Shown here piece after piece: positions 1 to 64,000 of a stretch of DNA of 64,000 bases. Under the pieces are notes generated by a model. It searched no databases. It saw only the letters and a list, made by a program, of their open reading frames with translations, and was not told the DNA's origin. This DNA is from Stieleria neptunia (GTDB lineage: Bacteria; Planctomycetota; Planctomycetia; Pirellulales; Pirellulaceae), in contig NZ_CP037423.1 in assembly GCF_007754155.1 (NCBI RefSeq), forward strand, positions 9,854,938-9,918,937. The letters are read 5' to 3'. Positions within the stretch are counted from its first letter, which is position 1; each line of letters opens with the position of its first letter. The translations under genes and the position numbers were made by a program.

Positions 1-2
1 AC

Positions 3-491
3 TTGGCGTGCCACGCGACTCTCCAGCGCGGGCGAGACGCCTTTGCCGAACCCGAATTGAGCAAGCGAAACATGCAAGCCGACGCGGGGCGAATCGTCTC
101 GACCAAGCAACTTTTTCTTAGGGGCACAGTAGAGCGCTGTGGCCCAGAACAGCATGCCGCCGAGCAAACGAACGGCGACCCTAGTCTCGCGCCCTTTCTG
201 AAGCGGTCTTGAGAAGTTGACCCGACTCGATTGGCATGCCTTTTCAAAACCTTTTTCGATCATGGTCGCGGAGATCAGCCCGGCGACGACCATGTCCGCA
301 CCGCGGGCAAAGGCATCATGGATGGTTCTTTCCAGCGTTGCGAGTTGCTCGGGATGATCTGAGATCCGTTGTTTCCAGAGCGTAACTTTGGGAACCAACT
401 GAGCGTAAAAGAGCGCGAGCATTTCTTCGGCCGACTCAATCCGTTCACCATTCTCTTGCCCCATGTCTAGTCCTTGCATTGTCGTCGGCAT
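3..491 (-). CDS. N-terminal part of an ISKra4-like transposase (cut by the window edge)
   Basis: An open frame of about 163 codons starts at 491 (or the in-frame ATG at 479) and runs off the left edge without a stop. It begins MPTTMQGLDMGQENGERI and contains a helical N-terminal part (about residues 15-85) followed by a segment ending VGLHVSLAQFGFGKGVSPAL. That segment resembles the stretch of ISKra4-family transposases in which a Gly-rich linker is followed by 'yPxLaaLGi...tPaL...v.r'. The catalytic domain would lie outside the window, so the family call is from memory of the N-terminal pattern only. The gene starts about 20 bp from the stop of the cassette lipoprotein gene, exactly where that cassette's attC should be, so the element probably inserted between gene and attC. 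Confidence 0.5.
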   Translation of the reverse strand, partial: MPTTMQGLDMGQENGERIESAEEMLALFYAQLVPKVTLWKQRISDHPEQLATLERTIHDAFARGADMVVAGLISATMIEKGFEKACQSSRVNFSRPLQKGRETRVAVRLLGGMLFWATALYCAPKKKLLGRDDSPRVGLHVSLAQFGFGKGVSPALESRVARQ

Positions 492-512
492 CCTTGCTAG
501 GCGAGTGGAAAA

Positions 513-1004
513 TCATCCTTGAATCGCCCAAGATACCGTCAACACCGGATCCAGAAACAGCAGCCAAGCCCCCGACGGGTTGCTAGCAAAAACGTCAACT
601 AAATGGGAATGCACCCGTTGTAATTCGGCATTGCTGACGTGGAAAGCGGAGAGCCCAATTGAAGGACTGTAGACCCAAAGCGTTCCACGCTCCGATTGCC
701 GTAGACTCTGAGGCTCAAAGCTGGCGCGCCCACCCTCGATCGAAACAGGCACTATGACTCGATCAAGTCCGGCAAAAACGTCAGATAGCCTTAAGACGAC
801 CCTGACGTCTTGCACGCGTTTGCCTTTGTCGTCCACAACCTCGACACTGAATTCGTTTGAGGTTGGTGTGGAACGAAAATCAAGACTTGCCTGTACAAAT
901 GCAATTGGTTTCGCGTCACGAGAAGTCGATGTCGATTCTCCACATCCAAACACGAACAAGGAACAGGATAGGGATAGTGCTGACCAAACGACAGATCGGT
1001 CCAT
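513..1004 (-). CDS. Cassette-borne hypothetical lipoprotein
   Basis: 163 residues from the ATG at 1004; an upstream in-frame ATG at 1073 would add a non-hydrophobic leader and hide the signal. The N-terminus MDRSVVWSALSLSCSLFVFG followed by Cys21 is a lipoprotein signal with lipobox VFGC, so the mature protein is probably lipid-anchored. The rest is a Ser/Thr/Val-rich, probably beta-rich domain (about residues 35-163) with no recognised family. It is the leftmost recognisable gene of the cassette array and its upstream boundary is the R' box of the attC at 1077. Its own attC is missing because a transposon starts directly after its stop, so its last residues may have been changed by that insertion. 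Confidence 0.55.
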   Translation of the reverse strand: MDRSVVWSALSLSCSLFVFGCGESTSTSRDAKPIAFVQASLDFRSTPTSNEFSVEVVDDKGKRVQDVRVVLRLSDVFAGLDRVIVPVSIEGGRASFEPQSLRQSERGTLWVYSPSIGLSAFHVSNAELQRVHSHLVDVFASNPSGAWLLFLDPVLTVSWAIQG

Positions 1005-1076
1005 GAGGAAATTGACGCGATGAAGAAATCGTGGAAATGTAGTGTCGCTCACGTGAATTTCAGTTCTTGCCAAGTC

Positions 1077-1166
1077 GACGAACGGCAGGCATCACCGAGA
1101 TCGCGCGATAGATCCGACACTTTGAAAACGCCGACTCGCGATCTTCGGTGGATGCCATGGTTATCG
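1077..1166 (-). other. attC site 1
   Basis: On the plus strand it runs from R' box GACGAAC to R'' box GTTATCG. The arm GGCATCACCGAGATCGCG pairs with the other arm, which carries two extra bases (C and A on the minus strand) on the side next to gene 1161-1538. The stop codon TAA of that gene lies within the R'' box. Confidence 0.8.
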
Positions 1167-1538
1167 CCTCTCGTCAATCCCTTCGGGCCACCAAGCGTCG
1201 GCAACTTCCGTCAGTTGAAGACGCCCGTCGGGATCGTGGGAAGTAACATACCATTTCGTCGCAATAAAAGCCATTTCACCTGCCCTCGCATCCTGGTGAC
1301 GGCTCAGCCAATCCGACTTGGATTTTGCGGCATGTTGTTGGATGTCGTAGCGTGCGTAGAACGAATCCATCGTCACGCTGTGTTTAGCGTGCATGAAATC
1401 AACAGCTGCTCGCGCGCACAAATCAATCGCTCGGCGTTCAGCATCCGTGACCCGATCGGAGCCGACCAAGGATTCGAGTATTGGGCCGATCTTGTCGAAG
1501 TCAAGTTCGTCTCGATCATCTTGCGAAAGCATTGGCAT
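1161..1538 (-). CDS. Cassette gene, hypothetical protein (125 aa)
   Basis: Starts MPMLSQDDRDELDFDKIGPI at 1538, shortly after the R' box GTTATCG (1566-1572 on plus), as expected for the first gene position of a cassette. It ends with TAA inside the R'' box CGATAAC of its own attC; the two boxes are exact complements. The protein is soluble, acidic and mostly helical in appearance (residues 10-70), with a C-terminal Trp-rich tail (WYVTSHDPDGRLQLTEVADA). No known family is recognised. Cassette genes of this size often lack close homologues. Confidence 0.6.
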   Translation of the reverse strand: MPMLSQDDRDELDFDKIGPILESLVGSDRVTDAERRAIDLCARAAVDFMHAKHSVTMDSFYARYDIQQHAAKSKSDWLSRHQDARAGEMAFIATKWYVTSHDPDGRLQLTEVADAWWPEGIDERR

Positions 1539-1566
1539 TGCCGCGAAAAATCGAATCTCTAATTGC

Positions 1567-1646
1567 GATAACGGCGGTGGTCACCGCGTCGGCGCGATGG
1601 ACCAGAACTCAAAAACAAACTCTACTCGCCGACTGCGGTGCACCGG
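1567..1646 (-). other. attC site 2 (R'' box deleted)
   Basis: It has R' box GATAAC and both inner arms (GTGGTCACCGCGTCGGCG and its partner with extra G and A). After CACC at 1641-1644 the sequence jumps to GGTCGG. In sister sites a stretch ending in GTTCACG follows here, so about 13 bp including R'' are missing. Confidence 0.7.
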
Positions 1647-2026
1647 TCGGCCACGACGACAGCCCGAGCCATCGCCGCTCTTTGTCAATGTACTCGATCG
1701 GAATCGTCGTGGGAAATCGAGTCACCCAATCAGCGGTCGGCACTTCAGGCGTCGGTTTGTCTTGGATCGTACTCGTACTCAGCATTGCGGTACTCGTGCT
1801 CGTACTCGATCGCCAGGCGTCGGTTTGCCTTCGCCGGCCGAGTCGACCGCGCACCTATCGAACCGTGACATCAAATGCGAAACCCAGGAAACGGAGGTTC
1901 GATGACATCCGGTGGGCGACCTTCGGGTCACGATCAAACGACGGCGAATCAATTGCCACAAAAGAACGCGAGAAGACGCGAAAGCAGAAGTGGGCGCTGT
2001 CGTCAGGCGTCGGTTAGCAGCGTGAA
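1572..2026 (-). repeat. Repeat cassette copy 1 (no convincing gene)
   Basis: About 455 bp delimited by R boxes. The body (1647-2021) is shared by about a dozen cassettes in this window. It contains two direct copies of CAGGCGTCGGTTTG flanking a GTACTC-rich stretch, and ends near the upstream R' with GGCGTCGGTTAGCAGCGTG. Short ORFs exist in several frames but differ between copies. This copy is probably immobile because its attC lacks R''. Confidence 0.75.
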
Positions 2027-2110
2027 CGGCGGTGGTCACCGCGTCGGCGCGATGGACCTAAACTCAAAAACAAACTCAACTCGCCGACTGCGGTGCACCA
2101 CATAGTTCAC
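2022..2110 (-). other. attC site 3
   Basis: R' GTGAAC and R'' GTTCAC are exact complements. The inner arms GTGGTCACCGCGTCGGCG and CGCCGACTGCGGTGCACCAC pair, leaving an extra C and T on plus (G and A on minus) unpaired. Confidence 0.8.
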
Positions 2111-2494
2111 GCGTCCGGCCACGACGACAGCCCGAGCCATTGCCGCTCTTTGCCAATGTACTCGATCGGAATCGCCGTGGGAAATCCAGTGTCCCAATCT
2201 GCGGTCGGCACTTCAGGCGTCGGTTTGTCTTGGATCGTACTCGTACTCAGCATTGCGGTACTCGTGCTCGTACTCGATCGACAGGCGTCGGTTTGCCTTC
2301 GCCGGCCGAGTCGACCGCGCACCTATCGAACGGTGACATCAAATGCGAATCCCAGGAAACAGAGGTTCGATGACATCCGGTGGGCGTCCTCCGGGGCACG
2401 ATCCAACGACGGCGAATCAATTGCCACAAAAGAACGCGAGAAGACGCGAAAGTAGAAGTGGGCGCTGTCGTCAGGCGTCGGTTAGCAGCGTGAA
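2027..2494 (-). repeat. Repeat cassette copy 2
   Basis: A 468 bp unit in tandem with copy 1 and nearly the same sequence, including the GTACTC-rich stretch between two CAGGCGTCGGTTTG motifs (2214-2296). It has an intact attC (2022-2110). No reading frame is kept across all copies. Confidence 0.75.
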
Positions 2495-2598
2495 CGTCTA
2501 CGTTCACCTGCTTAGCGGCGGCGAACGTTGGCGGGTGAGTGGGCTTGGTGGCACTTCGTTGCCCCTGATGCTAAGTCGGGTGCAACGTTTGGTTGAAC
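2490..2598 (-). other. attC site 4 (long type)
   Basis: About 109 bp from R' GTGAAC to R'' GTTGAAC. The arm ACGTTCACCTGCTTAGC pairs with GCTAAGTCGGGTGCAACGT on the other side, leaving extra C and T on plus unpaired. The centre is longer than in the common type. It belongs to the first IS91-like transposase cassette. Confidence 0.75.
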
Positions 2599-4023
2599 GG
2601 GCCTTGCGTTCGGCCCCGTCGTCGCGGGACCGGCTCGGCCATCGGTTTAGTACTTTACCAGTTCGATTGACCCCGAGCTGGGGTTTTAGGCGGTTGGCAG
2701 TGAAGAACACTCCGACCCGGGCGCGCACCTTCGGTAGCGTCGGTGGCACTTGCTGTCCGTTGTCAACTTCTCCAGCGGCCTCATGCGGCTTGCCCTCGTT
2801 TCTCTCGCCAGCCAAACGCTTCACTCGGTGGCCCACGGCCGGCCGCGAATTCGTGATGCGAGACTAACCGCTTGCCGCACACCGGACACGTGCAAGCATC
2901 AAGCATCCCGGCCGACTCGCACCACTCTTGCCAGCTCAACGGCTCTTCCGACTCCGGCGGTGCCACGCCGAGGGCACAGCGGGCCTCATCGATCCGACTG
3001 TGCTGGTTGCCGCTGTAGAGCCCGTAGCCGCGAACCGTCTGGAAACGACGCGGCGGAACGTGCAACAACCAGCGACCGAGGAATTGATCGATCGGCACTT
3101 CCGCCACCCCCTGACGCTTGCCGTCGCCTCCGTCCTGCGTCCCAATCCGATAGCGAAAGACGACCTTGTCGTCACGAATGCCCAGCAACCTTGAGTTGCC
3201 GATCGGGCCACCTTTGATGTACCGAGCCAGGTAGGTCGCCACTCCCGAACCGTCTCGGTAGGCGTCGAAACTCTTGACGTTCCACGGTTTGCCACTCAGC
3301 TTGGCCAACGTCCTCTTGAAGTCGTTGGGGCTGATCGAGTCAGGCAGTTTGATCTCACCCGATCGAACCTTTTGCTGGAGCATTGCCTTGAACTTGCCGC
3401 GAAACTTGATCATCAAGACTTTGCGGGGCAGCAAACAATTCTTCTGAGGGCGGAGCCACGTTCCGTCATCAGACAATCCGCCGGCGGTGACGATGCAATG
3501 CAAATGCACGTGCGGCATTAAGGTCTGGTTCCAAGTGTGCAGGGCGGCCAGGATTCCGGGCTTTGCACCGAGGTACTTGGGGTCGTCGAGTAGCTGGCAG
3601 AGCGTTTCCGTTGCCGCGGCGAACAAGGTGTTGGCGTACGCTGCTTTGTTGAAACGCCAAATCGGATTCAGTTCGCTCGGCAGGGTGAAGACGACGTGGT
3701 GATGCGGGCAGGGCAGGAGGCGTTGCTTCGATCTTGCCAGCCACTGTTCACGAGGCACCCAAGCACACTGGGGGCAGCAGCGATGCCGGCAGGAGTTGTA
3801 GGCGATGCTGTGATAATGACCGTCGGGACAACTGTTGACGTGCCCGCCGAGCGTTCGGGTACGGCAATGCTGGATGCACCATGCGGCGTGAAGCATGTCC
3901 CGCGAAACACGGAAACGCGCCGCGAACGAGTCGAAGTAGCCTGCGAAGATTTCTTGAAGCGTGATGGCCATTGGCACCTCGCAATCGATGTTGGCAGGTC
4001 ATCCCCCCGCAAGGCCAGTTCAA
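2495..4023 (-). mobile_element. IS91-like element carried as a cassette, copy 1
   Basis: A 1,529 bp unit running from the R' box GTTCAAC at 4018-4024 to attC site 4, whose R'' box is GTTGAAC (exact complement). It holds one transposase gene on the minus strand. It is diverged from the three other copies in this window and uses a different attC from copies 2 and 4. It can be read as an IS91-family element that targets the GTTC/GAAC core of attC, or as a true transposase cassette. Confidence 0.7.
2781..3977 (-). CDS. IS91-family HUH transposase, copy 1
   Basis: 398 residues, a normal length for the family. It catalyses single-strand, rolling-circle-type transposition through a 5'-phosphotyrosine intermediate. 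Visible parts are an N-terminal helical region (1-35), a zinc-binding region with C..GH and CRHRCCPQC (about 37-78), the HUH metal motif in HVHLHCIVTAGG (about 157-168), the YLARYIKGGPI segment with candidate nucleophile tyrosines (about 250-260), and a second CPVCGKRLVSHH zinc knuckle near the C-terminus. The frame is intact. It is about 85-90% similar by eye to the three other copies. The start MPMAITLQEIF at 3977 is 41 bp downstream of the R' box. Confidence 0.85.
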   Translation of the reverse strand: MPMAITLQEIFAGYFDSFAARFRVSRDMLHAAWCIQHCRTRTLGGHVNSCPDGHYHSIAYNSCRHRCCPQCAWVPREQWLARSKQRLLPCPHHHVVFTLPSELNPIWRFNKAAYANTLFAAATETLCQLLDDPKYLGAKPGILAALHTWNQTLMPHVHLHCIVTAGGLSDDGTWLRPQKNCLLPRKVLMIKFRGKFKAMLQQKVRSGEIKLPDSISPNDFKRTLAKLSGKPWNVKSFDAYRDGSGVATYLARYIKGGPIGNSRLLGIRDDKVVFRYRIGTQDGGDGKRQGVAEVPIDQFLGRWLLHVPPRRFQTVRGYGLYSGNQHSRIDEARCALGVAPPESEEPLSWQEWCESAGMLDACTCPVCGKRLVSHHEFAAGRGPPSEAFGWREKRGQAA

Positions 4024-4107
4024 CGGTACGGTTCAGCGGGGCCGCGCGAACGACTTACCACTTCAAAAACGCCAACTCGCGGCCTCCGTTGCAACCGATG
4101 GTTACCC
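4018..4107 (-). other. attC site 5
   Basis: R' GTTCAAC, R'' GTTACCC. The arm CGGTTCAGCGGGGCCGCG pairs with CGCGGCCTCCGTTGCAACCG, leaving extra C and T on plus unpaired. The TAA stop of gene 4102-4686 lies in R''. Confidence 0.8.
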
Positions 4108-4686
4108 GCTATTCTCCGGGTTCGGCAGACCGTCAAGGTCAAGATTGACATTGTGTATTCTTGCATTCAAAAACACTCGCTTCAACGCAACCTGGACGAT
4201 GTCATTGACTGGCATTTCAATTGTCGTTCCGGTCTTGGTTGTGCCAACAATATACCGCCGCCTATTCTCGCCTTCCAGCTTGCTCGTCAGAGCCAGACGC
4301 TCCAACTCACGAAAATCAATGGAAACGGAGACAGGATCTGACCTCGTCCCCCACTCGGAATACACTTCGTTAGGGGTCACACGAACATGTTGGTTTGACA
4401 TGTCGGACGTTAAAGCAAACCAGCCAGCGTACAGAGCGAAACCAAAGAAGAAGAGCGAACATAAAGCCGCGATACGGCCTAGCCGGGCGATAAATACGCC
4501 GGAAGCTAGCAAGAACCCCGCGAATGGCAGGATCAACCAAGCAAAATTGTGTTTGACGCGGTATGTGTAGGTGTCGCCACTCTTCTCGATACCAATCAGG
4601 TCGGCGAGCATCCAGATCGCCATCGCAACGAACACAAGAACGAAGGGCGACATTGTCGCAATGTATTTCAGCTTGACATTCGACAT
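4102..4686 (-). CDS. Cassette gene, small membrane protein with three predicted helices
   Basis: 194 residues from ATG 4686 (MSNVKLKYIATMSPFVLVFV), 44 bp after the R' box GTTACCC; upstream in-frame codons cross the neighbouring attC and are rejected. Three hydrophobic segments are visible (about residues 10-30, 45-65 and 70-90). A soluble C-terminal domain of about 95 residues follows (VRVTPNEVYSEWGTRSDPVS onward, alternating strands and helices), resembling PH-like or DUF3592-type membrane-anchored domains only loosely. Its R' and R'' boxes (GTTACCC/GGGTAAC) match each other. Function unknown. Confidence 0.6.
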   Translation of the reverse strand: MSNVKLKYIATMSPFVLVFVAMAIWMLADLIGIEKSGDTYTYRVKHNFAWLILPFAGFLLASGVFIARLGRIAALCSLFFFGFALYAGWFALTSDMSNQHVRVTPNEVYSEWGTRSDPVSVSIDFRELERLALTSKLEGENRRRYIVGTTKTGTTIEMPVNDIVQVALKRVFLNARIHNVNLDLDGLPNPENSG

Positions 4687-4729
4687 TGATAGTCGCTGGT
4701 AGAAGTGACAACGCGCGAGGCAGTCAGTC

Positions 4730-4820
4730 GGGTAACGGCGGTGGTCACCGCGTCGGCGCGATGGACCTGATCTCAAAAACAAACTCAACTCGCCGACTGC
4801 GGTGCACCACTTGGTTCACG
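4730..4820 (-). other. attC site 6
   Basis: R' GGGTAAC, R'' GTTCACG; common-type arms GTGGTCACCGCGTCGGCG / CGCCGACTGCGGTGCACCAC with two unpaired extra bases. Confidence 0.8.
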
Positions 4821-5164
4821 CGGTCGGCCATGACGACAGCCCGAGCCATCGCCGCTCGCGGCCAATGTACTCGATCGGAATTGCCGTGGGAAATCGAGTA
4901 TCCCAATCAGCGGTCGGCACTTCAGGCGTCGGTTGTCAGCGTTGGCATCGACAGGCGTCGGTTTGTCTTCGTCGGCCGAGTCGACCGCGCACCTATCGAA
5001 CGATGACATCAAATGCGAATCCCAGGAAACGGAGGTTCGATGACATCCGGTGGGCGATCTTGGGGTCACGATCAAACGACAGCGAATCAATTGCCACAAA
5101 AGAACGCAAGAAGACGCAAAAGAAGAAGGGTGCGCTGTCGTCAGGCGTCGGTTAGCAGCGTGAA
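4736..5164 (-). repeat. Repeat cassette copy 3
   Basis: A 429 bp copy in which the GTACTC-rich stretch is replaced by GTTGTCAGCGTTGGCATCGA between the two GGCGTCGGTT motifs. The rest matches the other copies. Body 4821-5159, attC 4730-4820. Confidence 0.75.
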
Positions 5165-5249
5165 CGCTACGGATCACGCGGTCGCCGCGCGAGATCGTCC
5201 ACTTCAAAAACGACGACTCGGCGACTCGTCGTGCATCCGATGGTTATCC
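5160..5249 (-). other. attC site 7
   Basis: R' GTGAAC, R'' GTTATCC. The arms CGGATCACGCGGTCGCCG and CGGCGACTCGTCGTGCATCCG pair with three extra bases on the gene-proximal arm. Confidence 0.75.
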
Positions 5250-5274
5250 CCTGCCGTGTTTACCGCCTGTGTCA

Positions 5275-6006
5275 TTAGGAAATGAACAGGTCTAGCCAAT
5301 GCTGCTCCAGTTGTGCCGTCAACATCAAGTTCGTGCGATCACCCCACCAATCGTATCGAGTCGCGTGATCGCTCGGAAGAAAACCAAGATCAACTGAAAT
5401 CTCAAGTGACTTCAAGAGGTCCCGGATACTACCAGATCCTGGTGTCGATGACTCAAACGGGGTTACGTCACTTGGATCGTACGCCATCATAATTGCTTCC
5501 TCGAAATCCATCGTCGAATACCAATCTTGACGGACGGTGAACATTCGCGCGCAGAACGCCCCAAAATCCTCGAGTACATCAAAGTGCTCGCCGCCAAACA
5601 GCCCAAAGTAGATAGACGATGTTTGGCCGTTGATCGGTATCCTACCGGCGCGGATCAGAAACCCTGGGGCGGACCATCTCGCAATAAGTTCATCCGGGTT
5701 GTCTAATGTCGTTGGCACAACGGTATCTGAATGAATGATCTGGCTGGAACCTAGGTCGATGTTTGTAGCGGAAGGAGTCTCAGCAAATCGCATGTCAAAC
5801 GAACGACACTGCTCTCGTGCGAATTCAGAAACGGATTCAAAATCTTGCGAGTGAGAAAAGTCATCTCGTAGGAATTGGAGGCATACGAGTGACTCCAGCC
5901 CACCCTTTCGCAATTGGCAGTACGACGGATCGAGCCACTCGCAAGTGAAACCAAGACGTGAGACCTCAGCCTCAAAAAGTGAAGTTAATTTGGAATCGGA
6001 GTCCAT
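5275..6006 (-). CDS. Cassette gene, hypothetical protein (243 aa)
   Basis: Starts MDSDSKLTSLFEAEVSRLGF at 6006, 28 bp after the R' box GTTATCC, and stops 26 bp before the complementary R'' box. A soluble acidic protein with mixed strands and helices; residues 1-60 look like a small alpha/beta unit (SRLGFTCEWLDPSYCQLRKG). It has no signal peptide or membrane segment. No family is recognised; the size and style recall polyimmunity-type cytoplasmic proteins often found in cassette arrays, but there is no specific motif to support this. Confidence 0.55.
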   Translation of the reverse strand: MDSDSKLTSLFEAEVSRLGFTCEWLDPSYCQLRKGGLESLVCLQFLRDDFSHSQDFESVSEFAREQCRSFDMRFAETPSATNIDLGSSQIIHSDTVVPTTLDNPDELIARWSAPGFLIRAGRIPINGQTSSIYFGLFGGEHFDVLEDFGAFCARMFTVRQDWYSTMDFEEAIMMAYDPSDVTPFESSTPGSGSIRDLLKSLEISVDLGFLPSDHATRYDWWGDRTNLMLTAQLEQHWLDLFIS

Positions 6007-6033
6007 GTATCTGTCAGGTTGGAATTCGTCTGG

Positions 6034-6124
6034 GGATAACGGCGGTGGTCACCGCGTCGGCGCGATGGACCTAAACTCAAAAACAAACTCAACTCGCCGA
6101 CTGCGGTGCACCACATAGTTCACG
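6034..6124 (-). other. attC site 8
   Basis: R' GGATAAC, R'' GTTCACG; common-type arms with two extra bases on the minus strand (G, A). Confidence 0.8.
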
Positions 6125-6510
6125 CGTCCGGCCACGACGACAGCCCGAGCCATCGCCGCTCTTTGTCAATGTACTCGATCGGAATCGCCGTGGGAAATCC
6201 AGTGTCCCAATCAGCGGTCGGCATTTCAGGCGCCGGTTTGTCTTGGATCGTACTCGTACTCAGCACCGCGGTACTCGTACTCCTACTCGAATCGACAGGC
6301 GTCGGTTTGTCTTGGTCGACCGCGCATCTATCGAACCGTGACATCAAATGCGAATCTTAGGAAACGGAGGTCCGATGACATCAGGTGGGCCGAGTTCAGC
6401 CACAACGTTCTGCAGCGTGGGCGACCGGCATTGGTCTGTTTGCCTTCCAGTCGAGTACGAGTAGGAGTACCGGCTGACGCCTGAGTACGAGTACGATTTG
6501 GGAGCGCGAA
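6040..6510 (-). repeat. Repeat cassette copy 4
   Basis: A 471 bp copy whose end near the upstream R' differs from copies 1-2. After GATGACATCAGGTGGGCC it carries an ACAACGTTCTGCAGCGTGGG stretch and a block of GAGTACGAGTA motifs (6454-6499). Its R' is CGCGAAC while its R'' is GTTCACG, one mismatch from full complementarity. The same end variant appears at 11,460-11,580 and 25,600-25,725. Confidence 0.7.
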
Positions 6511-6594
6511 CGGCGGGCATAACCGAGACGCGGCGAACGACTCACCACTTCAAAAACCTCGACTCCGCGTCTTCGGTTCATGCCATGGTTCGCC
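6505..6594 (-). other. attC site 9
   Basis: R' CGCGAAC, R'' GTTCGCC. The arm CATAACCGAGACGCGG pairs with CCGCGTCTTCGGTTCATG, with two unpaired bases. It begins 2 bp after the stop of gene 6596-7123. Confidence 0.85.
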
Positions 6595-6595
6595 T

Positions 6596-7123
6596 TCATT
6601 TCTTTGCCATCGTCACGAAATAAAAAAACAAAATGAAGCATACAACGCCAGCAATCCAATACCTTACAGCGGTGACCCGATCTTTCTCATCCAGGCATTC
6701 TTGATCTAAGAGATCGTCCAGATTGCTGCGAATACTTTCTCGACAAGGTCCGCAAACAGGGTAGAGGTTTTGAATGAAAGTGTCGTCAGTCAAGTTCAAA
6801 TCAGAGCGATCAGATGAGATCCAATGCTCGAACTCCATGCTGTAGGTCAACTTGTCATTTGCATTAAGCGATTCTGAGCAGAAGTAGCATTTTCCTGGGA
6901 ACGCAAAGTAAAGGGGCGGATAGTCGGCAAATCGCCATGCGAAATCGCACCGATCACAGAAATGAGTTGGTGCGTGAATGGAACACTCCTCACCGCCATA
7001 GACGCATCGAGCAGGCAAATCTTCTTGAAGCGGGAAACCATAGACGATTTGGGTCGACGTCTGCCTTCGGCACATTGGGCAGTGAATCGCCGGTGACGAT
7101 TGGAGGTCCGAGTGAATTACCAA
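6596..7123 (-). CDS. Cassette gene, zinc-ribbon protein with C-terminal membrane helix
   Basis: 175 residues. The TTG at 7123, 12 bp after the R' box, is chosen as the start because the first Cys pair (IHCPMCRRQ, residues 13-20) would be lost with the later ATG. Cys pairs are at CPMC (about 14-17), CDRC (about 56-59), CYFC (about 78-81) and CGPC (about 125-128), suggesting two zinc-binding knuckles. A hydrophobic helix (WIAGVVCFILFFYFVTM) occupies the last 20 residues, giving a tail-anchored topology. The R boxes GTTCGCC/GGCGAAC match. The family is unknown. Confidence 0.55.
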   Translation of the reverse strand: MVIHSDLQSSPAIHCPMCRRQTSTQIVYGFPLQEDLPARCVYGGEECSIHAPTHFCDRCDFAWRFADYPPLYFAFPGKCYFCSESLNANDKLTYSMEFEHWISSDRSDLNLTDDTFIQNLYPVCGPCRESIRSNLDDLLDQECLDEKDRVTAVRYWIAGVVCFILFFYFVTMAKK

Positions 7124-7135
7124 GTTTCTTTAAGA

Positions 7136-7225
7136 GGCGAACGGTAGGGTTCAGCGGGGCCGCGCGAACGACTCTCCACTTCAAAAACGTCAACTCGCGG
7201 CCTCCGTTGCAACCCATGGTTCGCC
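7136..7225 (-). other. attC site 10
   Basis: R' GGCGAAC and R'' GTTCGCC are exact complements. The arms GGGTTCAGCGGGGCCGCG and CGCGGCCTCCGTTGCAACCC leave G and A unpaired on minus. Confidence 0.85.
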
Positions 7226-7353
7226 GCTTTACGACAGTTGCCGCGGGAGAAGACGTGAGTTGCAGTCGGTTCGGCAACAAGGCCGCATGTGATTGCATTA
7301 TAGGATGCCGCGGGTGACAACGCGACAGGATTCCGAATGCAGCGTCGACCATG
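7226..7353. other. Cassette 3' segment without a gene
   Basis: 128 bp between attC site 10 and the stop of gene 7354-7572. It contains ACAACAAGG/GCCGCATG-type composition and no convincing ORF. It is unusually long compared with neighbouring cassettes, whose genes stop within 30 bp of attC. Confidence 0.4.
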
Positions 7354-7572
7354 TCATCGCTTCTTTACGCCCAGCACCAAGTCAACGATCTCGGCAAAGA
7401 AGATGAATGGAGACATTAGGATGAATACGATCAAAGTTAATCCCAAATGATCCCATGAGTTCCAGACGATGTAGATAAGGACTGCGGAGTATGTCGTGAT
7501 CTTGAACAGCGTGCGGAGCGAAAACTGCGGTCTCTGCACGGATGTTTGTTCGTCGTTGGATTCTTCGCTCAT
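7354..7572 (-). CDS. Cassette gene, small membrane protein (72 aa)
   Basis: Starts MSEESNDEQTSVQRPQFSLR at 7572, 29 bp after the R' box. The longer frame upstream runs through attC site 11 and is rejected. Two hydrophobic segments (about residues 27-45 and 48-66) suggest an integral membrane protein with a short cytoplasmic N-terminus. The 'RPQFSLRTLF' start is reminiscent of many small planctomycete membrane proteins. Function unknown. Confidence 0.55.
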   Translation of the reverse strand: MSEESNDEQTSVQRPQFSLRTLFKITTYSAVLIYIVWNSWDHLGLTLIVFILMSPFIFFAEIVDLVLGVKKR

Positions 7573-7600
7573 ACACGTGGCCAGGTGCCGGGATTCCGTC

Positions 7601-7692
7601 GGCGAACGGTAGCCGTCACCGGGCACGGAGAGACGACTTTCCATTCGTGAAAACGCGCAAGCCGTGCTCCGTGTGCACGGCATTGTTCTGCC
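7601..7692 (-). other. attC site 11
   Basis: R' GGCGAAC, R'' GTTCTGC. The arms GCCGTCACCGGGCACGG and CCGTGCTCCGTGTGCACGGC pair with three extra bases on the gene-proximal arm. Confidence 0.8.
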
Positions 7693-7700
7693 TTCTTGCG

Positions 7701-8234
7701 TCACGTTGAAGCGTTGACGCATCGGGAAACCCAGTATATCTGCTTGTGGTGGTGAGATTCAAATTCCGCGACCCAGCAATCGGCGTCGCGTTTGGTGGTT
7801 GGGATTCCGATCTTGACTTGGTTGCCATCGTCTCCCTGTCGCCAGACCTGAAAGGCATCAAGTTCAAGCAAGGCAGATTTCTGGTCGGCAAACCGCTCGA
7901 TCATTGCCTCGCGGTCAGGGGCGAACATGTCGGGCGGGACGTCAACCAGTTCACGTTCCCAGTGGCGCAGATGCCGACGTACATGTTGAACACACGGCAA
8001 ATCAGCGTAAACAGAAGCGCCTTCGGACAGATGAAAGAATTCAAACCCAAGCTCTAACCCGCAGTCAAATTGAACTGCCCAATAGTCGGCGTCACCAAGA
8101 CCGGGTTCATCAGCAACAACTGGTTCGACGTCAAAGAATGACGCTGCATCCTCGCGACGAACGTTCAGTTGGCAAACGTGAAACCATGGTTTTGTCTTGT
8201 TGCCGAGAATCGTCGTGACATCGAGTGGGATCAT
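7701..8234 (-). CDS. Cassette gene, hypothetical protein (177 aa)
   Basis: Starts MIPLDVTTILGNKTKPWFHV at 8234, 10 bp after the R' box GTTCTGCC, and stops 8 bp before the complementary R'' GGCAGAAC. A soluble acidic protein with a strand-rich core (VEPVVADEPGLGDADYWAVQ, then LELGFEFFHL). An HRR/HW segment in the middle and an HHHK stretch near the end are visible. No family is recognised. Confidence 0.55.
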   Translation of the reverse strand: MIPLDVTTILGNKTKPWFHVCQLNVRREDAASFFDVEPVVADEPGLGDADYWAVQFDCGLELGFEFFHLSEGASVYADLPCVQHVRRHLRHWERELVDVPPDMFAPDREAMIERFADQKSALLELDAFQVWRQGDDGNQVKIGIPTTKRDADCWVAEFESHHHKQIYWVSRCVNAST

Positions 8235-8244
8235 TTATTCGGTG

Positions 8245-8373
8245 GCAGAACATCAGCGATCACCTCGCACGCGGGCCTTTACGATTGAGTTGGCGTGAGC
8301 GTGATGATCGGGGTGGGGTGAGAGTTTGTGTATCGCAACGACGAGCGTGCTGGGGTGCATCGCCGGGTTCGTG
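8245..8373 (-). other. attC site 12 (long type)
   Basis: About 129 bp, R' GCAGAAC and R'' GTTCGTG. The arms GCGATCACCTCGCACGC and GCGTGCTGGGGTGCATCGC pair with extra G and A on minus. The loop is longer than in common-type sites. Confidence 0.75.
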
Positions 8374-8683
8374 GCGTCGGTCGGCACGCCGGTTTGGAAC
8401 GACTGTCGCGGCTTGCCAATGTACTCGATCAGAATCGCCATGGGGAATTCCAGCGTCCCAATCTCCAGTCGGGATGACAGGCGTCGGTTGTCAGCATTGA
8501 AATCGACAGGCGTCGGGTTGTCTTTGTCAGCCGAGTCGACCGCGCACCCGTCAAACCGCGACATCAAAAGCGAATCCCAGGAAACGGAGGTTCGATGACA
8601 TCAGGTGGGCCAACCTCGAGCGCACCAATCAGCAGCATGGACGACAGGCGTTGGTCGATCGCAGCCACGTCTACCGCCACGAA
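8251..8683 (-). repeat. Repeat cassette copy 5 (diverged, different attC)
   Basis: A 433 bp copy with a partial body (8395-8625 matches the family: CCAATGTACTCGATC, GGCGTCGGTTGTCAGC, GAGTCGACCGCGCACC). It is attached to the long attC site 12, and its R boxes are GTTCGTG/CACGAAC. The family body therefore exists with at least two unrelated attC sites. Confidence 0.65.
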
Positions 8684-8767
8684 CGGCGGACATAACCGAG
8701 CGGCGGCGAACGACTCACCACTTCAAAAACCTCGATTCCGCCGCTTCGGTTCATGTCATGGTTCTGC
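8678..8767 (-). other. attC site 13
   Basis: R' CACGAAC, R'' GTTCTGC. The arms GACATAACCGAGCGGCGG and CCGCCGCTTCGGTTCATGTC leave G and A unpaired on minus. The stop codon of gene 8751-9317 lies inside this site. Confidence 0.8.
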
Positions 8768-9317
8768 CTTCATCAAGTGTGAGCCTTGCAGCTTCGCGGT
8801 CAAACCACTCAACCAGCCCGGCACACGCATTTCGAAATCCAATTGTACTGCAAATCGCGACCACAAATGACCCCGGCTCTCGTTGACGTGCAAATGCAGA
8901 GTGTGGGCGATGCAGAATTGTGGTTGTCGTGGCATTTTCTTGGATGATCACAGAAGCAAATCCGTCGAACTGTTCATCCCAATTTGTCAGAAAATCAAAT
9001 TGTCGATATCGCTGTGAATCTGCCAAGACCGCAGCCATCGGCCTGTCGTCGTCGCCATAGATTGCGTTTCGAACGAGATCATGGATCTGCTCGCGAGCCA
9101 ACCCATCAAATGATGCGTCCCAGAGTCGGGTCTTCCTGTTGAGTAGCTCCTTGAACCCGCAGTAAGCGCCGTACAAACCGCAGTGTTCATCCGAAAAATC
9201 ACCGAGAATGACAGGACCAATATGCACGCACATTCTACCCCACACGGCAGATGGAGCTATTAAATGAGGCTCCGTCATTGCCTCGATCGCAAAGTCTTCT
9301 GGGTTTCCGAAAAACAT
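8751..9317 (-). CDS. Cassette gene, possible Imm42-like immunity protein (188 aa)
   Basis: From ATG 9317 (MFFGNPEDFAIEAMTEPHLI), 25 bp after R' GTTCTGCC; the upstream extension crosses an attC. The pattern 'M.FGnPe.FAIe......WG....IG....GD' with a following 'l....R' segment resembles immunity family Imm42 of polymorphic toxin systems, which protects against toxins of neighbouring cells. This is recalled from the family pattern, not searched. The stop TGA at 8751-8753 lies within the attC, so the last five residues are encoded by the recombination site. There is no toxin gene beside it. Confidence 0.5.
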   Translation of the reverse strand: MFFGNPEDFAIEAMTEPHLIAPSAVWGRMCVHIGPVILGDFSDEHCGLYGAYCGFKELLNRKTRLWDASFDGLAREQIHDLVRNAIYGDDDRPMAAVLADSQRYRQFDFLTNWDEQFDGFASVIIQENATTTTILHRPHSAFARQREPGSFVVAICSTIGFRNACAGLVEWFDREAARLTLDEGRTMT

Positions 9318-9342
9318 GTGGCGAGTGACATCCGATCCTATG

Positions 9343-9433
9343 GCAGAACGGCGGTGGTCACCGCGTCGGCGCGATGGACCTGAACTCAAAAACAAACTCG
9401 ACTCGCCGACTGCGGTGCACCACTTGGTTCACG
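9343..9433 (-). other. attC site 14
   Basis: R' GCAGAAC, R'' GTTCACG; common-type arms with two unpaired extra bases. Confidence 0.8.
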
Positions 9434-9816
9434 CGTCCGGCCACGACGACAGCCCGAGCCATCGCCGCTCTTTGTCAATGTACTCGATCGGAATCGTCGT
9501 GGGAAATCGAGCGTCCCAATCAGCGGTCGGCACTTCAGGCGTCGGTCTGTCTTGAATCGTACTCGTACTCAGCATCGCGGTACTCGTGCTCGTACTCGAT
9601 CAACAGGCGCCGGTTTGTCTTCGTCGGTCGAGTCGACCGCGCACCTATCGAACCGTGACATCAAATGCGAATCCCGGGAAACAGAGGTCCGATGAAATCC
9701 GGTGGACGTCCTCCGGGTCACGATCAAACGACAGCAAATCAATTGCCACAAAAGAACGCGAGAAGACGCAAAAGAAGAAGTGGACGCTGTCACCAGGCGC
9801 CGGTTAGCAGCGTGAA
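9349..9816 (-). repeat. Repeat cassette copy 6
   Basis: A 468 bp full-length copy with the GTACTC-rich stretch at 9558-9600. It is in tandem with copy 7; R boxes GTTCACG/CGTGAAC match. Confidence 0.75.
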
Positions 9817-9901
9817 CGGCGGTGGTCACCGCGTCGGCGCGATCGACCGGAACTCAAAAACGAACTCAACTCGCCGACTGCGGTGCACCACTTGGTTCAC
9901 G
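9812..9901 (-). other. attC site 15
   Basis: R' GTGAAC, R'' GTTCACG; common-type arms, with two unpaired extra bases. Confidence 0.8.
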
Positions 9902-10284
9902 TGTCCGGCCACGACTTCAGCCCGAGCCATCGCCGCTCTTTGTCAATGTACTCGATCGGAATCGCCGTGGGAAATCCAGTGTCCCAATCTGCGGTCGGCA
10001 CTTCAGGCGTCGGCTTGTCTTGGATCGTACTCGTACTCAGCATTGCGGTACTCGTGCTCGTACTCGATCGACAGGCGTCGGTTTGCCTTCGCCGGCCGAG
10101 TCGACCGCGCACCTATCGAACCGTGACATCAAATGCGAAACCCAGGAAATTGAGGTCCGATGAATTCAGGTGGGCGACCTTCGAGTCACGATCAAACGAC
10201 AGCAAATCAATTGCCACAAAAGAACGCGAGAAGACGCAAAAGAAGAAGTGGCCGCTGTCGTCAGGCGTGGGTTACCAGCGTGAA
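9817..10284 (-). repeat. Repeat cassette copy 7
   Basis: A 468 bp full-length copy, same length as copy 6 and differing by scattered substitutions. The GTACTC-rich stretch is at 10,026-10,069. Confidence 0.75.
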
Positions 10285-10372
10285 CGGTAGAAATCACGGG
10301 GAACGGGCGAGAGACTTGCAAGCAGACGAGAAAACGGACCACCCGTTCTCCCGTGCATTTCATGGTTCTGTC
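10280..10372 (-). other. attC site 16
   Basis: R' GTGAAC, R'' GTTCTGTC. The arms AAATCACGGGGAACGGG and CCCGTTCTCCCGTGCATTT pair perfectly except for an extra G and A on minus. The stop of gene 10360-10866 lies within it. Confidence 0.85.
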
Positions 10373-10866
10373 GTTCTTCGCGTGACCCCAGGTCGTTCGT
10401 GTCCACCTGGTAACGCCGACAGCACTATCTTACCAGTAATCCATTCGATCAACAAAATGGGCAGTAGTGTGAGGATGCTGACGGGAAGCAACATTAGCCC
10501 AGCCCATCCTGTGGATGCAGCGAAGACGACAAGAAGCACAAGAATCAGCGTTGCGTTTGAGTGAATACTGTCGCGGCCAACGTTGCAATAGTGAATCCAC
10601 AACCCCGTCGGAAACCAGGAAACGAGCAACGCCGTTGGATATGCGAGCGGCCCCAAGTAAGCAAAAGCGTCGCGCAGCAATTCGGCGAATGCGATTCCGG
10701 CGATAATCAACACAAACGCAATCACTGCGTCCACAACCCACCGCATTGGTTGTTCTGGGGCAATACGCGAGGGCGTCGGCGCGAAGACCATTCTCCGTAG
10801 ACGCTCAAGAAGCGTTCGGTCTTCCGTCGCGACATTCGTCGGCTCGTACGGATTGAGTTTCTTCAT
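10360..10866 (-). CDS. Cassette gene, integral membrane protein (168 aa)
   Basis: From ATG 10866 (MKKLNPYEPTNVATEDRTLL), directly after the R' box GACAGAAC complement. The NPYEPT start is a common N-terminus of planctomycete membrane proteins, which suggests the gene was captured from a relative. Four hydrophobic segments are visible (about residues 43-65, 75-95, 105-125 and 128-150). The stop TGA lies in attC, so the C-terminal residues GVTRRTTEP overlap the recombination site. Function unknown. Confidence 0.55.
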   Translation of the reverse strand: MKKLNPYEPTNVATEDRTLLERLRRMVFAPTPSRIAPEQPMRWVVDAVIAFVLIIAGIAFAELLRDAFAYLGPLAYPTALLVSWFPTGLWIHYCNVGRDSIHSNATLILVLLVVFAASTGWAGLMLLPVSILTLLPILLIEWITGKIVLSALPGGHERPGVTRRTTEP

Positions 10867-10868
10867 CG

Positions 10869-10959
10869 ACAGAACGGCGGTGGTCACCGCGTCGGCGCGA
10901 TGGACCTAAACTCAAAAACAAACTCAACTCGCCGACTGCGGTGCACCACTTGGTTCGCG
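10869..10959 (-). other. attC site 17
   Basis: R' ACAGAAC, R'' GTTCGCG; common-type arms with two unpaired extra bases. Confidence 0.8.
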
Positions 10960-11588
10960 CGGTCGGCCGCGACGACAGCTTGAGCCATCGTCGCTCGCGG
11001 CCAATGTACCCGATCGGAATGGCCGTGGAAACTTTCACTCCCCTCGCTGAACCGATTTCTATGTGGAGTCGGGATGAAGCCCGGAGGGCTGGCACAATGC
11101 TTGCCGGTGGTGTCAGCCACCGGTATCGAAAGTACGAATTTGCTGAGGCCTGGAAGGCCGGCACAATGGGCCTCCCGGTCCACTCCAAACGCGGGCATTG
11201 TGTCGGCCCGCTGGGCCTTGAGCATTCCTTTGAATCCACCCCCGGTGGCTCACGCCACCGGCAGACACTCTACCGGCCCTCCGGGCCTAAGACACTTCGC
11301 TCTGCCGGCATACCCGAATCCAATCGTCGGAATCAGTGATGTCACGATCAACCGTTGAAATCGACAGGCGCCGGTTTGTCTTCGTCGGCCGAGTCGACCG
11401 CGCACCTATCGAACCGTGACATCAAATGCGAATCCCAGGAAACGGAGGTTCGATGACATCAGGTGGGCCGAGTTCAGTCACAACGTTCAGCAGCGTGGGC
11501 GTCCGGCATCGGTTTGTTTGCCTTCCAGTCGAGTACGAGTAGGAGTACCGGCTGACGCCTGAGTACGAGTACGATTTGGGAACGCGAA
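10875..11588 (-). repeat. Repeat cassette copy 8 with an inserted planctomycete repeat
   Basis: A composite cassette of 714 bp. Family sequence at 10,960-11,035 and 11,340-11,583 flanks about 300 bp of foreign intergenic repeat. That insert contains GCCGGTGGTGTCAGCCACCG (11,103-11,122), CCGGTGGCTCACGCCACCGG (11,242-11,261) and GGCCTGGAAGGCC-like palindromes. R boxes GTTCGCG/CGCGAAC match. No gene is visible. Confidence 0.6.
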
Positions 11589-11671
11589 CGGTGGTGATCA
11601 GCGGGCACGGCCCATGTGGTCACCATTTGTAAAAATCCCATGCCGTGCTCCGTTGCATCGCATGGTTCGTC
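11584..11671 (-). other. attC site 18
   Basis: R' GCGAAC, R'' GTTCGTC. The arms GATCAGCGGGCACGGC and GCCGTGCTCCGTTGCATC leave G and A unpaired on minus. Confidence 0.8.
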
Positions 11672-11675
11672 GATT

Positions 11676-12281
11676 CTATCCAAGATCTTCCGAAACGTGT
11701 TCATCCACCCACCAAAGCGGCAAGGGCGAGGAGCCCGAAGGCGTTACTTTTTTGCCAATCTCAATCAGGTCTCCGTCCACGTTATAAGTATGCGGGATGT
11801 TGTAAAACCCGGGATGAAGCACGCCACCGCCTATCATGAACGGAGCAGACAATACTCCCGTACACGGACGATGTCTTAGTGTCGGATGATCATTGTCAGG
11901 AATCTCGACGTCCGTGTTGTCGCACCGAAGACAACGTTGTGGCTTCCGCCTGTTGGCCTGAAGCTCCGCGAAGAGTTTCGCAGCGGTCTCGGTGTACGTT
12001 GCCATTTCACCAATTCGTTCACGCAGCCGTCTCGCTTCATCAGAATCAGCAGGAAGTTTTGCCAACTTCCCCTCGTAGAAGGCCAGCATCTCTGCGTCAT
12101 GATCGATTGCAGCTGGAACCTGCTTTAAGCTCTCGACAACCGTAATCGCGCGACATTGATCGCAATAGGTGTGCATCTGAGCCATTAGGAACCCCGCACC
12201 ATTTGGAAGACGGTATTTACGCGGGACGTAATCCACGGTCTGGCTGAACGCGCAATTAGAGCATGTGTATCGTGTAGCCAA
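11676..12281 (-). CDS. Cassette gene, zinc-ribbon hypothetical protein (201 aa)
   Basis: Starts MATRYTCSNCAFSQTVDYVP at 12281 and stops 5 bp before its attC. Cys pairs CSNC (7-10), CDQC (about 40-43) and CLRC (about 117-120) point to zinc-binding knuckles. The middle (about residues 60-112) is a charged helical, possibly coiled-coil stretch (AMLAFYEGKLAKLPADSDEA onward). No family is recognised. Its R' box GACGAAC lies beyond an IS1380-type element that inserted between box and gene, so any upstream expression signal is now 1.9 kb away. Confidence 0.55.
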   Translation of the reverse strand: MATRYTCSNCAFSQTVDYVPRKYRLPNGAGFLMAQMHTYCDQCRAITVVESLKQVPAAIDHDAEMLAFYEGKLAKLPADSDEARRLRERIGEMATYTETAAKLFAELQANRRKPQRCLRCDNTDVEIPDNDHPTLRHRPCTGVLSAPFMIGGGVLHPGFYNIPHTYNVDGDLIEIGKKVTPSGSSPLPLWWVDEHVSEDLG

Positions 12282-12314
12282 TTCGGTAAGTGAAGAAAGA
12301 GTTCTGGCCTCTAG

Positions 12315-14161
12315 TCCTCAATCAAGCGAACGCGGGCGTTGATTTTGGATGACGGCTGTAGATTTCCGAGGCGCAGCGGGGCACGCGGGAGCACTGCTCC
12401 TTATCAAAAATTTCGCAATGTATGGTGCTCAATGTTTCGTTTCTCGGGTTAGGCGTTAGCGGCGGTACCGGAGCGTCCGGACTCCGGCTTCGTTGGTTGC
12501 GACGTGTCACGTTCGAAGCGGCATCGCAATATGGTCACTGAGCGTGAACAAATTTTCGACGCCGAGACGGTATGTCAGAATCCGCAACTTCAACTGACGC
12601 GATGAGCGGATGACTTGGGCCGGGATCTGGATCAACGATGTCAGGAACGTCGAAAACTCCATTTTGATCACGCGGTCACGGAGCCGCTTCCTCGCCTTCT
12701 TCTGACCCGGATTCCCTTTGACGCGGACCATCAGTCCACTCCAAAGCTTCAGCGTCCAGGCAAGAGAAGCGAACAACATGTACGCCCAATTGCTTTCCAG
12801 TGAATCCAGTGGCGCGGTCAATGCGTGACTCGCCTTGAGCTGGCTAATCGTGTTTTCCTGATCGCAGCGATGATTGCCGTCTCCGATCAATTCACGCGAC
12901 TGCTTTTCTTGCTTTGGTTCATTGCTGATGTAGAAGAAGTACTTTTCGGTGCTGAACAGGAATTGCTGTCCGGTCGTGACGTCGATGTTTTTGCGAACAG
13001 CAACCATCCGGTAGGGACGCTTGCAGTTGCCGGGCTGATACGGAAACTCAGCGTAGCTTTCAGCACGCAGTTTTTTGTTCTCGTAGCCATTTTCTACGAC
13101 GATTTGCTCTTTGTAATTCGGACGTTTTGCACGCGGATTTTTCGAAGTCGATCTTTGCCGCCGGAGCGGTTTCCATGCCGATTCGTCGAGGGAATCGGCA
13201 ATTGCAGTCAGTGTTTTGTTGGCGTCATAACCAAACACAAAACGGACGCCCTGCGCGTCCCATCGATCGAGATGTTGAGTTGACGAAAAGTCTGTGTCAC
13301 CACGCAACAGGATCTTTCGAAACCCGGCACTGCGACACAATTCGATCGCCCTGTCGAAGTAGAACGATGAGCCTTCACCGCTGGGACGATTGCCGCTGCG
13401 GTTGGCCAGATACAGCAACTCTTTGGTTTCCGCGAGCGTTACAACCAGTGGATGGTATCCCCACTGACCTTTGTAGTTGATTCCGACGCCCTCCTTCTTT
13501 TCACCGCAAGTCTCAACCATCGTACCATCGGCTTCAATCGTGGCCTGCTCGAAGAACGCATCGGATTGTTGCTTCCAAACCTTCTTGCGTGCCGCGTTAA
13601 TTCCCTGCATCAAGAGCAGTAGCTTGAAACCATCAAAACGGCGGCAGAAGTCACCAGCGGTTGTCGGATCGGGAATCCGTTCTGCGCCGAGTGCATCCAG
13701 GTACGCCTGGTCGGTGCGGCGATGCTCTAAATGTTCGAGGCAGGTCCCCCCGGCCAATAGATTCAGGGCAATATTGAGCACGTGGTCGGCTTCGTCGTAC
13801 GGCGCGTGAAGCTTAAACACTGGCGCGGACTGGTTGATGTGCTTTCGCAATCCGAATTGCTGGACAAGCTGCATGATCATGCCGATTCCACCGCAGGAGA
13901 TCGCCTCAACTTTATTGGCCAGTTCGTACTTCGCCCGCAAAGGGCGAATCATGGGCGTATGCGTCTTGCCCTTCTTCTTATCGATACGTTGCAAAAGAAC
14001 TCGCTTGCGGCGATGAAATCGACGGCGTAAATTGTCGTTCACTCGAAATCCTCTGCTGAGTGAGTGCGTTGAAGTTGTAGTTACCTCCAATACACCCGCA
14101 AAACGCCGAGGGTTTCGAGTTTTTTCAGATTTTCATCATCCAGTGTTCGCTTGATTGAGGT
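12315..14161 (-). mobile_element. IS1380-family insertion sequence with CTAG target duplication
   Basis: About 1,847 bp. The terminal inverted repeat CCTCAATCAAGCGAAC at 12,316-12,331 is repeated in inverse at the right end (GTTCGCTTGATTGAGG, 14,145-14,160). The flanks are CTAG at 12,311-12,314 and 14,162-14,165, a 4 bp target duplication as expected for this family. It carries one intact transposase, so insertion looks recent. It lies between the R' box and the gene of cassette 11676-12281. Confidence 0.85.
12507..14090 (-). CDS. IS1380-family transposase
   Basis: 527 residues, or 481 from the inner ATG at 13,952 (MIRPLRAKYELANKVEAISC). A DDE-type transposase that moves the surrounding IS. 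Typical family parts are visible: an N-terminal 'NIALNLLAGGTCLEHLEHRR' region, a 'TIEADGTMVETCG' segment with the first catalytic Asp (YREK-type core), 'LLRGDTDFSSTQHLDRWDAQ' with the second Asp, and 'DQENTISQLK' supplying the Glu near the C-terminus. The frame is intact with no internal stop. It is on the same strand as the cassettes by chance or by target choice. Confidence 0.85.
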   Translation of the reverse strand: MEVTTTSTHSLSRGFRVNDNLRRRFHRRKRVLLQRIDKKKGKTHTPMIRPLRAKYELANKVEAISCGGIGMIMQLVQQFGLRKHINQSAPVFKLHAPYDEADHVLNIALNLLAGGTCLEHLEHRRTDQAYLDALGAERIPDPTTAGDFCRRFDGFKLLLLMQGINAARKKVWKQQSDAFFEQATIEADGTMVETCGEKKEGVGINYKGQWGYHPLVVTLAETKELLYLANRSGNRPSGEGSSFYFDRAIELCRSAGFRKILLRGDTDFSSTQHLDRWDAQGVRFVFGYDANKTLTAIADSLDESAWKPLRRQRSTSKNPRAKRPNYKEQIVVENGYENKKLRAESYAEFPYQPGNCKRPYRMVAVRKNIDVTTGQQFLFSTEKYFFYISNEPKQEKQSRELIGDGNHRCDQENTISQLKASHALTAPLDSLESNWAYMLFASLAWTLKLWSGLMVRVKGNPGQKKARKRLRDRVIKMEFSTFLTSLIQIPAQVIRSSRQLKLRILTYRLGVENLFTLSDHIAMPLRT

Positions 14162-14168
14162 CTAGTGC

Positions 14169-14259
14169 GACGAACGTTTAAAATCACCCGGTCGCGACGA
14201 GAGATTCTCCAATGTCAAAACGCCCGACTTCGCGACTCGGGTGCATTTTTTGGTTGAAC
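14169..14259 (-). other. attC site 19
   Basis: R' GACGAAC, R'' GTTGAAC. The arms TCACCCGGTCGCGA and TCGCGACTCGGGTGCA leave G and A unpaired on minus. The body is identical to attC site 23. Confidence 0.85.
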
Positions 14260-15685
14260 GAGGCCTTCGTTCGGCCCCGATGTCGTGGGACCGGCTCGAC
14301 CGATGTTTAGGAGTTTACCCGATCGAACGACCCGTCGTGGGGGATTCTCGCAGCTGTCCCCAACGAATGGACCTCATCGGGCGCGCACCTTCGGTACCGT
14401 CGGTGGCAATGGCTGTCCCTTGTGAAATTCTCCAGCGGCATCATGCGGCTTGCCCTTGTTTCTCACGCCAAGAATACGCATCAGAGGGAGGATCCCGCCC
14501 GGCGGAAAATTCGTGATGCGAGACCAACCGTTTACCACACACCGGACACGTGCAAGCATCAAGCAGCCCGGCCGACTCGCACCATTGTTGCCAAGTCAAC
14601 TGTTCAAGCGAGTCGGACTCTGGCGGCTCCACGCCGAGCGCGGCACGGGCCTCATCGAGCTGGGAGTATTGGTTGCCGCTGTACAGACCGTAGCCGCGGA
14701 CCGTCTGAAATCGCCGCGGCGGCACGTGCTCCAGCCAGCGGCCGAGAAACTGATCGATCGGCAACGCGGTCACCCCCTGACGTTTCCCGTCCCCACCGTC
14801 CTGCGTTCCAATCCGATAGCGAAACACGACCTTGTCATCTTGAACGTCCAGTAACCGTGACTTGCCGATCGGGCCGCCCTTGATGTACCGAGCCAAATAG
14901 GTCGCCACACCGGAGCCATCACGATAGGCGTCAAATATTTTGACGTTCCACGGTTTGTCGCTGAGCTTGGCCAACAGCTTCTGAAAGTCGGACGCGCTCA
15001 TCGAGTCGGGCAATTGGATCTTGCCTGATTGAACCTTCTGCTGAAGCATCGCCTTGAATTTGCCGCGGAACTTGAGCATCAACACTTTGCGGGGCAGCAA
15101 ACAATCTTTTTGGGGACGGCGCCACGTCCCATCACCAGCCAGCCCGCCGGCGGTGACGATGCAATGCAAGTGCACGTGCGGCAACAGGGTCTGGTTCCAG
15201 GTGTGCAGCGCCGCCAGGATCCCAGGCTTCGCACCGAGGTACTTGGGGTCCTTGAGCAGTTGCTGGAGTGTTTCCTTCGCGGCGTTGAAGAGGGTCTCTG
15301 CATAGGCAGCCTTGTTGAACCGCCAGATTCGATTCAGTTCGCTCGGGAGTGTGAAGACGATGTGATGATGCGGGCAGGGCAGCAAGCGTTGCTTACATTT
15401 GGCCAGCCACTGCTCTCGGGCCACCCAGGCGCACTGGGGGCAGCACCGATGCCGACAGGAGTTGTAGGCGATGCTGTGGTAGTGACCTTCGGGGCAACTG
15501 TTGACGTGCCCACCGAGCGTCCGAGTGCGACAGTGTTGGATGCACCATGCGGCGCGAAGCATCTCCCGCGAGACGTGAAAACGCGAGGCGAAGGAGTCGA
15601 AATAGCGTCCGAAAATCTGTTGAAGCGTGATGGCCATCGGCACCTCGCAATCAATGTTTGCAGCTCAACCCGAAGGCCAGTTCAA
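14175..15685 (-). mobile_element. IS91-like element carried as a cassette, copy 2
   Basis: 1,511 bp from R' GTTCAAC (15,680) to attC site 19. Sequence and length equal copy 4 (22,420-23,930) including the attC, so the whole cassette was duplicated. A hairpin GAACGA-GGCCT-TCGTTC directly abuts the R'' box and could be the rolling-circle origin end. Confidence 0.75.
14441..15643 (-). CDS. IS91-family HUH transposase, copy 2
   Basis: 400 residues, intact, starting MPMAITLQQIFGRYF at 15643. It has the same motifs as copy 1: zinc region CRHRCCPQC, HUH motif HVHLHCIVTAGG, YLARYIKGGPI tyrosine segment, and a C-terminal CPVCGKRLVSHH knuckle. As far as can be read it is identical in protein sequence to copy 4 and nearly identical to copy 3 (one D/G change seen in KLS(D/G)KPWN). 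Such identity indicates recent copying. Confidence 0.88.
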   Translation of the reverse strand: MPMAITLQQIFGRYFDSFASRFHVSREMLRAAWCIQHCRTRTLGGHVNSCPEGHYHSIAYNSCRHRCCPQCAWVAREQWLAKCKQRLLPCPHHHIVFTLPSELNRIWRFNKAAYAETLFNAAKETLQQLLKDPKYLGAKPGILAALHTWNQTLLPHVHLHCIVTAGGLAGDGTWRRPQKDCLLPRKVLMLKFRGKFKAMLQQKVQSGKIQLPDSMSASDFQKLLAKLSDKPWNVKIFDAYRDGSGVATYLARYIKGGPIGKSRLLDVQDDKVVFRYRIGTQDGGDGKRQGVTALPIDQFLGRWLEHVPPRRFQTVRGYGLYSGNQYSQLDEARAALGVEPPESDSLEQLTWQQWCESAGLLDACTCPVCGKRLVSHHEFSAGRDPPSDAYSWREKQGQAA

Positions 15686-15770
15686 CGTTCGGATTCAGCG
15701 AGTGCGAGCAGTTGATTCTACGCGAGGTGAAACAGCCGATCGAGCACTTCGTTGCAATCCATGGTTCGTC
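15680..15770 (-). other. attC site 20
   Basis: R' GTTCAAC, R'' GTTCGTC. The arms GGATTCAGCGAGTGC and GCACTTCGTTGCAATCC leave G and A unpaired on minus. Confidence 0.8.
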
Positions 15771-15772
15771 CA

Positions 15773-16219
15773 TTATTCGGCGTTGCCTTGATTCGTGTCA
15801 AGCAAATTGGAATCGCCAGTCCCACGGTCGAATTCAACGAATATGGTTGGGTTAAGTCCTACTCCTACACACGCTTCAAGCAGATCCATATTCGCATTCG
15901 CCCCAAAGCCGAAAGTCGAATCGGTTAGCGGCAACACGACATGAAGTGAAAGCAGAAAGTAGTCGACTCCTGGAAAGTTACAACAGCGTCGTAGTTCCTC
16001 CTGATTCTTACGGATGAATTCCACCGCTATTGTCTGCTGAGCTTGATAGCCAAGTGCTTCCTCAGTGAGGTAAATGATAAACCCGTCCGTATCTGCCCGA
16101 ACCATTCCGTGCGACCGCTGTCCGACATTCCACGTCAGTGACGGTATCAACGTTGAACTCCCAATAAACCGTTCGACGTCGAACGAATGCCCGTGAGCGA
16201 GTATGTAGAAAAGGTTCAT
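15773..16219 (-). CDS. Cassette gene, hypothetical protein (148 aa)
   Basis: From ATG 16219 (MNLFYILAHGHSFDVERFIG), 26 bp after R' GTTCGTC; the longer frame crosses attC site 21. It stops 3 bp before the complementary R''. A soluble strand-rich domain with 'GFIIYLTEE' and a helix 'QTIAVEFIRKNQEELRRC', then a beta-rich half (FLLSLHVVLPL). The layout loosely resembles DUF4279-type small proteins, but the pattern is too weak for a call. Confidence 0.55.
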   Translation of the reverse strand: MNLFYILAHGHSFDVERFIGSSTLIPSLTWNVGQRSHGMVRADTDGFIIYLTEEALGYQAQQTIAVEFIRKNQEELRRCCNFPGVDYFLLSLHVVLPLTDSTFGFGANANMDLLEACVGVGLNPTIFVEFDRGTGDSNLLDTNQGNAE

Positions 16220-16244
16220 TGAGGATGGCGGAATCACCTTTTGC

Positions 16245-16335
16245 GACGAACGGCAGCCGTCACCGAGGACGGACGATGGATTTTCCACTTCAACAACCGC
16301 GCAAGCCGTCCTTCGTGTGCACGGCATGGTTACGT
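16245..16335 (-). other. attC site 21
   Basis: R' GACGAAC, R'' GTTACGTC. The arms GCCGTCACCGAGGACGG and CCGTCCTTCGTGTGCACGGC pair with three extra bases on the gene-proximal arm. The TAA stop of gene 16330-16824 is in R''. Confidence 0.8.
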
Positions 16336-16824
16336 CGTGATCTCTCTGAGGCGGTCGACGACGCTACATCCCGAAACGATTAAGTATCGGTGATCGTTTT
16401 CCGCGATCAACCAGTCTAGCGTCTGTGATACGAGGATGTATTCAAATCCGTGCGATTCTCCGATAACGTCATGCGCGTGGCGCGGCGTTGTGTGAAATGC
16501 AACTAACGCGTCATACCCTCGTCTATCAACCATGCCCCAGTTCTCTGCGAACATCCAGATCCGTTCGGTTTGATCGGACACAAGTTCGGGAATTCGTTGA
16601 TAGCCCAGTTGGTCGATGAATTGGTGTGACGTAAAAGACTCGGAGGGCGGCTCGCCGGTTTCACGTTTCGGATGCGGCCACCACAAGAACAATGGGATGT
16701 CGGGAAATGCGTGGTTGCAATCATGGACAAGTGTAGGGACGGATTGCGCGTCAACGAGACGAAAATCGTCTGGCGCCAATCCAAGTGACGTCGCCTTCGC
16801 AATCAAGTCTGCGGCGAATTCCAT
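16330..16824 (-). CDS. Cassette gene, DUF6756-like hypothetical protein (164 aa)
   Basis: Starts MEFAADLIAKATSLGLAPDD at 16824, 13 bp after the box GTTACGTC (GACGTAAC, 16,837-16,844 on plus), which matches its own R'' exactly. The C-terminal half 'IWMFAEN...YDALVAF' followed by 'GESHGFEYILVSQTLDWLIA' and 'ENDHRYLIVSG' resembles DUF6756, a family of small cytoplasmic proteins common in immunity-gene clusters. This is recalled from the pattern only. The N-terminal half is helical. The biochemical role is unknown. Confidence 0.5.
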   Translation of the reverse strand: MEFAADLIAKATSLGLAPDDFRLVDAQSVPTLVHDCNHAFPDIPLFLWWPHPKRETGEPPSESFTSHQFIDQLGYQRIPELVSDQTERIWMFAENWGMVDRRGYDALVAFHTTPRHAHDVIGESHGFEYILVSQTLDWLIAENDHRYLIVSGCSVVDRLREITT

Positions 16825-16836
16825 CTCATACCTGTT

Positions 16837-16895
16837 GACGTAACGAAATGCGATCTATCCGGGTACGGAGTACACGGATAGATCGTGCGTTGAAG
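16837..16895 (-). other. Compact attC-like site or IS91 end hairpin
   Basis: Between GACGTAAC (16,837-16,844) and GTTGAAG (16,889-16,895) lies a perfect 11 bp stem CGATCTATCCG/CGGATAGATCG (16,851-16,861 and 16,875-16,885) with a 13 nt loop. It occupies the place where the cassette model puts an attC. GTTGAAG matches 6 of 7 bases of the box expected from the element's upstream R' (GTTCAAC at 20,884). It is only 59 bp, has no two-extra-base pattern, and could equally be the origin end of the IS91 element. Confidence 0.5.
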
Positions 16896-17381
16896 TTTGT
16901 CGGCACGACTTGGCCGATCTGGGGGACGCTATTAGAACAGCATGAGTTGCTGCATGCCAGTTTCTGCGGTCGTCTCGGTCATGGCGTCCAAGCCCGGGGA
17001 CTCTCTTGCACTTTCAATGCCACTTTTCAGATACCACTCGTACCACTCCGAAAAACCTTCCCCCATCGCATCGTCCCAGAACCGAATATCATCAAGTTTT
17101 TGGCTCTCTCGGTACCAACCTGGGCTACACTCCGAATCGCGTCCCAAGATCACGCTCCAGGATCGCTTCGGATACTCGTGCGTCAGACGAACCGACTCGC
17201 TGCCACAGTGCTCACAGCATAGCTCCGGCTCGGTCTCCAACTCGGCCTCCGCTTCTTCCACCGCAGCCATCACGGCCATGCGAGCCTCCGCACCGTCGAC
17301 TGCACTCAGGGAGGCAAGGCAGCGTTGCTGATACGCCACCGCTTTCGTGCTCGACCAACCTCCGAATTGACGCGTTTTGGT

Positions 17382-18712
17382 TAGGACCGCCGGAACAATT
17401 AGTGTCGGTTAATTGGCGAGAATCGATAGTTCCATCTCGGTATTTGTTCGTCAAAAACTGTACGCAGAGCTGCTTTCATTGTTGCGGTCGCGTTCTCACC
17501 CGTCTCGTACAACCCTCGCAAGACGTTGACCGTAGTGCGAAGGCCGGTCCGAGTCGATGTGTTCCGCATCAACTTGACAACTGTTTCCAACTTATCGAAA
17601 AGCATCCCGGAGCAAGCACGTCCAAGATGCGGAAAAAAACGGCGTTCAATCGGATTGTATTTTGAACAGTAGCTTGGATAGTGGGCTACCCGAATTTCGA
17701 TGCCGATCGTGTCGACCAACTTTTGAAGGTAGTGCTTGAAGATGTATTTTGAAGCTGAGTTGCTACCGCCGCAATCGCACAATAGCAAAATGGAATTGGT
17801 ATCCGGATAACAACGTTTCCCTATCCGGTTCCAGTACCATTTGAGGCTATCGGTCGCGAAGCGACTCGTCTCGTGAGAGAGTCCAATGTTGACGTGCCCA
17901 GCATTTCGTCCGATGTCGTAGATTCCGTGAGGAATCACAACGCCATCAGCCCAACTCGGAAAGTCGTGGTCGAACGCTTCAATGGGCTCTGTGGTGCGAA
18001 TGCGACCGGCCCGGTAAAGACGGCCCAGGAATTCTTTGCTTTTTGTGTCGATCGAAAAGACCGGATTGCCGGCAGCCTGATAGCTCTCCACATGTCCTGC
18101 GATGAGATCAAACTGCTGCTCGCGATCCGCTGACAAGCCACCGGAAATAGTTTTGATCATTTTTCGAAAACCGATCTTCAAGCTATTCAGCCAAGCGGAG
18201 ACCGTCTTGTCGCTCACAGGGGTGCCGGCCTCGGCCGCCTTCTCAGCCATTTCAGTGGAGGCCAGGTTTGTGTAAACCACGTCGGGCTCATCAGGATCGC
18301 CTCCAACACGAACGCTCAATAGTTCGTTCAGATTGTCTTCGAGGTCGGGATCGGTTTCGATCTTTTTTTTCGTCCAGCACCTGGCCGCCGTATCCTACCT
18401 TTCGCCGGATCATTGGAGAGTTGATCGAGCTCAGCGATACCTCGTTCGATGGTGCGAGTCGAGCAGCCCAGTAATTGACTGATGTACGGTACACCTCCTC
18501 GCCCGAGACGCTGTGCCTCGACAGCCGCGAACCGACGGCGATCCTTTTCGGACAAGGTTGAATAAAAATCGACTGCTCGCTTGGCAGCCAGATCGTCAAG
18601 CTGATTTTCGAATACAAACGCCATCCTTGGCACCCTCGCTGGTGGATTGAGACGCGGAAAGTCTACCCCATCCAGCGAAAACCCGCGACACTAATTGTTC
18701 CGGCGGTCCTAA
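17382..18712 (-). mobile_element. ISAzo13-like insertion sequence with 27 bp perfect inverted repeats
   Basis: The ends TTAGGACCGCCGGAACAATT (17,381-17,400, continuing AGTGTCG) and the inverse (ending GTTCCGGCGGTCCTAA at 18,712) match over 27 bp. A TA dinucleotide may be duplicated at the insertion point. It carries one transposase in two overlapping frames. It interrupts the IS91-type transposase after QPNQL. Confidence 0.85.
17399..18633 (-). CDS. ISAzo13-family transposase, expressed through a -1 frameshift
   Basis: Frame 1 (18,633-18,328) starts MPRMAFVFENQLDDLAAKRA and holds the N-terminal helix-turn-helix part (SQLLGCSTRTIERGIAELDQ). Frame 2 (to 17,399) holds the catalytic domain: 'VFSIDTKSKEFLGRLYRAGR', 'HDFPSWADGVVIPHGIYDI', 'LLLCDCGGSNSASKY' and 'PSYCSKYNPIERRFFPHLGR' are the family's DDE-type blocks. 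The frames join by a -1 slip on a run of eight A (T8 at 18,363-18,370 on plus), giving RKKKIETDPDLEDNLNELLS and about 411 residues. It could be programmed frameshifting or a decay mutation; the perfect slippery run and clean continuation favour the former. Confidence 0.75.
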
Positions 18713-19687
18713 GCTGATTGGGCTGGATGTGCAAGCACCAGCGGCAAATGAACTCCGCTGTCGAAAGAGTCAACGGAACTTGAATCGACTCACCACCCGT
18801 CGTGTATCCTTCACGTGCCCAGAACGTTACCTCCTGGTCATCGGCCGCGATGATTCGATGGTCGCTGATCGGCCCACCGGTCAGATAACGCGTCAAGTAA
18901 CGAACCACATGCTCTCCACTACTGCTTTCGGTCGGCGGGGGCTCGATGTAGCTGACCCATTCCTTCGATTCAATCTGATCGATCATCGTGTCCCAGGCTT
19001 CATCACAGCGCAGGTACTCAACTGAGCCGTCAAGTTGAAGTTTGCCGTTCTTGCGAAGACGCTGCAGGTGAGCCACCGCGATTTTGCGAAACGACCGCCG
19101 GAGATTGATCGCATCGACAAGGTACTTGCGATCGTCGTCGTATCCTGCGGCCGCCGGAGCCTTTGATTCCGTCCAGCTCCCATCGACCAAGCTCGGTCCT
19201 GCACCGGGGACCAACGCGTGGACGTGCCAGTGAGCATCCAGCTTCTGGTTCCAGGTGTGAAGGACCATCAAGGCGGCCAGTTCGTATTGCTGTTCGGTTT
19301 CGACTGTCTTCTTGAGAGCTTTCCAAGCCGAGTGAAACAGCAACTCGGCGATCTCTTCGCGGTTCGCCAACGCCATCGTCGAGATCACGTCCGGCAACGT
19401 GAAGACGACTTGGTAGTAGTCCACACCGTCAAGGATCAGCTTCGAAGCACGATCCGAAAACGTCTGTCGTTTTCCTCCGCTGCATTGCGGGCAGTGACGA
19501 TCACCACACGAGTTGTGTCGTTTCGTAAGCCGATCACAATCATCACACTGGTACCAACGACCACCAAGTGCAGACGTACGACACAGAGTCGTTTTGGCCA
19601 AGACACTTTGGACCGTCATCGTCGCTGCACCGTCGCGGTGCTCGTTGACGTAACGTTCGGCACCGCGACGAAGGAGTTGGTGGACGG

Positions 19688-20605
19688 TTAGCTTTTCTTG
19701 TCTGAATCGTCCTGTTCGCCGTTCTCCTGCGGCGGCGTGTACGTCGGAAGTTGCTTGACCGGCAACCAGTCCAGTGGGCTCGGGACACTGTGCAGGTGCT
19801 CCCGGCGGCAATGCAGATAAACCATCGTCGTGATGAAGCTGGCGTGGCCGAGCAGCTTGCTGATCGTCAACAAGTCCACCCCGGCTTCGAGAAGTCCTGT
19901 CGCGTAGGAGTGCCTCAGGACATGCGGATAAATCCTGCGTTTGATCCCCGCTTTCACTCCGGCGTCCTTCATCGCTTTGCGAATCGTGGTGTCGGCGTAG
20001 GGCTTCCCCGGTTTCTTGCCTGGAAACAGGAAGTCGGTCGGCTTGTACTTGAGCCAGTAGAGCCTGAGCTCTTTCAAGAGTCTCGGTGAGAGTGGCACCA
20101 ACCGTTCCTTGTTGCCCTTGCCGTTGGCGACTCGGATCATCATCCGCTTGGAGTCGATGTCGTGGATCCTCAAGTTGGCCGCTTCGGAGAATCGAAGCCC
20201 TGCGGAGTAGAGCGTCATCAGAAAGGTTCGGTGTTTCAGATTGGCCGTGCATTGAATCAGCTGGTCGACTTCTTGTCGGCCGAGCACGGTAGGCAGCTTC
20301 TTGGGCCGTTTGCCGAAGGGCACCATCGTGACCGGCCAGGGCATGGGCTGGGTGTGGCGATAGTAAAACCGTAAAGCACAAACGGCTTGGTTGAACGAAC
20401 CGTAGGCAAGCTTTCGTTCTTGGATCAAATGGAGCTGGAAGGTTCTAACGTCTTCGCAGGTTGCCTGGCCGAGCGGTTTTTCGATAAAGTCGGCGAATTT
20501 GCGAACGTGGTAGGTATAGGCGTCGATGGTTGCTTCGGCCATGTTGCGGATCAACATGTCTTCGGCAAGTCGTTTGGTGAGCTTGCAAGTTCGTTTTTTG
20601 TGTGA
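19688..20605 (-). CDS. Tyrosine recombinase of the IS91-type composite element
   Basis: 305 residues from ATG 20,605 (MSHKKRTCKLTKRLAEDMLI); the longer frame to 20,764 adds a Cys-rich tail without family likeness. N-terminal SAM-like core-binding domain (about 15-100), catalytic domain with Arg in LYSAGLRFSEAANLRIHDID, HVLRHSYATGLLEAG (HxxR), LGHASFITTMVYLH (His and nucleophile Tyr). Cuts and rejoins DNA via a 3'-phosphotyrosine. It lacks the extra helix insertion between motif boxes that marks integron integrases, so it is not IntI but a XerC/D-like partner of the IS91 transposase. Its stop overlaps the transposase frame, implying translational coupling. Confidence 0.85.
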   Translation of the reverse strand, partial: SHKKRTCKLTKRLAEDMLIRNMAEATIDAYTYHVRKFADFIEKPLGQATCEDVRTFQLHLIQERKLAYGSFNQAVCALRFYYRHTQPMPWPVTMVPFGKRPKKLPTVLGRQEVDQLIQCTANLKHRTFLMTLYSAGLRFSEAANLRIHDIDSKRMMIRVANGKGNKERLVPLSPRLLKELRLYWLKYKPTDFLFPGKKPGKPYADTTIRKAMKDAGVKAGIKRRIYPHVLRHSYATGLLEAGVDLLTISKLLGHASFITTMVYLHCRREHLHSVPSPLDWLPVKQLPTYTPPQENGEQDDSDKKS

Positions 20606-20883
20606 CATCACGGTTGCTTGTCCTTGTTGTGAAACAGAGTTCAAAAGAAGTTCGTGCCGCAGCGTGCGGGGAACACAACAAGGGTGCGTCAACGAGCAAA
20701 AAGCGCAAGTTAAAACGTCAGGCAAAGCACCAAGAAAGAGACAGTAAGAACGCCTAGCGCGCACAACTGGCTAACCGAAAAAGCGCCTACAGGCGCGCCG
20801 AAAGACAGACACGTTGTGACCCTCACACACTCACCGCACCGACAAAAGAAAACAGTCGCGCCAATGAAGTCGCTGCCGATTAA
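20606..20883. other. Upstream region of the recombinase-IS91 element, no gene seen
   Basis: 278 bp between the recombinase start and attC site 22. It contains direct AAGTTC/GTTCAAAAG motifs and GCGCGCC palindromes but no ORF with family likeness. It probably holds the element's promoter and its upstream (ter) end. Confidence 0.4.
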
Positions 20884-20993
20884 GTTCAACGTCTACGTTC
20901 ACCGAGTTAGCGGCGGTAAACGCTGGCGGGTGAGTGGGCTGATTGGCACTTCGTTGCCCCTGATGCTAAGTTCGGTGCAACGTTTGGTTGAAC
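20884..20993 (-). other. attC site 22 (long type)
   Basis: 110 bp, R' GTTCAAC and R'' GTTGAAC. The arms ACGTTCACCGAGTTAGC and GCTAAGTTCGGTGCAACGT leave C and T (plus) unpaired. It is homologous to attC site 4. Confidence 0.8.
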
Positions 20994-22419
20994 GAGGCCT
21001 TCGTTCGGCCCCGATGTCGTGGGACCGGCTCGACCGATGTTTAGGAGTTTACCCGATCGAACGACCCGTCGTGAGGGATTCTAGCAGCTGTCCCCAACGA
21101 ATGGATCTCATCGGGCGCGCACCTTCGGTACCGTCGGTGGCAATGGCTGTCCCTTGTGAAATTCTCCAGCGGCATCATGCGGCTTGCCCTTGTTTCTCAC
21201 GCCAAGAATACGCATCAGAGGGAGGATCCCGCCCGGCGGAAAATTCGTGATGCGAGACCAACCGTTTACCACACACCGGACACGTGCAAGCATCAAGAAG
21301 CCCGGCCGACTCGCACCATTGTTGCCAAGTCAACTGTTCAAGCGAGTCGGACTCTGGCGGCTCCACGCCGAGCGCGGCACGGGCCTCATCGAGCTGGGAG
21401 TATTGGTTGCCGCTGTACAGACCGTAGCCGCGAACCGTCTGAAATCGCCGCGGCGGCACGTGCTCCAGCCAGCGGCCGAGAAACTGATCGATCGGCAACG
21501 CGGTCACCCCCTGACGTTTCCCGTCCCCACCGTCCTGCGTTCCAATCCGATAGCGAAACACGACCTTGTCATCTTGAACGTCCAGTAACCGTGACTTGCC
21601 GATCGGGCCGCCCTTGATGTACCGAGCCAAATAGGTCGCCACACCGGAGCCATCACGATAGGCGTCAAATATCTTGACGTTCCACGGTTTGCCGCTGAGC
21701 TTGGCCAACAGCTTCTGAAAGTCGGATGCGCTCATCGAGTCGGGCAATTGGATCTTGCCTGATTGAACCTTCTGCTGAAGCATCGCCTTGAATTTGCCGC
21801 GGAACTTGAGCATCAACACTTTGCGGGGCAGCAAACAATCTTTTTGGGGACGGCGCCACGTCCCATCACCAGCCAGCCCGCCGGCGGTGACGATGCAATG
21901 CAAGTGCACGTGCGGCAACAGGGTCTGGTTCCAGGTGTGCAGCGCCGCCAGGATCCCAGGCTTCGCACCGAGGTACTTGGGGTCCTTGAGCAGTTGCTGG
22001 AGTGTTTCCTTCGCGGCGTTGAAGAGGGTCTCGGCATAGGCAGCCTTGTTGAACCGCCAGATTCGATTCAGTTCGCTCGGGAGTGTGAAGACGATGTGAT
22101 GATGCGGGCAGGGCAGCAAGCGTTGCTTACATTTGGCCAGCCACTGCTCTCGGGCCACCCAGGCGCACTGGGGGCAGCACCGATGCCGACAGGAGTTGTA
22201 GGCGATGCTGTGGTAGTGACCTTCGGGGCAACTGTTGACGTGCCCACCGAGCGTCCGAGTGCGACAGTGTTGGATGCACCATGCGGCGCGAAGCATCTCC
22301 CGCGAGACGTGAAAACGCGAGGCGAAGGAGTCGAAATAGCGTCCGAAAATCTGTTGAAGCGTGATGGCCATCGGCACCTCGCAATCAATGTTTGCAGCTC
22401 AACCCGAAGGCCAGTTCAA
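20890..22419 (-). mobile_element. IS91-like element carried as a cassette, copy 3
   Basis: 1,530 bp, bounded by GTTCAAC at 22,414 and attC site 22. The transposase part matches copies 2 and 4, but the match ends at TGGTTGAACGAGGCC where the attC begins. The same element is therefore joined to a different attC here. It lies head-to-tail with copy 4. Confidence 0.75.
21175..22377 (-). CDS. IS91-family HUH transposase, copy 3
   Basis: 400 residues, intact frame from ATG 22377. The zinc, HUH and tyrosine motifs are all present as in the other copies. It carries KLSGKPWN where copies 2 and 4 have KLSDKPWN, so it descends from a slightly different parent copy. It lies 797 bp from the start of attC site 22's flank and directly upstream cassette-wise of the recombinase-IS91 element. 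Confidence 0.88.
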   Translation of the reverse strand: MPMAITLQQIFGRYFDSFASRFHVSREMLRAAWCIQHCRTRTLGGHVNSCPEGHYHSIAYNSCRHRCCPQCAWVAREQWLAKCKQRLLPCPHHHIVFTLPSELNRIWRFNKAAYAETLFNAAKETLQQLLKDPKYLGAKPGILAALHTWNQTLLPHVHLHCIVTAGGLAGDGTWRRPQKDCLLPRKVLMLKFRGKFKAMLQQKVQSGKIQLPDSMSASDFQKLLAKLSGKPWNVKIFDAYRDGSGVATYLARYIKGGPIGKSRLLDVQDDKVVFRYRIGTQDGGDGKRQGVTALPIDQFLGRWLEHVPPRRFQTVRGYGLYSGNQYSQLDEARAALGVEPPESDSLEQLTWQQWCESAGLLDACTCPVCGKRLVSHHEFSAGRDPPSDAYSWREKQGQAA

Positions 22420-22504
22420 CGTTTAAAATCACCCGGTCGCGACGAGAGATTCTCCAATGTCAAAACGCCCGACTTCGCGACTCGGGTGCATTTTTTGGTT
22501 GAAC
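22414..22504 (-). other. attC site 23
   Basis: R' GTTCAAC, R'' GTTGAAC (exact complements). The body is the same as attC site 19: arms TCACCCGGTCGCGA and TCGCGACTCGGGTGCA with two unpaired bases. Confidence 0.85.
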
Positions 22505-23930
22505 GAGGCCTTCGTTCGGCCCCGATGTCGTGGGACCGGCTCGACCGATGTTTAGGAGTTTACCCGATCGAACGACCCGTCGTGGGGGATTCTCGCAGCT
22601 GTCCCCAACGAATGGACCTCATCGGGCGCGCACCTTCGGTACCGTCGGTGGCAATGGCTGTCCCTTGTGAAATTCTCCAGCGGCATCATGCGGCTTGCCC
22701 TTGTTTCTCACGCCAAGAATACGCATCAGAGGGAGGATCCCGCCCGGCGGAAAATTCGTGATGCGAGACCAACCGTTTACCACACACCGGACACGTGCAA
22801 GCATCAAGCAGCCCGGCCGACTCGCACCATTGTTGCCAAGTCAACTGTTCAAGCGAGTCGGACTCTGGCGGCTCCACGCCGAGCGCGGCACGGGCCTCAT
22901 CGAGCTGGGAGTATTGGTTGCCGCTGTACAGACCGTAGCCGCGGACCGTCTGAAATCGCCGCGGCGGCACGTGCTCCAGCCAGCGGCCGAGAAACTGATC
23001 GATCGGCAACGCGGTCACCCCCTGACGTTTCCCGTCCCCACCGTCCTGCGTTCCAATCCGATAGCGAAACACGACCTTGTCATCTTGAACGTCCAGTAAC
23101 CGTGACTTGCCGATCGGGCCGCCCTTGATGTACCGAGCCAAATAGGTCGCCACACCGGAGCCATCACGATAGGCGTCAAATATTTTGACGTTCCACGGTT
23201 TGTCGCTGAGCTTGGCCAACAGCTTCTGAAAGTCGGACGCGCTCATCGAGTCGGGCAATTGGATCTTGCCTGATTGAACCTTCTGCTGAAGCATCGCCTT
23301 GAATTTGCCGCGGAACTTGAGCATCAACACTTTGCGGGGCAGCAAACAATCTTTTTGGGGACGGCGCCACGTCCCATCACCAGCCAGCCCGCCGGCGGTG
23401 ACGATGCAATGCAAGTGCACGTGCGGCAACAGGGTCTGGTTCCAGGTGTGCAGCGCCGCCAGGATCCCAGGCTTCGCACCGAGGTACTTGGGGTCCTTGA
23501 GCAGTTGCTGGAGTGTTTCCTTCGCGGCGTTGAAGAGGGTCTCTGCATAGGCAGCCTTGTTGAACCGCCAGATTCGATTCAGTTCGCTCGGGAGTGTGAA
23601 GACGATGTGATGATGCGGGCAGGGCAGCAAGCGTTGCTTACATTTGGCCAGCCACTGCTCTCGGGCCACCCAGGCGCACTGGGGGCAGCACCGATGCCGA
23701 CAGGAGTTGTAGGCGATGCTGTGGTAGTGACCTTCGGGGCAACTGTTGACGTGCCCACCGAGCGTCCGAGTGCGACAGTGTTGGATGCACCATGCGGCGC
23801 GAAGCATCTCCCGCGAGACGTGAAAACGCGAGGCGAAGGAGTCGAAATAGCGTCCGAAAATCTGTTGAAGCGTGATGGCCATCGGCACCTCGCAATCAAT
23901 GTTTGCAGCTCAACCCGAAGGCCAGTTCAA
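22420..23930 (-). mobile_element. IS91-like element carried as a cassette, copy 4
   Basis: 1,511 bp; same as copy 2 (14,175-15,685) throughout, including attC. In tandem with copy 3. It ends at R' GTTCAAC (23,925-23,931), directly followed by a repeat cassette. Confidence 0.75.
22686..23888 (-). CDS. IS91-family HUH transposase, copy 4
   Basis: 400 residues starting MPMAITLQQIFGRYF at 23888, intact, with the same protein sequence as copy 2 as far as can be read. It has the HUH motif HVHLHCIVTAGG, zinc region CRHRCCPQC and YLARYIKGGPI. Plus-strand ORFs of up to 384 codons across this gene are shadows. Confidence 0.88.
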   Translation of the reverse strand: MPMAITLQQIFGRYFDSFASRFHVSREMLRAAWCIQHCRTRTLGGHVNSCPEGHYHSIAYNSCRHRCCPQCAWVAREQWLAKCKQRLLPCPHHHIVFTLPSELNRIWRFNKAAYAETLFNAAKETLQQLLKDPKYLGAKPGILAALHTWNQTLLPHVHLHCIVTAGGLAGDGTWRRPQKDCLLPRKVLMLKFRGKFKAMLQQKVQSGKIQLPDSMSASDFQKLLAKLSDKPWNVKIFDAYRDGSGVATYLARYIKGGPIGKSRLLDVQDDKVVFRYRIGTQDGGDGKRQGVTALPIDQFLGRWLEHVPPRRFQTVRGYGLYSGNQYSQLDEARAALGVEPPESDSLEQLTWQQWCESAGLLDACTCPVCGKRLVSHHEFSAGRDPPSDAYSWREKQGQAA

Positions 23931-24015
23931 CGGCGGTGGTCACCGCGTCGGCGCGATGGACCTAAACTCAAAAACAAACTCAACTCGCCGACTGCGGTGC
24001 ACCACATAGTTCACG
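23925..24015 (-). other. attC site 24
   Basis: R' GTTCAAC, R'' GTTCACG; common-type arms with two unpaired extra bases. Confidence 0.8.
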
Positions 24016-24398
24016 CGTCCGGCCACGACGACAGCCCGAGCCATTGCCGCTGTTTGCCAATGTACTCGATCGGAATCGCCGTGGGAAATCCAGTGTCCCA
24101 ATCTGCGGTCGGCACTTCAGGCGTCGGCTTGTCTTGGATCGTACTCGTACTCAGCATTGCGGTACTCGTGCTCGTACTCAATCGACAGGCGTCGGTTTGC
24201 CTTCGCCGGCCGAGTCGACCGCGCACCTATCGAACCGTGACATCAAATGCGAAACCCAGGAAACGGAGGTTCGATGACATCCGGTGGGCGACCTTCGAGT
24301 CACGATCAAACGACAGCAAATCAATTGCCACAAAAGAACGCGAGAAGACGCAAAAGAAGAAGTGGCCGCTGTCGTCAGGCGTGGGTTACCAGCGTGAA
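23931..24398 (-). repeat. Repeat cassette copy 9
   Basis: A 468 bp full-length copy, closest in sequence to copy 7 (both carry TCAGGCGTGGGTTACCAGCG near the upstream R'). Confidence 0.75.
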
Positions 24399-24483
24399 CG
24401 GCGGTGGTCACCGCGTCGGCGCGAATGACCTGATCTGAAAAACAAACTCAATTCGCCGACTGCGGTGCACCACTTGGTTCACG
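24394..24483 (-). other. attC site 25
   Basis: R' GTGAAC, R'' GTTCACG; common-type arms. It has two substitutions in the loop (GCGAATGACCTGATCTG) and keeps both unpaired bases. Confidence 0.8.
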
Positions 24484-24828
24484 CGGTCGGCCACGACGAC
24501 GGCATGTGCCATCGCCGCTCGCTGCCAATGTACTCGATCGGAATCGCCAAGGGAAATTCAGTATCCCAATCAGCGGTCGGCACTTCAGGCGTTGGTTACC
24601 TGCGTTGGAATCAACAGGCGTCGGTCTGTCTTCCTCGGCCGAGTCGACCGCGTACCTATCGAACCGTGACATCAAATGCGAATTCCAGGAAACAGAGGTT
24701 CGATGAGATCAAGAGGGCGCACTTCGAGCGCACCAATCAAACCGTGTGTGAATGAGCAACCACAGAGGTCGCAGAGGGACACAGAGAAGAAGTGGGCGCT
24801 GTCGTCAGGCGTCGGCTAGCAGCGTGAA
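24399..24828 (-). repeat. Repeat cassette copy 10 with inserted CACAGAG element
   Basis: A 430 bp copy in which the AACGACAGCAAATC/AAAGAACGCGAG part is replaced by AACCACAGAGGTCGCAGAGG and ACACAGAG (24,759-24,785). This is a short motif found between genes in many bacteria, including planctomycetes. The rest matches the family. Confidence 0.65.
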
Positions 24829-24913
24829 CGTCGGTGGTCACCGCGTCGGCGCGATGGACCTAAACTCAAAGACAAACTCAACTCGCCGACTGCGGTGCAC
24901 CACATAGTTCACG
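24824..24913 (-). other. attC site 26
   Basis: R' GTGAAC, R'' GTTCACG; common-type arms with two unpaired bases. Confidence 0.8.
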
Positions 24914-25257
24914 CGTCCGGCCACGACGACAGCCCGAGCCATTGCCGCTCTTTGTCAATGTACTCGATCGGAATCGCCGTGGGAAATCCGGTGTCCCAAT
25001 CTGCGGTCGGCACTTCAGGCGTCGGTTGTCAGCGTGGGCATCGACAGGCGTCGGTTTGTCTTCTTCGGCCGAGTCGACCGCGCACCCATCGAACGATGGC
25101 ATCAAATGCGAATCCCAGGAAACAGAGGTTCGACGAATTCCGGTGGGCGAACTTCGGGTCACGATCAAACGACAGCAAATCAATTGCCACAAAAGAACGC
25201 GAGAAGACGCAAAAGAAGAAGTGGGCGCTGTCGTCAGGCGTCGGCTAGCAGCGTGAA
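24829..25257 (-). repeat. Repeat cassette copy 11
   Basis: A 429 bp copy of the short variant (GTTGTCAGCGTGGGCATCGA in place of the GTACTC stretch), closest to copy 3. Confidence 0.75.
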
Positions 25258-25345
25258 CGTCCACCGTTCACCGCGGCACGGCGAACGACATTGGGTTTTC
25301 GGTTGACGTCGACTCCGTGCCTGCGTGTGCAACGGATGGTTCGCG
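25253..25345 (-). other. attC site 27 (first site at the high-coordinate end)
   Basis: R' GTGAAC, R'' GTTCGCG. The arms CCGTTCACCGCGGCACGG and CCGTGCCTGCGTGTGCAACGG pair with extra bases on the gene-proximal arm. It belongs to the outermost cassette. Confidence 0.75.
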
Positions 25346-25731
25346 CGTCCGGCCACGACGACAGCCCGTGCCATCGCCGCTGACGGCCAATGTACTCGAT
25401 CGGAATCGCCGCGGGAAATTCGGTGTCCCAATCAGCGGTCGGCATTTCAGGCGCCGGTTTGTCTTGGATCGTACTCGTACTCAGCATCGCGGTACTCGTA
25501 CTCCTACTCGAATCGACAGGCGTCGGTTTGTCTTGGTCGACCGCGCATCTATCGAACCGTGACATCAAATGCGAATCTTAGGAAATGGAGGTCCGATGAC
25601 ATCAGGTGGGCCGAGTTCAGTCACAACGTTCAGCAGCGTGGGCGACCGGCATCGGTTTGTTTGCCTTCCAGTCGAGTACGAGTAGGAGTACCGGCTGACG
25701 CCTGAGTACGAGTACGATTTGGGAGCGCGAA
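25258..25731 (-). repeat. Repeat cassette copy 12 (outermost cassette)
   Basis: A 474 bp copy with both the GTACTC-rich stretch and the GAGTACGAGTA end variant of copy 4. Its R boxes GTTCGCG (25,339) and CGCGAAC (25,726-25,732) match. Beyond it the family sequence stops. Confidence 0.7.
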
Positions 25732-25815
25732 CAATTAATTATCGGCGGTCCGACTGGGGTAAAAACCGGATATTCCGTGGTCGGACCGAGGAATATCTCC
25801 TGCCACCCGATGGTA
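25726..25815. other. Array boundary with overlapping inverted repeats (candidate attI side)
   Basis: The last R box CGCGAAC (25,726-25,732) is followed by an A/T-rich AATTAATTAT. After it come two overlapping inverted repeats: GGTCCGAC...GTCGGACC and GGATATTCC...GGAATATC (about 25,747-25,800). No attC lies beyond it. In an integron this position would be attI, but no intI gene is next to it, so the site's identity is open. A 60-codon minus ORF (25,735-25,917) is not supported as a gene. Confidence 0.4.
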
Positions 25816-26232
25816 GGGATTGGCGGCGATCCGGTCAAGTTTTGGTTCGCTTTTCTTCGCCGACTCCGCCTGAAGTTTCAATCCCCTCTTTGCCATCGGG
25901 CCTGAGCGATCTGCCACTCCATTCCCGGAAGAATCCAGACACCAACCAGACGCCTGCCGAAGCGGCTCACATCAGTTCACGTGTGTTGCACCGGGGGGAT
26001 CGCGGAGAACGACAACCTAGGCATTTGTCCAATTACCCTGCGTGACCTTTCGGCGTTACACTGAGACATGCTGAAATTGATTCGATCACACAACGCTGGC
26101 GGTGATCGGTCAAACATCGATGACGCGCAACGTGTAACGATCGGTTCTCTCGCCACCCATTCAGAACAAGAAAACATTTGCCGACACCTGTCCGGCAAAC
26201 CCATTCTTACTTCTAAACCAGGCAAAGATCCG
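25816..26232. other. Intergenic region between the array and the oxidoreductase gene
   Basis: About 400 bp without a supported gene. The in-frame extension of the oxidoreductase (from 26,068) covers part of it but shows no family likeness. It probably contains the promoter of that gene; nothing clear is seen. Confidence 0.35.
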
Positions 26233-27249
26233 ATGACTACGATTGCGCAGCCGAAACCGTCCGCCAAACTTTCCGACCGACTGTTCGATGCAGTGGGGCA
26301 TGCTGTGAAGGCGCCCTCGGGCCACAACACCCAGCCATGGCTGTTCCGTTTGAAGCCGGGCCAAGTGGAACTGTTGGCGGATCTCCGGCGGGCATGCCCT
26401 GTGGTCGATCCAAACAATCGCGAGCTGACGATCAGTTGCGGGGCGGCCTTGTTCCACTTGCGTTTGGCGATCAACTGCGATTCCATGGCCACCCAGGTAC
26501 GGGTGCTTCCGCTCGGCAGTGAAGAGAACGTGATCGCTCGGGTGATGGTCGCCGGACCGCATGCCCCTAACGATGACGAGCAGATGCTTTTCGAAGCGAT
26601 CCCCAAACGACGCACCAACCGGTTCCCCTTCAGCAAGCAAGACGTCGATCCACAATTGCAAACCGAATGGATCAATGACGCAAAGAGCGAAGGTGCATGG
26701 ATCCACTTGATTCACGCGGATCGGGAGAAGCACGCGATCGCCGATTTGATTAGCGAGGGCGATCGTGAACAAGCGCACGACAAGCGTTTTCGACACGAGC
26801 TTGCCAAATGGATCCATTCCAACAGCAGCTCGCGACGCGACGGCATCCCGGGCTCTTCACAAGGGGTCAGCGATTTTGCGTCGCATTTCGGTTGGCTGGC
26901 CGTCCGCACCTTCGACTGGGGCGACGGACAAGCCGCCAAAGACCGACAGCTCGCCGAAGGATCACCCTTGTTGGCCGTCATCGGGACTGACGCCGACACG
27001 CCTGCGGACTGGGTTGCGTGCGGCCAGGCACTCGCCAAGATCTCGCTCCGCGCCGCGTCCTGGTCGGTCGACGCATCCTACCTGAACCAGCCGATCGAAA
27101 TCCCTCGCTTGCGCACCAAGCTCGCTGAGTTGATCGGCATCAAGGCCTACCCTCAAATCTTGCTACGGCTGGGCCACGGCAGCGACGTCAAACCGACACC
27201 CAGACGGCGTGTCGAGGACGTGATCATCGGACCTGAGGGGCAACACTAA
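26233..27249 (+). CDS. Acg-family FMN-dependent nitroreductase-like protein
   Basis: 338 residues from ATG 26233 (MTTIAQPKPSAKLSDRLFDA). An upstream ATG at 26068 would add 55 residues of low-complexity leader. Two nitroreductase-like halves are typical of the Acg group (Mycobacterium Rv2032/Rv3131 type): KAPSGHNTQPWLFRL supplies the flavin-contact S-x-x-N-x-Q-P-W motif (about residues 28-42), and ELTISCGAALFHLRLAI follows. The C-terminal half has ALAKISLRAASWSVDASYLNQPIEIP. Acg proteins bind FMN in a lidded pocket and are linked to stress or dormancy; the substrate is unknown. No partner gene is adjacent. Confidence 0.8.
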   Translation: MTTIAQPKPSAKLSDRLFDAVGHAVKAPSGHNTQPWLFRLKPGQVELLADLRRACPVVDPNNRELTISCGAALFHLRLAINCDSMATQVRVLPLGSEENVIARVMVAGPHAPNDDEQMLFEAIPKRRTNRFPFSKQDVDPQLQTEWINDAKSEGAWIHLIHADREKHAIADLISEGDREQAHDKRFRHELAKWIHSNSSSRRDGIPGSSQGVSDFASHFGWLAVRTFDWGDGQAAKDRQLAEGSPLLAVIGTDADTPADWVACGQALAKISLRAASWSVDASYLNQPIEIPRLRTKLAELIGIKAYPQILLRLGHGSDVKPTPRRRVEDVIIGPEGQH

Positions 27250-27286
27250 GCAACGCACGATCAAGTAGTGTCGGTTTTCAAATGTA

Positions 27287-27437
27287 GCGGAAGCCGTCAA
27301 CGGGCTGTCGTTTTTGTGAGCCTCGGGCGCGTAAGCGGCCGGGCATTGAGACGTTGCCCGAGGCCTTACGGCCAGCGGCTCACCATTGACTCAGCAGATC
27401 CCGACTCAATCGACAGCCCGTCAACGGCTTTCGTTTT
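27287..27437. repeat. Nested palindromic intergenic element
   Basis: Outer arms AAGCCGTCAACGGGCTGTCG (27,291-27,310) and CGACAGCCCGTCAACGGCTT (27,411-27,430) are inverted. Inner arms GAGCCTCGGGCGCGTAAGCG (27,318 on) and the segment GCCCGAGGCCTTACGGCC...GGCTC (27,356-27,381) are also inverted. It looks like an intergenic repeat of the kind scattered in Pirellulaceae genomes and may act as a bidirectional terminator between the convergent genes. Confidence 0.6.
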
Positions 27438-27477
27438 CCAGGGTGGACGAAACTGTTGATGAGTTTCGCTACGCCAG

Positions 27478-27497
27478 CAATTGTTCCGGCGGTCCTA
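27478..27497. repeat. Solitary ISAzo13-like terminal repeat
   Basis: CAATTGTTCCGGCGGTCCTA repeats the terminal inverted repeat of the IS at 17,382-18,712 over 19-20 bp, but no second end or transposase is near. Its outer end supplies the TAG stop (27,495-27,497) of the kinase gene. AGTGTCGG at 27,267-27,274 may be another fragment. Confidence 0.6.
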
Positions 27498-30400
27498 AAA
27501 GGGTTCGGTGTGGAGTGGTGCGAGCAGCAGTGGAAGGGGATTCGGCTCGGGTTGATGGACCGCCTTGCGGCCTTCCGCCGGCCTTGCATCCCAGAGTCGA
27601 ATGTCACCGGCGGTGTCCGCGGACAAAAGGCTTTGTCCATCGGTGCTCCAATCGATTGACTCAATGGCCGAGTCGGACGCATCGATCGTCAAAACCTCGA
27701 TCGCCGAAAGTTCTTCTTCCGGCCCGCCCGCTTCGGAGCCGTCAATGGTCCATATCTTGATTGTCCCATCTTCACCGCTGGAAGCAATCTCTCGACCCGA
27801 GGGGTTCCATCGAGCCGCAGTGATCGGTCCCGTATGCCCTTCAATCATTGCGGCCATTTGCAGCGTTTTGAGGTTCCAAATCTTGATCGTCTGATCGAGA
27901 CTGCCGGTGATGAAGTGTTCTCCGGAGGGACTTAAATCGATATCGCGGATCCGTTGTTGGTGGGCGCGAATTGCGAAACGTTTTTCGCCGCTCCTCGGGT
28001 TCCAACCGACAACCATGCCCTTCGCGTCGGCGGTGAAGACGATCGGCAAGGACGGGTGCCACGCGACGTCGACGATATTGGATTTGCGATGAAACAGATG
28101 ATGCAGGACTTCTCCCGTGGAGGCATCCCACACGCACGACCGGCCCCCGATTCCGCCGGTGAAGATCTGTTTTCCGTTGGGATTCCACGCCGCACTTGTG
28201 ACGTGCGTTTTGTGACCGGCGAACGTCAGCAAGACGTCCCCCGAATCGACGTCGCCAATGATAACTTTTCCGGATCGGTCAAGGACGGCGATCCTGTCGC
28301 CGCCAGGGCTGAAGCAAAGACCGCTCAATCCTGCATCCCCCGTCCATTGCGCCAGTTGTTGGCCGGATCGTGAATCCATCAGCGTGGCGATCGGCGCCGT
28401 CCCGTGATACGCGATCCGTTGCCCGTCGGGACTCCATTGGACTTCCATGACGCGGAAACGGCCATGATGTGCGATCAACCGATTGCCATGCGTCTGAGAG
28501 AGATTCCAATGACGAAGGAGTCCATTTTGAGTGACGGCAATCAGGCTTTTCCCATTGGGATGCCAATGAACGCCTCGAATGACGTCGATGCCGCTGCCCA
28601 GCCATCGCGAAATCCGACCGCTTTTTGCGTCCAGAATTCGCAAACTGGAATCCTTGCACGCCACCGCGATCTGCGTCTGGTCGGGACTCCAAACCATCTT
28701 GGTCGGATGACCACGGAGTGCGACGGTCCACTCGATTTGAACCGAATCGGATCCGATCCGCCGAAGGCATGCGGTGCCTTCGGTGACTGCCGATGCCAAG
28801 CACTCCCCATTTCCCCACGCCACCGCCGTCGTGTTGAACTCGGATTCGTCAATCCGATGCAAAGCTTCTCCGGTGTCCGGATCCCAAACCACCAGCGAAG
28901 GTCCTCCGCTGGTGAGTTCGTTTCGATGAGGGTTCCATTGCAGCGTTCGAACGGAAAAGCGTTTCGTAGGAAGTCGTCGAATTTCATCGCCGTTGGTCGC
29001 ATCGATGATTTGAATCAAACCGTCCAGGTTGGTCGCGGCAATCTGCGATCCCTCGTGATTCCAAGTGACATCCGCGTAGGCTTCCTGCTGACTCAATTGA
29101 TAGACAGCCTGGTCATCCTCCAATCGCCACACCACCAGGTTCCCGACCGCGTCGCAAAATGCAACCTGGTCGCCGAGCGGATTCCACGCAATGGCCCGGA
29201 TGCTTCGGCTGCCGCCGTGCATGGTTTGCAGGACTGTCCCGGTGGAGGGTGCGACCAGGTGCACGGTGCCGTCGTGATCACCCACCGCCAGGATTGATCC
29301 GTCGGGACTGAGCGCGCTGGACCACAGATCTTTCCCAAAATCGATCTCATCGACGTCCTGCTCACACTGAGCGCGCAGGTAATACCATTCCCAACCACGT
29401 AGGTCCTGACCGGCAACGCGGGGATGCCAACGATCGGTGGTTTCGGCGATGCGACGGGTGCCGCCGGGAATGCCAACCGCCCGTCCGGCCAAACGCATTT
29501 CGGCTCGATAAAGTTGACGCATACTCTCTTGGCGCAACCGCCGTGCTTCGTCACGTTGGGCGCGGTAGTCTTGCGAGGCTTTTTCTGCCGAGACATACAA
29601 GAAACCGGCCGTGATAGCCAATCCGACGATCAAGACGAGCAGGGCTAGTAGTCCGCCGACGATCGCCAGATGACGACGCAACAGTTTTGACACGACGTAG
29701 ATGGTGCTGTCGCGTTTGGCGTCAATCGGCTTGCCGTCGAGGAACCGTTGCAGATCATCGCCCAATGCACCCGCGGAGACGTATCGGCGGGACTTTTCTT
29801 TATGGAGCGACTTCAGTGTGATGGTTTCCAGGTCGCTGTCGATCGGCGGTGTGGAACCTCGCAACGACTTCGCCTCGGCGTGCCGGATCATCAAGATGCT
29901 GTCCGTAACGGTGTCTCCGAGTTCGTACGGCAACTCGCCCGAAAGAATCTCGTACAGCATCACACCCAACGAATAGACATCGCTGCGAACATCGGTTTCC
30001 GCATGTCGGCCGGATGCCTGTTCGGGACTCATGTACGCGACCGTGCCCATGATCTGGCCGGTCATCGACAATTGCAGTGTTTGATCGGAGCCGCGGTGCG
30101 TCATCCGTGCCAGACCAAAGTCGACGATGTGGGGGCATCCGTTTTCATCGACTAAAATGTTCGACGGCTTCAGGTCGCGATGAATGATGCCGTGCAAGTG
30201 GGCGTGTTGCATCGCTTCGCAGACGCGAATGATCAGTTCGACTCGATCGGCAATCGAACGGCAGCGTGTCCGCGCGTATTGATCCAGGTGTTCGCCGTCG
30301 ACGAATTCCATGACGTAAAAATACTGGCCTGCCGCCAAACCACTATCGAACACACGAACGATGCCCGGATGCCGCAGTCCTCCGATCAGTTCGACTTCGC

Positions 30401-30815
30401 GCCGAAAGCGTCGCTTGTCAGCCTTGTCCGCCAGTGGACCGGCCAGCAGGAATTTCAGCGCGACGCGTTGATTGGTGCCGGTCTGGATCGCTTCGTAGAC
30501 GACGCCCTGTCCGCCCCGTTTCAATTCACGACGGATCTCGTAGCCCGCCAAGGACTCTTGTAACAGCGCCAGATGATCCAGCGGGTCAGCATCCGCATCC
30601 CGGCTCGCGTAGGCCTCCAGTGAATCTTCCGACGAATCGTGCGCCTCCAGTAAACCCAGCACTTCTTGGCGAAGTTTCAGATCGTTTCCACAGGCCGCGT
30701 CGATCACTGCCGCGCGTTCCGGTTCGCTCACCGAAAGTGCCTTTTCAAAGATCAACTGGATCGCAGACCACGAGTCGCTGTCATGTGACGACGAAGTGGA
30801 CACAATTTCAGTCAT
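27495..30815 (-). CDS. Membrane Ser/Thr protein kinase with WD40 propellers
   Basis: 1,106 residues from ATG 30815 (MTEIVSTSSSHDSDSWSAIQ); an in-frame start at 30,857 adds 14. Planctomycete-type N-terminal region (15-85), then a Hanks-type kinase domain: Gly loop GGQG 101-104, Lys121, HRDLKPSN 212-219, DFG 232-234, SPE 263-265, all intact. A single membrane helix (about 375-405, IVGGLLALLVLIVGLAITAG) puts the kinase in the cytoplasm and the C-terminal part outside. After a coiled linker come about 13 WD40 repeats (for example DQTIKIWNLKTLQ, DGTIKIWTIDGSE, AGDIRLWDARP). Probable signalling kinase with a protein-binding sensor. The C-terminus ends at a solitary IS end, so the last 20 residues may be altered. 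Confidence 0.88.
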   Translation of the reverse strand: MTEIVSTSSSHDSDSWSAIQLIFEKALSVSEPERAAVIDAACGNDLKLRQEVLGLLEAHDSSEDSLEAYASRDADADPLDHLALLQESLAGYEIRRELKRGGQGVVYEAIQTGTNQRVALKFLLAGPLADKADKRRFRREVELIGGLRHPGIVRVFDSGLAAGQYFYVMEFVDGEHLDQYARTRCRSIADRVELIIRVCEAMQHAHLHGIIHRDLKPSNILVDENGCPHIVDFGLARMTHRGSDQTLQLSMTGQIMGTVAYMSPEQASGRHAETDVRSDVYSLGVMLYEILSGELPYELGDTVTDSILMIRHAEAKSLRGSTPPIDSDLETITLKSLHKEKSRRYVSAGALGDDLQRFLDGKPIDAKRDSTIYVVSKLLRRHLAIVGGLLALLVLIVGLAITAGFLYVSAEKASQDYRAQRDEARRLRQESMRQLYRAEMRLAGRAVGIPGGTRRIAETTDRWHPRVAGQDLRGWEWYYLRAQCEQDVDEIDFGKDLWSSALSPDGSILAVGDHDGTVHLVAPSTGTVLQTMHGGSRSIRAIAWNPLGDQVAFCDAVGNLVVWRLEDDQAVYQLSQQEAYADVTWNHEGSQIAATNLDGLIQIIDATNGDEIRRLPTKRFSVRTLQWNPHRNELTSGGPSLVVWDPDTGEALHRIDESEFNTTAVAWGNGECLASAVTEGTACLRRIGSDSVQIEWTVALRGHPTKMVWSPDQTQIAVACKDSSLRILDAKSGRISRWLGSGIDVIRGVHWHPNGKSLIAVTQNGLLRHWNLSQTHGNRLIAHHGRFRVMEVQWSPDGQRIAYHGTAPIATLMDSRSGQQLAQWTGDAGLSGLCFSPGGDRIAVLDRSGKVIIGDVDSGDVLLTFAGHKTHVTSAAWNPNGKQIFTGGIGGRSCVWDASTGEVLHHLFHRKSNIVDVAWHPSLPIVFTADAKGMVVGWNPRSGEKRFAIRAHQQRIRDIDLSPSGEHFITGSLDQTIKIWNLKTLQMAAMIEGHTGPITAARWNPSGREIASSGEDGTIKIWTIDGSEAGGPEEELSAIEVLTIDASDSAIESIDWSTDGQSLLSADTAGDIRLWDARPAEGRKAVHQPEPNPLPLLLAPLHTEPF

Positions 30816-30857
30816 CGGGAGGTTCCAGCGCAAGACCCGGGATTCAACGCCACACAA

Positions 30858-31164
30858 CGGCGCTGAACGTTCAGTTTAACTGCCCGCTCAACGGCCCGCT
30901 CAGAGATGTCGACGTCACCGCAACCAGACCGCCAACGGCCGATTCAGCGAATCGTTGTACGACGTCCTTTCTAGGTCGTCGTCGGGAGTCCAGCGGACGA
31001 CGGCCCGGAAGGGCCATCGTACTCGAAAAACCGGTCGTCCTAAGCTGGACAGTCTCTTAAGCCTGCACACCAACATTTCTGCCCTCTGATCTCCGTGGAT
31101 CGAAAACCAAAAAAATCTTCTACTTTCCCAACTTCTTCTGAGCCATTCGCGGGCGAGATCTTGC
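30858..31164. other. Divergent intergenic region with palindromic repeat
   Basis: About 300 bp between two divergent genes, so it should hold both promoters. At 30,956-31,022 GTACGACGTCCTTTCTAGG is inverted against GGGCCATCGTAC, an imperfect palindrome of a type repeated between Pirellulaceae genes. CCGGTCGTCCTAAGCTGGA follows. No promoter elements can be assigned with confidence. Confidence 0.5.
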
Positions 31165-31227
31165 ATGGGTCGATGGCGGATTCCTGTCTCGGGAATCCGC
31201 GTCGCCCCACCACGCCCGGACCCGTCC

Positions 31228-34200
31228 ATGCTCGGAATACTTCGAAGATCAAAAGCTCGAAAAACACGCCGTCGCTCCGCCGGTTCAAGGTTTCTGCGAC
31301 GGCAATCGCTGATCGAATCGCTCGAATCGCGTCAATTGCTCGCCGTCACCCCGATCGAGGTGACCGGCGGTTATGAGTTGCAGGTTTCTTATGAAGCCGG
31401 TGAGACGGTTTCGGATCTCGACGACGTGTACCTCCGCACCGACGCGTCGGGGAATTTGCAATTCGGAAACTCGGGATTCGACGGCTCGTTTGAAAACCTG
31501 GGCGTCAATCTGGCCGACGGCAGCGTCGATTCGCTGTCCATCGAGGTGACCTACCAGGCCCAGTCCGACAGCGACTATGCGGAATTCATCCGCAACCTAT
31601 TCGGCAACTCGATTTCAACGCTCCATCTCGGCGACATCGACGCGCCCGGCGTTGGCCTGAGTTTTTCGGCGCTCGATATCAACGTTGGGGCTGACAGCAC
31701 GATCAATACGCGAGCGCTGGCCGCCGGCGCCGATCCATTGACGGCCGATTCGATTGGCGATTCGGGGGATTTGTCGATTGATGCCCCGATCGTCCGCGTT
31801 GAAGGCAAGCTGTTGGCCCAGATTGGCGGCGATGACACGACCAACACGGCCGGCGACATCCAGATCGAAGCGGTCGGAAACCTGGACGACATTTCCAGCG
31901 GGTTCGTCGTCGCTCCCATCTTTCCGGTTGATCTTTCGGCGACCCAGGCGAGCGTCGATTTGGATTCGGCAACCCTGCTCGGACGCGACATCACGATCGA
32001 TGTTCATTCGGATGCGTCGGATCTGTTTGACGAACAGAGTGAAGAAGGCGATTGGGGCGAACCGCTGTTGGAATGGGTCGGCAGCGTGTCGATCGGAGCC
32101 GGAGTGGCGATCTCGCAAGCCTTCGCGGAGTTGGAAATCAACGCCAGTGAGATTTCCGGCAGGAACGTGACGCTGTCTTCCGACGCCGCCACCGATGCCG
32201 AAGCCCAAGTGCTGACGGCGTACGCAGCGATCGCCTACGGCCAGTCGGTCCCGCACGCGACCGTCGACATCCTCGGCGGTTCGAAGATCTCGACGTCCGA
32301 CGATCTTAGCATCATGACGAACGCCGAAAGCGACATGAGCATCATCGCGACTCAAAATCTGGTCGGCGCCAGCACGACGGTCGAAAAGCGGAATGTCACG
32401 CTGGCCGGTGCCTATTCCGACGTCGTGTCAACGGCGAATCTTTCGAGCGATTCGACCTTGGAGGTCGGCGACGACCTTTCGATTCACCTCGATGCGACAC
32501 GCGAACACAACACGCAATCCAATGCGGCAGCCTACGCCGATGGCACCTTGGGGTTGGCGCTCAACGTGGCCGTGCATGAGTCGACGGTTCAGTCGTTGAT
32601 CGATGGCACGGTGACCACCGGCGGCGACATGACCGTCGACGCGGAATTGGAAACGGTCAAAAATGACTTCAATGCGACCAGCACCGTTGGCACGGGGGCT
32701 CTCGGCGGACGACTTCAATCGGGCCTGCTCGGCGGGCCGTTGCGAGGGTTTTCGTCCGCCTTTGGAAGTGTCTTCGGTACCGGATCGATCGGAAGCGGCG
32801 ATTCCGGCTTTGCCCGCGATTTAGATGCCGCTCGACCGGCCGGAATGAAGTCGGCGGCGACTCCCAACGACTTTGCCACCTCGGCCGCCGTCAACGTCGG
32901 CATCGGATTCAACGAAGTCGAAGTCCGGATCGGCCCCGACGCGGACGTCAACGTCGGCGGAAACCTGACCCTGCAAGGCCGCGTCGAAGAGTTTCCCGAG
33001 ACCAGCGCGATCAGCTTTCTCAACAGTTCCAACAAGTACCTCACCGGATCGACCGATGGCACCTACAGCCAACGGGAAACGGGGATCAGCGGCGCGATCA
33101 CCGGTGCCTATTTCGCCAACAAGATCGACGTCTACATCGGCGCCGGGGCAACCGTGGACGTCGCGGGTGATCTGACGATCGATTCGGTGGCCACCGTCCC
33201 CTATTCGTTCCAGTGGGTCTGGGACAGTCGCGAAGGTGATTTTGAGGCTGTCGGCATTTCGACGGTGACCGATAAATTCAACTACAACGCGGGCATTCAA
33301 AACGGGTTCTTCACCACGTGGGCCGAAGCCATCGCCGCGGCGGAACAGAAAGCCTATGGCGGCATGGTCAACGTGCTGATCACCGACACGCACAACTATG
33401 CTTACATCGGTGACGGAGCGGTGGTCACCGTCGGCGGCGATCTGGTCGTCAATGCCGAAACAAACGTCGACACGATCAACTTCGTCGGCTCACCGCTGGC
33501 TCTGTTCAACGCGTCGGCCGGTCGCGGCATCGGCGCCGCGGCGATGCTGGTCGGCTATCTGAATGACACGACCGCCAAGATCAATCAGGGCGCGGTCATC
33601 AACGCCGACAGTCTGCTGGTGTTGGCCAACAATCGCGGCCGCACGGTTTCGATCGGAATTCAAGGCGGGTTGGCCGACGACCGCGGTATCGGCCGGCTCG
33701 GCAATTTTAATGGTGCGTTCACGGGCCGCTTCGTCGACAACCGCACCGTGGCCAAGGTATCGCCCCAAGCGATGATCACGCTGGGCGACGGACAGGTCTC
33801 CGTACCGCTGTCGTTCCGATCGGTCTCCCAGGACGACACGTCGCTGATCAGTAGTACGCCGATGTTCAACCCCGTCGAAGCGCTCGATGATGCTTCGAAC
33901 CAGTTCCGCATCGACGCCGATTCGATGACGGTTCGATTGCCGTACGCCCATGGATTCTCGACGGGCGATCCGGTCGTTTACGACAGCCGCGGCAACACTG
34001 AAATCGACGGCTTGACCAGCGGCCAAACGTATTACGCCATCGTCACGGATGACGACGAGACGACCGGCGAGCTGCAATTGGCGGCGTCATTCGACACCAC
34101 CGAGACGCCGCTGTCGATCGACATCACATCGCTGGACTTGGACACCGAGCAGTTTCATTCGCTCTACCCCGGTTTTGCCCCGACCGTCACCGGCGTGGTC

Positions 34201-37200
34201 GATTTAGACAGCAACGAGATCAATCTGGGCTTTGACCATCAATTGATATCCGGCCAACCGGTGGTCTACGGCGTTGGTGGTGGAACCGAGATCGGTGGTT
34301 TGGAGCCGGGAACGACCTACTACGCCGTCGTCACGGGGCGGCAGTCCTACAAGCTTGCCGCGACAACGGACGAGGCGGTCGAAGCGGATATCACCGGCAA
34401 TACCGCGAACATCATTGATTTGACGTCCGTCGGCGTCGGACACGGCCACTCACTTCGTCCGATTTCGTTCAACTCGGTCGACGTCCTGGATCACTTGCAA
34501 TCCTTGGACTCCAACGGCGACGGGGATCTGTCGGTCGAGGATGATTTCATCACCGGTTTCAACTTGGCCGGCGACGACGGCCCGATGGCACGCACGGTGC
34601 AAACCAACCAAACGTTGCTGGTGATGGCCGAGGACCGTAGCGAGTCGTTCAGTGGCACCGGTGCGATCACCAAGACAACCTCGTCGGCGTCCAGCGGTTC
34701 GGTTTCAGTCGATGTGTTCCACCGTCAGACCGAAGCGTTCATCGGTGCCGAAGAGTTGCCACTGGACACCGAGGGATTCAGTCCCGCGCTGGGCATCGAC
34801 AGCAGCGACTTGATCGTCCTGGATTACGAACACGGTTTCTCCGTCGGCGACACCGTGACCTACACCGCCGGTGGCGACACGCCGGTCGGCGGCTTGCGCG
34901 ATCGCGGCATCTACACGATCACCGAAGTCGACACCGAGACGATCCGGATCGGCCGGTCGGCCACTGAAGCGACCGCGACCTTTGACGCATCGACCGTTGA
35001 CAACAGTGACGGGCGATGGACGATCGATTTGGGGTACGACCACGCGTTCCAAAACGGCGATGCGGTGCAGTACCGACATGCAGACGCAGATTCGGCGATC
35101 GGAGGATTGGTCGACGGCGGAACGTACCTGGTGATCGTCGTGGACTCGCAAACCATTTCGCTGGCCGAAACCGTCCAGGATGCGGTCAGCCAATCGGCAA
35201 TTGTGTTCACACCGGCAATCGATGTGAGCAACGACGCGATCCAATTGGGTATCGCCCACGGCCTCTCCGCCGGCCAGCCGCTCGTTTACCGGACTCAGGG
35301 CGGCGCAGCGGTTGGCGGCCTGGAAGACGGCGAAACCTACTACGTCGAGCTTGTCGACGGCGACGAGACGGCGATTCGGTTGAACGAGTTTGCCCCCGAC
35401 AGCGGCCAGATCGGCACATCGATCGAACTCGATCCTTCGTCGGCGACCGGCGCCGGACATGGTTTTCACCCGGGCTTCCTGGCCGAAGACGTTGACACCG
35501 ATGCGACCGGTACGCTCGGACTTGCTGGCGTTCATACGATCGACCTCGGTTACGAACACGGACTGGGCACCGGCGACCCGATTCGCTATACGACGACAGG
35601 AGAAGCATTGGGTGATCTCGCGGACGACACTCGGTACTACGCCATCGTCCTGACGGACACGCAGATCGCGTTGGCAGCCAGCGAAGACGATGCCGATGCG
35701 GGACGCGAGCGAATCTTTAGCACCGGCAAGTTGCTCGACAACGGCGATGCGACCGATCCGGCCAAGTTTGATACGATCGAGGTTTACACCGAGCATGGTT
35801 ATGCCGACGGTGACCCGTTGGTCTATCGCCAAGCCGAAGGTGTCGAGATCGGATTGATCGACGGAGCGTCCTACACGGTTCGCTTGCTGGATCCGGCGAC
35901 CAGTCAGCTTGATCTGCCGCAAACAAAGCTGCAACTGCTCGATGCCAACGGTGACCTGGTCGAATTGACCGACAGCGGGGATGCCGATGACTACAGCGTC
36001 TTGGTCAACCAGTCGGTCAGGCTGTCTCTGTCCGGCGGCGGCACGTCGGATGTTCACTACGTGTCCGGCGATGCCAAGTTGATGCTCGACGCGAGTGTCG
36101 CCAGCGGCAGCTCCCACAGCCTCCGCATCACGACCGATCCGACCGTTGCCACCAAGAGCACCCATGGCTTTGGAAAGACGTTTAGCGGTGCCGGATCGAC
36201 CACAGACTCCAGCGGTGACCCGTCGCATGACACGATCGATCTTGGATATACGCACGGGTTTTCCGCCGGACAAGCGGTGGTGTACTCGTCCGGTTGGGGT
36301 GAACCGATCAGTGGACTGACCGAGGGGCAAGTCTACTTCGTCCGCTTGATCGATGGCAACGACAGCCAACTGCAATTGGCCACGACGCAGGAGTTGGCCC
36401 TGGCCGACACGGACGACCCGGAAGTCGTCGAGATCGATGCGGACTCGGCAACCGGGACGAACCATACCATCGCCGCGGTGTTGCGTCCGAATCCGGTCGT
36501 CGACGGATCCGCCAACTTGATCGATTTCGGTGTGCTGCATGGATTGACCGATGGCGACCAACTGGTCTACGACAACGGTGGCGGGACGTCGATCGGCGGC
36601 CTGGTCGATGGCGATGTCTACACGGTCGTTGTCGTTAACGATCAACAGATTCAACTGACGGCCGGTTCGATTGACGATGATCCGATCGACTTGGATGCCG
36701 CGGCGGCCTCTGGCGGAAATCACAAGTTCGCCGAAGCAGCGACCGCCAATATCGCTCAGATCATCGTTGATGGCGACGTCGCGTTGGCGGCCACCAACAC
36801 CGGTCAAATCATTTCGGTCACGTTGGCGGGGACGGTCGCGACGTCGGCATCGACCAACAATTACACCGGCGCGGGATGGGCGTCGGTCTCCAACTCCGAC
36901 GACATCGCCGAGAAACAGTTCGGCGGCACCAACGTGTCCGGTACCGTGGCGGCCAACGTCATTCGCGATATCACGCGGGCCTACGTCATGAATGCCGACA
37001 TCACGGCCAACGATCTTTCGATCGATGCACTCAACGATTCGGAAATTTACATGGGTGCCGGTGCGGCGGTCTTCGCGTCGCTCAACCGTGCGGAGCAAGA
37101 AAACCAGCTTGACCCGTCGGGGTCCTCCAAGGGCATTGCCGGTTCGCTGGCGGTCAACGTGATCGCGAACCTAACCGAATCCTCTATCACCGGCTCGGAT

Positions 37201-40200
37201 GTGGATCTGGGCGGCGAATTGGCCGTGGCGTCCGATGCCACCGGATTCATCGTCGGGGTCGGCATCAGTGCGGCGTTGGTCCGCGGAACGTTGGCGGCCG
37301 CCGGCGCGATCGTCATCAACGTGATTTCCCAGAACACATTCGCCTACGTCGACGATTCGAGTGTGGTCGCTGGCGGCGATGTCCAAATTCACGCCGACAA
37401 CACGGCGACGATTTTAGCCCTGGCCGGGACGGCAACCAAACTGAATGCGTCGCCCGACGATCGTCAGACCAACAGCGTGTCCTTTGGATTCGGCGTCGGC
37501 ATCAACGTGATCGGGAACGCCCTCCGCGACGGTGGGACGCTGGCCTACATCGCGGACTCGTCGGTCGATGCGGGTGGCGATGTGATTGTCGATGCGGAAA
37601 CGGCCAGCGCCATCGTCGGTGTCGCGTTGGGATTCGCGTTGAACACAAACAGCAACGCGTCGCTGATCTTTTCCGGCGCCGTCAACATCGGCGTCAACGT
37701 GGTTGGCACGCGGACTCGAGCTTCGATTCGCGGACGACGCCAGGACGATGGCGTCACCGCCGACGGTGCGACCGCGGTGACGTCCAACGACGCCTCGGGC
37801 ATCACCGCACTGGTCGGTTCATTGGCCTTCGCCGATGCCGGTTCGGGCGGGGCGACCTCGACGGCGGTCGGTGCCGCGGTCGCGATCAATGTGATCGTCA
37901 CGGAGATCACCGCCGACGTCTCCGACACCGAATTGACCGCCGCAGCGGTTCAGCTTGACGCGAGCTCCGATGCGATTATTAATTCGATCGGAGCCGCCGC
38001 GGCAGCCGCGGAAAACTACGCCGTCGCGGGTCAAATCACGGTCAATTACACCGGCCAGACGGTGCACGCCCGCATCGCCGACGCGACCGTCACCGCAACG
38101 GACAACGGCGGAGACGTCGCCCTCAACGCGTCGAATTTGTCGACCATCCATTCCATCGCCGGCGGTGCGGCCATCGCCTTCGACGACGGTGCCGCGATCG
38201 GCGCGGCGCTCGCGTTCAACATCATCGACGACGACACACTGGCGGTCATCGAGCGATCCGAAGTGACCGCAAACGATGGCGATGTCGATGTCATCGCGAC
38301 CTCGGACGGCGACATGCTGACGATCACTGCGGGCATCGCGGGCGGCAAGCAAGTCGCGGTCGGCGGATCGATCTCGACAATCGTGACGTCCAGCGAAACC
38401 CGGGCAAAGATCGTTGATTCGACCGTCGATGCGGACCGCAATATTCGCGTCCGGGCAGACCAAAACGGCACGATCACCACACTTGCCGGCGCGGTCGGCA
38501 TCAGCCGCCAAGCGGTCGGCGTCGGGGCCAGTCTGGCGATCTCGGTCGTCGAGAATACGACCGAAGCGTTCATCGATCAATCAACCGTCCACGCCAGAGC
38601 CAACAACAACGACACGACTTCGGTACAAACCTGGGATTCCGAAGGCAACGAGAGCACCGAATCGATTTCGGGTCTGGCCGTCGTGGCCAGCTCCAACGAG
38701 ATCTTCGATTTACTTTCGATCACCGCGGGGGTGGGTAAGAAGGGCGCGGTCGCGGTCAATTTGGCACCCACCGTGCTGAGCGACACGACCTACGCGTACA
38801 TCCAAGACAGCGACATCAACTCGGCCGCCGATTCCGGCGGCGACGTGATTGTGCGGTCGCACCAGGACAGTGACTTTTTCGCCTTCATGGGCGCCGCTGC
38901 GATCAGCTTGGGACGTCTGTCGGTCGGGGCGGCCGCTCAGGGCTTGTTCGTGTCCAACGACACCCGGTCATGGATTTCAGACACCGACACCTCCGATGCA
39001 ACCGGTGGCGGTCGTCAAGCGATTCATTCCGGCAGCGACGTCGAAGTCAGCAGCAACACACGCGCCGACATGACGGTCGGAATCCTGGGCGTCAGTGTTT
39101 CCAAGGATTACGCCGGGGCGGGATCGATCGATTTCTTATTGCTCAACAGCGACAACAAATCAACACTCTCGGACGTCGACGTGTTCGCCGCAGGCGACTT
39201 GACCGTCGACGCGGTCGACAACGTGATCCTGAATCGAGTCGTCGGCTCGGTGGCCGGCGGAACCGGCAGCGTCGGCGGCAGCGTGATCGCGATGGTGAAT
39301 CAGAACGAAACCGAAGCCCGTCTGGTCGATACCCACACCCATGCCGGCGGATTGACATCGGTCCACGCCACCAGCGACGCGGACATCGACACGCTCGCGA
39401 TCTCCGGGGGCGTGGGGGTCAAAGCGGCATTCAACGTCGTCTTCACAGCTTACTTCGCCTCCGGTACAACCCGCGCCGTGATCGAAGGCGGAACGCGCCA
39501 GGTTGAAGTCAACCAAAATCCGATCTACGCCACGACGGACCAGGCGGTCAGCGTCAAGGCGGTCGACCGTGTCGACGTCTTCTCACTCGAAGGCGGGGCA
39601 ACGGCCGCTGCGGGCGTCGGAGCCGGCGGCAACATCGGCATCTTCGACATCCAGAATACGGTCGACGCCCACATCGGCGACTTCGCCCTTGTCGCGGCGG
39701 TTGACGACGTGGCCGTCGAAGCCGAGTCTGACAAGACGGTGGCCGCGGCTGCCGGTGGGCTTGCGATCGGGGGAGGCACCGGATTCGCCGGGACCCTGAT
39801 CGTCACCAACATTGGGTCAGGCAACGCATCGAATGCCGTCGGCGACGATCTCAGCAGCGAAATCTTCGCTGCGATCAATAGCGCTCTCGATTCCGTCAAT
39901 GACCTCTCCGCGTTACCCGGCGAGCAGACGCCCGGCGAAGTGGAGGCAAGCGTTGGCGGGCAAGACGCGAGCGTCTCGTCACCCGGTACCGTCGACCGTA
40001 GTGTTCAAGACGTCGCGGCATTCATCGGTGAGTCGGCGGAAATCACCGTCGGCGGCGATCTGACGGTCCGGGCCAGCGAGACCGTCGCGTATGACTCCGC
40101 GGCCGGTTCGGCCGCGCTATCCGCCAGCAACGGCTTCGGCGCGTCAGTCACCTGGCTGACGGTCGGGACCGTCACCGAAGCCTTCATTGATGACGACGCG

Positions 40201-43200
40201 ATCCTGGTTGTCGACGGGACCGTAACGGTCGATGCGTCATCAAACGAACGCGCCGACAGCGATGCCGTTGCTGCCGGAGGCGGACTGTTGCTGGCTGCGG
40301 GTGCCCAGTACGCGGAAGCCGTGCTCGAAAGCAACCAAGTTGCATCGATCGGAAGCGATGTGAAATTGTCCGGTGCGAGCGAGGTCAACGTCAACGCCAC
40401 GCACGTCCGGGATGTCGAAGTCATCGGCAACGCCGCGTCGATTGCCGGACAACTGGCCGTCGGATTCTCCGGCGCAACGATCGACATGGGCGGTGACGTC
40501 CGTGCACAGATCAACGGCTCGCTGCTCGGTGAATTGGATGACGACAGCAACTTGATTGAAGCGGTTGGCGACGTCAGCGTCACCGCGCACAGTTCGGTCA
40601 CCCAGGCGCGTACGAAGGCGCCCGCGTTGGCCGGCGGGATCGGAATCGCGGTCGCCGGATCGATCGCCAATTCCACGATCGACACCGACGTCGATGCCAG
40701 CCTCGGTTTGGGAACCGAGATCTTCTCCGACGGCGACGTGACCCTCTTGTCCGGCACCGACCATGACGCCGAGGCGATCGCGGTCGGACAGAACGGCGCC
40801 GCCGGTGTCACGATCGGCTTGTCCGGATCGACCGCGGCGATCGACCCCAGTGTGGACGCATCGGTTGGGGCATCGTCGCTGATCGTTGCCGAGAACGTCA
40901 CCATCGAAGCGGCACACAATCTGACCCAGGCGGATGGCACATCGGCATCCGGCGTGGCCAATGCCGAAGCGACCTCATCGGGCGGCGCCGGATTGCTGGG
41001 CGTCCAGGGAAGCTGGGCCACGGGCGAAGCGACCGCGGACGTTGCGACGACGATCGGCGCAGCAACGATCACCGCAGAAGCCGGCGACGTCACGATCCGA
41101 TCACTCAGCCGCAACGCCGGGACCAGCGACGCCCAGGGCGACAGCTTCGCCATCATCGGTGTCGGCATTCAACAGGCCGATGTCAACATCAACACCCACA
41201 ACGATGTTGATATTCAATCCGGTGCGGCGATCACTTCCACCCAGGGTGATGTCACCATCGGCGCCGGTTCGAGTGAATTATCCGACACGCACGCGATCTC
41301 CGGCAGTGGCGGATTTTTGGGGATCTCCGAAGCCAAATCGAACGTCGACGTCCGTCACGAAACAGTGGTTTCGATCGCAGGTGGCGTCACAATCGACGCC
41401 TTTGATACCGTTTCGATTCTGACAACCTATGACACCGCACTGACCGCTGAAAGCGACGCGCTGAGCGGGTCGGCGATCGCGATTCCCACCGGCCGAACCA
41501 ACGTCACCACCCGCGGCCGCACGACCGACAACGCCATCGTCAAGACCGAAATCGGTGCGGCGACACTCACCGCCGATGTCATCGATGTGTCAGCGGACGT
41601 TACCTCGGCGGACATCACGTCCGATGCCAGCAGCCAGGCGTCCGCCGGGTACGCCGACGCCGACTCGTTCTCGGACCTTAACTTTAACGTCGACACACAG
41701 GTCCTGATCGGCAGCGGAGCCGTCCTCAACGGCGAAGACAGCGTCAGCCTGACGGCGGGACAATCCAGTATCGATGCCGATTCGATTTCTCGGACCGCCA
41801 GCAGCAGCGGTGGTGTGGGTTCGTTCATTCGCGATCTGGATCCCGATGCGGAAGTCGTCATCAACACGCTCAGTGACGTCACGACGGGAGCGACATCGAA
41901 AATCACGACGCGGCAGTTGAACGTGTCCGCGCTGACCGACCCCACGCTCGGAGGCGTGACGGCGTCGGCCACCAAAGACGGCTCCAGTAGCAACGACGAC
42001 GAGAGCGAAGACTTGCAGGCCGATCGGCTGATCGATTTAAATTCCGACATCATCCTGCCCGTCGCAGCGGATCCCAAGCTGATCATCGACGAAGCCGGCA
42101 ACGTCGTCGAGCAGGAAACGATCGAATTCACCGAGACCGACACGCTGATCACGATCGCGAGCATCATCAATCAGGGAACGCTCGGTGGCGAAATCAATCT
42201 GCTGGTGAATCGTTCCAATCGCGACTCCGAAATGACCGATCCCCGGGTGATCACGGGCAGCCCCGACGTGACGTTCCAAACAGGTTACTCGGAGGTGCTG
42301 ATTCAAAACGCGTCGCCAAAAGACTTGGTGTTGCGAAAGATTGATGTCGGCAATGAATCGGCGACCGCCAGCGACCTGATCACCATCGTCCAAACTCCGA
42401 CAACCAATACGCTGACGCCCACGGAGACGACCAGTCCGGGGGCGACCGATATCATCATCGAAAATGCACAAACGATCGGCTTGGCAGGTTTGATCGACAA
42501 TCCGTTCGGCACCACTTCCATGACGGCAACCGAAAGCGGCATCGTTGCTGCGTCGCTGGGCGGTGTCCCCAATTCGGAAATCGATTCCCTCGACAACGGA
42601 ACCGTCTCTTCGACGACCAGTGATGCCTTCGCCACCGCTGGCATCACGTTGGTCAACCCGACGACCACCGTAACCACACCCGGAATTCGCTGGGCCGTGA
42701 AAGACGACAGTTCGGAATACATTGTCGCCAACAATTCGGGTGCTTTGCGGATCTATCCGAGTCTATCGTCGGCGAACCCCCGTGCCATCCGGACGAGCGA
42801 ATTGACGCTGTCCGCCCCGGCGGGCGAGATCGGACGCAGCGGTTTCGGCATCAGCGTGTTTGCCGGCAGCGATGCGACCACGTTGCTCAATGCTTCGGCA
42901 GAAGACTTTGTTAATGTCGAGCATTTCAGTGGCGATCTGCTGGTCGGCACGGTACGCGGCGGCGGTGCGGTGACGCTGGTCGCCGAGGGGTCGATCACCG
43001 ATGCCGATTCCGAGGATGCCGACGGCGTCGATCTTTCGGGGGCATCCCTATCTTTGACGGCCCAACCGGACTTGAGCGAATCCGCGACGGCGACCGATCG
43101 CACGGTGGGCACCCTGGCCAACCCGCTGGAAATCGACATCTCCGGAACACTCGACGCGACCGCCGGCGGCAACCTGTCGCTGGTCGAAGTCAGCGGCAGC

Positions 43201-46200
43201 ATGAACCCGGGCATTATCAATTCAGCGATCGGCGACATCGCCTTGACGGTGACCGATGCGGACAACGTCGGACAGACTTTGATCCTCGTCGACGACGCCG
43301 CCATCACGGCCGAATCCGGTTCGATCACACTCTCGATCGGCGACAACCTGGAAATCGACGGCCTGATCCGTGCCGGCGGATCGCTGACCATCCTGGCCGA
43401 TCAGGACGGTTTGGATGTCGGCACGGGAGCGAATATCATGCTGCGAGGCCAATTGGAAGCGGCGACGGCGATCAACCTGACCACCGGCGTTGATACGGAC
43501 ACGATCGATTTCCAACGACTCGATTCGGTTGTCCCCGTCGTGATCGAAACCGACGCCGGAGCTGACATCATCAACATCGGCAGCGAAGCGGGCTTGCTGA
43601 CTCCACTGCGAAGCTCCTTCACGATCGATGCGGGCGAAGAGACCGATCCGCTGGCGGATCTGCTGGTGCGGGACCAAATCAACCTGGATGATTCCGGCAG
43701 AGTCAGCACATCACCTGTCACGGTCGACCACACCGCGTCGGACTTGATGTTGGATGCGAAGCTGGTCTATCAGGGGCGTAGCGTTCACTACGCCAATGCC
43801 GAGATCGTGTCCCTGGAACTTGGTGCTGGCAACGACACCGTTACGGTTCGCCAGACTCACTCCGACACCGAGTTAAACATCGACCTGGGCCAGGGTGATG
43901 ATCTTGCCAGCGTTGGCCAGGAATCGGTGACCGTTGGAGCAGACTCGGTTCGCATCCTCGATCTGATTGACGGCAAAGTTAACTTTGAAGCGGGGATCGA
44001 TGGCGACGATGAGCTGTTGATCGAAAACACCGGCGACTTGATCGGTGGGATAGGCGTACTCGGCCAATCGAACCTGACCGGGTTCGGCATGGGTGATGGC
44101 ACAGAAGGTGGCGTCGGTTTTGGAGCATTCGAAACCGTCCAGCTTGTCCTCGGCGCGGGCGACGATGATCTTCAAGTCACGGGCACGGCCTCGCTGGCCA
44201 TCGTCGAACTCGGAGACGGTGACGACGATGTTTCGATCACCGGTGAATTGTTTCGCTTCCAGGCCGACATCAGTCTCTCCGGCACGACGCTCGGCGACTC
44301 CACCGCCGACACCGGCCAGAGCGACACGCTTGTGCTGAGCATGCCGACGTCTTCGGTCTTTCGAATGGATCAATCGACGATTGAAAACTTTCAGGGTCGC
44401 GGCGACATCCACTACGAGCAACTGAGCGATATCATTGCAACCCTGTCCGACGGTGGCGACGTGGTTCAGATCGATGATGTCGGTGCGCGATTGGATCTCG
44501 ATACCGGTGGCGGAGCCGACCAAGTCACGGCGGCTGAGTTTTCGGTGGCCTCGACGATACATCTCGGCGACGACGCGTTCGAAGACCAACTGACGGTGCT
44601 GGGCACCAGTACCGACTTGACCGTCAGCGGTGACACCAGCGGGATCGATCGATTGACCGTCGACCGCAGCGAGATCACAACCGCAGTCACCGCCGGACGT
44701 TTGGACGATTCGGCGAGCGGTGTACTCACCGGCGTCACCGACGGGGCCGTCACCTTCGATGACTTCGCAGTTTTCGAACTGTTGCTGGGAACTGGGAACG
44801 ACGATTTCGTCATCGATGCCGGTCCCGAGCTTGCAGGGACCAATCTGATCATCGACGGGGGCGACAGCACCGACACGATCGATGTCTTGACGATCAGTGA
44901 CGAAACCGCGGTCAGCGGCGGGGATGGCGAGGACACCGTCAATCTCTTCATCAACGGCTTCCCGACGGCGGACCAGTTCACAGATCTCGGCTTAGACACC
45001 GAGACTCTGGCGATCCACAACTCGGACAGCGCCACCGACACGGCTTGGTCGCTGGTCGATGCATCGCTGACGGCGGACCGGGCCAGCTCGCCGGGCAGCC
45101 CAGTGACGGTGATCGACGACATTCTGCGGATCGATCGAGTCAACTTCTTCGCCGGATCGGGAGCCAATTCGTTGGAGATCGGAACCGAGACGGTCAATGA
45201 CGTGATCGGTTTTGTGGACGACGACGGCACCATCCGCAGCCGTGTGGAACTCGATTTCGACTCCGCCACCGCCGGTCAATCGAGCTACTCCGAAGACGCG
45301 TTCACCTTCACCGCGGGACTCGGCGAGGCCTTCGCGACCTCCGCCGGCAGCTTGGCGATTGACGGCGGTGGCAGCGTCACGATGACCGATGACTCATCGG
45401 GACCGTTCGACTTGCTCCGGCTAACCGTCCGCAGCGACGAAGTCGAAACCCTGTCGGTCGTCGGCGTTTCGGCAGTCGATGGATCGACCATCGAAGAATT
45501 GTTTCAAACCAGCGGCGATGGTTCGGCACAAGTGATCAGCCTGGCAACGATGCGAGACGTCACGTCGATCGAAATCGATCTGCTCGCGGGCATGGAGATT
45601 CTTGATGCCGTCGCGTCGGCACAACTGGTCGCCGCCGGACGCGTCGACTTGGACTTTGGTTCGATCGCATTGGAACCGGTTGGATCGACGACTTTCTCGC
45701 AGCCCCAGACGACGATCGACTTCAGCTTGGCCCCGATCGATGTGTTCTCCTACGAGGAAGACGCGTTCGTCATCACAAGTCCGGGCGGTCTGCAGATTGA
45801 CGCCGAATCCGGTTCGTCGCTTGTCGTATCGAGCGACGATTCCGAAGTCACGCTGACGCAGCGGGACGGCGGTGCGTTTGCGTTCTATTCGATCGATCTG
45901 GCGACGATCGGTGATACCGACGCCGACGTCGATTTCATCGTCACGACGTTGACCGGTGAAGCGATCACCATCCCGGTGACGGTCGCCGCGGGCGGTCAGT
46001 GGACCACGGTCTCCGATCCCTTCCTGGCCGTGTCGGGACTGGTCCAGTCTGTTCGCTGGACCGCGGATACGGACCTGCGTGTCGACAAGCTCGTCGCGAT
46101 CGGAAGGATCGAATCGGTCATGACTTTCGATGGTGGCGATGCCGCGTTTTCCGCCAACGGACGGACGTATTCCGAAGCCGGCTATCACGTGACCTCGCAG

Positions 46201-49200
46201 GCACAACTGATCGGTGGTTCGGATGAACTGGTTTTCCAGAGCAACCAGCTGACGACCATCACCTCCCAGGACGGTCGTCCGTTCACCCTGCACTCGCTGG
46301 ACCTGCGTCACATCGATTTCAATGGCACGGTCAACCTGACGCTGAACGGGATAACATCCAGCGGAGCGACGCGAAGTGAAAGCGTCTCATTCGTCGGGAA
46401 TTCGGACCTCGTCACATTGCCGCTGACCCAGTTTCAAGATGTCGACTCGGTCACCTTTCGGGCACCCGGCACGTTCGGCTTGCGGATGGACAATCTGGTC
46501 GCCAGTCAGGGGTTGTTGCAGAACGCACCGGAGTCGCCGGGGCCGACGCCGGTCGCCGACGCCGCGGACATCGATTCGCTGACGGCGCAATCGATCGTGT
46601 TCAATACCGGCAGCCTGAACGATGCCGACATGAACAATGACGATCCGACCGTGTTCATCGCAGGCACCGAGACGGCGTCGATCAACGGTACGCCCTTCGT
46701 CGTCGAGTATCTTGATGACAGCGAAAACGTCGTCACGCCGGTGGCCGGAGAAACGTACATCGTTCGCTATCGATTCCTCGGGGATCTGGTCATTCCCGAC
46801 GGCAGCAGCGTCAGCGCGGCCGGCGATCACGCGTTATCGATCTACGTTGAAAACAACGCGGTCATCGGCGACAGTGTCCAGTTCGACATGTCGGGAAGTA
46901 ACGCCGAAGTTCTCAATGAGGGAACAGCAGAAGCGGTATTGGTTGCCGGCGTCGGCGGTCCCGGTGCGGGAGACGGCGGCGGCGGCGGCGAGGGCGGGGA
47001 AGGCGTCACCGGTGGTTTGGGGCTCAGCGGCGGCGACGGTGGGGACGGCGGGGACGGCGGTGCGGCGTTCGGTAACGCGACGTCATTGCTGAGTGCCTAT
47101 GACGGGCTGAAGGGCGAGTCGGGCGAAGCGGGGGCGCTGTTTACAACCACCCTTGATGCCGGCGGCAACGGCGCCGACGGGACGGCGGGCACCGACGGTT
47201 TTGGTGGCGGCGTCGGCGGGGCCGCGGGCGTGACCGACGAAGACACCGGCGCCGGCATCGGCGGTGAGAGCGGCGTCCGCCATACGACCCGCGGTGGTAC
47301 AGGTGGAAACGCGGGAGGAGCTGCCATCCGCACCGATCCCCATGACGGTGGACCGGCGGATCCAGCCCAAGACGGCCAAGGCGATAAGCACGGGGATAGT
47401 GGTGCGATCGGCGGGCATGGCGGCGGCGGCGGTAATGAAGGCACCAGCACCGTGATCTCCGCCGGCGGTGGCGGTGGCGGAGGCGGCGGAGGTGGTGGCG
47501 GCGGCGGTGGAGCCGGTGGCGCGGGCGGCGGCGGCGGTGGTGGTGGCGGCGGTGGCGGCGGTCGCGTTGCTTTGAACAATTCCTATGCCGGTGGCGGTGG
47601 TGGTGCCGGCGGTGGCGGTGGCGGTGGTGGCAATGGAGGCGGCGGTGGCGGCGGCGCCGATGGTGGTGCCGGCGGCGGTGGCGGCGGTGCTTTCGAGATC
47701 GTCGTACTCGGTGAACTGCGAATCGGTTCGTCGGACTTCCGTGCCGAGGGTGGCGATGGCCACACCGGTGAAGGCGGTGCAGGCGGACAGGGCGGTGTCG
47801 GAGGCGGCAGCGGTGGAACCCAGGGCGCCGTCGGAGTCGGGGGACTCAATGGAGCCAGTTCAAGCACCGGAGGATCCAACGGCGGGTCGGCCGATGACGG
47901 CGAAGATGCCGAGGGCGCCGGCGAAGACGGTACCGACCGCGTCGGAACCTTCGATGGTCGCGGCGGCGGTCACGGCCAGGGGGCACTCGGTGGCGAAGGA
48001 GGTTTAGCAGGTGATGGCGGTGGATCTGAAAGTGGTGACGCAGGCGACGGCGGTGACGGAACCGCCGGTGGTGATGGCTCCGATGGCGGTCGCGGCGGCG
48101 ACGGGGGACGCGGTGGATCGGGCGCCGGTGGTGCCGGAGGAACGGTCAAACTGGTCGGCTCCTCGCTCGTGTTTACCGTCGACGGCGTCCAAAAAGCCGT
48201 TGATCTATTTGCCGACGGAGGCAATGGAACCTTCGGCGGAGTTGCGACCGATGAGGGCGCCGACGGTCGGATTCTGATCGGTGACAACGATGATTCGAGC
48301 GAGTTGAGCCGTACATCGACTGACATCGACAGCGCCGCCGCTGAGGAGATCAGCGGACCGACTGCACTGAATCCGTACCTGCACGGCGATCTTGGCGACG
48401 GAGTCTTCACGCCCTACATTCCCAACTTGATCGGCGGATCACAGATCTACGGTTTACTCGACGACATCAGCATCGACGAGATCGACTTCAATCCGCAAAC
48501 CGCCAACCGCGATGCTCCCCAAACCAACGGTCTGGTCGCAACGATGCGGTTGCCCGGTGGGCTCGCCGATATCGGACTCGGCGATCACCCCTCCGCGATC
48601 AATTTCCCCGGTTACGACTGGGTCTTGGTCGCAAACGTGTCGAATCTGAATTTGGCGGACCCGATGATCGGCATCGGCGTGCACAGCGATGACGACACGA
48701 CGATCTCGACGCAGACCGAACTCGCCTTTGACGACATCGACCGGTCCAGCGATGGGCCCCAAACACTGACCGCGCTGAATGCGGGCGACGTTTGGGTCAC
48801 CCTGATCCCCAACTCCGGCGGAACACAAACGGTCCGCGTCAACGTCTCGGTCGCCGGTGATGACAGCGATCAGGGCTCGCTGACGAATCTCAGTGCCAGC
48901 GAACTTGGTGCCGCGGGCGAGGACCAAGTCGCCTACATCACCGCTGCCCGGCCGGCACTGCAATCGGTGGGAATCGCGTCTGCGGACGCCGCGTTTGATG
49001 GCTTGACCGAAGTTCTGACCGGACCGGCCGGCGAAATCTATGCGCTCTCCGAGACGCGTGACGCGCTGCTGGTCATCGACGGCAGCGACCATCGTGTGCT
49101 GCAAGTCATCGAGAACAACTTCGATGGCAGGACCGCACTGACCGATCTTCGAAATTTGATCTACACCGAATTGGGCGATCTGCTGCAGATTCAGTCTGGC

Positions 49201-52200
49201 TTGTCAAATGTGGCCACGTTTGCACGTGACGCGTCGTCCGGTTTGCTCACGCCGCTGCAAACTCAAACGTTGACCGTCGACATTTTTGACACCATCGGCA
49301 GCTATACCGTCGATCTGCAACGATTGCAGGTCAACGGTCCCGAAGGCCACGCGGCGGGTTTGTTCACAGTGACTAACGACAATACCGGCGATGTCGAAAC
49401 CCGCTACAAGTTCTTTACCATTGATTCTGACAGCGGTTTGCTGACGGCCATTCCCAATGTTGACAACGGGGGGACCTTCCATCACGAAGGCGAAATCTCT
49501 CCCGGATCGAACGAAGTCTTCTTGGACTTGGCGCGTTTGGGCAGCACGTACTACACGCTGTCTGAAACCGCGTCGGGAACGTTGCTGCGAGGCTATCGAG
49601 TTGACACGGGCGGATACACGTTGGTCGATATCGAACCCAATGATGACACGCTGCAGTTCCGCGGTGCGACGCAGTTGATCGCGGGCGACAACTTCCTGCA
49701 CTTGATCAGCCCCGACGACAACTTCGTCACCACGTTCTCAACCGGCTCAAACGGCGAAGTGACGTTTCTTCAGAATGTCACCAACAACACCGATGGCGTG
49801 ACCGGCATGCTGCATCCGACGTCATTGTTTGAATCCAGCGACGCCAGCCTCGCCTACATCACCAATCGTGATTCTGATTCCATCGTGGTCGTCAAACTCG
49901 ACGGCAGCGGCGCGATGGTTCAACGACTGCGTAACAATTCCGCCGGCGTCGAGGGCTTGGTCGCACCCATCTGGATTACCGGTGGAACCAGCGGCGGCGA
50001 AATCGTCGCCGCGACCCTCGGTGATTCCAACACCCGCGGCGGATTGGTTTCCTTCACGTCCTCCGGCGTTTTAGGCAATGCGGTCGTGCAGCGGACCGGC
50101 ACGGTGCTCCATGAAGACCAATTGTTCGTGCTGCCGACAGCGTTCGGCGAATCCGAGTCGGTGATCGATAGCTGGAGTTTCTTCCCCAGTGCAGACTCGA
50201 TCAACGACGTGTATCCCGCCCAGGCCACGCCCCTGCTCCTTTCCCGCAATGGCGACCAGTGGACGATCACGGCCGTCGGAACGGAGCGCGTCATCGATTC
50301 CGGTTCAAATTCCGGCACCGTGTTTGACTTTGATCTAGAACAAGGCAGTGCCGATACGACGGGCAAATACTTCGGCTGGTTCTCGACGGGATTCTTCGCC
50401 GATCGTGGAACGATCGACTACGACGAAGCCACGGCGTCCACCACGTTTAGCTTGAATCTATCAACGGGAAACATCAGCGACAGCCTTTCGGATCTGGAGA
50501 ATGCAGACCGAACCTTCACCGGTGCGACGGTCCTGAACCGCACCTATTCGGTTCAAGCCAACTTCCGAGTCACCGAGGCGGCCGATGCGGTTCGGGCGCA
50601 GTTTATCGACATCCAGGCGGTGACGGTGGGGACCGCCGGTGGCGAAGACGTGATCAACGTGGCGGCGACGCCCGGCGCTAACGTGACTTCGCTGACCGTC
50701 GTCAGCGGCGACCAGGCCGACATCGTAAGCGTTTACGACCTTGCCGCGACAACCACCATCGACCTGGGCGGCGGCGACGACGAAATCAGTCTCGCCACGC
50801 TCGCGGCCGGCGGCACCGACACATTGAACGTCTCGGGAGGATCGGAAAACGACACGTTCCACTTGATCACACCCGGCGACGCTCAATCGGTGACGCTGCT
50901 GGGCGATGCCGGCGATGACCAGTTCTTTGTCGCCGGAGATCAACTTCCTTCGTCGACCACGACCGTGATCGATGGCGGCAACCCGACCGATCAATCGACC
51001 AGCGACGGCGATCAGTTGTTCTTCAATCCGGGCGACCCCAACACGACGGTGAACCCGTCCGACCCGCCGCGAGCCGGTCAAGTCGGCATCGACGATCCGG
51101 CGCGCGGCGTCGTTGACTTCAGCGATATCGAGGTCGTCGTGGTCGAGTCGGGACCGAGAATCGATTTCGACCAAGTCGATCCGTCGATTGACGAAGGCGA
51201 CGATCTACTGCTCAGCGTGACGCTGCCGGACGTCCCGCAGAATGCCGGTGTGGGCGACGTCACCTGGACCATCAACGGGTTTGAGATCGACAATTCCGGA
51301 AGCACCAGCCTAGAACGGACCTGGGGCCAGTTGGCTTCGCTGGGAATTGATGACGGAACCGAGACCTACCCGATCCTGGTCAGCGCAACCAACGCTGCGG
51401 GGGTGACGACGACAGAAGTCATCGAATTGACCGTGACCGATGTCGCTCCGGAAATCAGTCTCATTGCCGACTCGAGCGTCCGGGTCGGCCTGCCGCTGAC
51501 GCTGCAATTCTCCGCGCTCGACCCCGGCGATGACAACGTCCTGTCTTGGTTGGTCAACTGGGGCGACGGGACCAGTGAATCGTTCGGCAACGAGGTGACG
51601 TCCGCCACACACACCTATGACAGCCCCAATCTCTATGACATCGTCGTGGAGGTGATCGATGACGAATCCACTCCAGGTATCGCCGCGACGGCCACGCACT
51701 CGGTGTCGGCAACGGTATCGAGTGACAACGTTCGAGCGGGTGACTACATCATCGACGAGGGTGAATCGTTGCAACTGGCCGCCGAAATCATCGGCACACC
51801 CACCAGCGTTTCCTGGGACCTCAACGGCGACGCAGCGTTCGGCGACGCGACGGAACTGGACGCGGTCTTGGATTGGGAGACAGATCTGCTGAATCTGGGA
51901 ATTGATGGCAGCACCCATGACGTCATCATCATTTCCCTGCGAGCCACCTACGCCAACGGAGATTCGGTCACGAACACTGGAACGCTGACGGTCAACAACG
52001 TCGGTCCGACGGCCGAGCTTTCAACCGATGTGCCCGACGGCGGCATCAACGAAGGGCCGGCTTCGGGCGATACCTACAACGTGTTCTTTGAATCGATCGT
52101 CGAACCGGCGTCCGGAGACGATTTAACATTCCGCTTTGACTTCGGAAACGACGGAACGATCGATGTCGTTTCCGACACACCGACGACGACGATCCCGGCC

Positions 52201-54657
52201 ACCTGGGACGGCGGCGCGCTGACCGAAGACGGGCTGCTGGAAATCCGCGGTACCATCGACGACGGCGACGGCGGAACAAGCGAGTACGTGACAACCATCC
52301 AAGTCAACGATGTCGATCCGACGGTTGTTTTGGAAGGTGCGGACGTTGCCGCCGAAGGGGCAAGCTATCAGTTGACGATCGACTTCAGCGATCCCGGCAG
52401 CACCGATGGTGACCCGACGTTCTTGATCGACTGGGGCGACGGCGGCGCGATTGAAACGGTCACCCCGATCAGCGGCGTCGACCCGCTGGTCGTCAGCCAC
52501 GTCTTTGTCGACAACGGATCGGGCACGACCACGATCTCGGTCACTCCCAAAGACGACAAGGGGACGTACGACGCCGTCACGAAGGACATCGCAGTCGCCA
52601 ACCAGGCTCCCATGCTGAGCAATCTGGTCGCCCTCGAATCGAGCGGTCTGGCCGTGATGGTCGAAGGGAACTCGGTGTCGCTGACCGGCGATGTCAGCGA
52701 TCCCGGCGCGCTGGACAGCTTCACGCTCGCCGTCGACTGGGCCGACGGTTCGGATCCCGAAGTTCTTCCCCTGGACGCTCGATCGACCGACTTCAACGTC
52801 GTGCATCCCTATGAAGACGACGGAACCTATACGATCGCTGTGACGTTGACCGATGACGATGGTGCGAGCGTGTCCGGGACCGCGACGATCGTGGTCGCCA
52901 ACGCGTCCCCGACCTTGGCGTACACCCTGACTCCGCTGGCCATTGACGAAGGAACCCAACTGCGATTGGTGGGGACCATCACCGATGTCGGAGTGTTGGA
53001 CACGCACGAGGTCCAAGTTGCCTGGGGCGACGGCGCCGTGACGACGGTTCCAGTCACCGCTCGAACATTTTCGGTCACGCACGTCTACGACGACGACAAC
53101 CCGACCGCGACGACGTCCGACGACTACACCGTGACCGTCACCGTCGTCGATGTCGCCGATGCGACCAGCAGCGGTAGCCAGGACGCCACGGTGACGGTTG
53201 TGAACGTCGCGCCCACGATGCTGACGATTGAAACGTCGGCTCAAACAATCAACGACGCCGCAGAGGTTGGCGACAACGTCACGCTGACGGCCACCTTCAC
53301 CGATCCCGCCGGTACCTCAGACACCTATACCGCATCGGTCGACTGGGGTGACGGAAACGTGACGACCGAATCGGGCACGTACGACGCCGCCACGGGCATC
53401 GGGACGCTCACGGCGGTTCACGTCTATTCGGTCGAGCAGATCTACGATGTCACCGTCAAAATCACGGACGATGACGGTGGCGTCTCCGCCACGGAATCCG
53501 CTCGCGCGCTGGTAGGTACCTACGCCAACGTCCTGCCCACGATCGATGACCAATCGTTTGTCGTCGACGAGAATTCGCCGGCCGGCACGATCGTCGGCAC
53601 CGTTGCCGCCAACGACGACAGCGATCTGACGTTCCAGCTGATCGATCCGGCCGCGACTCCCGGACCCGCCGCGCCCCCCGAATTCACCATCGATCCCGAC
53701 ACCGGAGTGATCCGGGTCGCCGAAGACTTGCTCGATGCCGAATTCGCGGACAGCTACACGCTGCAAGTCATCGTCACGGACCTGTTCGGTGAAACGGCCG
53801 AGGCGACGATTTCAATCACGGTCAACAATGTCAATGAGTTTGCCCCGGTGCTGGCGCTCAGCGATTTGTTCTTCGAGTTGGACGAGAACGCTCCGGTTGG
53901 CACGGTGATCGACACGGCGACGGCGACCGACAGCGATTTGGGCGACCAGGTGACGTTCAGCTTGGACACCGACACACCGTTTGCGATTGATCCCGATAGC
54001 GGCGTCCTGTCCGTCAACGATAGCAGCCCGCTCGATTTCGAAACGACGCCCGTCTTCACGGTTCAGGTCACGGCGACCGATAGCGGCGGCAAGACCGCGA
54101 CCCGAACCGTCTACATCCGGCTCACCGATGTTGATGAGTCGGCTGTCATTCCGGAGGTCGTGGACATCGCGATCGACGACGAGAGCGGCCAACGCTCGAT
54201 GATTCGTGAGATTTCGATTGCCTTCAACACGACGGTCAGCGTTGCCGACGGGGCATTCACGCTGACCAAAGATGGTCCCGAAACGATCACGCCGACCATC
54301 AACACCGATGACAGTCTGGGCTACTCGGTCGTCACGCTCACGTTTGAGGGAGACGAATTCATCGGCGGTTCGCTGGCCGATGGAAACTATCAGCTTCACA
54401 TCGACGCGGACCGAATCACCGTCGGTTCGACGGCGATGGCGACCGATGTCGTCGATGAATTCTTTCGATTCTATGGGGACCGCGACGGCGACCGCGACGT
54501 CGACGCAGCGGACCTCGCCGCGATGCGAAGCACGTATCGCAAGACCGATTCTCACCCGGACTTCGATGCGGCATTCGACTTCGATGACGACGGCGATGTC
54601 GACGCCGGCGACTTCAGTGAGTTCCGGAATCGCTATCGAACTCAACTTTCTCCCTAA
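31228..54657 (+). CDS. Giant exported multidomain surface protein (about 7,809 aa)
   Basis: One unbroken frame. ATG 31228 (MLGILRRSKARKTRRRSAGS) is preferred to ATG 31165 because it starts directly before the basic stretch and LESRQLLA, the LExRxLLA-type N-terminal motif of planctomycete exported giants. Residues numbered from 31,165: solenoid-like repeats to about 900; nine repeats 'HGf..Gd.V.Y....iGGL.dG..Y' (about 925-1,860); long Ala/Val/Asp-rich beta repeats (about 1,890-4,500); glycine-rich block (about 5,262-5,660); lactonase-like propeller (about 5,930-6,316); RTX-like 'LGGGDDEI' (about 6,524); PKD-type domains with WGDG (about 6,670-7,440); two cadherin-like domains (about 7,456-7,662); an Ig-like domain; and a dockerin with two EF-hand-like repeats DGDRDVDAADL and DDDGDVDAGDF (7,770-7,825). 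Probably extracellular, Ca2+-binding, adhesion or matrix role. Many minus-strand ORFs here are shadows. Confidence 0.9.
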   Translation: MLGILRRSKARKTRRRSAGSRFLRRQSLIESLESRQLLAVTPIEVTGGYELQVSYEAGETVSDLDDVYLRTDASGNLQFGNSGFDGSFENLGVNLADGSVDSLSIEVTYQAQSDSDYAEFIRNLFGNSISTLHLGDIDAPGVGLSFSALDINVGADSTINTRALAAGADPLTADSIGDSGDLSIDAPIVRVEGKLLAQIGGDDTTNTAGDIQIEAVGNLDDISSGFVVAPIFPVDLSATQASVDLDSATLLGRDITIDVHSDASDLFDEQSEEGDWGEPLLEWVGSVSIGAGVAISQAFAELEINASEISGRNVTLSSDAATDAEAQVLTAYAAIAYGQSVPHATVDILGGSKISTSDDLSIMTNAESDMSIIATQNLVGASTTVEKRNVTLAGAYSDVVSTANLSSDSTLEVGDDLSIHLDATREHNTQSNAAAYADGTLGLALNVAVHESTVQSLIDGTVTTGGDMTVDAELETVKNDFNATSTVGTGALGGRLQSGLLGGPLRGFSSAFGSVFGTGSIGSGDSGFARDLDAARPAGMKSAATPNDFATSAAVNVGIGFNEVEVRIGPDADVNVGGNLTLQGRVEEFPETSAISFLNSSNKYLTGSTDGTYSQRETGISGAITGAYFANKIDVYIGAGATVDVAGDLTIDSVATVPYSFQWVWDSREGDFEAVGISTVTDKFNYNAGIQNGFFTTWAEAIAAAEQKAYGGMVNVLITDTHNYAYIGDGAVVTVGGDLVVNAETNVDTINFVGSPLALFNASAGRGIGAAAMLVGYLNDTTAKINQGAVINADSLLVLANNRGRTVSIGIQGGLADDRGIGRLGNFNGAFTGRFVDNRTVAKVSPQAMITLGDGQVSVPLSFRSVSQDDTSLISSTPMFNPVEALDDASNQFRIDADSMTVRLPYAHGFSTGDPVVYDSRGNTEIDGLTSGQTYYAIVTDDDETTGELQLAASFDTTETPLSIDITSLDLDTEQFHSLYPGFAPTVTGVVDLDSNEINLGFDHQLISGQPVVYGVGGGTEIGGLEPGTTYYAVVTGRQSYKLAATTDEAVEADITGNTANIIDLTSVGVGHGHSLRPISFNSVDVLDHLQSLDSNGDGDLSVEDDFITGFNLAGDDGPMARTVQTNQTLLVMAEDRSESFSGTGAITKTTSSASSGSVSVDVFHRQTEAFIGAEELPLDTEGFSPALGIDSSDLIVLDYEHGFSVGDTVTYTAGGDTPVGGLRDRGIYTITEVDTETIRIGRSATEATATFDASTVDNSDGRWTIDLGYDHAFQNGDAVQYRHADADSAIGGLVDGGTYLVIVVDSQTISLAETVQDAVSQSAIVFTPAIDVSNDAIQLGIAHGLSAGQPLVYRTQGGAAVGGLEDGETYYVELVDGDETAIRLNEFAPDSGQIGTSIELDPSSATGAGHGFHPGFLAEDVDTDATGTLGLAGVHTIDLGYEHGLGTGDPIRYTTTGEALGDLADDTRYYAIVLTDTQIALAASEDDADAGRERIFSTGKLLDNGDATDPAKFDTIEVYTEHGYADGDPLVYRQAEGVEIGLIDGASYTVRLLDPATSQLDLPQTKLQLLDANGDLVELTDSGDADDYSVLVNQSVRLSLSGGGTSDVHYVSGDAKLMLDASVASGSSHSLRITTDPTVATKSTHGFGKTFSGAGSTTDSSGDPSHDTIDLGYTHGFSAGQAVVYSSGWGEPISGLTEGQVYFVRLIDGNDSQLQLATTQELALADTDDPEVVEIDADSATGTNHTIAAVLRPNPVVDGSANLIDFGVLHGLTDGDQLVYDNGGGTSIGGLVDGDVYTVVVVNDQQIQLTAGSIDDDPIDLDAAAASGGNHKFAEAATANIAQIIVDGDVALAATNTGQIISVTLAGTVATSASTNNYTGAGWASVSNSDDIAEKQFGGTNVSGTVAANVIRDITRAYVMNADITANDLSIDALNDSEIYMGAGAAVFASLNRAEQENQLDPSGSSKGIAGSLAVNVIANLTESSITGSDVDLGGELAVASDATGFIVGVGISAALVRGTLAAAGAIVINVISQNTFAYVDDSSVVAGGDVQIHADNTATILALAGTATKLNASPDDRQTNSVSFGFGVGINVIGNALRDGGTLAYIADSSVDAGGDVIVDAETASAIVGVALGFALNTNSNASLIFSGAVNIGVNVVGTRTRASIRGRRQDDGVTADGATAVTSNDASGITALVGSLAFADAGSGGATSTAVGAAVAINVIVTEITADVSDTELTAAAVQLDASSDAIINSIGAAAAAAENYAVAGQITVNYTGQTVHARIADATVTATDNGGDVALNASNLSTIHSIAGGAAIAFDDGAAIGAALAFNIIDDDTLAVIERSEVTANDGDVDVIATSDGDMLTITAGIAGGKQVAVGGSISTIVTSSETRAKIVDSTVDADRNIRVRADQNGTITTLAGAVGISRQAVGVGASLAISVVENTTEAFIDQSTVHARANNNDTTSVQTWDSEGNESTESISGLAVVASSNEIFDLLSITAGVGKKGAVAVNLAPTVLSDTTYAYIQDSDINSAADSGGDVIVRSHQDSDFFAFMGAAAISLGRLSVGAAAQGLFVSNDTRSWISDTDTSDATGGGRQAIHSGSDVEVSSNTRADMTVGILGVSVSKDYAGAGSIDFLLLNSDNKSTLSDVDVFAAGDLTVDAVDNVILNRVVGSVAGGTGSVGGSVIAMVNQNETEARLVDTHTHAGGLTSVHATSDADIDTLAISGGVGVKAAFNVVFTAYFASGTTRAVIEGGTRQVEVNQNPIYATTDQAVSVKAVDRVDVFSLEGGATAAAGVGAGGNIGIFDIQNTVDAHIGDFALVAAVDDVAVEAESDKTVAAAAGGLAIGGGTGFAGTLIVTNIGSGNASNAVGDDLSSEIFAAINSALDSVNDLSALPGEQTPGEVEASVGGQDASVSSPGTVDRSVQDVAAFIGESAEITVGGDLTVRASETVAYDSAAGSAALSASNGFGASVTWLTVGTVTEAFIDDDAILVVDGTVTVDASSNERADSDAVAAGGGLLLAAGAQYAEAVLESNQVASIGSDVKLSGASEVNVNATHVRDVEVIGNAASIAGQLAVGFSGATIDMGGDVRAQINGSLLGELDDDSNLIEAVGDVSVTAHSSVTQARTKAPALAGGIGIAVAGSIANSTIDTDVDASLGLGTEIFSDGDVTLLSGTDHDAEAIAVGQNGAAGVTIGLSGSTAAIDPSVDASVGASSLIVAENVTIEAAHNLTQADGTSASGVANAEATSSGGAGLLGVQGSWATGEATADVATTIGAATITAEAGDVTIRSLSRNAGTSDAQGDSFAIIGVGIQQADVNINTHNDVDIQSGAAITSTQGDVTIGAGSSELSDTHAISGSGGFLGISEAKSNVDVRHETVVSIAGGVTIDAFDTVSILTTYDTALTAESDALSGSAIAIPTGRTNVTTRGRTTDNAIVKTEIGAATLTADVIDVSADVTSADITSDASSQASAGYADADSFSDLNFNVDTQVLIGSGAVLNGEDSVSLTAGQSSIDADSISRTASSSGGVGSFIRDLDPDAEVVINTLSDVTTGATSKITTRQLNVSALTDPTLGGVTASATKDGSSSNDDESEDLQADRLIDLNSDIILPVAADPKLIIDEAGNVVEQETIEFTETDTLITIASIINQGTLGGEINLLVNRSNRDSEMTDPRVITGSPDVTFQTGYSEVLIQNASPKDLVLRKIDVGNESATASDLITIVQTPTTNTLTPTETTSPGATDIIIENAQTIGLAGLIDNPFGTTSMTATESGIVAASLGGVPNSEIDSLDNGTVSSTTSDAFATAGITLVNPTTTVTTPGIRWAVKDDSSEYIVANNSGALRIYPSLSSANPRAIRTSELTLSAPAGEIGRSGFGISVFAGSDATTLLNASAEDFVNVEHFSGDLLVGTVRGGGAVTLVAEGSITDADSEDADGVDLSGASLSLTAQPDLSESATATDRTVGTLANPLEIDISGTLDATAGGNLSLVEVSGSMNPGIINSAIGDIALTVTDADNVGQTLILVDDAAITAESGSITLSIGDNLEIDGLIRAGGSLTILADQDGLDVGTGANIMLRGQLEAATAINLTTGVDTDTIDFQRLDSVVPVVIETDAGADIINIGSEAGLLTPLRSSFTIDAGEETDPLADLLVRDQINLDDSGRVSTSPVTVDHTASDLMLDAKLVYQGRSVHYANAEIVSLELGAGNDTVTVRQTHSDTELNIDLGQGDDLASVGQESVTVGADSVRILDLIDGKVNFEAGIDGDDELLIENTGDLIGGIGVLGQSNLTGFGMGDGTEGGVGFGAFETVQLVLGAGDDDLQVTGTASLAIVELGDGDDDVSITGELFRFQADISLSGTTLGDSTADTGQSDTLVLSMPTSSVFRMDQSTIENFQGRGDIHYEQLSDIIATLSDGGDVVQIDDVGARLDLDTGGGADQVTAAEFSVASTIHLGDDAFEDQLTVLGTSTDLTVSGDTSGIDRLTVDRSEITTAVTAGRLDDSASGVLTGVTDGAVTFDDFAVFELLLGTGNDDFVIDAGPELAGTNLIIDGGDSTDTIDVLTISDETAVSGGDGEDTVNLFINGFPTADQFTDLGLDTETLAIHNSDSATDTAWSLVDASLTADRASSPGSPVTVIDDILRIDRVNFFAGSGANSLEIGTETVNDVIGFVDDDGTIRSRVELDFDSATAGQSSYSEDAFTFTAGLGEAFATSAGSLAIDGGGSVTMTDDSSGPFDLLRLTVRSDEVETLSVVGVSAVDGSTIEELFQTSGDGSAQVISLATMRDVTSIEIDLLAGMEILDAVASAQLVAAGRVDLDFGSIALEPVGSTTFSQPQTTIDFSLAPIDVFSYEEDAFVITSPGGLQIDAESGSSLVVSSDDSEVTLTQRDGGAFAFYSIDLATIGDTDADVDFIVTTLTGEAITIPVTVAAGGQWTTVSDPFLAVSGLVQSVRWTADTDLRVDKLVAIGRIESVMTFDGGDAAFSANGRTYSEAGYHVTSQAQLIGGSDELVFQSNQLTTITSQDGRPFTLHSLDLRHIDFNGTVNLTLNGITSSGATRSESVSFVGNSDLVTLPLTQFQDVDSVTFRAPGTFGLRMDNLVASQGLLQNAPESPGPTPVADAADIDSLTAQSIVFNTGSLNDADMNNDDPTVFIAGTETASINGTPFVVEYLDDSENVVTPVAGETYIVRYRFLGDLVIPDGSSVSAAGDHALSIYVENNAVIGDSVQFDMSGSNAEVLNEGTAEAVLVAGVGGPGAGDGGGGGEGGEGVTGGLGLSGGDGGDGGDGGAAFGNATSLLSAYDGLKGESGEAGALFTTTLDAGGNGADGTAGTDGFGGGVGGAAGVTDEDTGAGIGGESGVRHTTRGGTGGNAGGAAIRTDPHDGGPADPAQDGQGDKHGDSGAIGGHGGGGGNEGTSTVISAGGGGGGGGGGGGGGGGAGGAGGGGGGGGGGGGGRVALNNSYAGGGGGAGGGGGGGGNGGGGGGGADGGAGGGGGGAFEIVVLGELRIGSSDFRAEGGDGHTGEGGAGGQGGVGGGSGGTQGAVGVGGLNGASSSTGGSNGGSADDGEDAEGAGEDGTDRVGTFDGRGGGHGQGALGGEGGLAGDGGGSESGDAGDGGDGTAGGDGSDGGRGGDGGRGGSGAGGAGGTVKLVGSSLVFTVDGVQKAVDLFADGGNGTFGGVATDEGADGRILIGDNDDSSELSRTSTDIDSAAAEEISGPTALNPYLHGDLGDGVFTPYIPNLIGGSQIYGLLDDISIDEIDFNPQTANRDAPQTNGLVATMRLPGGLADIGLGDHPSAINFPGYDWVLVANVSNLNLADPMIGIGVHSDDDTTISTQTELAFDDIDRSSDGPQTLTALNAGDVWVTLIPNSGGTQTVRVNVSVAGDDSDQGSLTNLSASELGAAGEDQVAYITAARPALQSVGIASADAAFDGLTEVLTGPAGEIYALSETRDALLVIDGSDHRVLQVIENNFDGRTALTDLRNLIYTELGDLLQIQSGLSNVATFARDASSGLLTPLQTQTLTVDIFDTIGSYTVDLQRLQVNGPEGHAAGLFTVTNDNTGDVETRYKFFTIDSDSGLLTAIPNVDNGGTFHHEGEISPGSNEVFLDLARLGSTYYTLSETASGTLLRGYRVDTGGYTLVDIEPNDDTLQFRGATQLIAGDNFLHLISPDDNFVTTFSTGSNGEVTFLQNVTNNTDGVTGMLHPTSLFESSDASLAYITNRDSDSIVVVKLDGSGAMVQRLRNNSAGVEGLVAPIWITGGTSGGEIVAATLGDSNTRGGLVSFTSSGVLGNAVVQRTGTVLHEDQLFVLPTAFGESESVIDSWSFFPSADSINDVYPAQATPLLLSRNGDQWTITAVGTERVIDSGSNSGTVFDFDLEQGSADTTGKYFGWFSTGFFADRGTIDYDEATASTTFSLNLSTGNISDSLSDLENADRTFTGATVLNRTYSVQANFRVTEAADAVRAQFIDIQAVTVGTAGGEDVINVAATPGANVTSLTVVSGDQADIVSVYDLAATTTIDLGGGDDEISLATLAAGGTDTLNVSGGSENDTFHLITPGDAQSVTLLGDAGDDQFFVAGDQLPSSTTTVIDGGNPTDQSTSDGDQLFFNPGDPNTTVNPSDPPRAGQVGIDDPARGVVDFSDIEVVVVESGPRIDFDQVDPSIDEGDDLLLSVTLPDVPQNAGVGDVTWTINGFEIDNSGSTSLERTWGQLASLGIDDGTETYPILVSATNAAGVTTTEVIELTVTDVAPEISLIADSSVRVGLPLTLQFSALDPGDDNVLSWLVNWGDGTSESFGNEVTSATHTYDSPNLYDIVVEVIDDESTPGIAATATHSVSATVSSDNVRAGDYIIDEGESLQLAAEIIGTPTSVSWDLNGDAAFGDATELDAVLDWETDLLNLGIDGSTHDVIIISLRATYANGDSVTNTGTLTVNNVGPTAELSTDVPDGGINEGPASGDTYNVFFESIVEPASGDDLTFRFDFGNDGTIDVVSDTPTTTIPATWDGGALTEDGLLEIRGTIDDGDGGTSEYVTTIQVNDVDPTVVLEGADVAAEGASYQLTIDFSDPGSTDGDPTFLIDWGDGGAIETVTPISGVDPLVVSHVFVDNGSGTTTISVTPKDDKGTYDAVTKDIAVANQAPMLSNLVALESSGLAVMVEGNSVSLTGDVSDPGALDSFTLAVDWADGSDPEVLPLDARSTDFNVVHPYEDDGTYTIAVTLTDDDGASVSGTATIVVANASPTLAYTLTPLAIDEGTQLRLVGTITDVGVLDTHEVQVAWGDGAVTTVPVTARTFSVTHVYDDDNPTATTSDDYTVTVTVVDVADATSSGSQDATVTVVNVAPTMLTIETSAQTINDAAEVGDNVTLTATFTDPAGTSDTYTASVDWGDGNVTTESGTYDAATGIGTLTAVHVYSVEQIYDVTVKITDDDGGVSATESARALVGTYANVLPTIDDQSFVVDENSPAGTIVGTVAANDDSDLTFQLIDPAATPGPAAPPEFTIDPDTGVIRVAEDLLDAEFADSYTLQVIVTDLFGETAEATISITVNNVNEFAPVLALSDLFFELDENAPVGTVIDTATATDSDLGDQVTFSLDTDTPFAIDPDSGVLSVNDSSPLDFETTPVFTVQVTATDSGGKTATRTVYIRLTDVDESAVIPEVVDIAIDDESGQRSMIREISIAFNTTVSVADGAFTLTKDGPETITPTINTDDSLGYSVVTLTFEGDEFIGGSLADGNYQLHIDADRITVGSTAMATDVVDEFFRFYGDRDGDRDVDAADLAAMRSTYRKTDSHPDFDAAFDFDDDGDVDAGDFSEFRNRYRTQLSP

Positions 54658-54716
54658 GCCCCTATACCACAACACCGAGCCTCCTTTCGTCCACATCACT
54701 TCACAAGTAGAGAATC

Positions 54717-55325
54717 ATGCAAAAGCCCCTGAAACACTTCCTTCTGTGCCTGTCGATCGTCGTCGCGTTTTCCGATGTCGGCCGCGCAGGCCTTGTCCTT
54801 CATTTTGACCCCATCGATGCGGACATCACGCTTGGCGAATCGGTCGACATTGACGTTGTCTTGACGCAGACTGACCCGGCGACGCCCGTCGATCTGACGG
54901 CCAACGGACTGATGATCGCCGACGTCCAATTGCTGCTCGATTCACCCGCCGCAGCGGTCACCGCCATTCAATTCGGCACCGGCTTCGAAGACTCGACATT
55001 TTCAGATTTGTCGGACCCAAGCATGCCGTTGCTAAGTGCGCAAAGCATCGACCTGTCCGGAGTCCTTGCTCCGGCGGGCAGTCCCACGTCGATCACCATC
55101 GGGACGTTCACCTTCACCGGGATCGCCGAGGGAACAACCATTGCATCGACAACGGACACCGGATTTCAAGAGTTGATTTTCGATGGCATCAACGCTGATT
55201 TCGACAACCAGATTTTCGGGTCCGAAACCGCAACCATACGGGTCGTCGCGGTTCCGGAACCTTCCAGCCTAACTCTCTTGGCGATGGCCGCCATCGGGTT
55301 CGGTTGCCGACGCCGAAAAAGGTAA
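54717..55325 (+). CDS. PEP-CTERM sorting-signal protein (202 aa)
   Basis: Starts MQKPLKHFLLCLSIVVAFSD at 54717 with a Sec signal peptide (about 1-24). It continues with a beta-rich domain resembling cohesin-like or CBM-like folds (LVLHFDPIDADITLGESVDI) and ends in the sorting signal VPEPSSLTLLAMAAIGFG followed by CRRRKR. PEP-CTERM tails direct proteins to an exosortase for cleavage and surface attachment or release. It lies 59 bp after the giant gene on the same strand, so the two are probably co-transcribed. Cohesin-like proteins bind dockerins, and the neighbour ends in a dockerin; a direct partnership is possible but only inferred. Confidence 0.85.
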   Translation: MQKPLKHFLLCLSIVVAFSDVGRAGLVLHFDPIDADITLGESVDIDVVLTQTDPATPVDLTANGLMIADVQLLLDSPAAAVTAIQFGTGFEDSTFSDLSDPSMPLLSAQSIDLSGVLAPAGSPTSITIGTFTFTGIAEGTTIASTTDTGFQELIFDGINADFDNQIFGSETATIRVVAVPEPSSLTLLAMAAIGFGCRRRKR

Positions 55326-55341
55326 GTGACGGGAATGGAGT

Positions 55342-55398
55342 GTGGGATAGGCTTCCAGCCTGTCGTTTTCGCCATGACAGGCTGGAAGCCTATCCCAC
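55342..55398. terminator. 23 bp perfect hairpin between convergent genes
   Basis: The arm GTGGGATAGGCTTCCAGCCT plus GTC (55,342-55,364) is repeated inverted at 55,376-55,398 with an 11 nt loop. It sits between the PEP-CTERM gene and the convergent sigma factor gene, so it can terminate both. The sequence also looks like a dispersed planctomycete repeat. Confidence 0.75.
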
Positions 55399-55401
55399 GT
55401 A

Positions 55402-56073
55402 TTATTTCGACGATCCTTGATTCCCCTCACGCGTCATTTCCCGATACAGCCATGATCGAGAAAACTGCCATTCCCGCTTGACCGTCGCCGCTGACATCCC
55501 CAGCGCGGTGGCGGTTTCTTCGATGCTCAGACCACCAAAGTACCGCATCATGACGACTTGGCCCTTCCGCGTGTCAATCGCTTCCAATCGATGGAGTGCC
55601 TCGTCCAGTGCCAACAACTGATCCGGCGGAGGTTCATCGGAAAAGAACGCTTCATCAAACGGCAGGCGTTGCAGATCGCCACCATGTTTTTGTGCCTTTT
55701 TCTTTACCGCCCGATTGACCAAAATCTGACGCATGGACCGCGCCGCCGCGGAAAAAAAATGAGCACGATTCTGCCAACGTACTTCTGAATCGCCGACCAG
55801 GCGGAGATATGCCTCGTGGACCAACGCCGTCGGCTGCAGCGTCTGTCCCGGTTTCTCGCGCGCCATTTGCGCAGCCGCCATCCGTCGCAATTCGCCATAA
55901 ATCAGAGGGAAAAGCTTCTCCGAAAGCGCCTCCCCATCCCGATCGCTTTGCAACAGCAACGTGATTTCGTCTTTATCGGCCCCAGTCACACGCATGTACT
56001 TTCCTACAGCTGATGAATCGGTGCACATTCCGACCCGCAGCTTTATCTTACCTGATCGCTCGCGACCTTCCAT
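55402..56073 (-). CDS. ECF-type RNA polymerase sigma factor, Sig-70_X6 group
   Basis: 223 residues as drawn. Inner starts at 56,028 (MCTDSSAVGKYMRVTGADKD) or 55,995 are equally possible. Region 2 (LFPLIYGELRRMAAAQMARE ... LVHEAYLRLV ... FFSAAARSMRQILVNRA) binds core polymerase and the -10 element; region 4 (LSIEETATALGMSAATVKRE) is a helix-turn-helix for the -35 element. The 'TLQPTALVHEAYLRL' and 'RAHFFSAAARSMRQILV' signatures belong to the group expanded in planctomycetes. No anti-sigma gene is adjacent. Targets unknown. Confidence 0.88.
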   Translation of the reverse strand: MEGRERSGKIKLRVGMCTDSSAVGKYMRVTGADKDEITLLLQSDRDGEALSEKLFPLIYGELRRMAAAQMAREKPGQTLQPTALVHEAYLRLVGDSEVRWQNRAHFFSAAARSMRQILVNRAVKKKAQKHGGDLQRLPFDEAFFSDEPPPDQLLALDEALHRLEAIDTRKGQVVMMRYFGGLSIEETATALGMSAATVKREWQFSRSWLYREMTREGNQGSSK

Positions 56074-56364
56074 TGTGAACCGTCTGCCGTGACACCATCG
56101 AGCGATTCCGGCATTTGGAATGCGTCACAATTCGGTCCAAAGAGGGAAGCGATGCGTTTTGCGGATAACGTCCGGTTTTGGATTCGCCATCCACCGCAAG
56201 TGTCGCAATTTGACTTTGGGAGCCCGAGCGAAGAAACTGGGGGCCCGAACCGCGTTCGGTTCCTCACCCAACTGGGGCATCATTCGATTTGCCGGCCTCG
56301 ATCCGCAGGTTCTCTGGGGAACGCAAATTCGTGACCAACACCGAACGTCCATCTATTTCATGTA
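56074..56364. other. Divergent intergenic region, nothing specific seen
   Basis: About 290 bp between the divergent sigma factor and sulfatase genes. It should carry both promoters, but no clear -35/-10 pair, operator or RNA is evident. Short ORFs on both strands lack support. Confidence 0.4.
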
Positions 56365-57963
56365 ATGAGATTTAATATGTTTTTGCGATCCGGTTTCGCG
56401 TCGCTCGCTCTCGCTGCCGCCGCGGCACTCTTCATCTTGACTGTCGACGTGTCGATCGTCCGAGCCGCCTCGAGCGATCGACCGAACATCATTTTTATTC
56501 TCGCCGATGACCAAGGTTTTGGCGACGTCGGGGCGCTCAACCCGGATTCCAAAATCCCGACACCGAACATCGACCGGATTGCCGCCGAAGGCATGATCTT
56601 TGGCGACGCCCACACTTCGTCTTCGGTTTGCACGCCGACACGCTACAGCGTGCTGACGGGTCGCTATCACTGGCGAACGCATTTGCAGAAAGGCGTGCTG
56701 GGCGGGTTTTCCAAGCCGCTGATTTCTCCGGGCCGACTGACGATCGCCTCGATGCTGAAAAGCCAAGGCTACAAAACAGCCGGCATCGGCAAATGGCACC
56801 TCGGCTGGGATTGGCCCCTGAAAGCTGGCGGCACCGCCAACGACGGCGGCGACTTTTCCAAACCCTATGCCAAGGGTTGGGACGTCGATTACGAAGGCGA
56901 AATCCAAAACGGCCCCAACGACCTGGGGTTTGACTACTTCTTTGGCATCAGCGCCTCGCTCGACATGCCCCCGTACGTGTTTGTCCGCAACCGCGTCCCG
57001 ACCGAAAAGGCGACCGTCGTCAAAGCGTTCAACCGCAAGGGCCCCGCCGGTGCGAACTTCGAAGCCGTCGACGTGTTGCCGAAAATCACGGATGAAACTG
57101 TTCGCTTTATCAATGACAACGCCGATTCGGATCAGCCCTTCTTCATCTACTTTCCGCTCAACGCACCGCACACGCCGATCGTGCCCACCGACCAGTGGCG
57201 CGGCAAGAGCGGTATCAATGTCTACGGCGACTTCACCATGCAAGTCGATGCGACGGTCGGACAAGTACTCGAGGCGCTCGACAAAAACAACATCGCCGAC
57301 GAAACACTGATCGTGTTCACGACCGACAACGGTTGTTCTCCCGCGGCGAAGATCAACGAATTGGAAGCGGCCGGACACGACCAAAACTACATCTATCGCG
57401 GACACAAAGCCGACATCTACGAGGGCGGGCACCGCGTCCCGTTCGTGGTCCGCTGGCCCGGCAAAGTCAAACCGGGGTCACGCACCGAACACCTGATCGG
57501 TCAAATCGATTTCCTGGCCACCGCGGCCGAAATCACCGGCGCGACGATTCCCGCCGACGGCGCCGAAGACAGCGTGTCGTTCCTGTCCACCATGCTCGGC
57601 CAAGCCGATCAACCGCCGCGGAACTCGATCATCTCGCAATCGATCGGCGGCCAATTCGCGATCCGTGACGGCGACTGGAAACTTTGCCTGTGCCCCGGCT
57701 CGGGCGGATGGAGCAGCCCACGGCCGGGCCGCTATGACCCGTCCGGCATGCCGCCGATGCAGCTGTACGACCTGGCAGCCGACCCGGGCGAGCAAAACAA
57801 TTTGATCGCCGAACATCCCGATCGCGTGGCAAAGATGAAGGCGATGTTGCGCAAAGTCATCGACGACGGTCGCACCACGCCCGGTGAAAAACTGGCCAAC
57901 GACACCGAGATCGTGATGGTCAAACCGCTGCCGGCAAAACCGCGGGCCAAGGCGAAGCGGTAG
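56365..57963 (+). CDS. Exported sulfatase (arylsulfatase family)
   Basis: 532 residues with a signal peptide (about 1-34). Hydrolyses sulfate esters, probably on sulfated algal polysaccharides. The alkaline-phosphatase-like fold starts DRPNIIFILADDQGFGDVGA with metal ligands Asp48/Asp49. The formylglycine motif C89-T-P-T-R93 (SSVCTPTRY) is complete, so Cys89 can be matured by a formylglycine-generating enzyme, which is not in this window. Also visible: GKWHLGW (Lys/His of the active site), TTDNGC (metal-binding DN) and GHKADIYEGGHRVPFVVRWP. Normal family length, intact. The family is greatly expanded in Rhodopirellula-like bacteria. Confidence 0.92.
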   Translation: MRFNMFLRSGFASLALAAAAALFILTVDVSIVRAASSDRPNIIFILADDQGFGDVGALNPDSKIPTPNIDRIAAEGMIFGDAHTSSSVCTPTRYSVLTGRYHWRTHLQKGVLGGFSKPLISPGRLTIASMLKSQGYKTAGIGKWHLGWDWPLKAGGTANDGGDFSKPYAKGWDVDYEGEIQNGPNDLGFDYFFGISASLDMPPYVFVRNRVPTEKATVVKAFNRKGPAGANFEAVDVLPKITDETVRFINDNADSDQPFFIYFPLNAPHTPIVPTDQWRGKSGINVYGDFTMQVDATVGQVLEALDKNNIADETLIVFTTDNGCSPAAKINELEAAGHDQNYIYRGHKADIYEGGHRVPFVVRWPGKVKPGSRTEHLIGQIDFLATAAEITGATIPADGAEDSVSFLSTMLGQADQPPRNSIISQSIGGQFAIRDGDWKLCLCPGSGGWSSPRPGRYDPSGMPPMQLYDLAADPGEQNNLIAEHPDRVAKMKAMLRKVIDDGRTTPGEKLANDTEIVMVKPLPAKPRAKAKR

Positions 57964-57977
57964 CGGCAGTGGGGTAA

Positions 57978-58018
57978 GCATCCTGCTTGCGATCACGCAG
58001 CATTCGCAAGCAGGAAGC
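57978..58018. terminator. Hairpin between convergent sulfatase and PDZ genes
   Basis: TCCTGCTTGCGA (57,981-57,992) is inverted at TCGCAAGCAGGA (58,004-58,015), extendable with one mismatch to AGC/GCT. It lies directly after the sulfatase stop and before the PDZ gene's stop on the other strand. Confidence 0.6.
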
Positions 58019-58036
58019 TTGCGTTACGTTCGCCGT

Positions 58037-58696
58037 CTATTCAGCGGCATCATGGTGATGATCCGCCGCGAGAAGTCGAATCGCATCTCGCAACAAGACA
58101 ACTTGTCGGCGCAAGACCGCGACTTCCCGCTCCAGGCTCGTGACTCGATAGGCGGCTGCATCGGCCGCTTGCCCCCCCGCGTCCGACGCACCGGTAAATC
58201 GAATCTCGCGCTCATAACGTCGATTGTTGCGGATGTAGACCAATTGCAGGGGCGAACCCAACGGATGATTCGCGAGGGCCATCTGGGCGTCCGCCGGCGT
58301 CTCGACATCCGCTTCATCGATCTGCACGATCTTGTCGCCCTTGATCAATCCGGCGCGGTCGCCGGCAAGGCCATCGGTCACACCCACCACTTCGACGCCC
58401 AGCGGCGAGTCGTCCAGCAGGACGCCCAACATCGGTTTCCCGTCGATCGCCACCGCGTCGACGGGATCAAGATTTTCATCCGTCTGGAATTGGTCCAACT
58501 CGATCAACAGCGCATCGATCGATCGCGAACCGGGCACGCGGTCATTCGAATTCACGGTTTCCTGTGCGTTCAGTTCGCCGCTGGCGTGAATGAAAGCGAT
58601 GGCAAAAACCAGAGCTGAAATGTAGCATCCAAACCTTCTCGGCAAGGGTGCCGGGGAATTCATACTGGCTCGGTGTGGGATTGGCGTGGTTGACAT
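58037..58696 (-). CDS. Secreted PDZ-domain protein
   Basis: 219 residues from ATG 58696 (MSTTPIPHRASMNSPAPLPR); ATG 58663 is an alternative. The longer frame to 58,864 is not needed. N-terminal signal or anchor CYISALVFAIAFIHASGELN, ending near AQE. Then a PDZ domain (about 85-170): MLGVLLDDSPLGVEVVGVTD, GLAGDRAGLIKGDKIVQIDE and TPADAQMALANHPLGSPLQL. A C-terminal coiled coil (SLEREVAVLRRQVVLLRDAI) ends DHHHDAAE. PDZ domains bind protein C-termini. No protease domain is present, so it may be a periplasmic adaptor. Confidence 0.8.
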   Translation of the reverse strand: MSTTPIPHRASMNSPAPLPRRFGCYISALVFAIAFIHASGELNAQETVNSNDRVPGSRSIDALLIELDQFQTDENLDPVDAVAIDGKPMLGVLLDDSPLGVEVVGVTDGLAGDRAGLIKGDKIVQIDEADVETPADAQMALANHPLGSPLQLVYIRNNRRYEREIRFTGASDAGGQAADAAAYRVTSLEREVAVLRRQVVLLRDAIRLLAADHHHDAAE

Positions 58697-58864
58697 TGGT
58701 CGATTCTCGATCAGGCGGTTCGTTTTGGTTGAATGGCTTTCGATCGAATCGCGACGCGGTGGATGAAACACCACCACCCCACAACGATTCGTCTGCGGAT
58801 TCGGAATCGACGCAATTCCCATGCCGATCACGGTCTTGCCCGGAATCGGCTGAAGGCTAGACAT

Positions 58865-59168
58865 CCACGGCGTTGGTGTGCAGGCTTCGGCCGCCCACAG
58901 TCGCTGCGCGGGACGTCAATTGCATAAGTGGCGGAGTTGATCGTAGCGCAAGGCGCCAAGACTTTTGCAGCGCCGGCCCTCTCTGGCGTTTGCTTGCTGC
59001 GCAAACGCCCTCTCTCGCAGGGGGGTTCTTCGCGGATTTTCGTGGGTGCTCTCGAATACTCGGGGAAGGTTTTTTGAGGGATGACTGCGATGTCCGATGG
59101 TTCTGTTCTGTTCGGTAGGATGGCGAAGCCAGGTGAAGCGGAGGCGGGCTCTGCTCTCAAGGAACTTC
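58865..59168. other. Intergenic region, no gene seen
   Basis: About 300 bp between the PDZ gene and the IS110 remnant. The sequence contains GCGTTTGCTTGCTGCGCAAACGCC, an inverted repeat (GGCGTTTG/CAAACGCC, about 58,982-59,009) of unknown role. Weak ORFs only. Confidence 0.4.
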
Positions 59169-60360
59169 CTACCCAGCTAGTTCATTGGGGACCACTCGCA
59201 GGTTGAGTGCAGCTGCCCGTTTCGCCAGGTTTTCCATTGCTCGCTTCTTGTATTGCTGTTCGTAATAGTCGTTGCCGACATCGACATATTCCCTCCCGTA
59301 CTTCAGCATCCCATAAACTATTTTCGCGAGCTTGTGGGCCGTCGCCGTGATCGCTTTGGGTGAACCAAGACGGGAACGGATCCTGCGAAAGAACGCTCCT
59401 AAGGCGCAGTTTGATCGTGCCAGGGACGCGGCGGCTGTTCGAAGTGCGGCGGCGGCTCGGTTCGCACTTGTACGTGTTTTACCACTGAGCAATTTCCCAC
59501 CTGTCTTCTTACTGCCCGGACATAGGCAAAGCCAAGAAGTGAAATGCTTCTCTGTTGCCCACCTACTCATGTCGGTACCGATTTCAGAAATCAGTGTGAT
59601 TGCGGATTGACCGCTAATCCCATCAATGGTCGTCATGTCGACGCCCAGCACCCGGTAGAGCTGATTGCGCATATCGAACCGGGGGCTATTGCTTCCAGCT
59701 TTAGGAGCCTTCAGCTTCGGCAGAATCTCACCGTCACTTCGGTCGGAAAATGTACCCAAATGTTCTTCAAGCTTGGAATCGACTTCCGACAGTTTGGAAC
59801 CGTAAAAACGGTACAGTTCCAGAGCCTGTTTTAACGCAAATACATGTTCTTCACGCCAATTGCCTTCCAGAGCTTTCGCGATCGTCGACTCGTCATTTTT
59901 GCACCTTGGATCGCGAAGTTTTGCGAGTAGGTGAGGGTCTCGACTGCCCGCAACAATGGCATCCAAAATGGCAAGGCCAGTGGTGCCGGTGATGTCCGAA
60001 ATGACGTGATGGAGCTGGACATTCATTTCCATCATCGCCTTCTGCATCCGTTGGATATGCTCGCTCGCGTTGGCGACGAGCATGGCTCGTTGCCGCATGT
60101 AAGAACGCAGAACACAAATTGCCGCACTCTTCCAACCAATCTGCGAGCGACGCCAGATCGGATGTAAAGGTGCCGAAGCAGCGAACGTGTGATGAGTCGC
60201 GATCGGAGGGCACGGCAACATAGTGCTGGGTCGAACCAATATCGATGCCGGCAGCGTTCAAGTTGATTGTGTCAAGTGATTGTGGAACGGGTGCGTTGTC
60301 AATCGGAAACCCACCACGTGATCGACGCTTAGGTTTCCCAGAGGATTTCTTCTTGGCCAT
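59169..60360 (-). pseudogene. IS110-family transposase with internal deletion and frameshift
   Basis: The N-terminal part (60,360 to about 60,120) starts MAKKKSSGKPKRRSRGGFPI and has AGIDIGSTQHYVAVPSDRDS, the DEDD RuvC-like start with its first Asp. It breaks after LADWLEECGN. The C-terminal part continues in another frame as CVLRSYMRQRAMLVANASEH and ends at 59,169 with the transposase-20 domain (GISGQSAITLISEIGTDMSR, then KTRTSANRAAAALRTAAASL with the Ser region). About 60 codons that normally lie between these blocks, including further DEDD acids, are missing. The gene cannot make an active enzyme. Confidence 0.8.
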
Positions 60361-61035
60361 GGCGGAACTCCGAAAGGTGACTTCAACGGAAAAACGCGGC
60401 AGGCGCGGGAGTAGGGCTCTGTTATTCTCTCAAACGGGGTCAACGCCGTGAGGCGAGCCACCAATGCCATTTTCAAGCAAACTCCCGGGACCAGGCTGAG
60501 AAGCGGGCACGAAGCACCACGTAGAGAACGGCCTCCACGACCCGCCGCGTATCCGACATGATAATCCTCACACCCAGTTCCTCGGAATCATTTGGTCACT
60601 TGTGGCCTGCGGCGGCTGAGGAGCAACCCGCCAAGGAATCACCTGGTCTGCAATGCGCCGAAGGTGCTTCGTGCCCTCCGCCGGCCCCCGTGTCGGCGGA
60701 GGGTCGTTTGAACCGAGCGTTTGTCCTCGCTCTCCCCATTCGGACATCGCAGCAATGCCTCGAAAAACCTGGGTCCTGAGCGATTAGCCACTAAAATTCA
60801 CGAAGAACCCCCAGGGGGAGAGAATCTAAATCGGTGGCCAAATCCCTGCAGTAAAAGAATCGATATCCCCCGCAGGGAGCAGGAGGGCGATGGCTCGCGC
60901 GGACGCTTTTTCGCACGCCCCATTCCGACTAACTCGAGGGCTCGACTGACAAAAAGGTCTTGGTGTGCCTTCGCATACTACGCTCCACTATGCTCTATTC
61001 TGGTGCAGTGACTCGTCAACACCGAGACGATTCAC
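60361..61035. other. Intergenic region around the IS110 remnant, no gene seen
   Basis: About 670 bp without a supported gene; the short ORFs on both strands have no family likeness. It contains TGCGCCGAAGGTGCTTCGTGCCC/GGCGGAGGG-type low-complexity repeats. It probably includes the left-over IS110 flank and the promoter of the next gene. Confidence 0.4.
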
Positions 61036-61599
61036 ATGGAGGTCAATCTAGGTACGCGAGCGACACAGATGTTTCTGAATCGGAAACTGGGCACCATCGC
61101 GGCACTATGGGGAGTCGCTGGCACCGTCGCGGTTCTCTCATACGCCGTCTTCCGCATGTTCCATCAAACCCGCGGAGCGGTCACGCACTCATGGAACCTG
61201 GAACACTACCTGGTGCTTATTCTGTGGACCGCGTTCATGGCGTACAGCGAAGGTTACAGAGGCTTCCAGCGAGCTTTTTCGCCGCGTGTCGCGGCCCGTT
61301 CGGTGTATCTGCGTGAGCGCTCGACGCCACTACGATTGCTGTTGGCACCGCTATTCTGCATGGCGTTTTTTCACGCACCGCGCAAGCGTCGACTCACAGG
61401 AGTGGTGCTATTGATTCTGATCGCCTCGATCGTCGTGCTATTTCGATTCATCCCACAACCGTGGCGCGGCATCTTGGATTTCGGTGTGATCATTGGACTT
61501 GGCTGGGGCATCATTGCGACGGTGTATTTCTTGGCCAAGTATTGGAGCAGCGCAGACGCTCCGTTTGACGGCGAGGTCGTTGAGTCTGGCGATTCCTAA
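61036..61599 (+). CDS. Conserved membrane protein with four predicted helices (187 aa)
   Basis: Starts MEVNLGTRATQMFLNRKLGT at 61036. Hydrophobic segments are at about residues 18-38, 53-70, 115-133 and 143-163. The motif YSEGYRGFQRAFSPRVAARS between helices 2 and 3 and APLFCMAFFHAPRKRRL resemble a widespread uncharacterised membrane protein of Gram-negative bacteria. Function unknown. It is followed at 150 bp by the blaI-like gene but separated from it by that gene's operator region. Confidence 0.7.
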   Translation: MEVNLGTRATQMFLNRKLGTIAALWGVAGTVAVLSYAVFRMFHQTRGAVTHSWNLEHYLVLILWTAFMAYSEGYRGFQRAFSPRVAARSVYLRERSTPLRLLLAPLFCMAFFHAPRKRRLTGVVLLILIASIVVLFRFIPQPWRGILDFGVIIGLGWGIIATVYFLAKYWSSADAPFDGEVVESGDS

Positions 61600-61684
61600 C
61601 AGCAGATGGGGTGCCTTGCGTCTGTGCATCCTCCGACGGCCCAAACGCGTTTTTGAGAATTCCGGCAACTCCCTGTTGCATCGC

Positions 61685-61720
61685 CTACACATTGTCGGCA
61701 ACAATGCCTACAACGTGTAG
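61685..61720 (+). promoter_or_regulatory. Twin palindromic BlaI-type operators
   Basis: CTACAACGTGTAG (61,708-61,720) is a perfect CTACA-N3-TGTAG palindrome. CTACACATTGTCG (61,685-61,697) is a near-copy 23 bp upstream, about two helix turns. BlaI/MecI dimers bind TACA...TGTA dyads. A weak promoter with TTGCAT (61,676) and AACAAT (61,700) would overlap both, consistent with autorepression. Confidence 0.6.
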
Positions 61721-61746
61721 TCAGAATGCCGATCGGGAGAGAGTCG

Positions 61747-62196
61747 ATGAAACGGGCCGAGCCACCACCGTTAACCGCCGCGCAGCGGGAGCTGATGGAG
61801 ATTTTCTGGCAACACGGTGAAGCCACCGTCAGCCAGGTGCGTGAGCAGTTGCAGGACCAGGGCCGCAGCGTCGCCCGCAATACGGTGCAGACGACGATCG
61901 TGCGTTTGGAAGAAAAGGGATGGCTGCAACACCGCAAACAGGGCCGGACGTTCGTCTATTCGGCGGTGCGGGAACGCAAACGATCGCTCGGCGTGAAGGT
62001 GTCACAACTGATCGATCGATTCTTTGCCGGTTCGCCCGAGGACATGGTCAACGCGCTGATTGAACACCGCGGTTTGACCAGCGAAGAATCGCAGCGGATT
62101 CGCAAGATGATTCAAGACGCAGAACTCGAGTCGGGTTCCTCGTCGAATGTGGCAGACAACCCAACCCCCAAACGCGGTAAACGCCGAGGGAAGTGA
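61747..62196 (+). CDS. blaI: BlaI/MecI/CopY-family transcriptional repressor
   Basis: 149 residues from ATG 61747, chosen because GGGAGAGAG lies 4-12 bp upstream; an in-frame ATG at 61726 has no such site. Winged helix-turn-helix: MKRAEPPPLTAAQRELMEIF, ATVSQVREQLQDQ, RNTVQTTIVRLEEKGWLQHR (recognition helix and wing), FVYSAV. The C-terminal part (SQLIDRFFAGSPEDMVNALI) is the dimerisation region cleaved in BlaR1-controlled systems. It represses its own operon until released. The stop is 2 bp before the next gene's ATG, so the two are translationally coupled. The symbol refers to the family, not to a beta-lactamase. Confidence 0.88.
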   Translation: MKRAEPPPLTAAQRELMEIFWQHGEATVSQVREQLQDQGRSVARNTVQTTIVRLEEKGWLQHRKQGRTFVYSAVRERKRSLGVKVSQLIDRFFAGSPEDMVNALIEHRGLTSEESQRIRKMIQDAELESGSSSNVADNPTPKRGKRRGK

Positions 62197-62198
62197 TC

Positions 62199-64000
62199 AT
62201 GAGCTTCTTTGACCTGAATTGGGGCGGCAGTTTGGTTTTGCACGTCACCATCATTCTGATCGTCGCGGCCTGCTTCGACGCAGCCGCCGGTCGGCTTGCG
62301 GCGTTTCGACACTGGATCAATCTCACAGCGATCGTCTTGATCTTGTTCAGCCCGATCTCGGTCGTCGTGTTGCAGCAAATGGATCCAGGATGGCGACGAG
62401 TCAGTTGGATCGGCCAAAACCAGTCCACGGTCGAACCCGAATCGGTCGAATCGCCATCGTTCGAGCGTCATATCACCGCGCCGCGTCAAATGCCGACAGA
62501 CGAAGTCATTCGTCGACCGCACACGGTAACGGCCTCGGCTGCAGTTGAATTGCCAGACGAGATGGCTGACGCGATCGATGGTGCAAACCAACCGATTTCG
62601 TTGGCATCGCGAACGCTGCAAGCCGAAGTGCAGACAGCGACACCGGCACCAGAAGCTCAACCGCGATGGTTGGACGTGTTGCACGCCTTCACACCGGTCG
62701 CGCTGGCGACCTGGTGCCTTGGCAGCATGGTTTTGCTGCTTCGATTGACCGTCAGTTTGCTGCGTGTTCGACAGCTTATGCAGGCCGCGCATCCGGTCTC
62801 CACCCCCCGCCTACTGGATGCGTTTGCGGACGCCTGCAAACACGTGGGCGCGGATGGAACCCGAATCGCGTTGGTGACATCCGATCGTATCGATACGCCG
62901 ATGGCGGCGGGAATCCTTCATCCGCACGTTGTGTTGCCCGCTGAAATGCCGAGCACCGCGACGCGACAACAGATGCGTGAAGTGATGATCCATAAACTGG
63001 CCCATGTCGTCCGGCGCGATCAGTTTGTCGTTTTGCTTCAACACCTTGCCGCGGCACTGTATTGGTGGCATCCGCTGGTCTATCGCGTCAATCGGCGACT
63101 CGCCCAGGCCCGCGAGGATGTTTGCGACAATTATGTGTTGGCGGATAGCGATGGGACTCAATACAGTCAAACGTTGCTGGAATTTGCGGAGCGTCGTTGT
63201 GGACGCTGGGCACCGAGCAGCGTCGCCGGCCTGTTTTCGTCGCAGTGGAAACTCGAACATCGCGTGGCATCTTTGTTAGACCGACGTCGCAACCGTGCGA
63301 CGCGGGTCTCGGCGCGCGGCTGGATCGTGGTTGCGATGGCGACGTGCATCGCAGTCGGACTGGGCAGTCTGGCGTCGATGGCGTGGGCGAATGAAACGCC
63401 CCAATCGCCGGCGAACCAGCCCCCGGCAAACCAACCGGCGGACGGATCCGCTCCGGCTGAGACGGACGATGCCGATGCGAATCCAAACGATGCGCAACCG
63501 GAGACGCAGATTCAAGGAACGGTGCGAAACGAACAGGGGCAACCAATCCCAGATGCGACGGTGCTGTTAGTGCACCGGGTCGGCGAAGACCGCCAACTGT
63601 TTCGAACCACCGGCAAAACGGACAAAGCCGGGCGCTATCGGTTTAACGACCTGCCGGTCCAACCATCGGAAATGTCCTACATTTCCGTTCGTGTTTATTC
63701 ACCGGGGTACGCAATCGGGCAGAAGAACCTGTACCGCTACCCACCGCAGGCTGGTCACCTGGCCGACTCGGTCGACATCGATGTGTCGCTGGTGCCCGCC
63801 GACGCCTGCGTGATCAACGTCGTGAATGAACAAGGCGAACCGGTTGCCGGTGCCCTGCTTGAGCAGCTCAATACCAACGGGGCTCACGCCAGCAACCTTT
63901 ACCTGTTCGCGGAAGACTGGGAACAATTCGGGGTCGATCTGCCCCGCTCGGACGCTGCGGGGAATCTGACGATCCCGGCGATTGACCGGTCTCGCAACTA
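62199..64000 (+). CDS. BlaR1-type M56 membrane protein with carboxypeptidase-regulatory-like domains (cut by the window edge)
   Basis: An open frame of over 600 codons from ATG 62199 (MSFFDLNWGGSLVLHVTIIL) runs off the right edge. Membrane helices are at about residues 10-28, 40-57 and 165-185, then the M56 domain (about 200-345) and a fourth helix (about 375-398, GWIVVAMATCIAVGLGSLAS). The zinc-protease motif HExxH reads H265-K-L-A-H269 (62,991-63,005): Glu is replaced by Lys, so proteolysis should be lost. REDVCDNYVL supplies the distal region. After a Pro/Asp linker, two carboxypeptidase-regulatory-like repeats follow (QIQGTVRNEQGQPIPDATVL; NVVNEQGEPVAGALLEQLNT), typical of planctomycete M56 fusions. 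It probably senses a signal and controls the BlaI repressor. Confidence 0.8.
   Translation, partial: MSFFDLNWGGSLVLHVTIILIVAACFDAAAGRLAAFRHWINLTAIVLILFSPISVVVLQQMDPGWRRVSWIGQNQSTVEPESVESPSFERHITAPRQMPTDEVIRRPHTVTASAAVELPDEMADAIDGANQPISLASRTLQAEVQTATPAPEAQPRWLDVLHAFTPVALATWCLGSMVLLLRLTVSLLRVRQLMQAAHPVSTPRLLDAFADACKHVGADGTRIALVTSDRIDTPMAAGILHPHVVLPAEMPSTATRQQMREVMIHKLAHVVRRDQFVVLLQHLAAALYWWHPLVYRVNRRLAQAREDVCDNYVLADSDGTQYSQTLLEFAERRCGRWAPSSVAGLFSSQWKLEHRVASLLDRRRNRATRVSARGWIVVAMATCIAVGLGSLASMAWANETPQSPANQPPANQPADGSAPAETDDADANPNDAQPETQIQGTVRNEQGQPIPDATVLLVHRVGEDRQLFRTTGKTDKAGRYRFNDLPVQPSEMSYISVRVYSPGYAIGQKNLYRYPPQAGHLADSVDIDVSLVPADACVINVVNEQGEPVAGALLEQLNTNGAHASNLYLFAEDWEQFGVDLPRSDAAGNLTIPAIDRSRN

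Follow-up and report, generated by a model that had tools for sequence, protein, structure and literature searches.

The usual picture of an integron is that of a single integrase and one adjoining attI. In the sedentary chromosomal integrons of the Vibrio type, intI, attI, and Pc lie together in one stable platform (accessible text of PMC11023631), and attI-derived sequence has been described in the Delta-attI cassettes of mobile integrons (accessible text of PMC12901181). Arrays of attC sites without a nearby intI (CALINs) can be mobilized in trans by a functional IntI, and the CALINs of Xanthomonas that lie away from ilvD form dispersed clusters kept at conserved loci across species (both according to the accessible part of PMC12444791). 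IntegronFinder 2.0 detects no attI outside class 1 (PMC9024848, accessible part), and attI-headed arrays would therefore be reported as plain CALINs. Among the papers listed by a literature search, with subscription papers and preprints outside its scope, none described more than one attI for an integrase, or integrons in Stieleria.

The window, i.e., the whole stretch of 64,000 nucleotides that was analyzed, covers 9.855–9.919 Mb of a 10.98-Mb Stieleria-type chromosome and contains a long attC array. Judging from its sequence features and those of related arrays, this array is probably part of a distributed integron, in which one IntI would serve several attI-Pc platforms in trans.

The attC array

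The first-pass annotation had read positions 1,077–25,345 as a planctomycete integron cassette array, and this was confirmed by 26 attC sites with strong covariation (Table 1). All 26 share one orientation, the window's plus strand being the folded strand and the minus strand carrying the genes. With 17 of the sites as its training set, a covariance model recovered the other nine (9/9), and the rest of the window (approximately 38 kb), which served as a within-window control, gave no match at E ≤ 1 with default filters. In the fold of the 17 training sites, 98.9% of 357 cells were paired; the covariation score was 0.695 versus 0.131 ± 0.023 in shuffles (reached by 0 of 500), and 15 of 21 pairs had changed on both sides, a count reached by 1 of 500 shuffles. 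The covariance scan suggested by the annotation was thus strongly positive rather than at background. A hand-made box-and-arm scan placed only 4 of the 26 sites above its cut-off and was therefore replaced by the covariance model. Nothing in the window matched Rfam at the gathering threshold.

The attC fold, inverted AAC/GTT boxes, and bulged bases were all present. The boxes reported for every site hold generally, but the site at 1,570 (1 of 26) has lost its GTT box, and the two or three extra arm bases correspond to bulges in columns 73 and 81, sometimes 77, on the 3′ arm of the plus strand. The annotation had counted about 27 attC; 26 of these stand, whereas the last “site” (25,730) is of the attI type and homologous to the intI-linked attI. 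Reading it as an attC overlooked the array's own attI and promoter motif. The array, put at no less than 24.6 kb, continues past the left edge of the window with 15 further attC, up to G000:C1:9,839,185, and the whole cluster comprises 41 attC in 41 kb. With at least two attC and no nearby intI, the window's array is by definition a CALIN. A gene flanking it occurs in the genome G124 as well.

Table 1. Features of the window. For attC, the strand is that of the folded bottom strand and bits are from the covariance model.
Feature	Position	Strand	Evidence or remark
Orphan attI module, alpha type, array head	25727..25841	-	homology to intI-linked attI and three more strong copies
Putative Pc reading into array	25810..25838	-	-35 TTGACC (25838-25833), 17-bp spacer, -10 TACCAT (25815-25810)
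Two 9-bp elements, GGTCCGACT (25747-25755) and GGTCGGACC (25779-25787)	25747..25787	.	sequence; alignment A2
attC	25256..25341	+	70.3 bits; first attC after attI
attC	24827..24909	+	87.7 bits
attC	24397..24479	+	90.1 bits
attC	23929..24011	+	87.3 bits
attC	22418..22500	+	79.5 bits
attC, long form (102 bp), low score	20888..20989	+	37.5 bits
Second IS91-type transposase frame (18663-20381, ~30% identical) and tyrosine recombinase (19688-20764)	18663..20764	-	
ISAzo13-type element inserted in 4.6-kb cassette	17393..18712	-	PF07592; limits read by eye
attC	16249..16331	+	82.8 bits
attC	15684..15766	+	66.4 bits
IS91-type Y2 (HUH) transposase as cassette gene	14441..15643	-	PF04986 and PF14319
attC	14173..14255	+	82 bits
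DDE transposase element, 527 aa, inserted in array	12313..14163	-	DDE_Tnp_1_4; limits read by eye
attC	11587..11667	+	76.5 bits
attC	10873..10955	+	87.3 bits
attC	10283..10367	+	77.6 bits
attC	9815..9897	+	86 bits
ORF-poor cassette family, type member	9347..9814	-	67/282 genome cassettes; commonest length 468 bp
attC	9347..9429	+	88.9 bits
attC	8682..8763	+	93.6 bits
attC	7605..7687	+	76.9 bits
attC	7140..7221	+	100.5 bits
attC	6509..6590	+	96.5 bits
attC	6038..6120	+	87.3 bits
attC	5163..5245	+	82.5 bits
attC	4734..4816	+	87.8 bits
attC	4022..4103	+	93.3 bits
attC, long form (102 bp), low score	2493..2594	+	40.3 bits
attC	2025..2107	+	90.2 bits
attC remnant, GTT box lost	1570..1648	+	58 bits
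attC, leftmost of window	1081..1162	+	90.4 bits; 15 others further left, outside

Cassette contents

Cutting between sites, with each cut 2–3 bases off the exact crossover, gave 282 cassettes in the genome (median 569.5 bp). As in integron cassettes, small genes stand singly and in one orientation, with an attC after each. Outside the ORF-poor family, a top-strand ORF of at least 80 aa is present in 200 of 215 cassettes. Within that family, the longest ORF has a median of 71 aa. A structured RNA was considered for it (alifold z close to -4 for either strand), but was not convincing because two-sided changes were found in only 6/39 and 3/35 pairs. The IS91-type transposase has eight close copies in the genome, each within a cassette delimited by attC or attI sites. 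The window contains further near-identical copies at 21175–22377 and 22686–23888 and an 85% copy at 2781–3977, and the domain scan (PF04986 and PF14319) covered two of these four. Ten cassette proteins compared with PADLOC for defence genes gave one weak match (E 0.0025).

The attI and putative promoter at the array head

The homologue of the window's attI (G000:C1:9,038,225-9,038,338) lies beside the only intact intI of the genome, and by this homology the window's module ends at the crossover that precedes the first cassette (G|TT, between 25732 and 25731), as the attI of a platform does. The five strong alpha copies in this genome (G000) are unrelated outside the module of approximately 115 bp, yet the -35 and -10 boxes with their 17-bp spacing recur. 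TTGAn-17-TAnnAT was read by eye in 5/5 of these copies, and a looser pattern that allowed spacers of 15–19 bp was found in 17 of 19 full-length rows of attI alignment A3, with a spacer of 17 bp in 17/17. The boxes of the putative Pc are sigma-70-like. Both 9-bp elements sit inside an imperfect long inverted repeat and are possible accessory integrase or regulator sites. An RNA hairpin formed by this repeat was not supported because only 2 of 22 pairs showed two-sided changes and several pairs were broken.

The promoter-like motif and the inverted repeat would also suit a promoter or leader element that is not an attI. We regard this as very improbable: at the intI locus, the module separates intI from the first cassette, the examined copies head attC arrays, and nearly all copies end at G|TT, where differing cassettes start (an end that is broken in 2 of 32, G120_7.34 and G125_103). 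Alternatively, the array might have been seeded, with no attI involved, by off-target insertion of a cassette at a chromosomal attG-type site (Loot et al. 2024, in the reference list of PMC11023631). The block of approximately 44.5 kb that includes the window's array is missing from four relatives, which have an empty site, and attG insertion is discussed in the accessible part of PMC12444791. Nevertheless, the head shares approximately 115 bp with the intI-linked attI, far more than the short attG consensus, and seeding without attI was rejected because of this homology, as an extremely improbable origin.

One integrase and several attI-headed arrays

No intI lies beside the window's attI or elsewhere in the window, in line with the earlier remark that no integrase was in view; the integrase part of a platform is therefore absent from it. 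The tyrosine recombinase of the array is no IntI, as its TIGR02249 match is in two pieces and skips model positions 177–238. We take the model region that ordinary recombinases skip to be the IntI-specific insert. The genome-wide search that the annotation had proposed was successful: in this one-contig genome, a single match exceeded the TIGR02249 cut-off (380.1 bits versus 265; next best 109.9) and ran unbroken over model positions 2–315. This alpha IntI (453 aa) is the only intact integron integrase on the chromosome and lies approximately 843 kb from the window's attI.

The chromosome contains 288 attC in 13 clusters, one of which has intI. These were kept from 299 model matches; the 11 dropped scored 16.3–26.7 bits and three kept sites scored below 30 bits (29.8, 27, and 20.8), the lower line having been set by eye and inconsistently. 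At the head of ten of the 13 clusters lies an attI-like site, of one of three types; no attI was recognized in the other three. The ten comprise five strong alpha copies, weaker alpha copies at 88,375 and 2,714,685, and three gamma copies, each of which (10/10) flanks an attC cluster on the side proper to an attI. In G120 and G121, correctly oriented attC follow 15/15 attI-model matches, and several attI also occur in related species. GC skew was weak in the stretches examined and two DnaA-like genes are widely separated, so no conclusion was drawn on the orientation of the arrays relative to replication.

In the proposed distributed integron, the chromosome would thus have one intact alpha IntI and several attI-Pc platforms with a separate array behind each, and the window would hold most of one platform. 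The alpha IntI would act in trans, excising cassettes from different arrays at folded attC and inserting them not only at its own attI but also at orphan alpha attI, including that of the window, where the local putative Pc could express them. The orphan platforms may have more than one origin: some would be former complete integrons that lost intI, whereas that of the window would have arisen at its locus as, or grown inside, a block without intI. A bolder reading, with somewhat less than even odds, is that several platforms served in trans allow several first cassettes to be expressed at once from separate loci, and that integrase-free attI-array blocks, such as that of the window, move to new chromosomal sites, perhaps via the cassette-borne HUH transposase genes.

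Cassette turnover and decay

Ordinary decay would explain the orphan arrays as CALINs of integrons that lost intI, with attI and promoters as relics and with movement by attC × attC excision or none. CALINs have been described as proposed degraded integrons (accessible part of PMC9024848), and intI pseudogenes are common (accessible part of PMC2426708). Remnants of intI adjoin five orphans (G120_9.12, G121_1.46, G121_4.46b, G121_8.74b, and G124_368) and two gamma arrays of G000, but none was found in the searched flanks of the G000 alpha orphans; in this search, the loci of G111, G036, G122, G124, and G125 were cut at midpoints, and attI was misplaced where contig ends truncate the locus. The attI module was less identical than the outer flank, which is partly coding DNA, in 8 of 10 orthologous orphan pairs (for example 70 versus 86%, 73 versus 87%, and 82 versus 94%; in one of the eight by less than 1 point) and more identical in two. 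These identities do not point to strong constraint on orphan attI and slightly weaken the case for a distributed integron, and many orphan attI are also drifting.

Decay alone accounts less readily for the cassettes themselves. A 1,512-bp cassette, 100% identical, is the first after both the intI-linked attI and the orphan attI at 2.53 Mb, the 60 bp upstream of the two being 75% identical, and the window's first cassette (474 bp) is 100% identical to two cassettes within the intI array. Between arrays, 31 cassette pairs were at least 98% identical, and their downstream 60-bp flanks were at most 40% identical in 30/31. The upstream 60-bp flanks (preceding attC or attI) were at least 70% identical in 11/31 and the pair 9.04_12/9.84_12 had similar upstream and downstream flanks, so that some pairs may stem from other kinds of recombination. 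In alpha orphan arrays, shared cassettes were modestly shifted towards the head (19 cassettes, permutation p = 0.02); gamma arrays (p = 0.57) and the intI array (p = 0.24) showed no such shift. G124 and G125 differ by the gain or loss of one 465-bp cassette, precisely at the G|TT of an orphan attI; G125 carries a second intI of another type, so more than one integrase could account for this difference. At two loci of G121 and G122, orthologous orphan attI have outer flanks 92–98% identical and the next 1.5 kb unmatched; no alpha intI was detected in either (G122 is a draft), and this turnover needs another integrase, recent loss, or deletion. In the beta arrays of G121, attC are likewise healthy (median 70 bits), and no intact beta intI was found; next to one of these arrays lies a degraded but nearly full intI, which allows for recent loss without proving it.

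Array size also bears on decay. The median number of attC per alpha orphan array was 12.5 where alpha intI is present (two genomes, 10 arrays) versus 3 where none was detected (one genome, 5 arrays; p = 0.004), a comparison of three genomes that has ties, lower-bound counts, and non-independent arrays of the same genome, and that omits L139, an array beside a truncated intI. In the genome without detected alpha intI, attC of the alpha arrays had a median of 41.6 bits versus 73.7 for its own intI-linked gamma array; alpha attI there head short and decayed arrays only. The large alpha orphan arrays where alpha IntI is present, together with the identical head cassettes, the exact one-cassette difference, and the 17-bp spacing kept although spacers differ, make decay a rather unlikely explanation. 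From the recurring near-identical cassettes and the exact gain or loss, the orphan platforms look used.

Comparison with known integrons

Should orphan attI-Pc platforms prove functional in trans, part of the CALINs now classed as degraded remnants may be live platforms for expression. Common annotation cannot tell the two apart because attI are not searched for outside class 1 (PMC9024848, accessible part). Whether one integrase chooses among several attI within a cell becomes a testable question, and the paralogous attI sets (three types, many copies, several species) are a source for the determinants of attI recognition.

The system resembles a sedentary chromosomal integron in its attI, putative Pc, and long one-way array with attC, but one intact intI is accompanied by ten attI-headed arrays instead of a single platform. 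In having attC arrays away from intI, it resembles CALINs; unlike plain CALINs, the Stieleria arrays retain attI and a promoter motif. The dispersed clusters recall those of Xanthomonas, for which the accessible part of PMC12444791 mentions no attI, whereas the present arrays have both attI and promoter motif, and their cassettes vary between orthologous sites. Finally, Delta-attI sites occur within single, unusual resistance cassettes (accessible part of PMC12901181), whereas in Stieleria whole attI-promoter modules head the arrays.

attC Sites of the Window

The palindromes of the window were located and folded, and 17 of them were aligned. Their consensus had AAC/GTT boxes at its outer ends and a stem of 18 pairs, 98.9% of 357 cells being paired. 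Bulges occurred in the 3' arm (+ strand) at columns 73 and 81, and at 77 in some sites. Such bulges typify the bottom strand of attC, the one that is recombined. Covariation in this alignment scored 0.695 (0.131 ± 0.023 when shuffled) and was lost when the partner column was shifted by 1-3 columns. A covariance model built from the 17 sites (R1) matched 26 window sites, all on a single strand within 1,077-25,345, and gave no match at E ≤ 1 over the other ~38 kb. The first-pass annotation had placed about 27 palindromes in the gaps separating minus-strand genes over 1,077 to ~25,731; 26 of these are attC sites, whereas the one at ~25,730 is not.

attI Modules and the Single Integrase Gene

The ~25,730 site was unlike attC, and its reverse complement matched the DNA between the integrase gene of this genome (G000) and the first cassette of that integron; this homology identifies it as an attI. 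When 25,728-25,835 was searched against the whole genome, five places were found: the window itself, 7.28, 9.19, 9.04 (adjoining intI), and 2.53 Mb. The aligned copies had in common a module of ~115 bp, comprising a -35-like TTGAn, 17 bp, a -10-like TAnnAT, GGGTGGyrGGAGATATTCC, an inverted repeat, and rATAATyAATnG|TT. Outer flanks were unrelated among the five copies, and the cassettes past G|TT differed, save for a first cassette common to the 9.04 and 2.53 Mb copies. With an attI sequence model (R2), weaker copies were added at 88,375 and 2,714,685, both at the start of an attC cluster. The 2.71-Mb copy and four heads in the congeneric genome G121 formed a beta family, and a gamma family headed the arrays at 1.22, 1.43, and 8.20 Mb. 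A recognizable attI thus headed ten of 13 counted attC clusters; at the other three, all small (6.52, 9.66, and 10.44 Mb), none was recognized. By eye, each type carried its own dyad pair (alpha GGTCsGACC, beta GCAGTCsGACTGC, gamma CTTATC...GATAAG), possibly integrase accessory sites.

Over the 10.98-Mb contig, the IntI profile TIGR02249 (cut-off 265 bits) had a single match above cut-off (380.1 bits; 9,036,714-9,037,652), ~843 kb from the window attI. The runner-up (109.9 bits) was the recombinase of an IS91-associated element, with one copy in the window; it aligned in two pieces, skipping model positions 177-238. Two gamma arrays were adjoined by IntI remnants, N-terminal pieces of gamma-type IntI; no remnant adjoined the alpha orphans (attI without intI alongside) within the flanking stretches examined. 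In named genomes, the integrase was matched at 99% in Stieleria sedimenti ICT_E10.1 and Rhodopirellula sp. SM50, and at 81% in CP036432.1 (TBK1r); G000 is therefore of Stieleria type, within Pirellulaceae. IntI above cut-off was present in 63 of 119 family genomes. The intI-attI region (G000:C1:9036714-9038338) was 98.6% identical to that of G124, and the flank of an orphan attI common to both genomes 91%, which could reflect recent interspecies movement or recombination of the intI region. G128, a sister species, had the opposite arrangement, with six intI matches above cut-off (seemingly two kinds, judging from the lengths of their reading frames) and zero R2 attI matches.

Array Sizes and attI in Related Genomes

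The genome had 288 counted attC in 13 clusters, the biggest being the intI-bearing one (59 attC); that of the window held 41 in 41.1 kb. Since the R1 search of this genome scored the best 150 of 5,288 candidates, more weak or isolated attC may exist beyond the stretches examined. Alpha orphan arrays had 3-41 attC in G000 and 4-17 in G120, both with an alpha intI, vs. 2-4 in G121, whose sole intI match (E ≤ 1e-40) was of another type, 42% identical (p = 0.004, from counts that are lower bounds for the stretches examined and arrays that are non-independent within a genome). In G121, the median attC score was 41.6 bits in alpha arrays vs. 73.7 in the intI-linked array, but 70 bits in beta arrays, for which no intact beta intI was found.

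In 14 genomes of the genus, R2 gave multiple attI in G000, G111, G120, G121, G122, G124, and G125, a single attI in G036, and no match in the other six. All 15 matches in G120 and G121 led into attC on the right side. Among 241 family genomes (E ≤ 1e-5, stricter filters), matches came from seven members of this genus plus one genome of a different genus; alpha attI is thus essentially genus-specific, in contrast to IntI itself, which is common in the family. Orthologous orphan attI, named by genome and Mb position or contig, were compared. For G121_3.58/G122_210 and G121_9.78/G122_242, outer flanks were 97.7 and 92.1% identical, attI 110/113 and 109/113, and the next 1.5 kb had no match; for G000_9.19/G124_4, the values were 91.2% and 107/114, with only 182 bp available for comparison. 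The G124_104/G125_60 alignment stopped at the G|TT of attI and restarted at the following G|TT; a single cassette of 465 bp, whose terminal attC scored 97 bits, was present in G125 only. The attI was less identical than its flank in 8 of 10 orthologous pairs, which speaks against strong constraint on orphan attI.

Cassettes Common to Different Arrays

Cutting the G000 arrays gave 282 cassettes. Near-identical cassettes (≥98% identity across ≥95% of their length) formed 36 pairs, and 31 of these joined cassettes from separate arrays (15 groups). Among these 31, downstream 60-bp flanks were ≤40% identical in 30 and upstream 60 bp ≥70% identical in 11; flanks were alike on either side in one pair (9.04_12/9.84_12). 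A 1,512-bp transposase cassette, 100% identical, stood first after both the intI-linked attI and the 2.53-Mb orphan attI, and the first window cassette was 100% identical to two cassettes of the intI array. In alpha orphan arrays, the mean relative rank of shared cassettes (0.375, n = 19) was closer to the head than expected (p = 0.02). Such a bias was detected neither in the intI array (mean 0.445, n = 12, p = 0.24) nor in gamma arrays (mean 0.519, n = 8, p = 0.57).

Of the 282 cassettes, 67, distributed over eight arrays, belonged to an ORF-poor family with conserved blocks, in which lengths of 468 bp (23 copies) and 429 bp (7 copies) were the most frequent. This family stood first at two array heads and was also matched in arrays of related species. 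The attC of the Y2 transposase cassettes came in an 83-bp and a 102-bp form. The second transposase/XerC-like pair also occurred as six cassettes in four other arrays, and outside arrays at 0.399 and 10.32 Mb. The dispersed repeat had many copies in G000, G124, and G125, and none in other genus members among the matches listed.

Features in and near the window array
Feature	Position	Strand
IS91-type Y2 (HUH) transposase cassettes	2781-3977, 14441-15643, 21175-22377, 22686-23888	
Second IS91-type transposase + XerC-like tyrosine recombinase	18663-20764	
ORF-poor cassette family	1570-11586, 23929-25729	
Dispersed repeat (~120 bp)	~27301-27420	
Giant open reading frame (7,830 codons), near array	31165-54657	+

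Origin of Orphan Platforms and Comparison with Known Integrons

Remnants of intI adjoined five orphan sites across G120, G121, and G124, and two of these loci (G121_1.46 and G124_368) had flanks in common with the G120 locus in which intI is intact; together, these point to intI loss from complete integrons. The window platform is of another kind: the regions that flank it lie 0.1-1.6 kb from each other in G120, G121, G122, and G125, where no attC was matched. A ~44.5-kb block (the array, the attI, ~200 bp past the promoter, and, on the left, older DNA resembling an array) is therefore specific to G000 among the five genomes compared. This block may either have come whole or have grown out of a small attI-bearing seed. 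Close copies of the HUH transposase gene were all within arrays (8/8), and because these genes travel as cassettes, one-ended rolling-circle mobilization is suggested, as speculation.

No description of a genome with a single integrase and many attI-promoter platforms was found in searches of an open-licence literature library. Its individual parts are known: chromosomal integrons, CALINs (two or more attC, no intI nearby), mobilization of CALINs in trans, and intI loss are already described (PMC9024848, PMC2426708, PMC12444791, PMC11023631).
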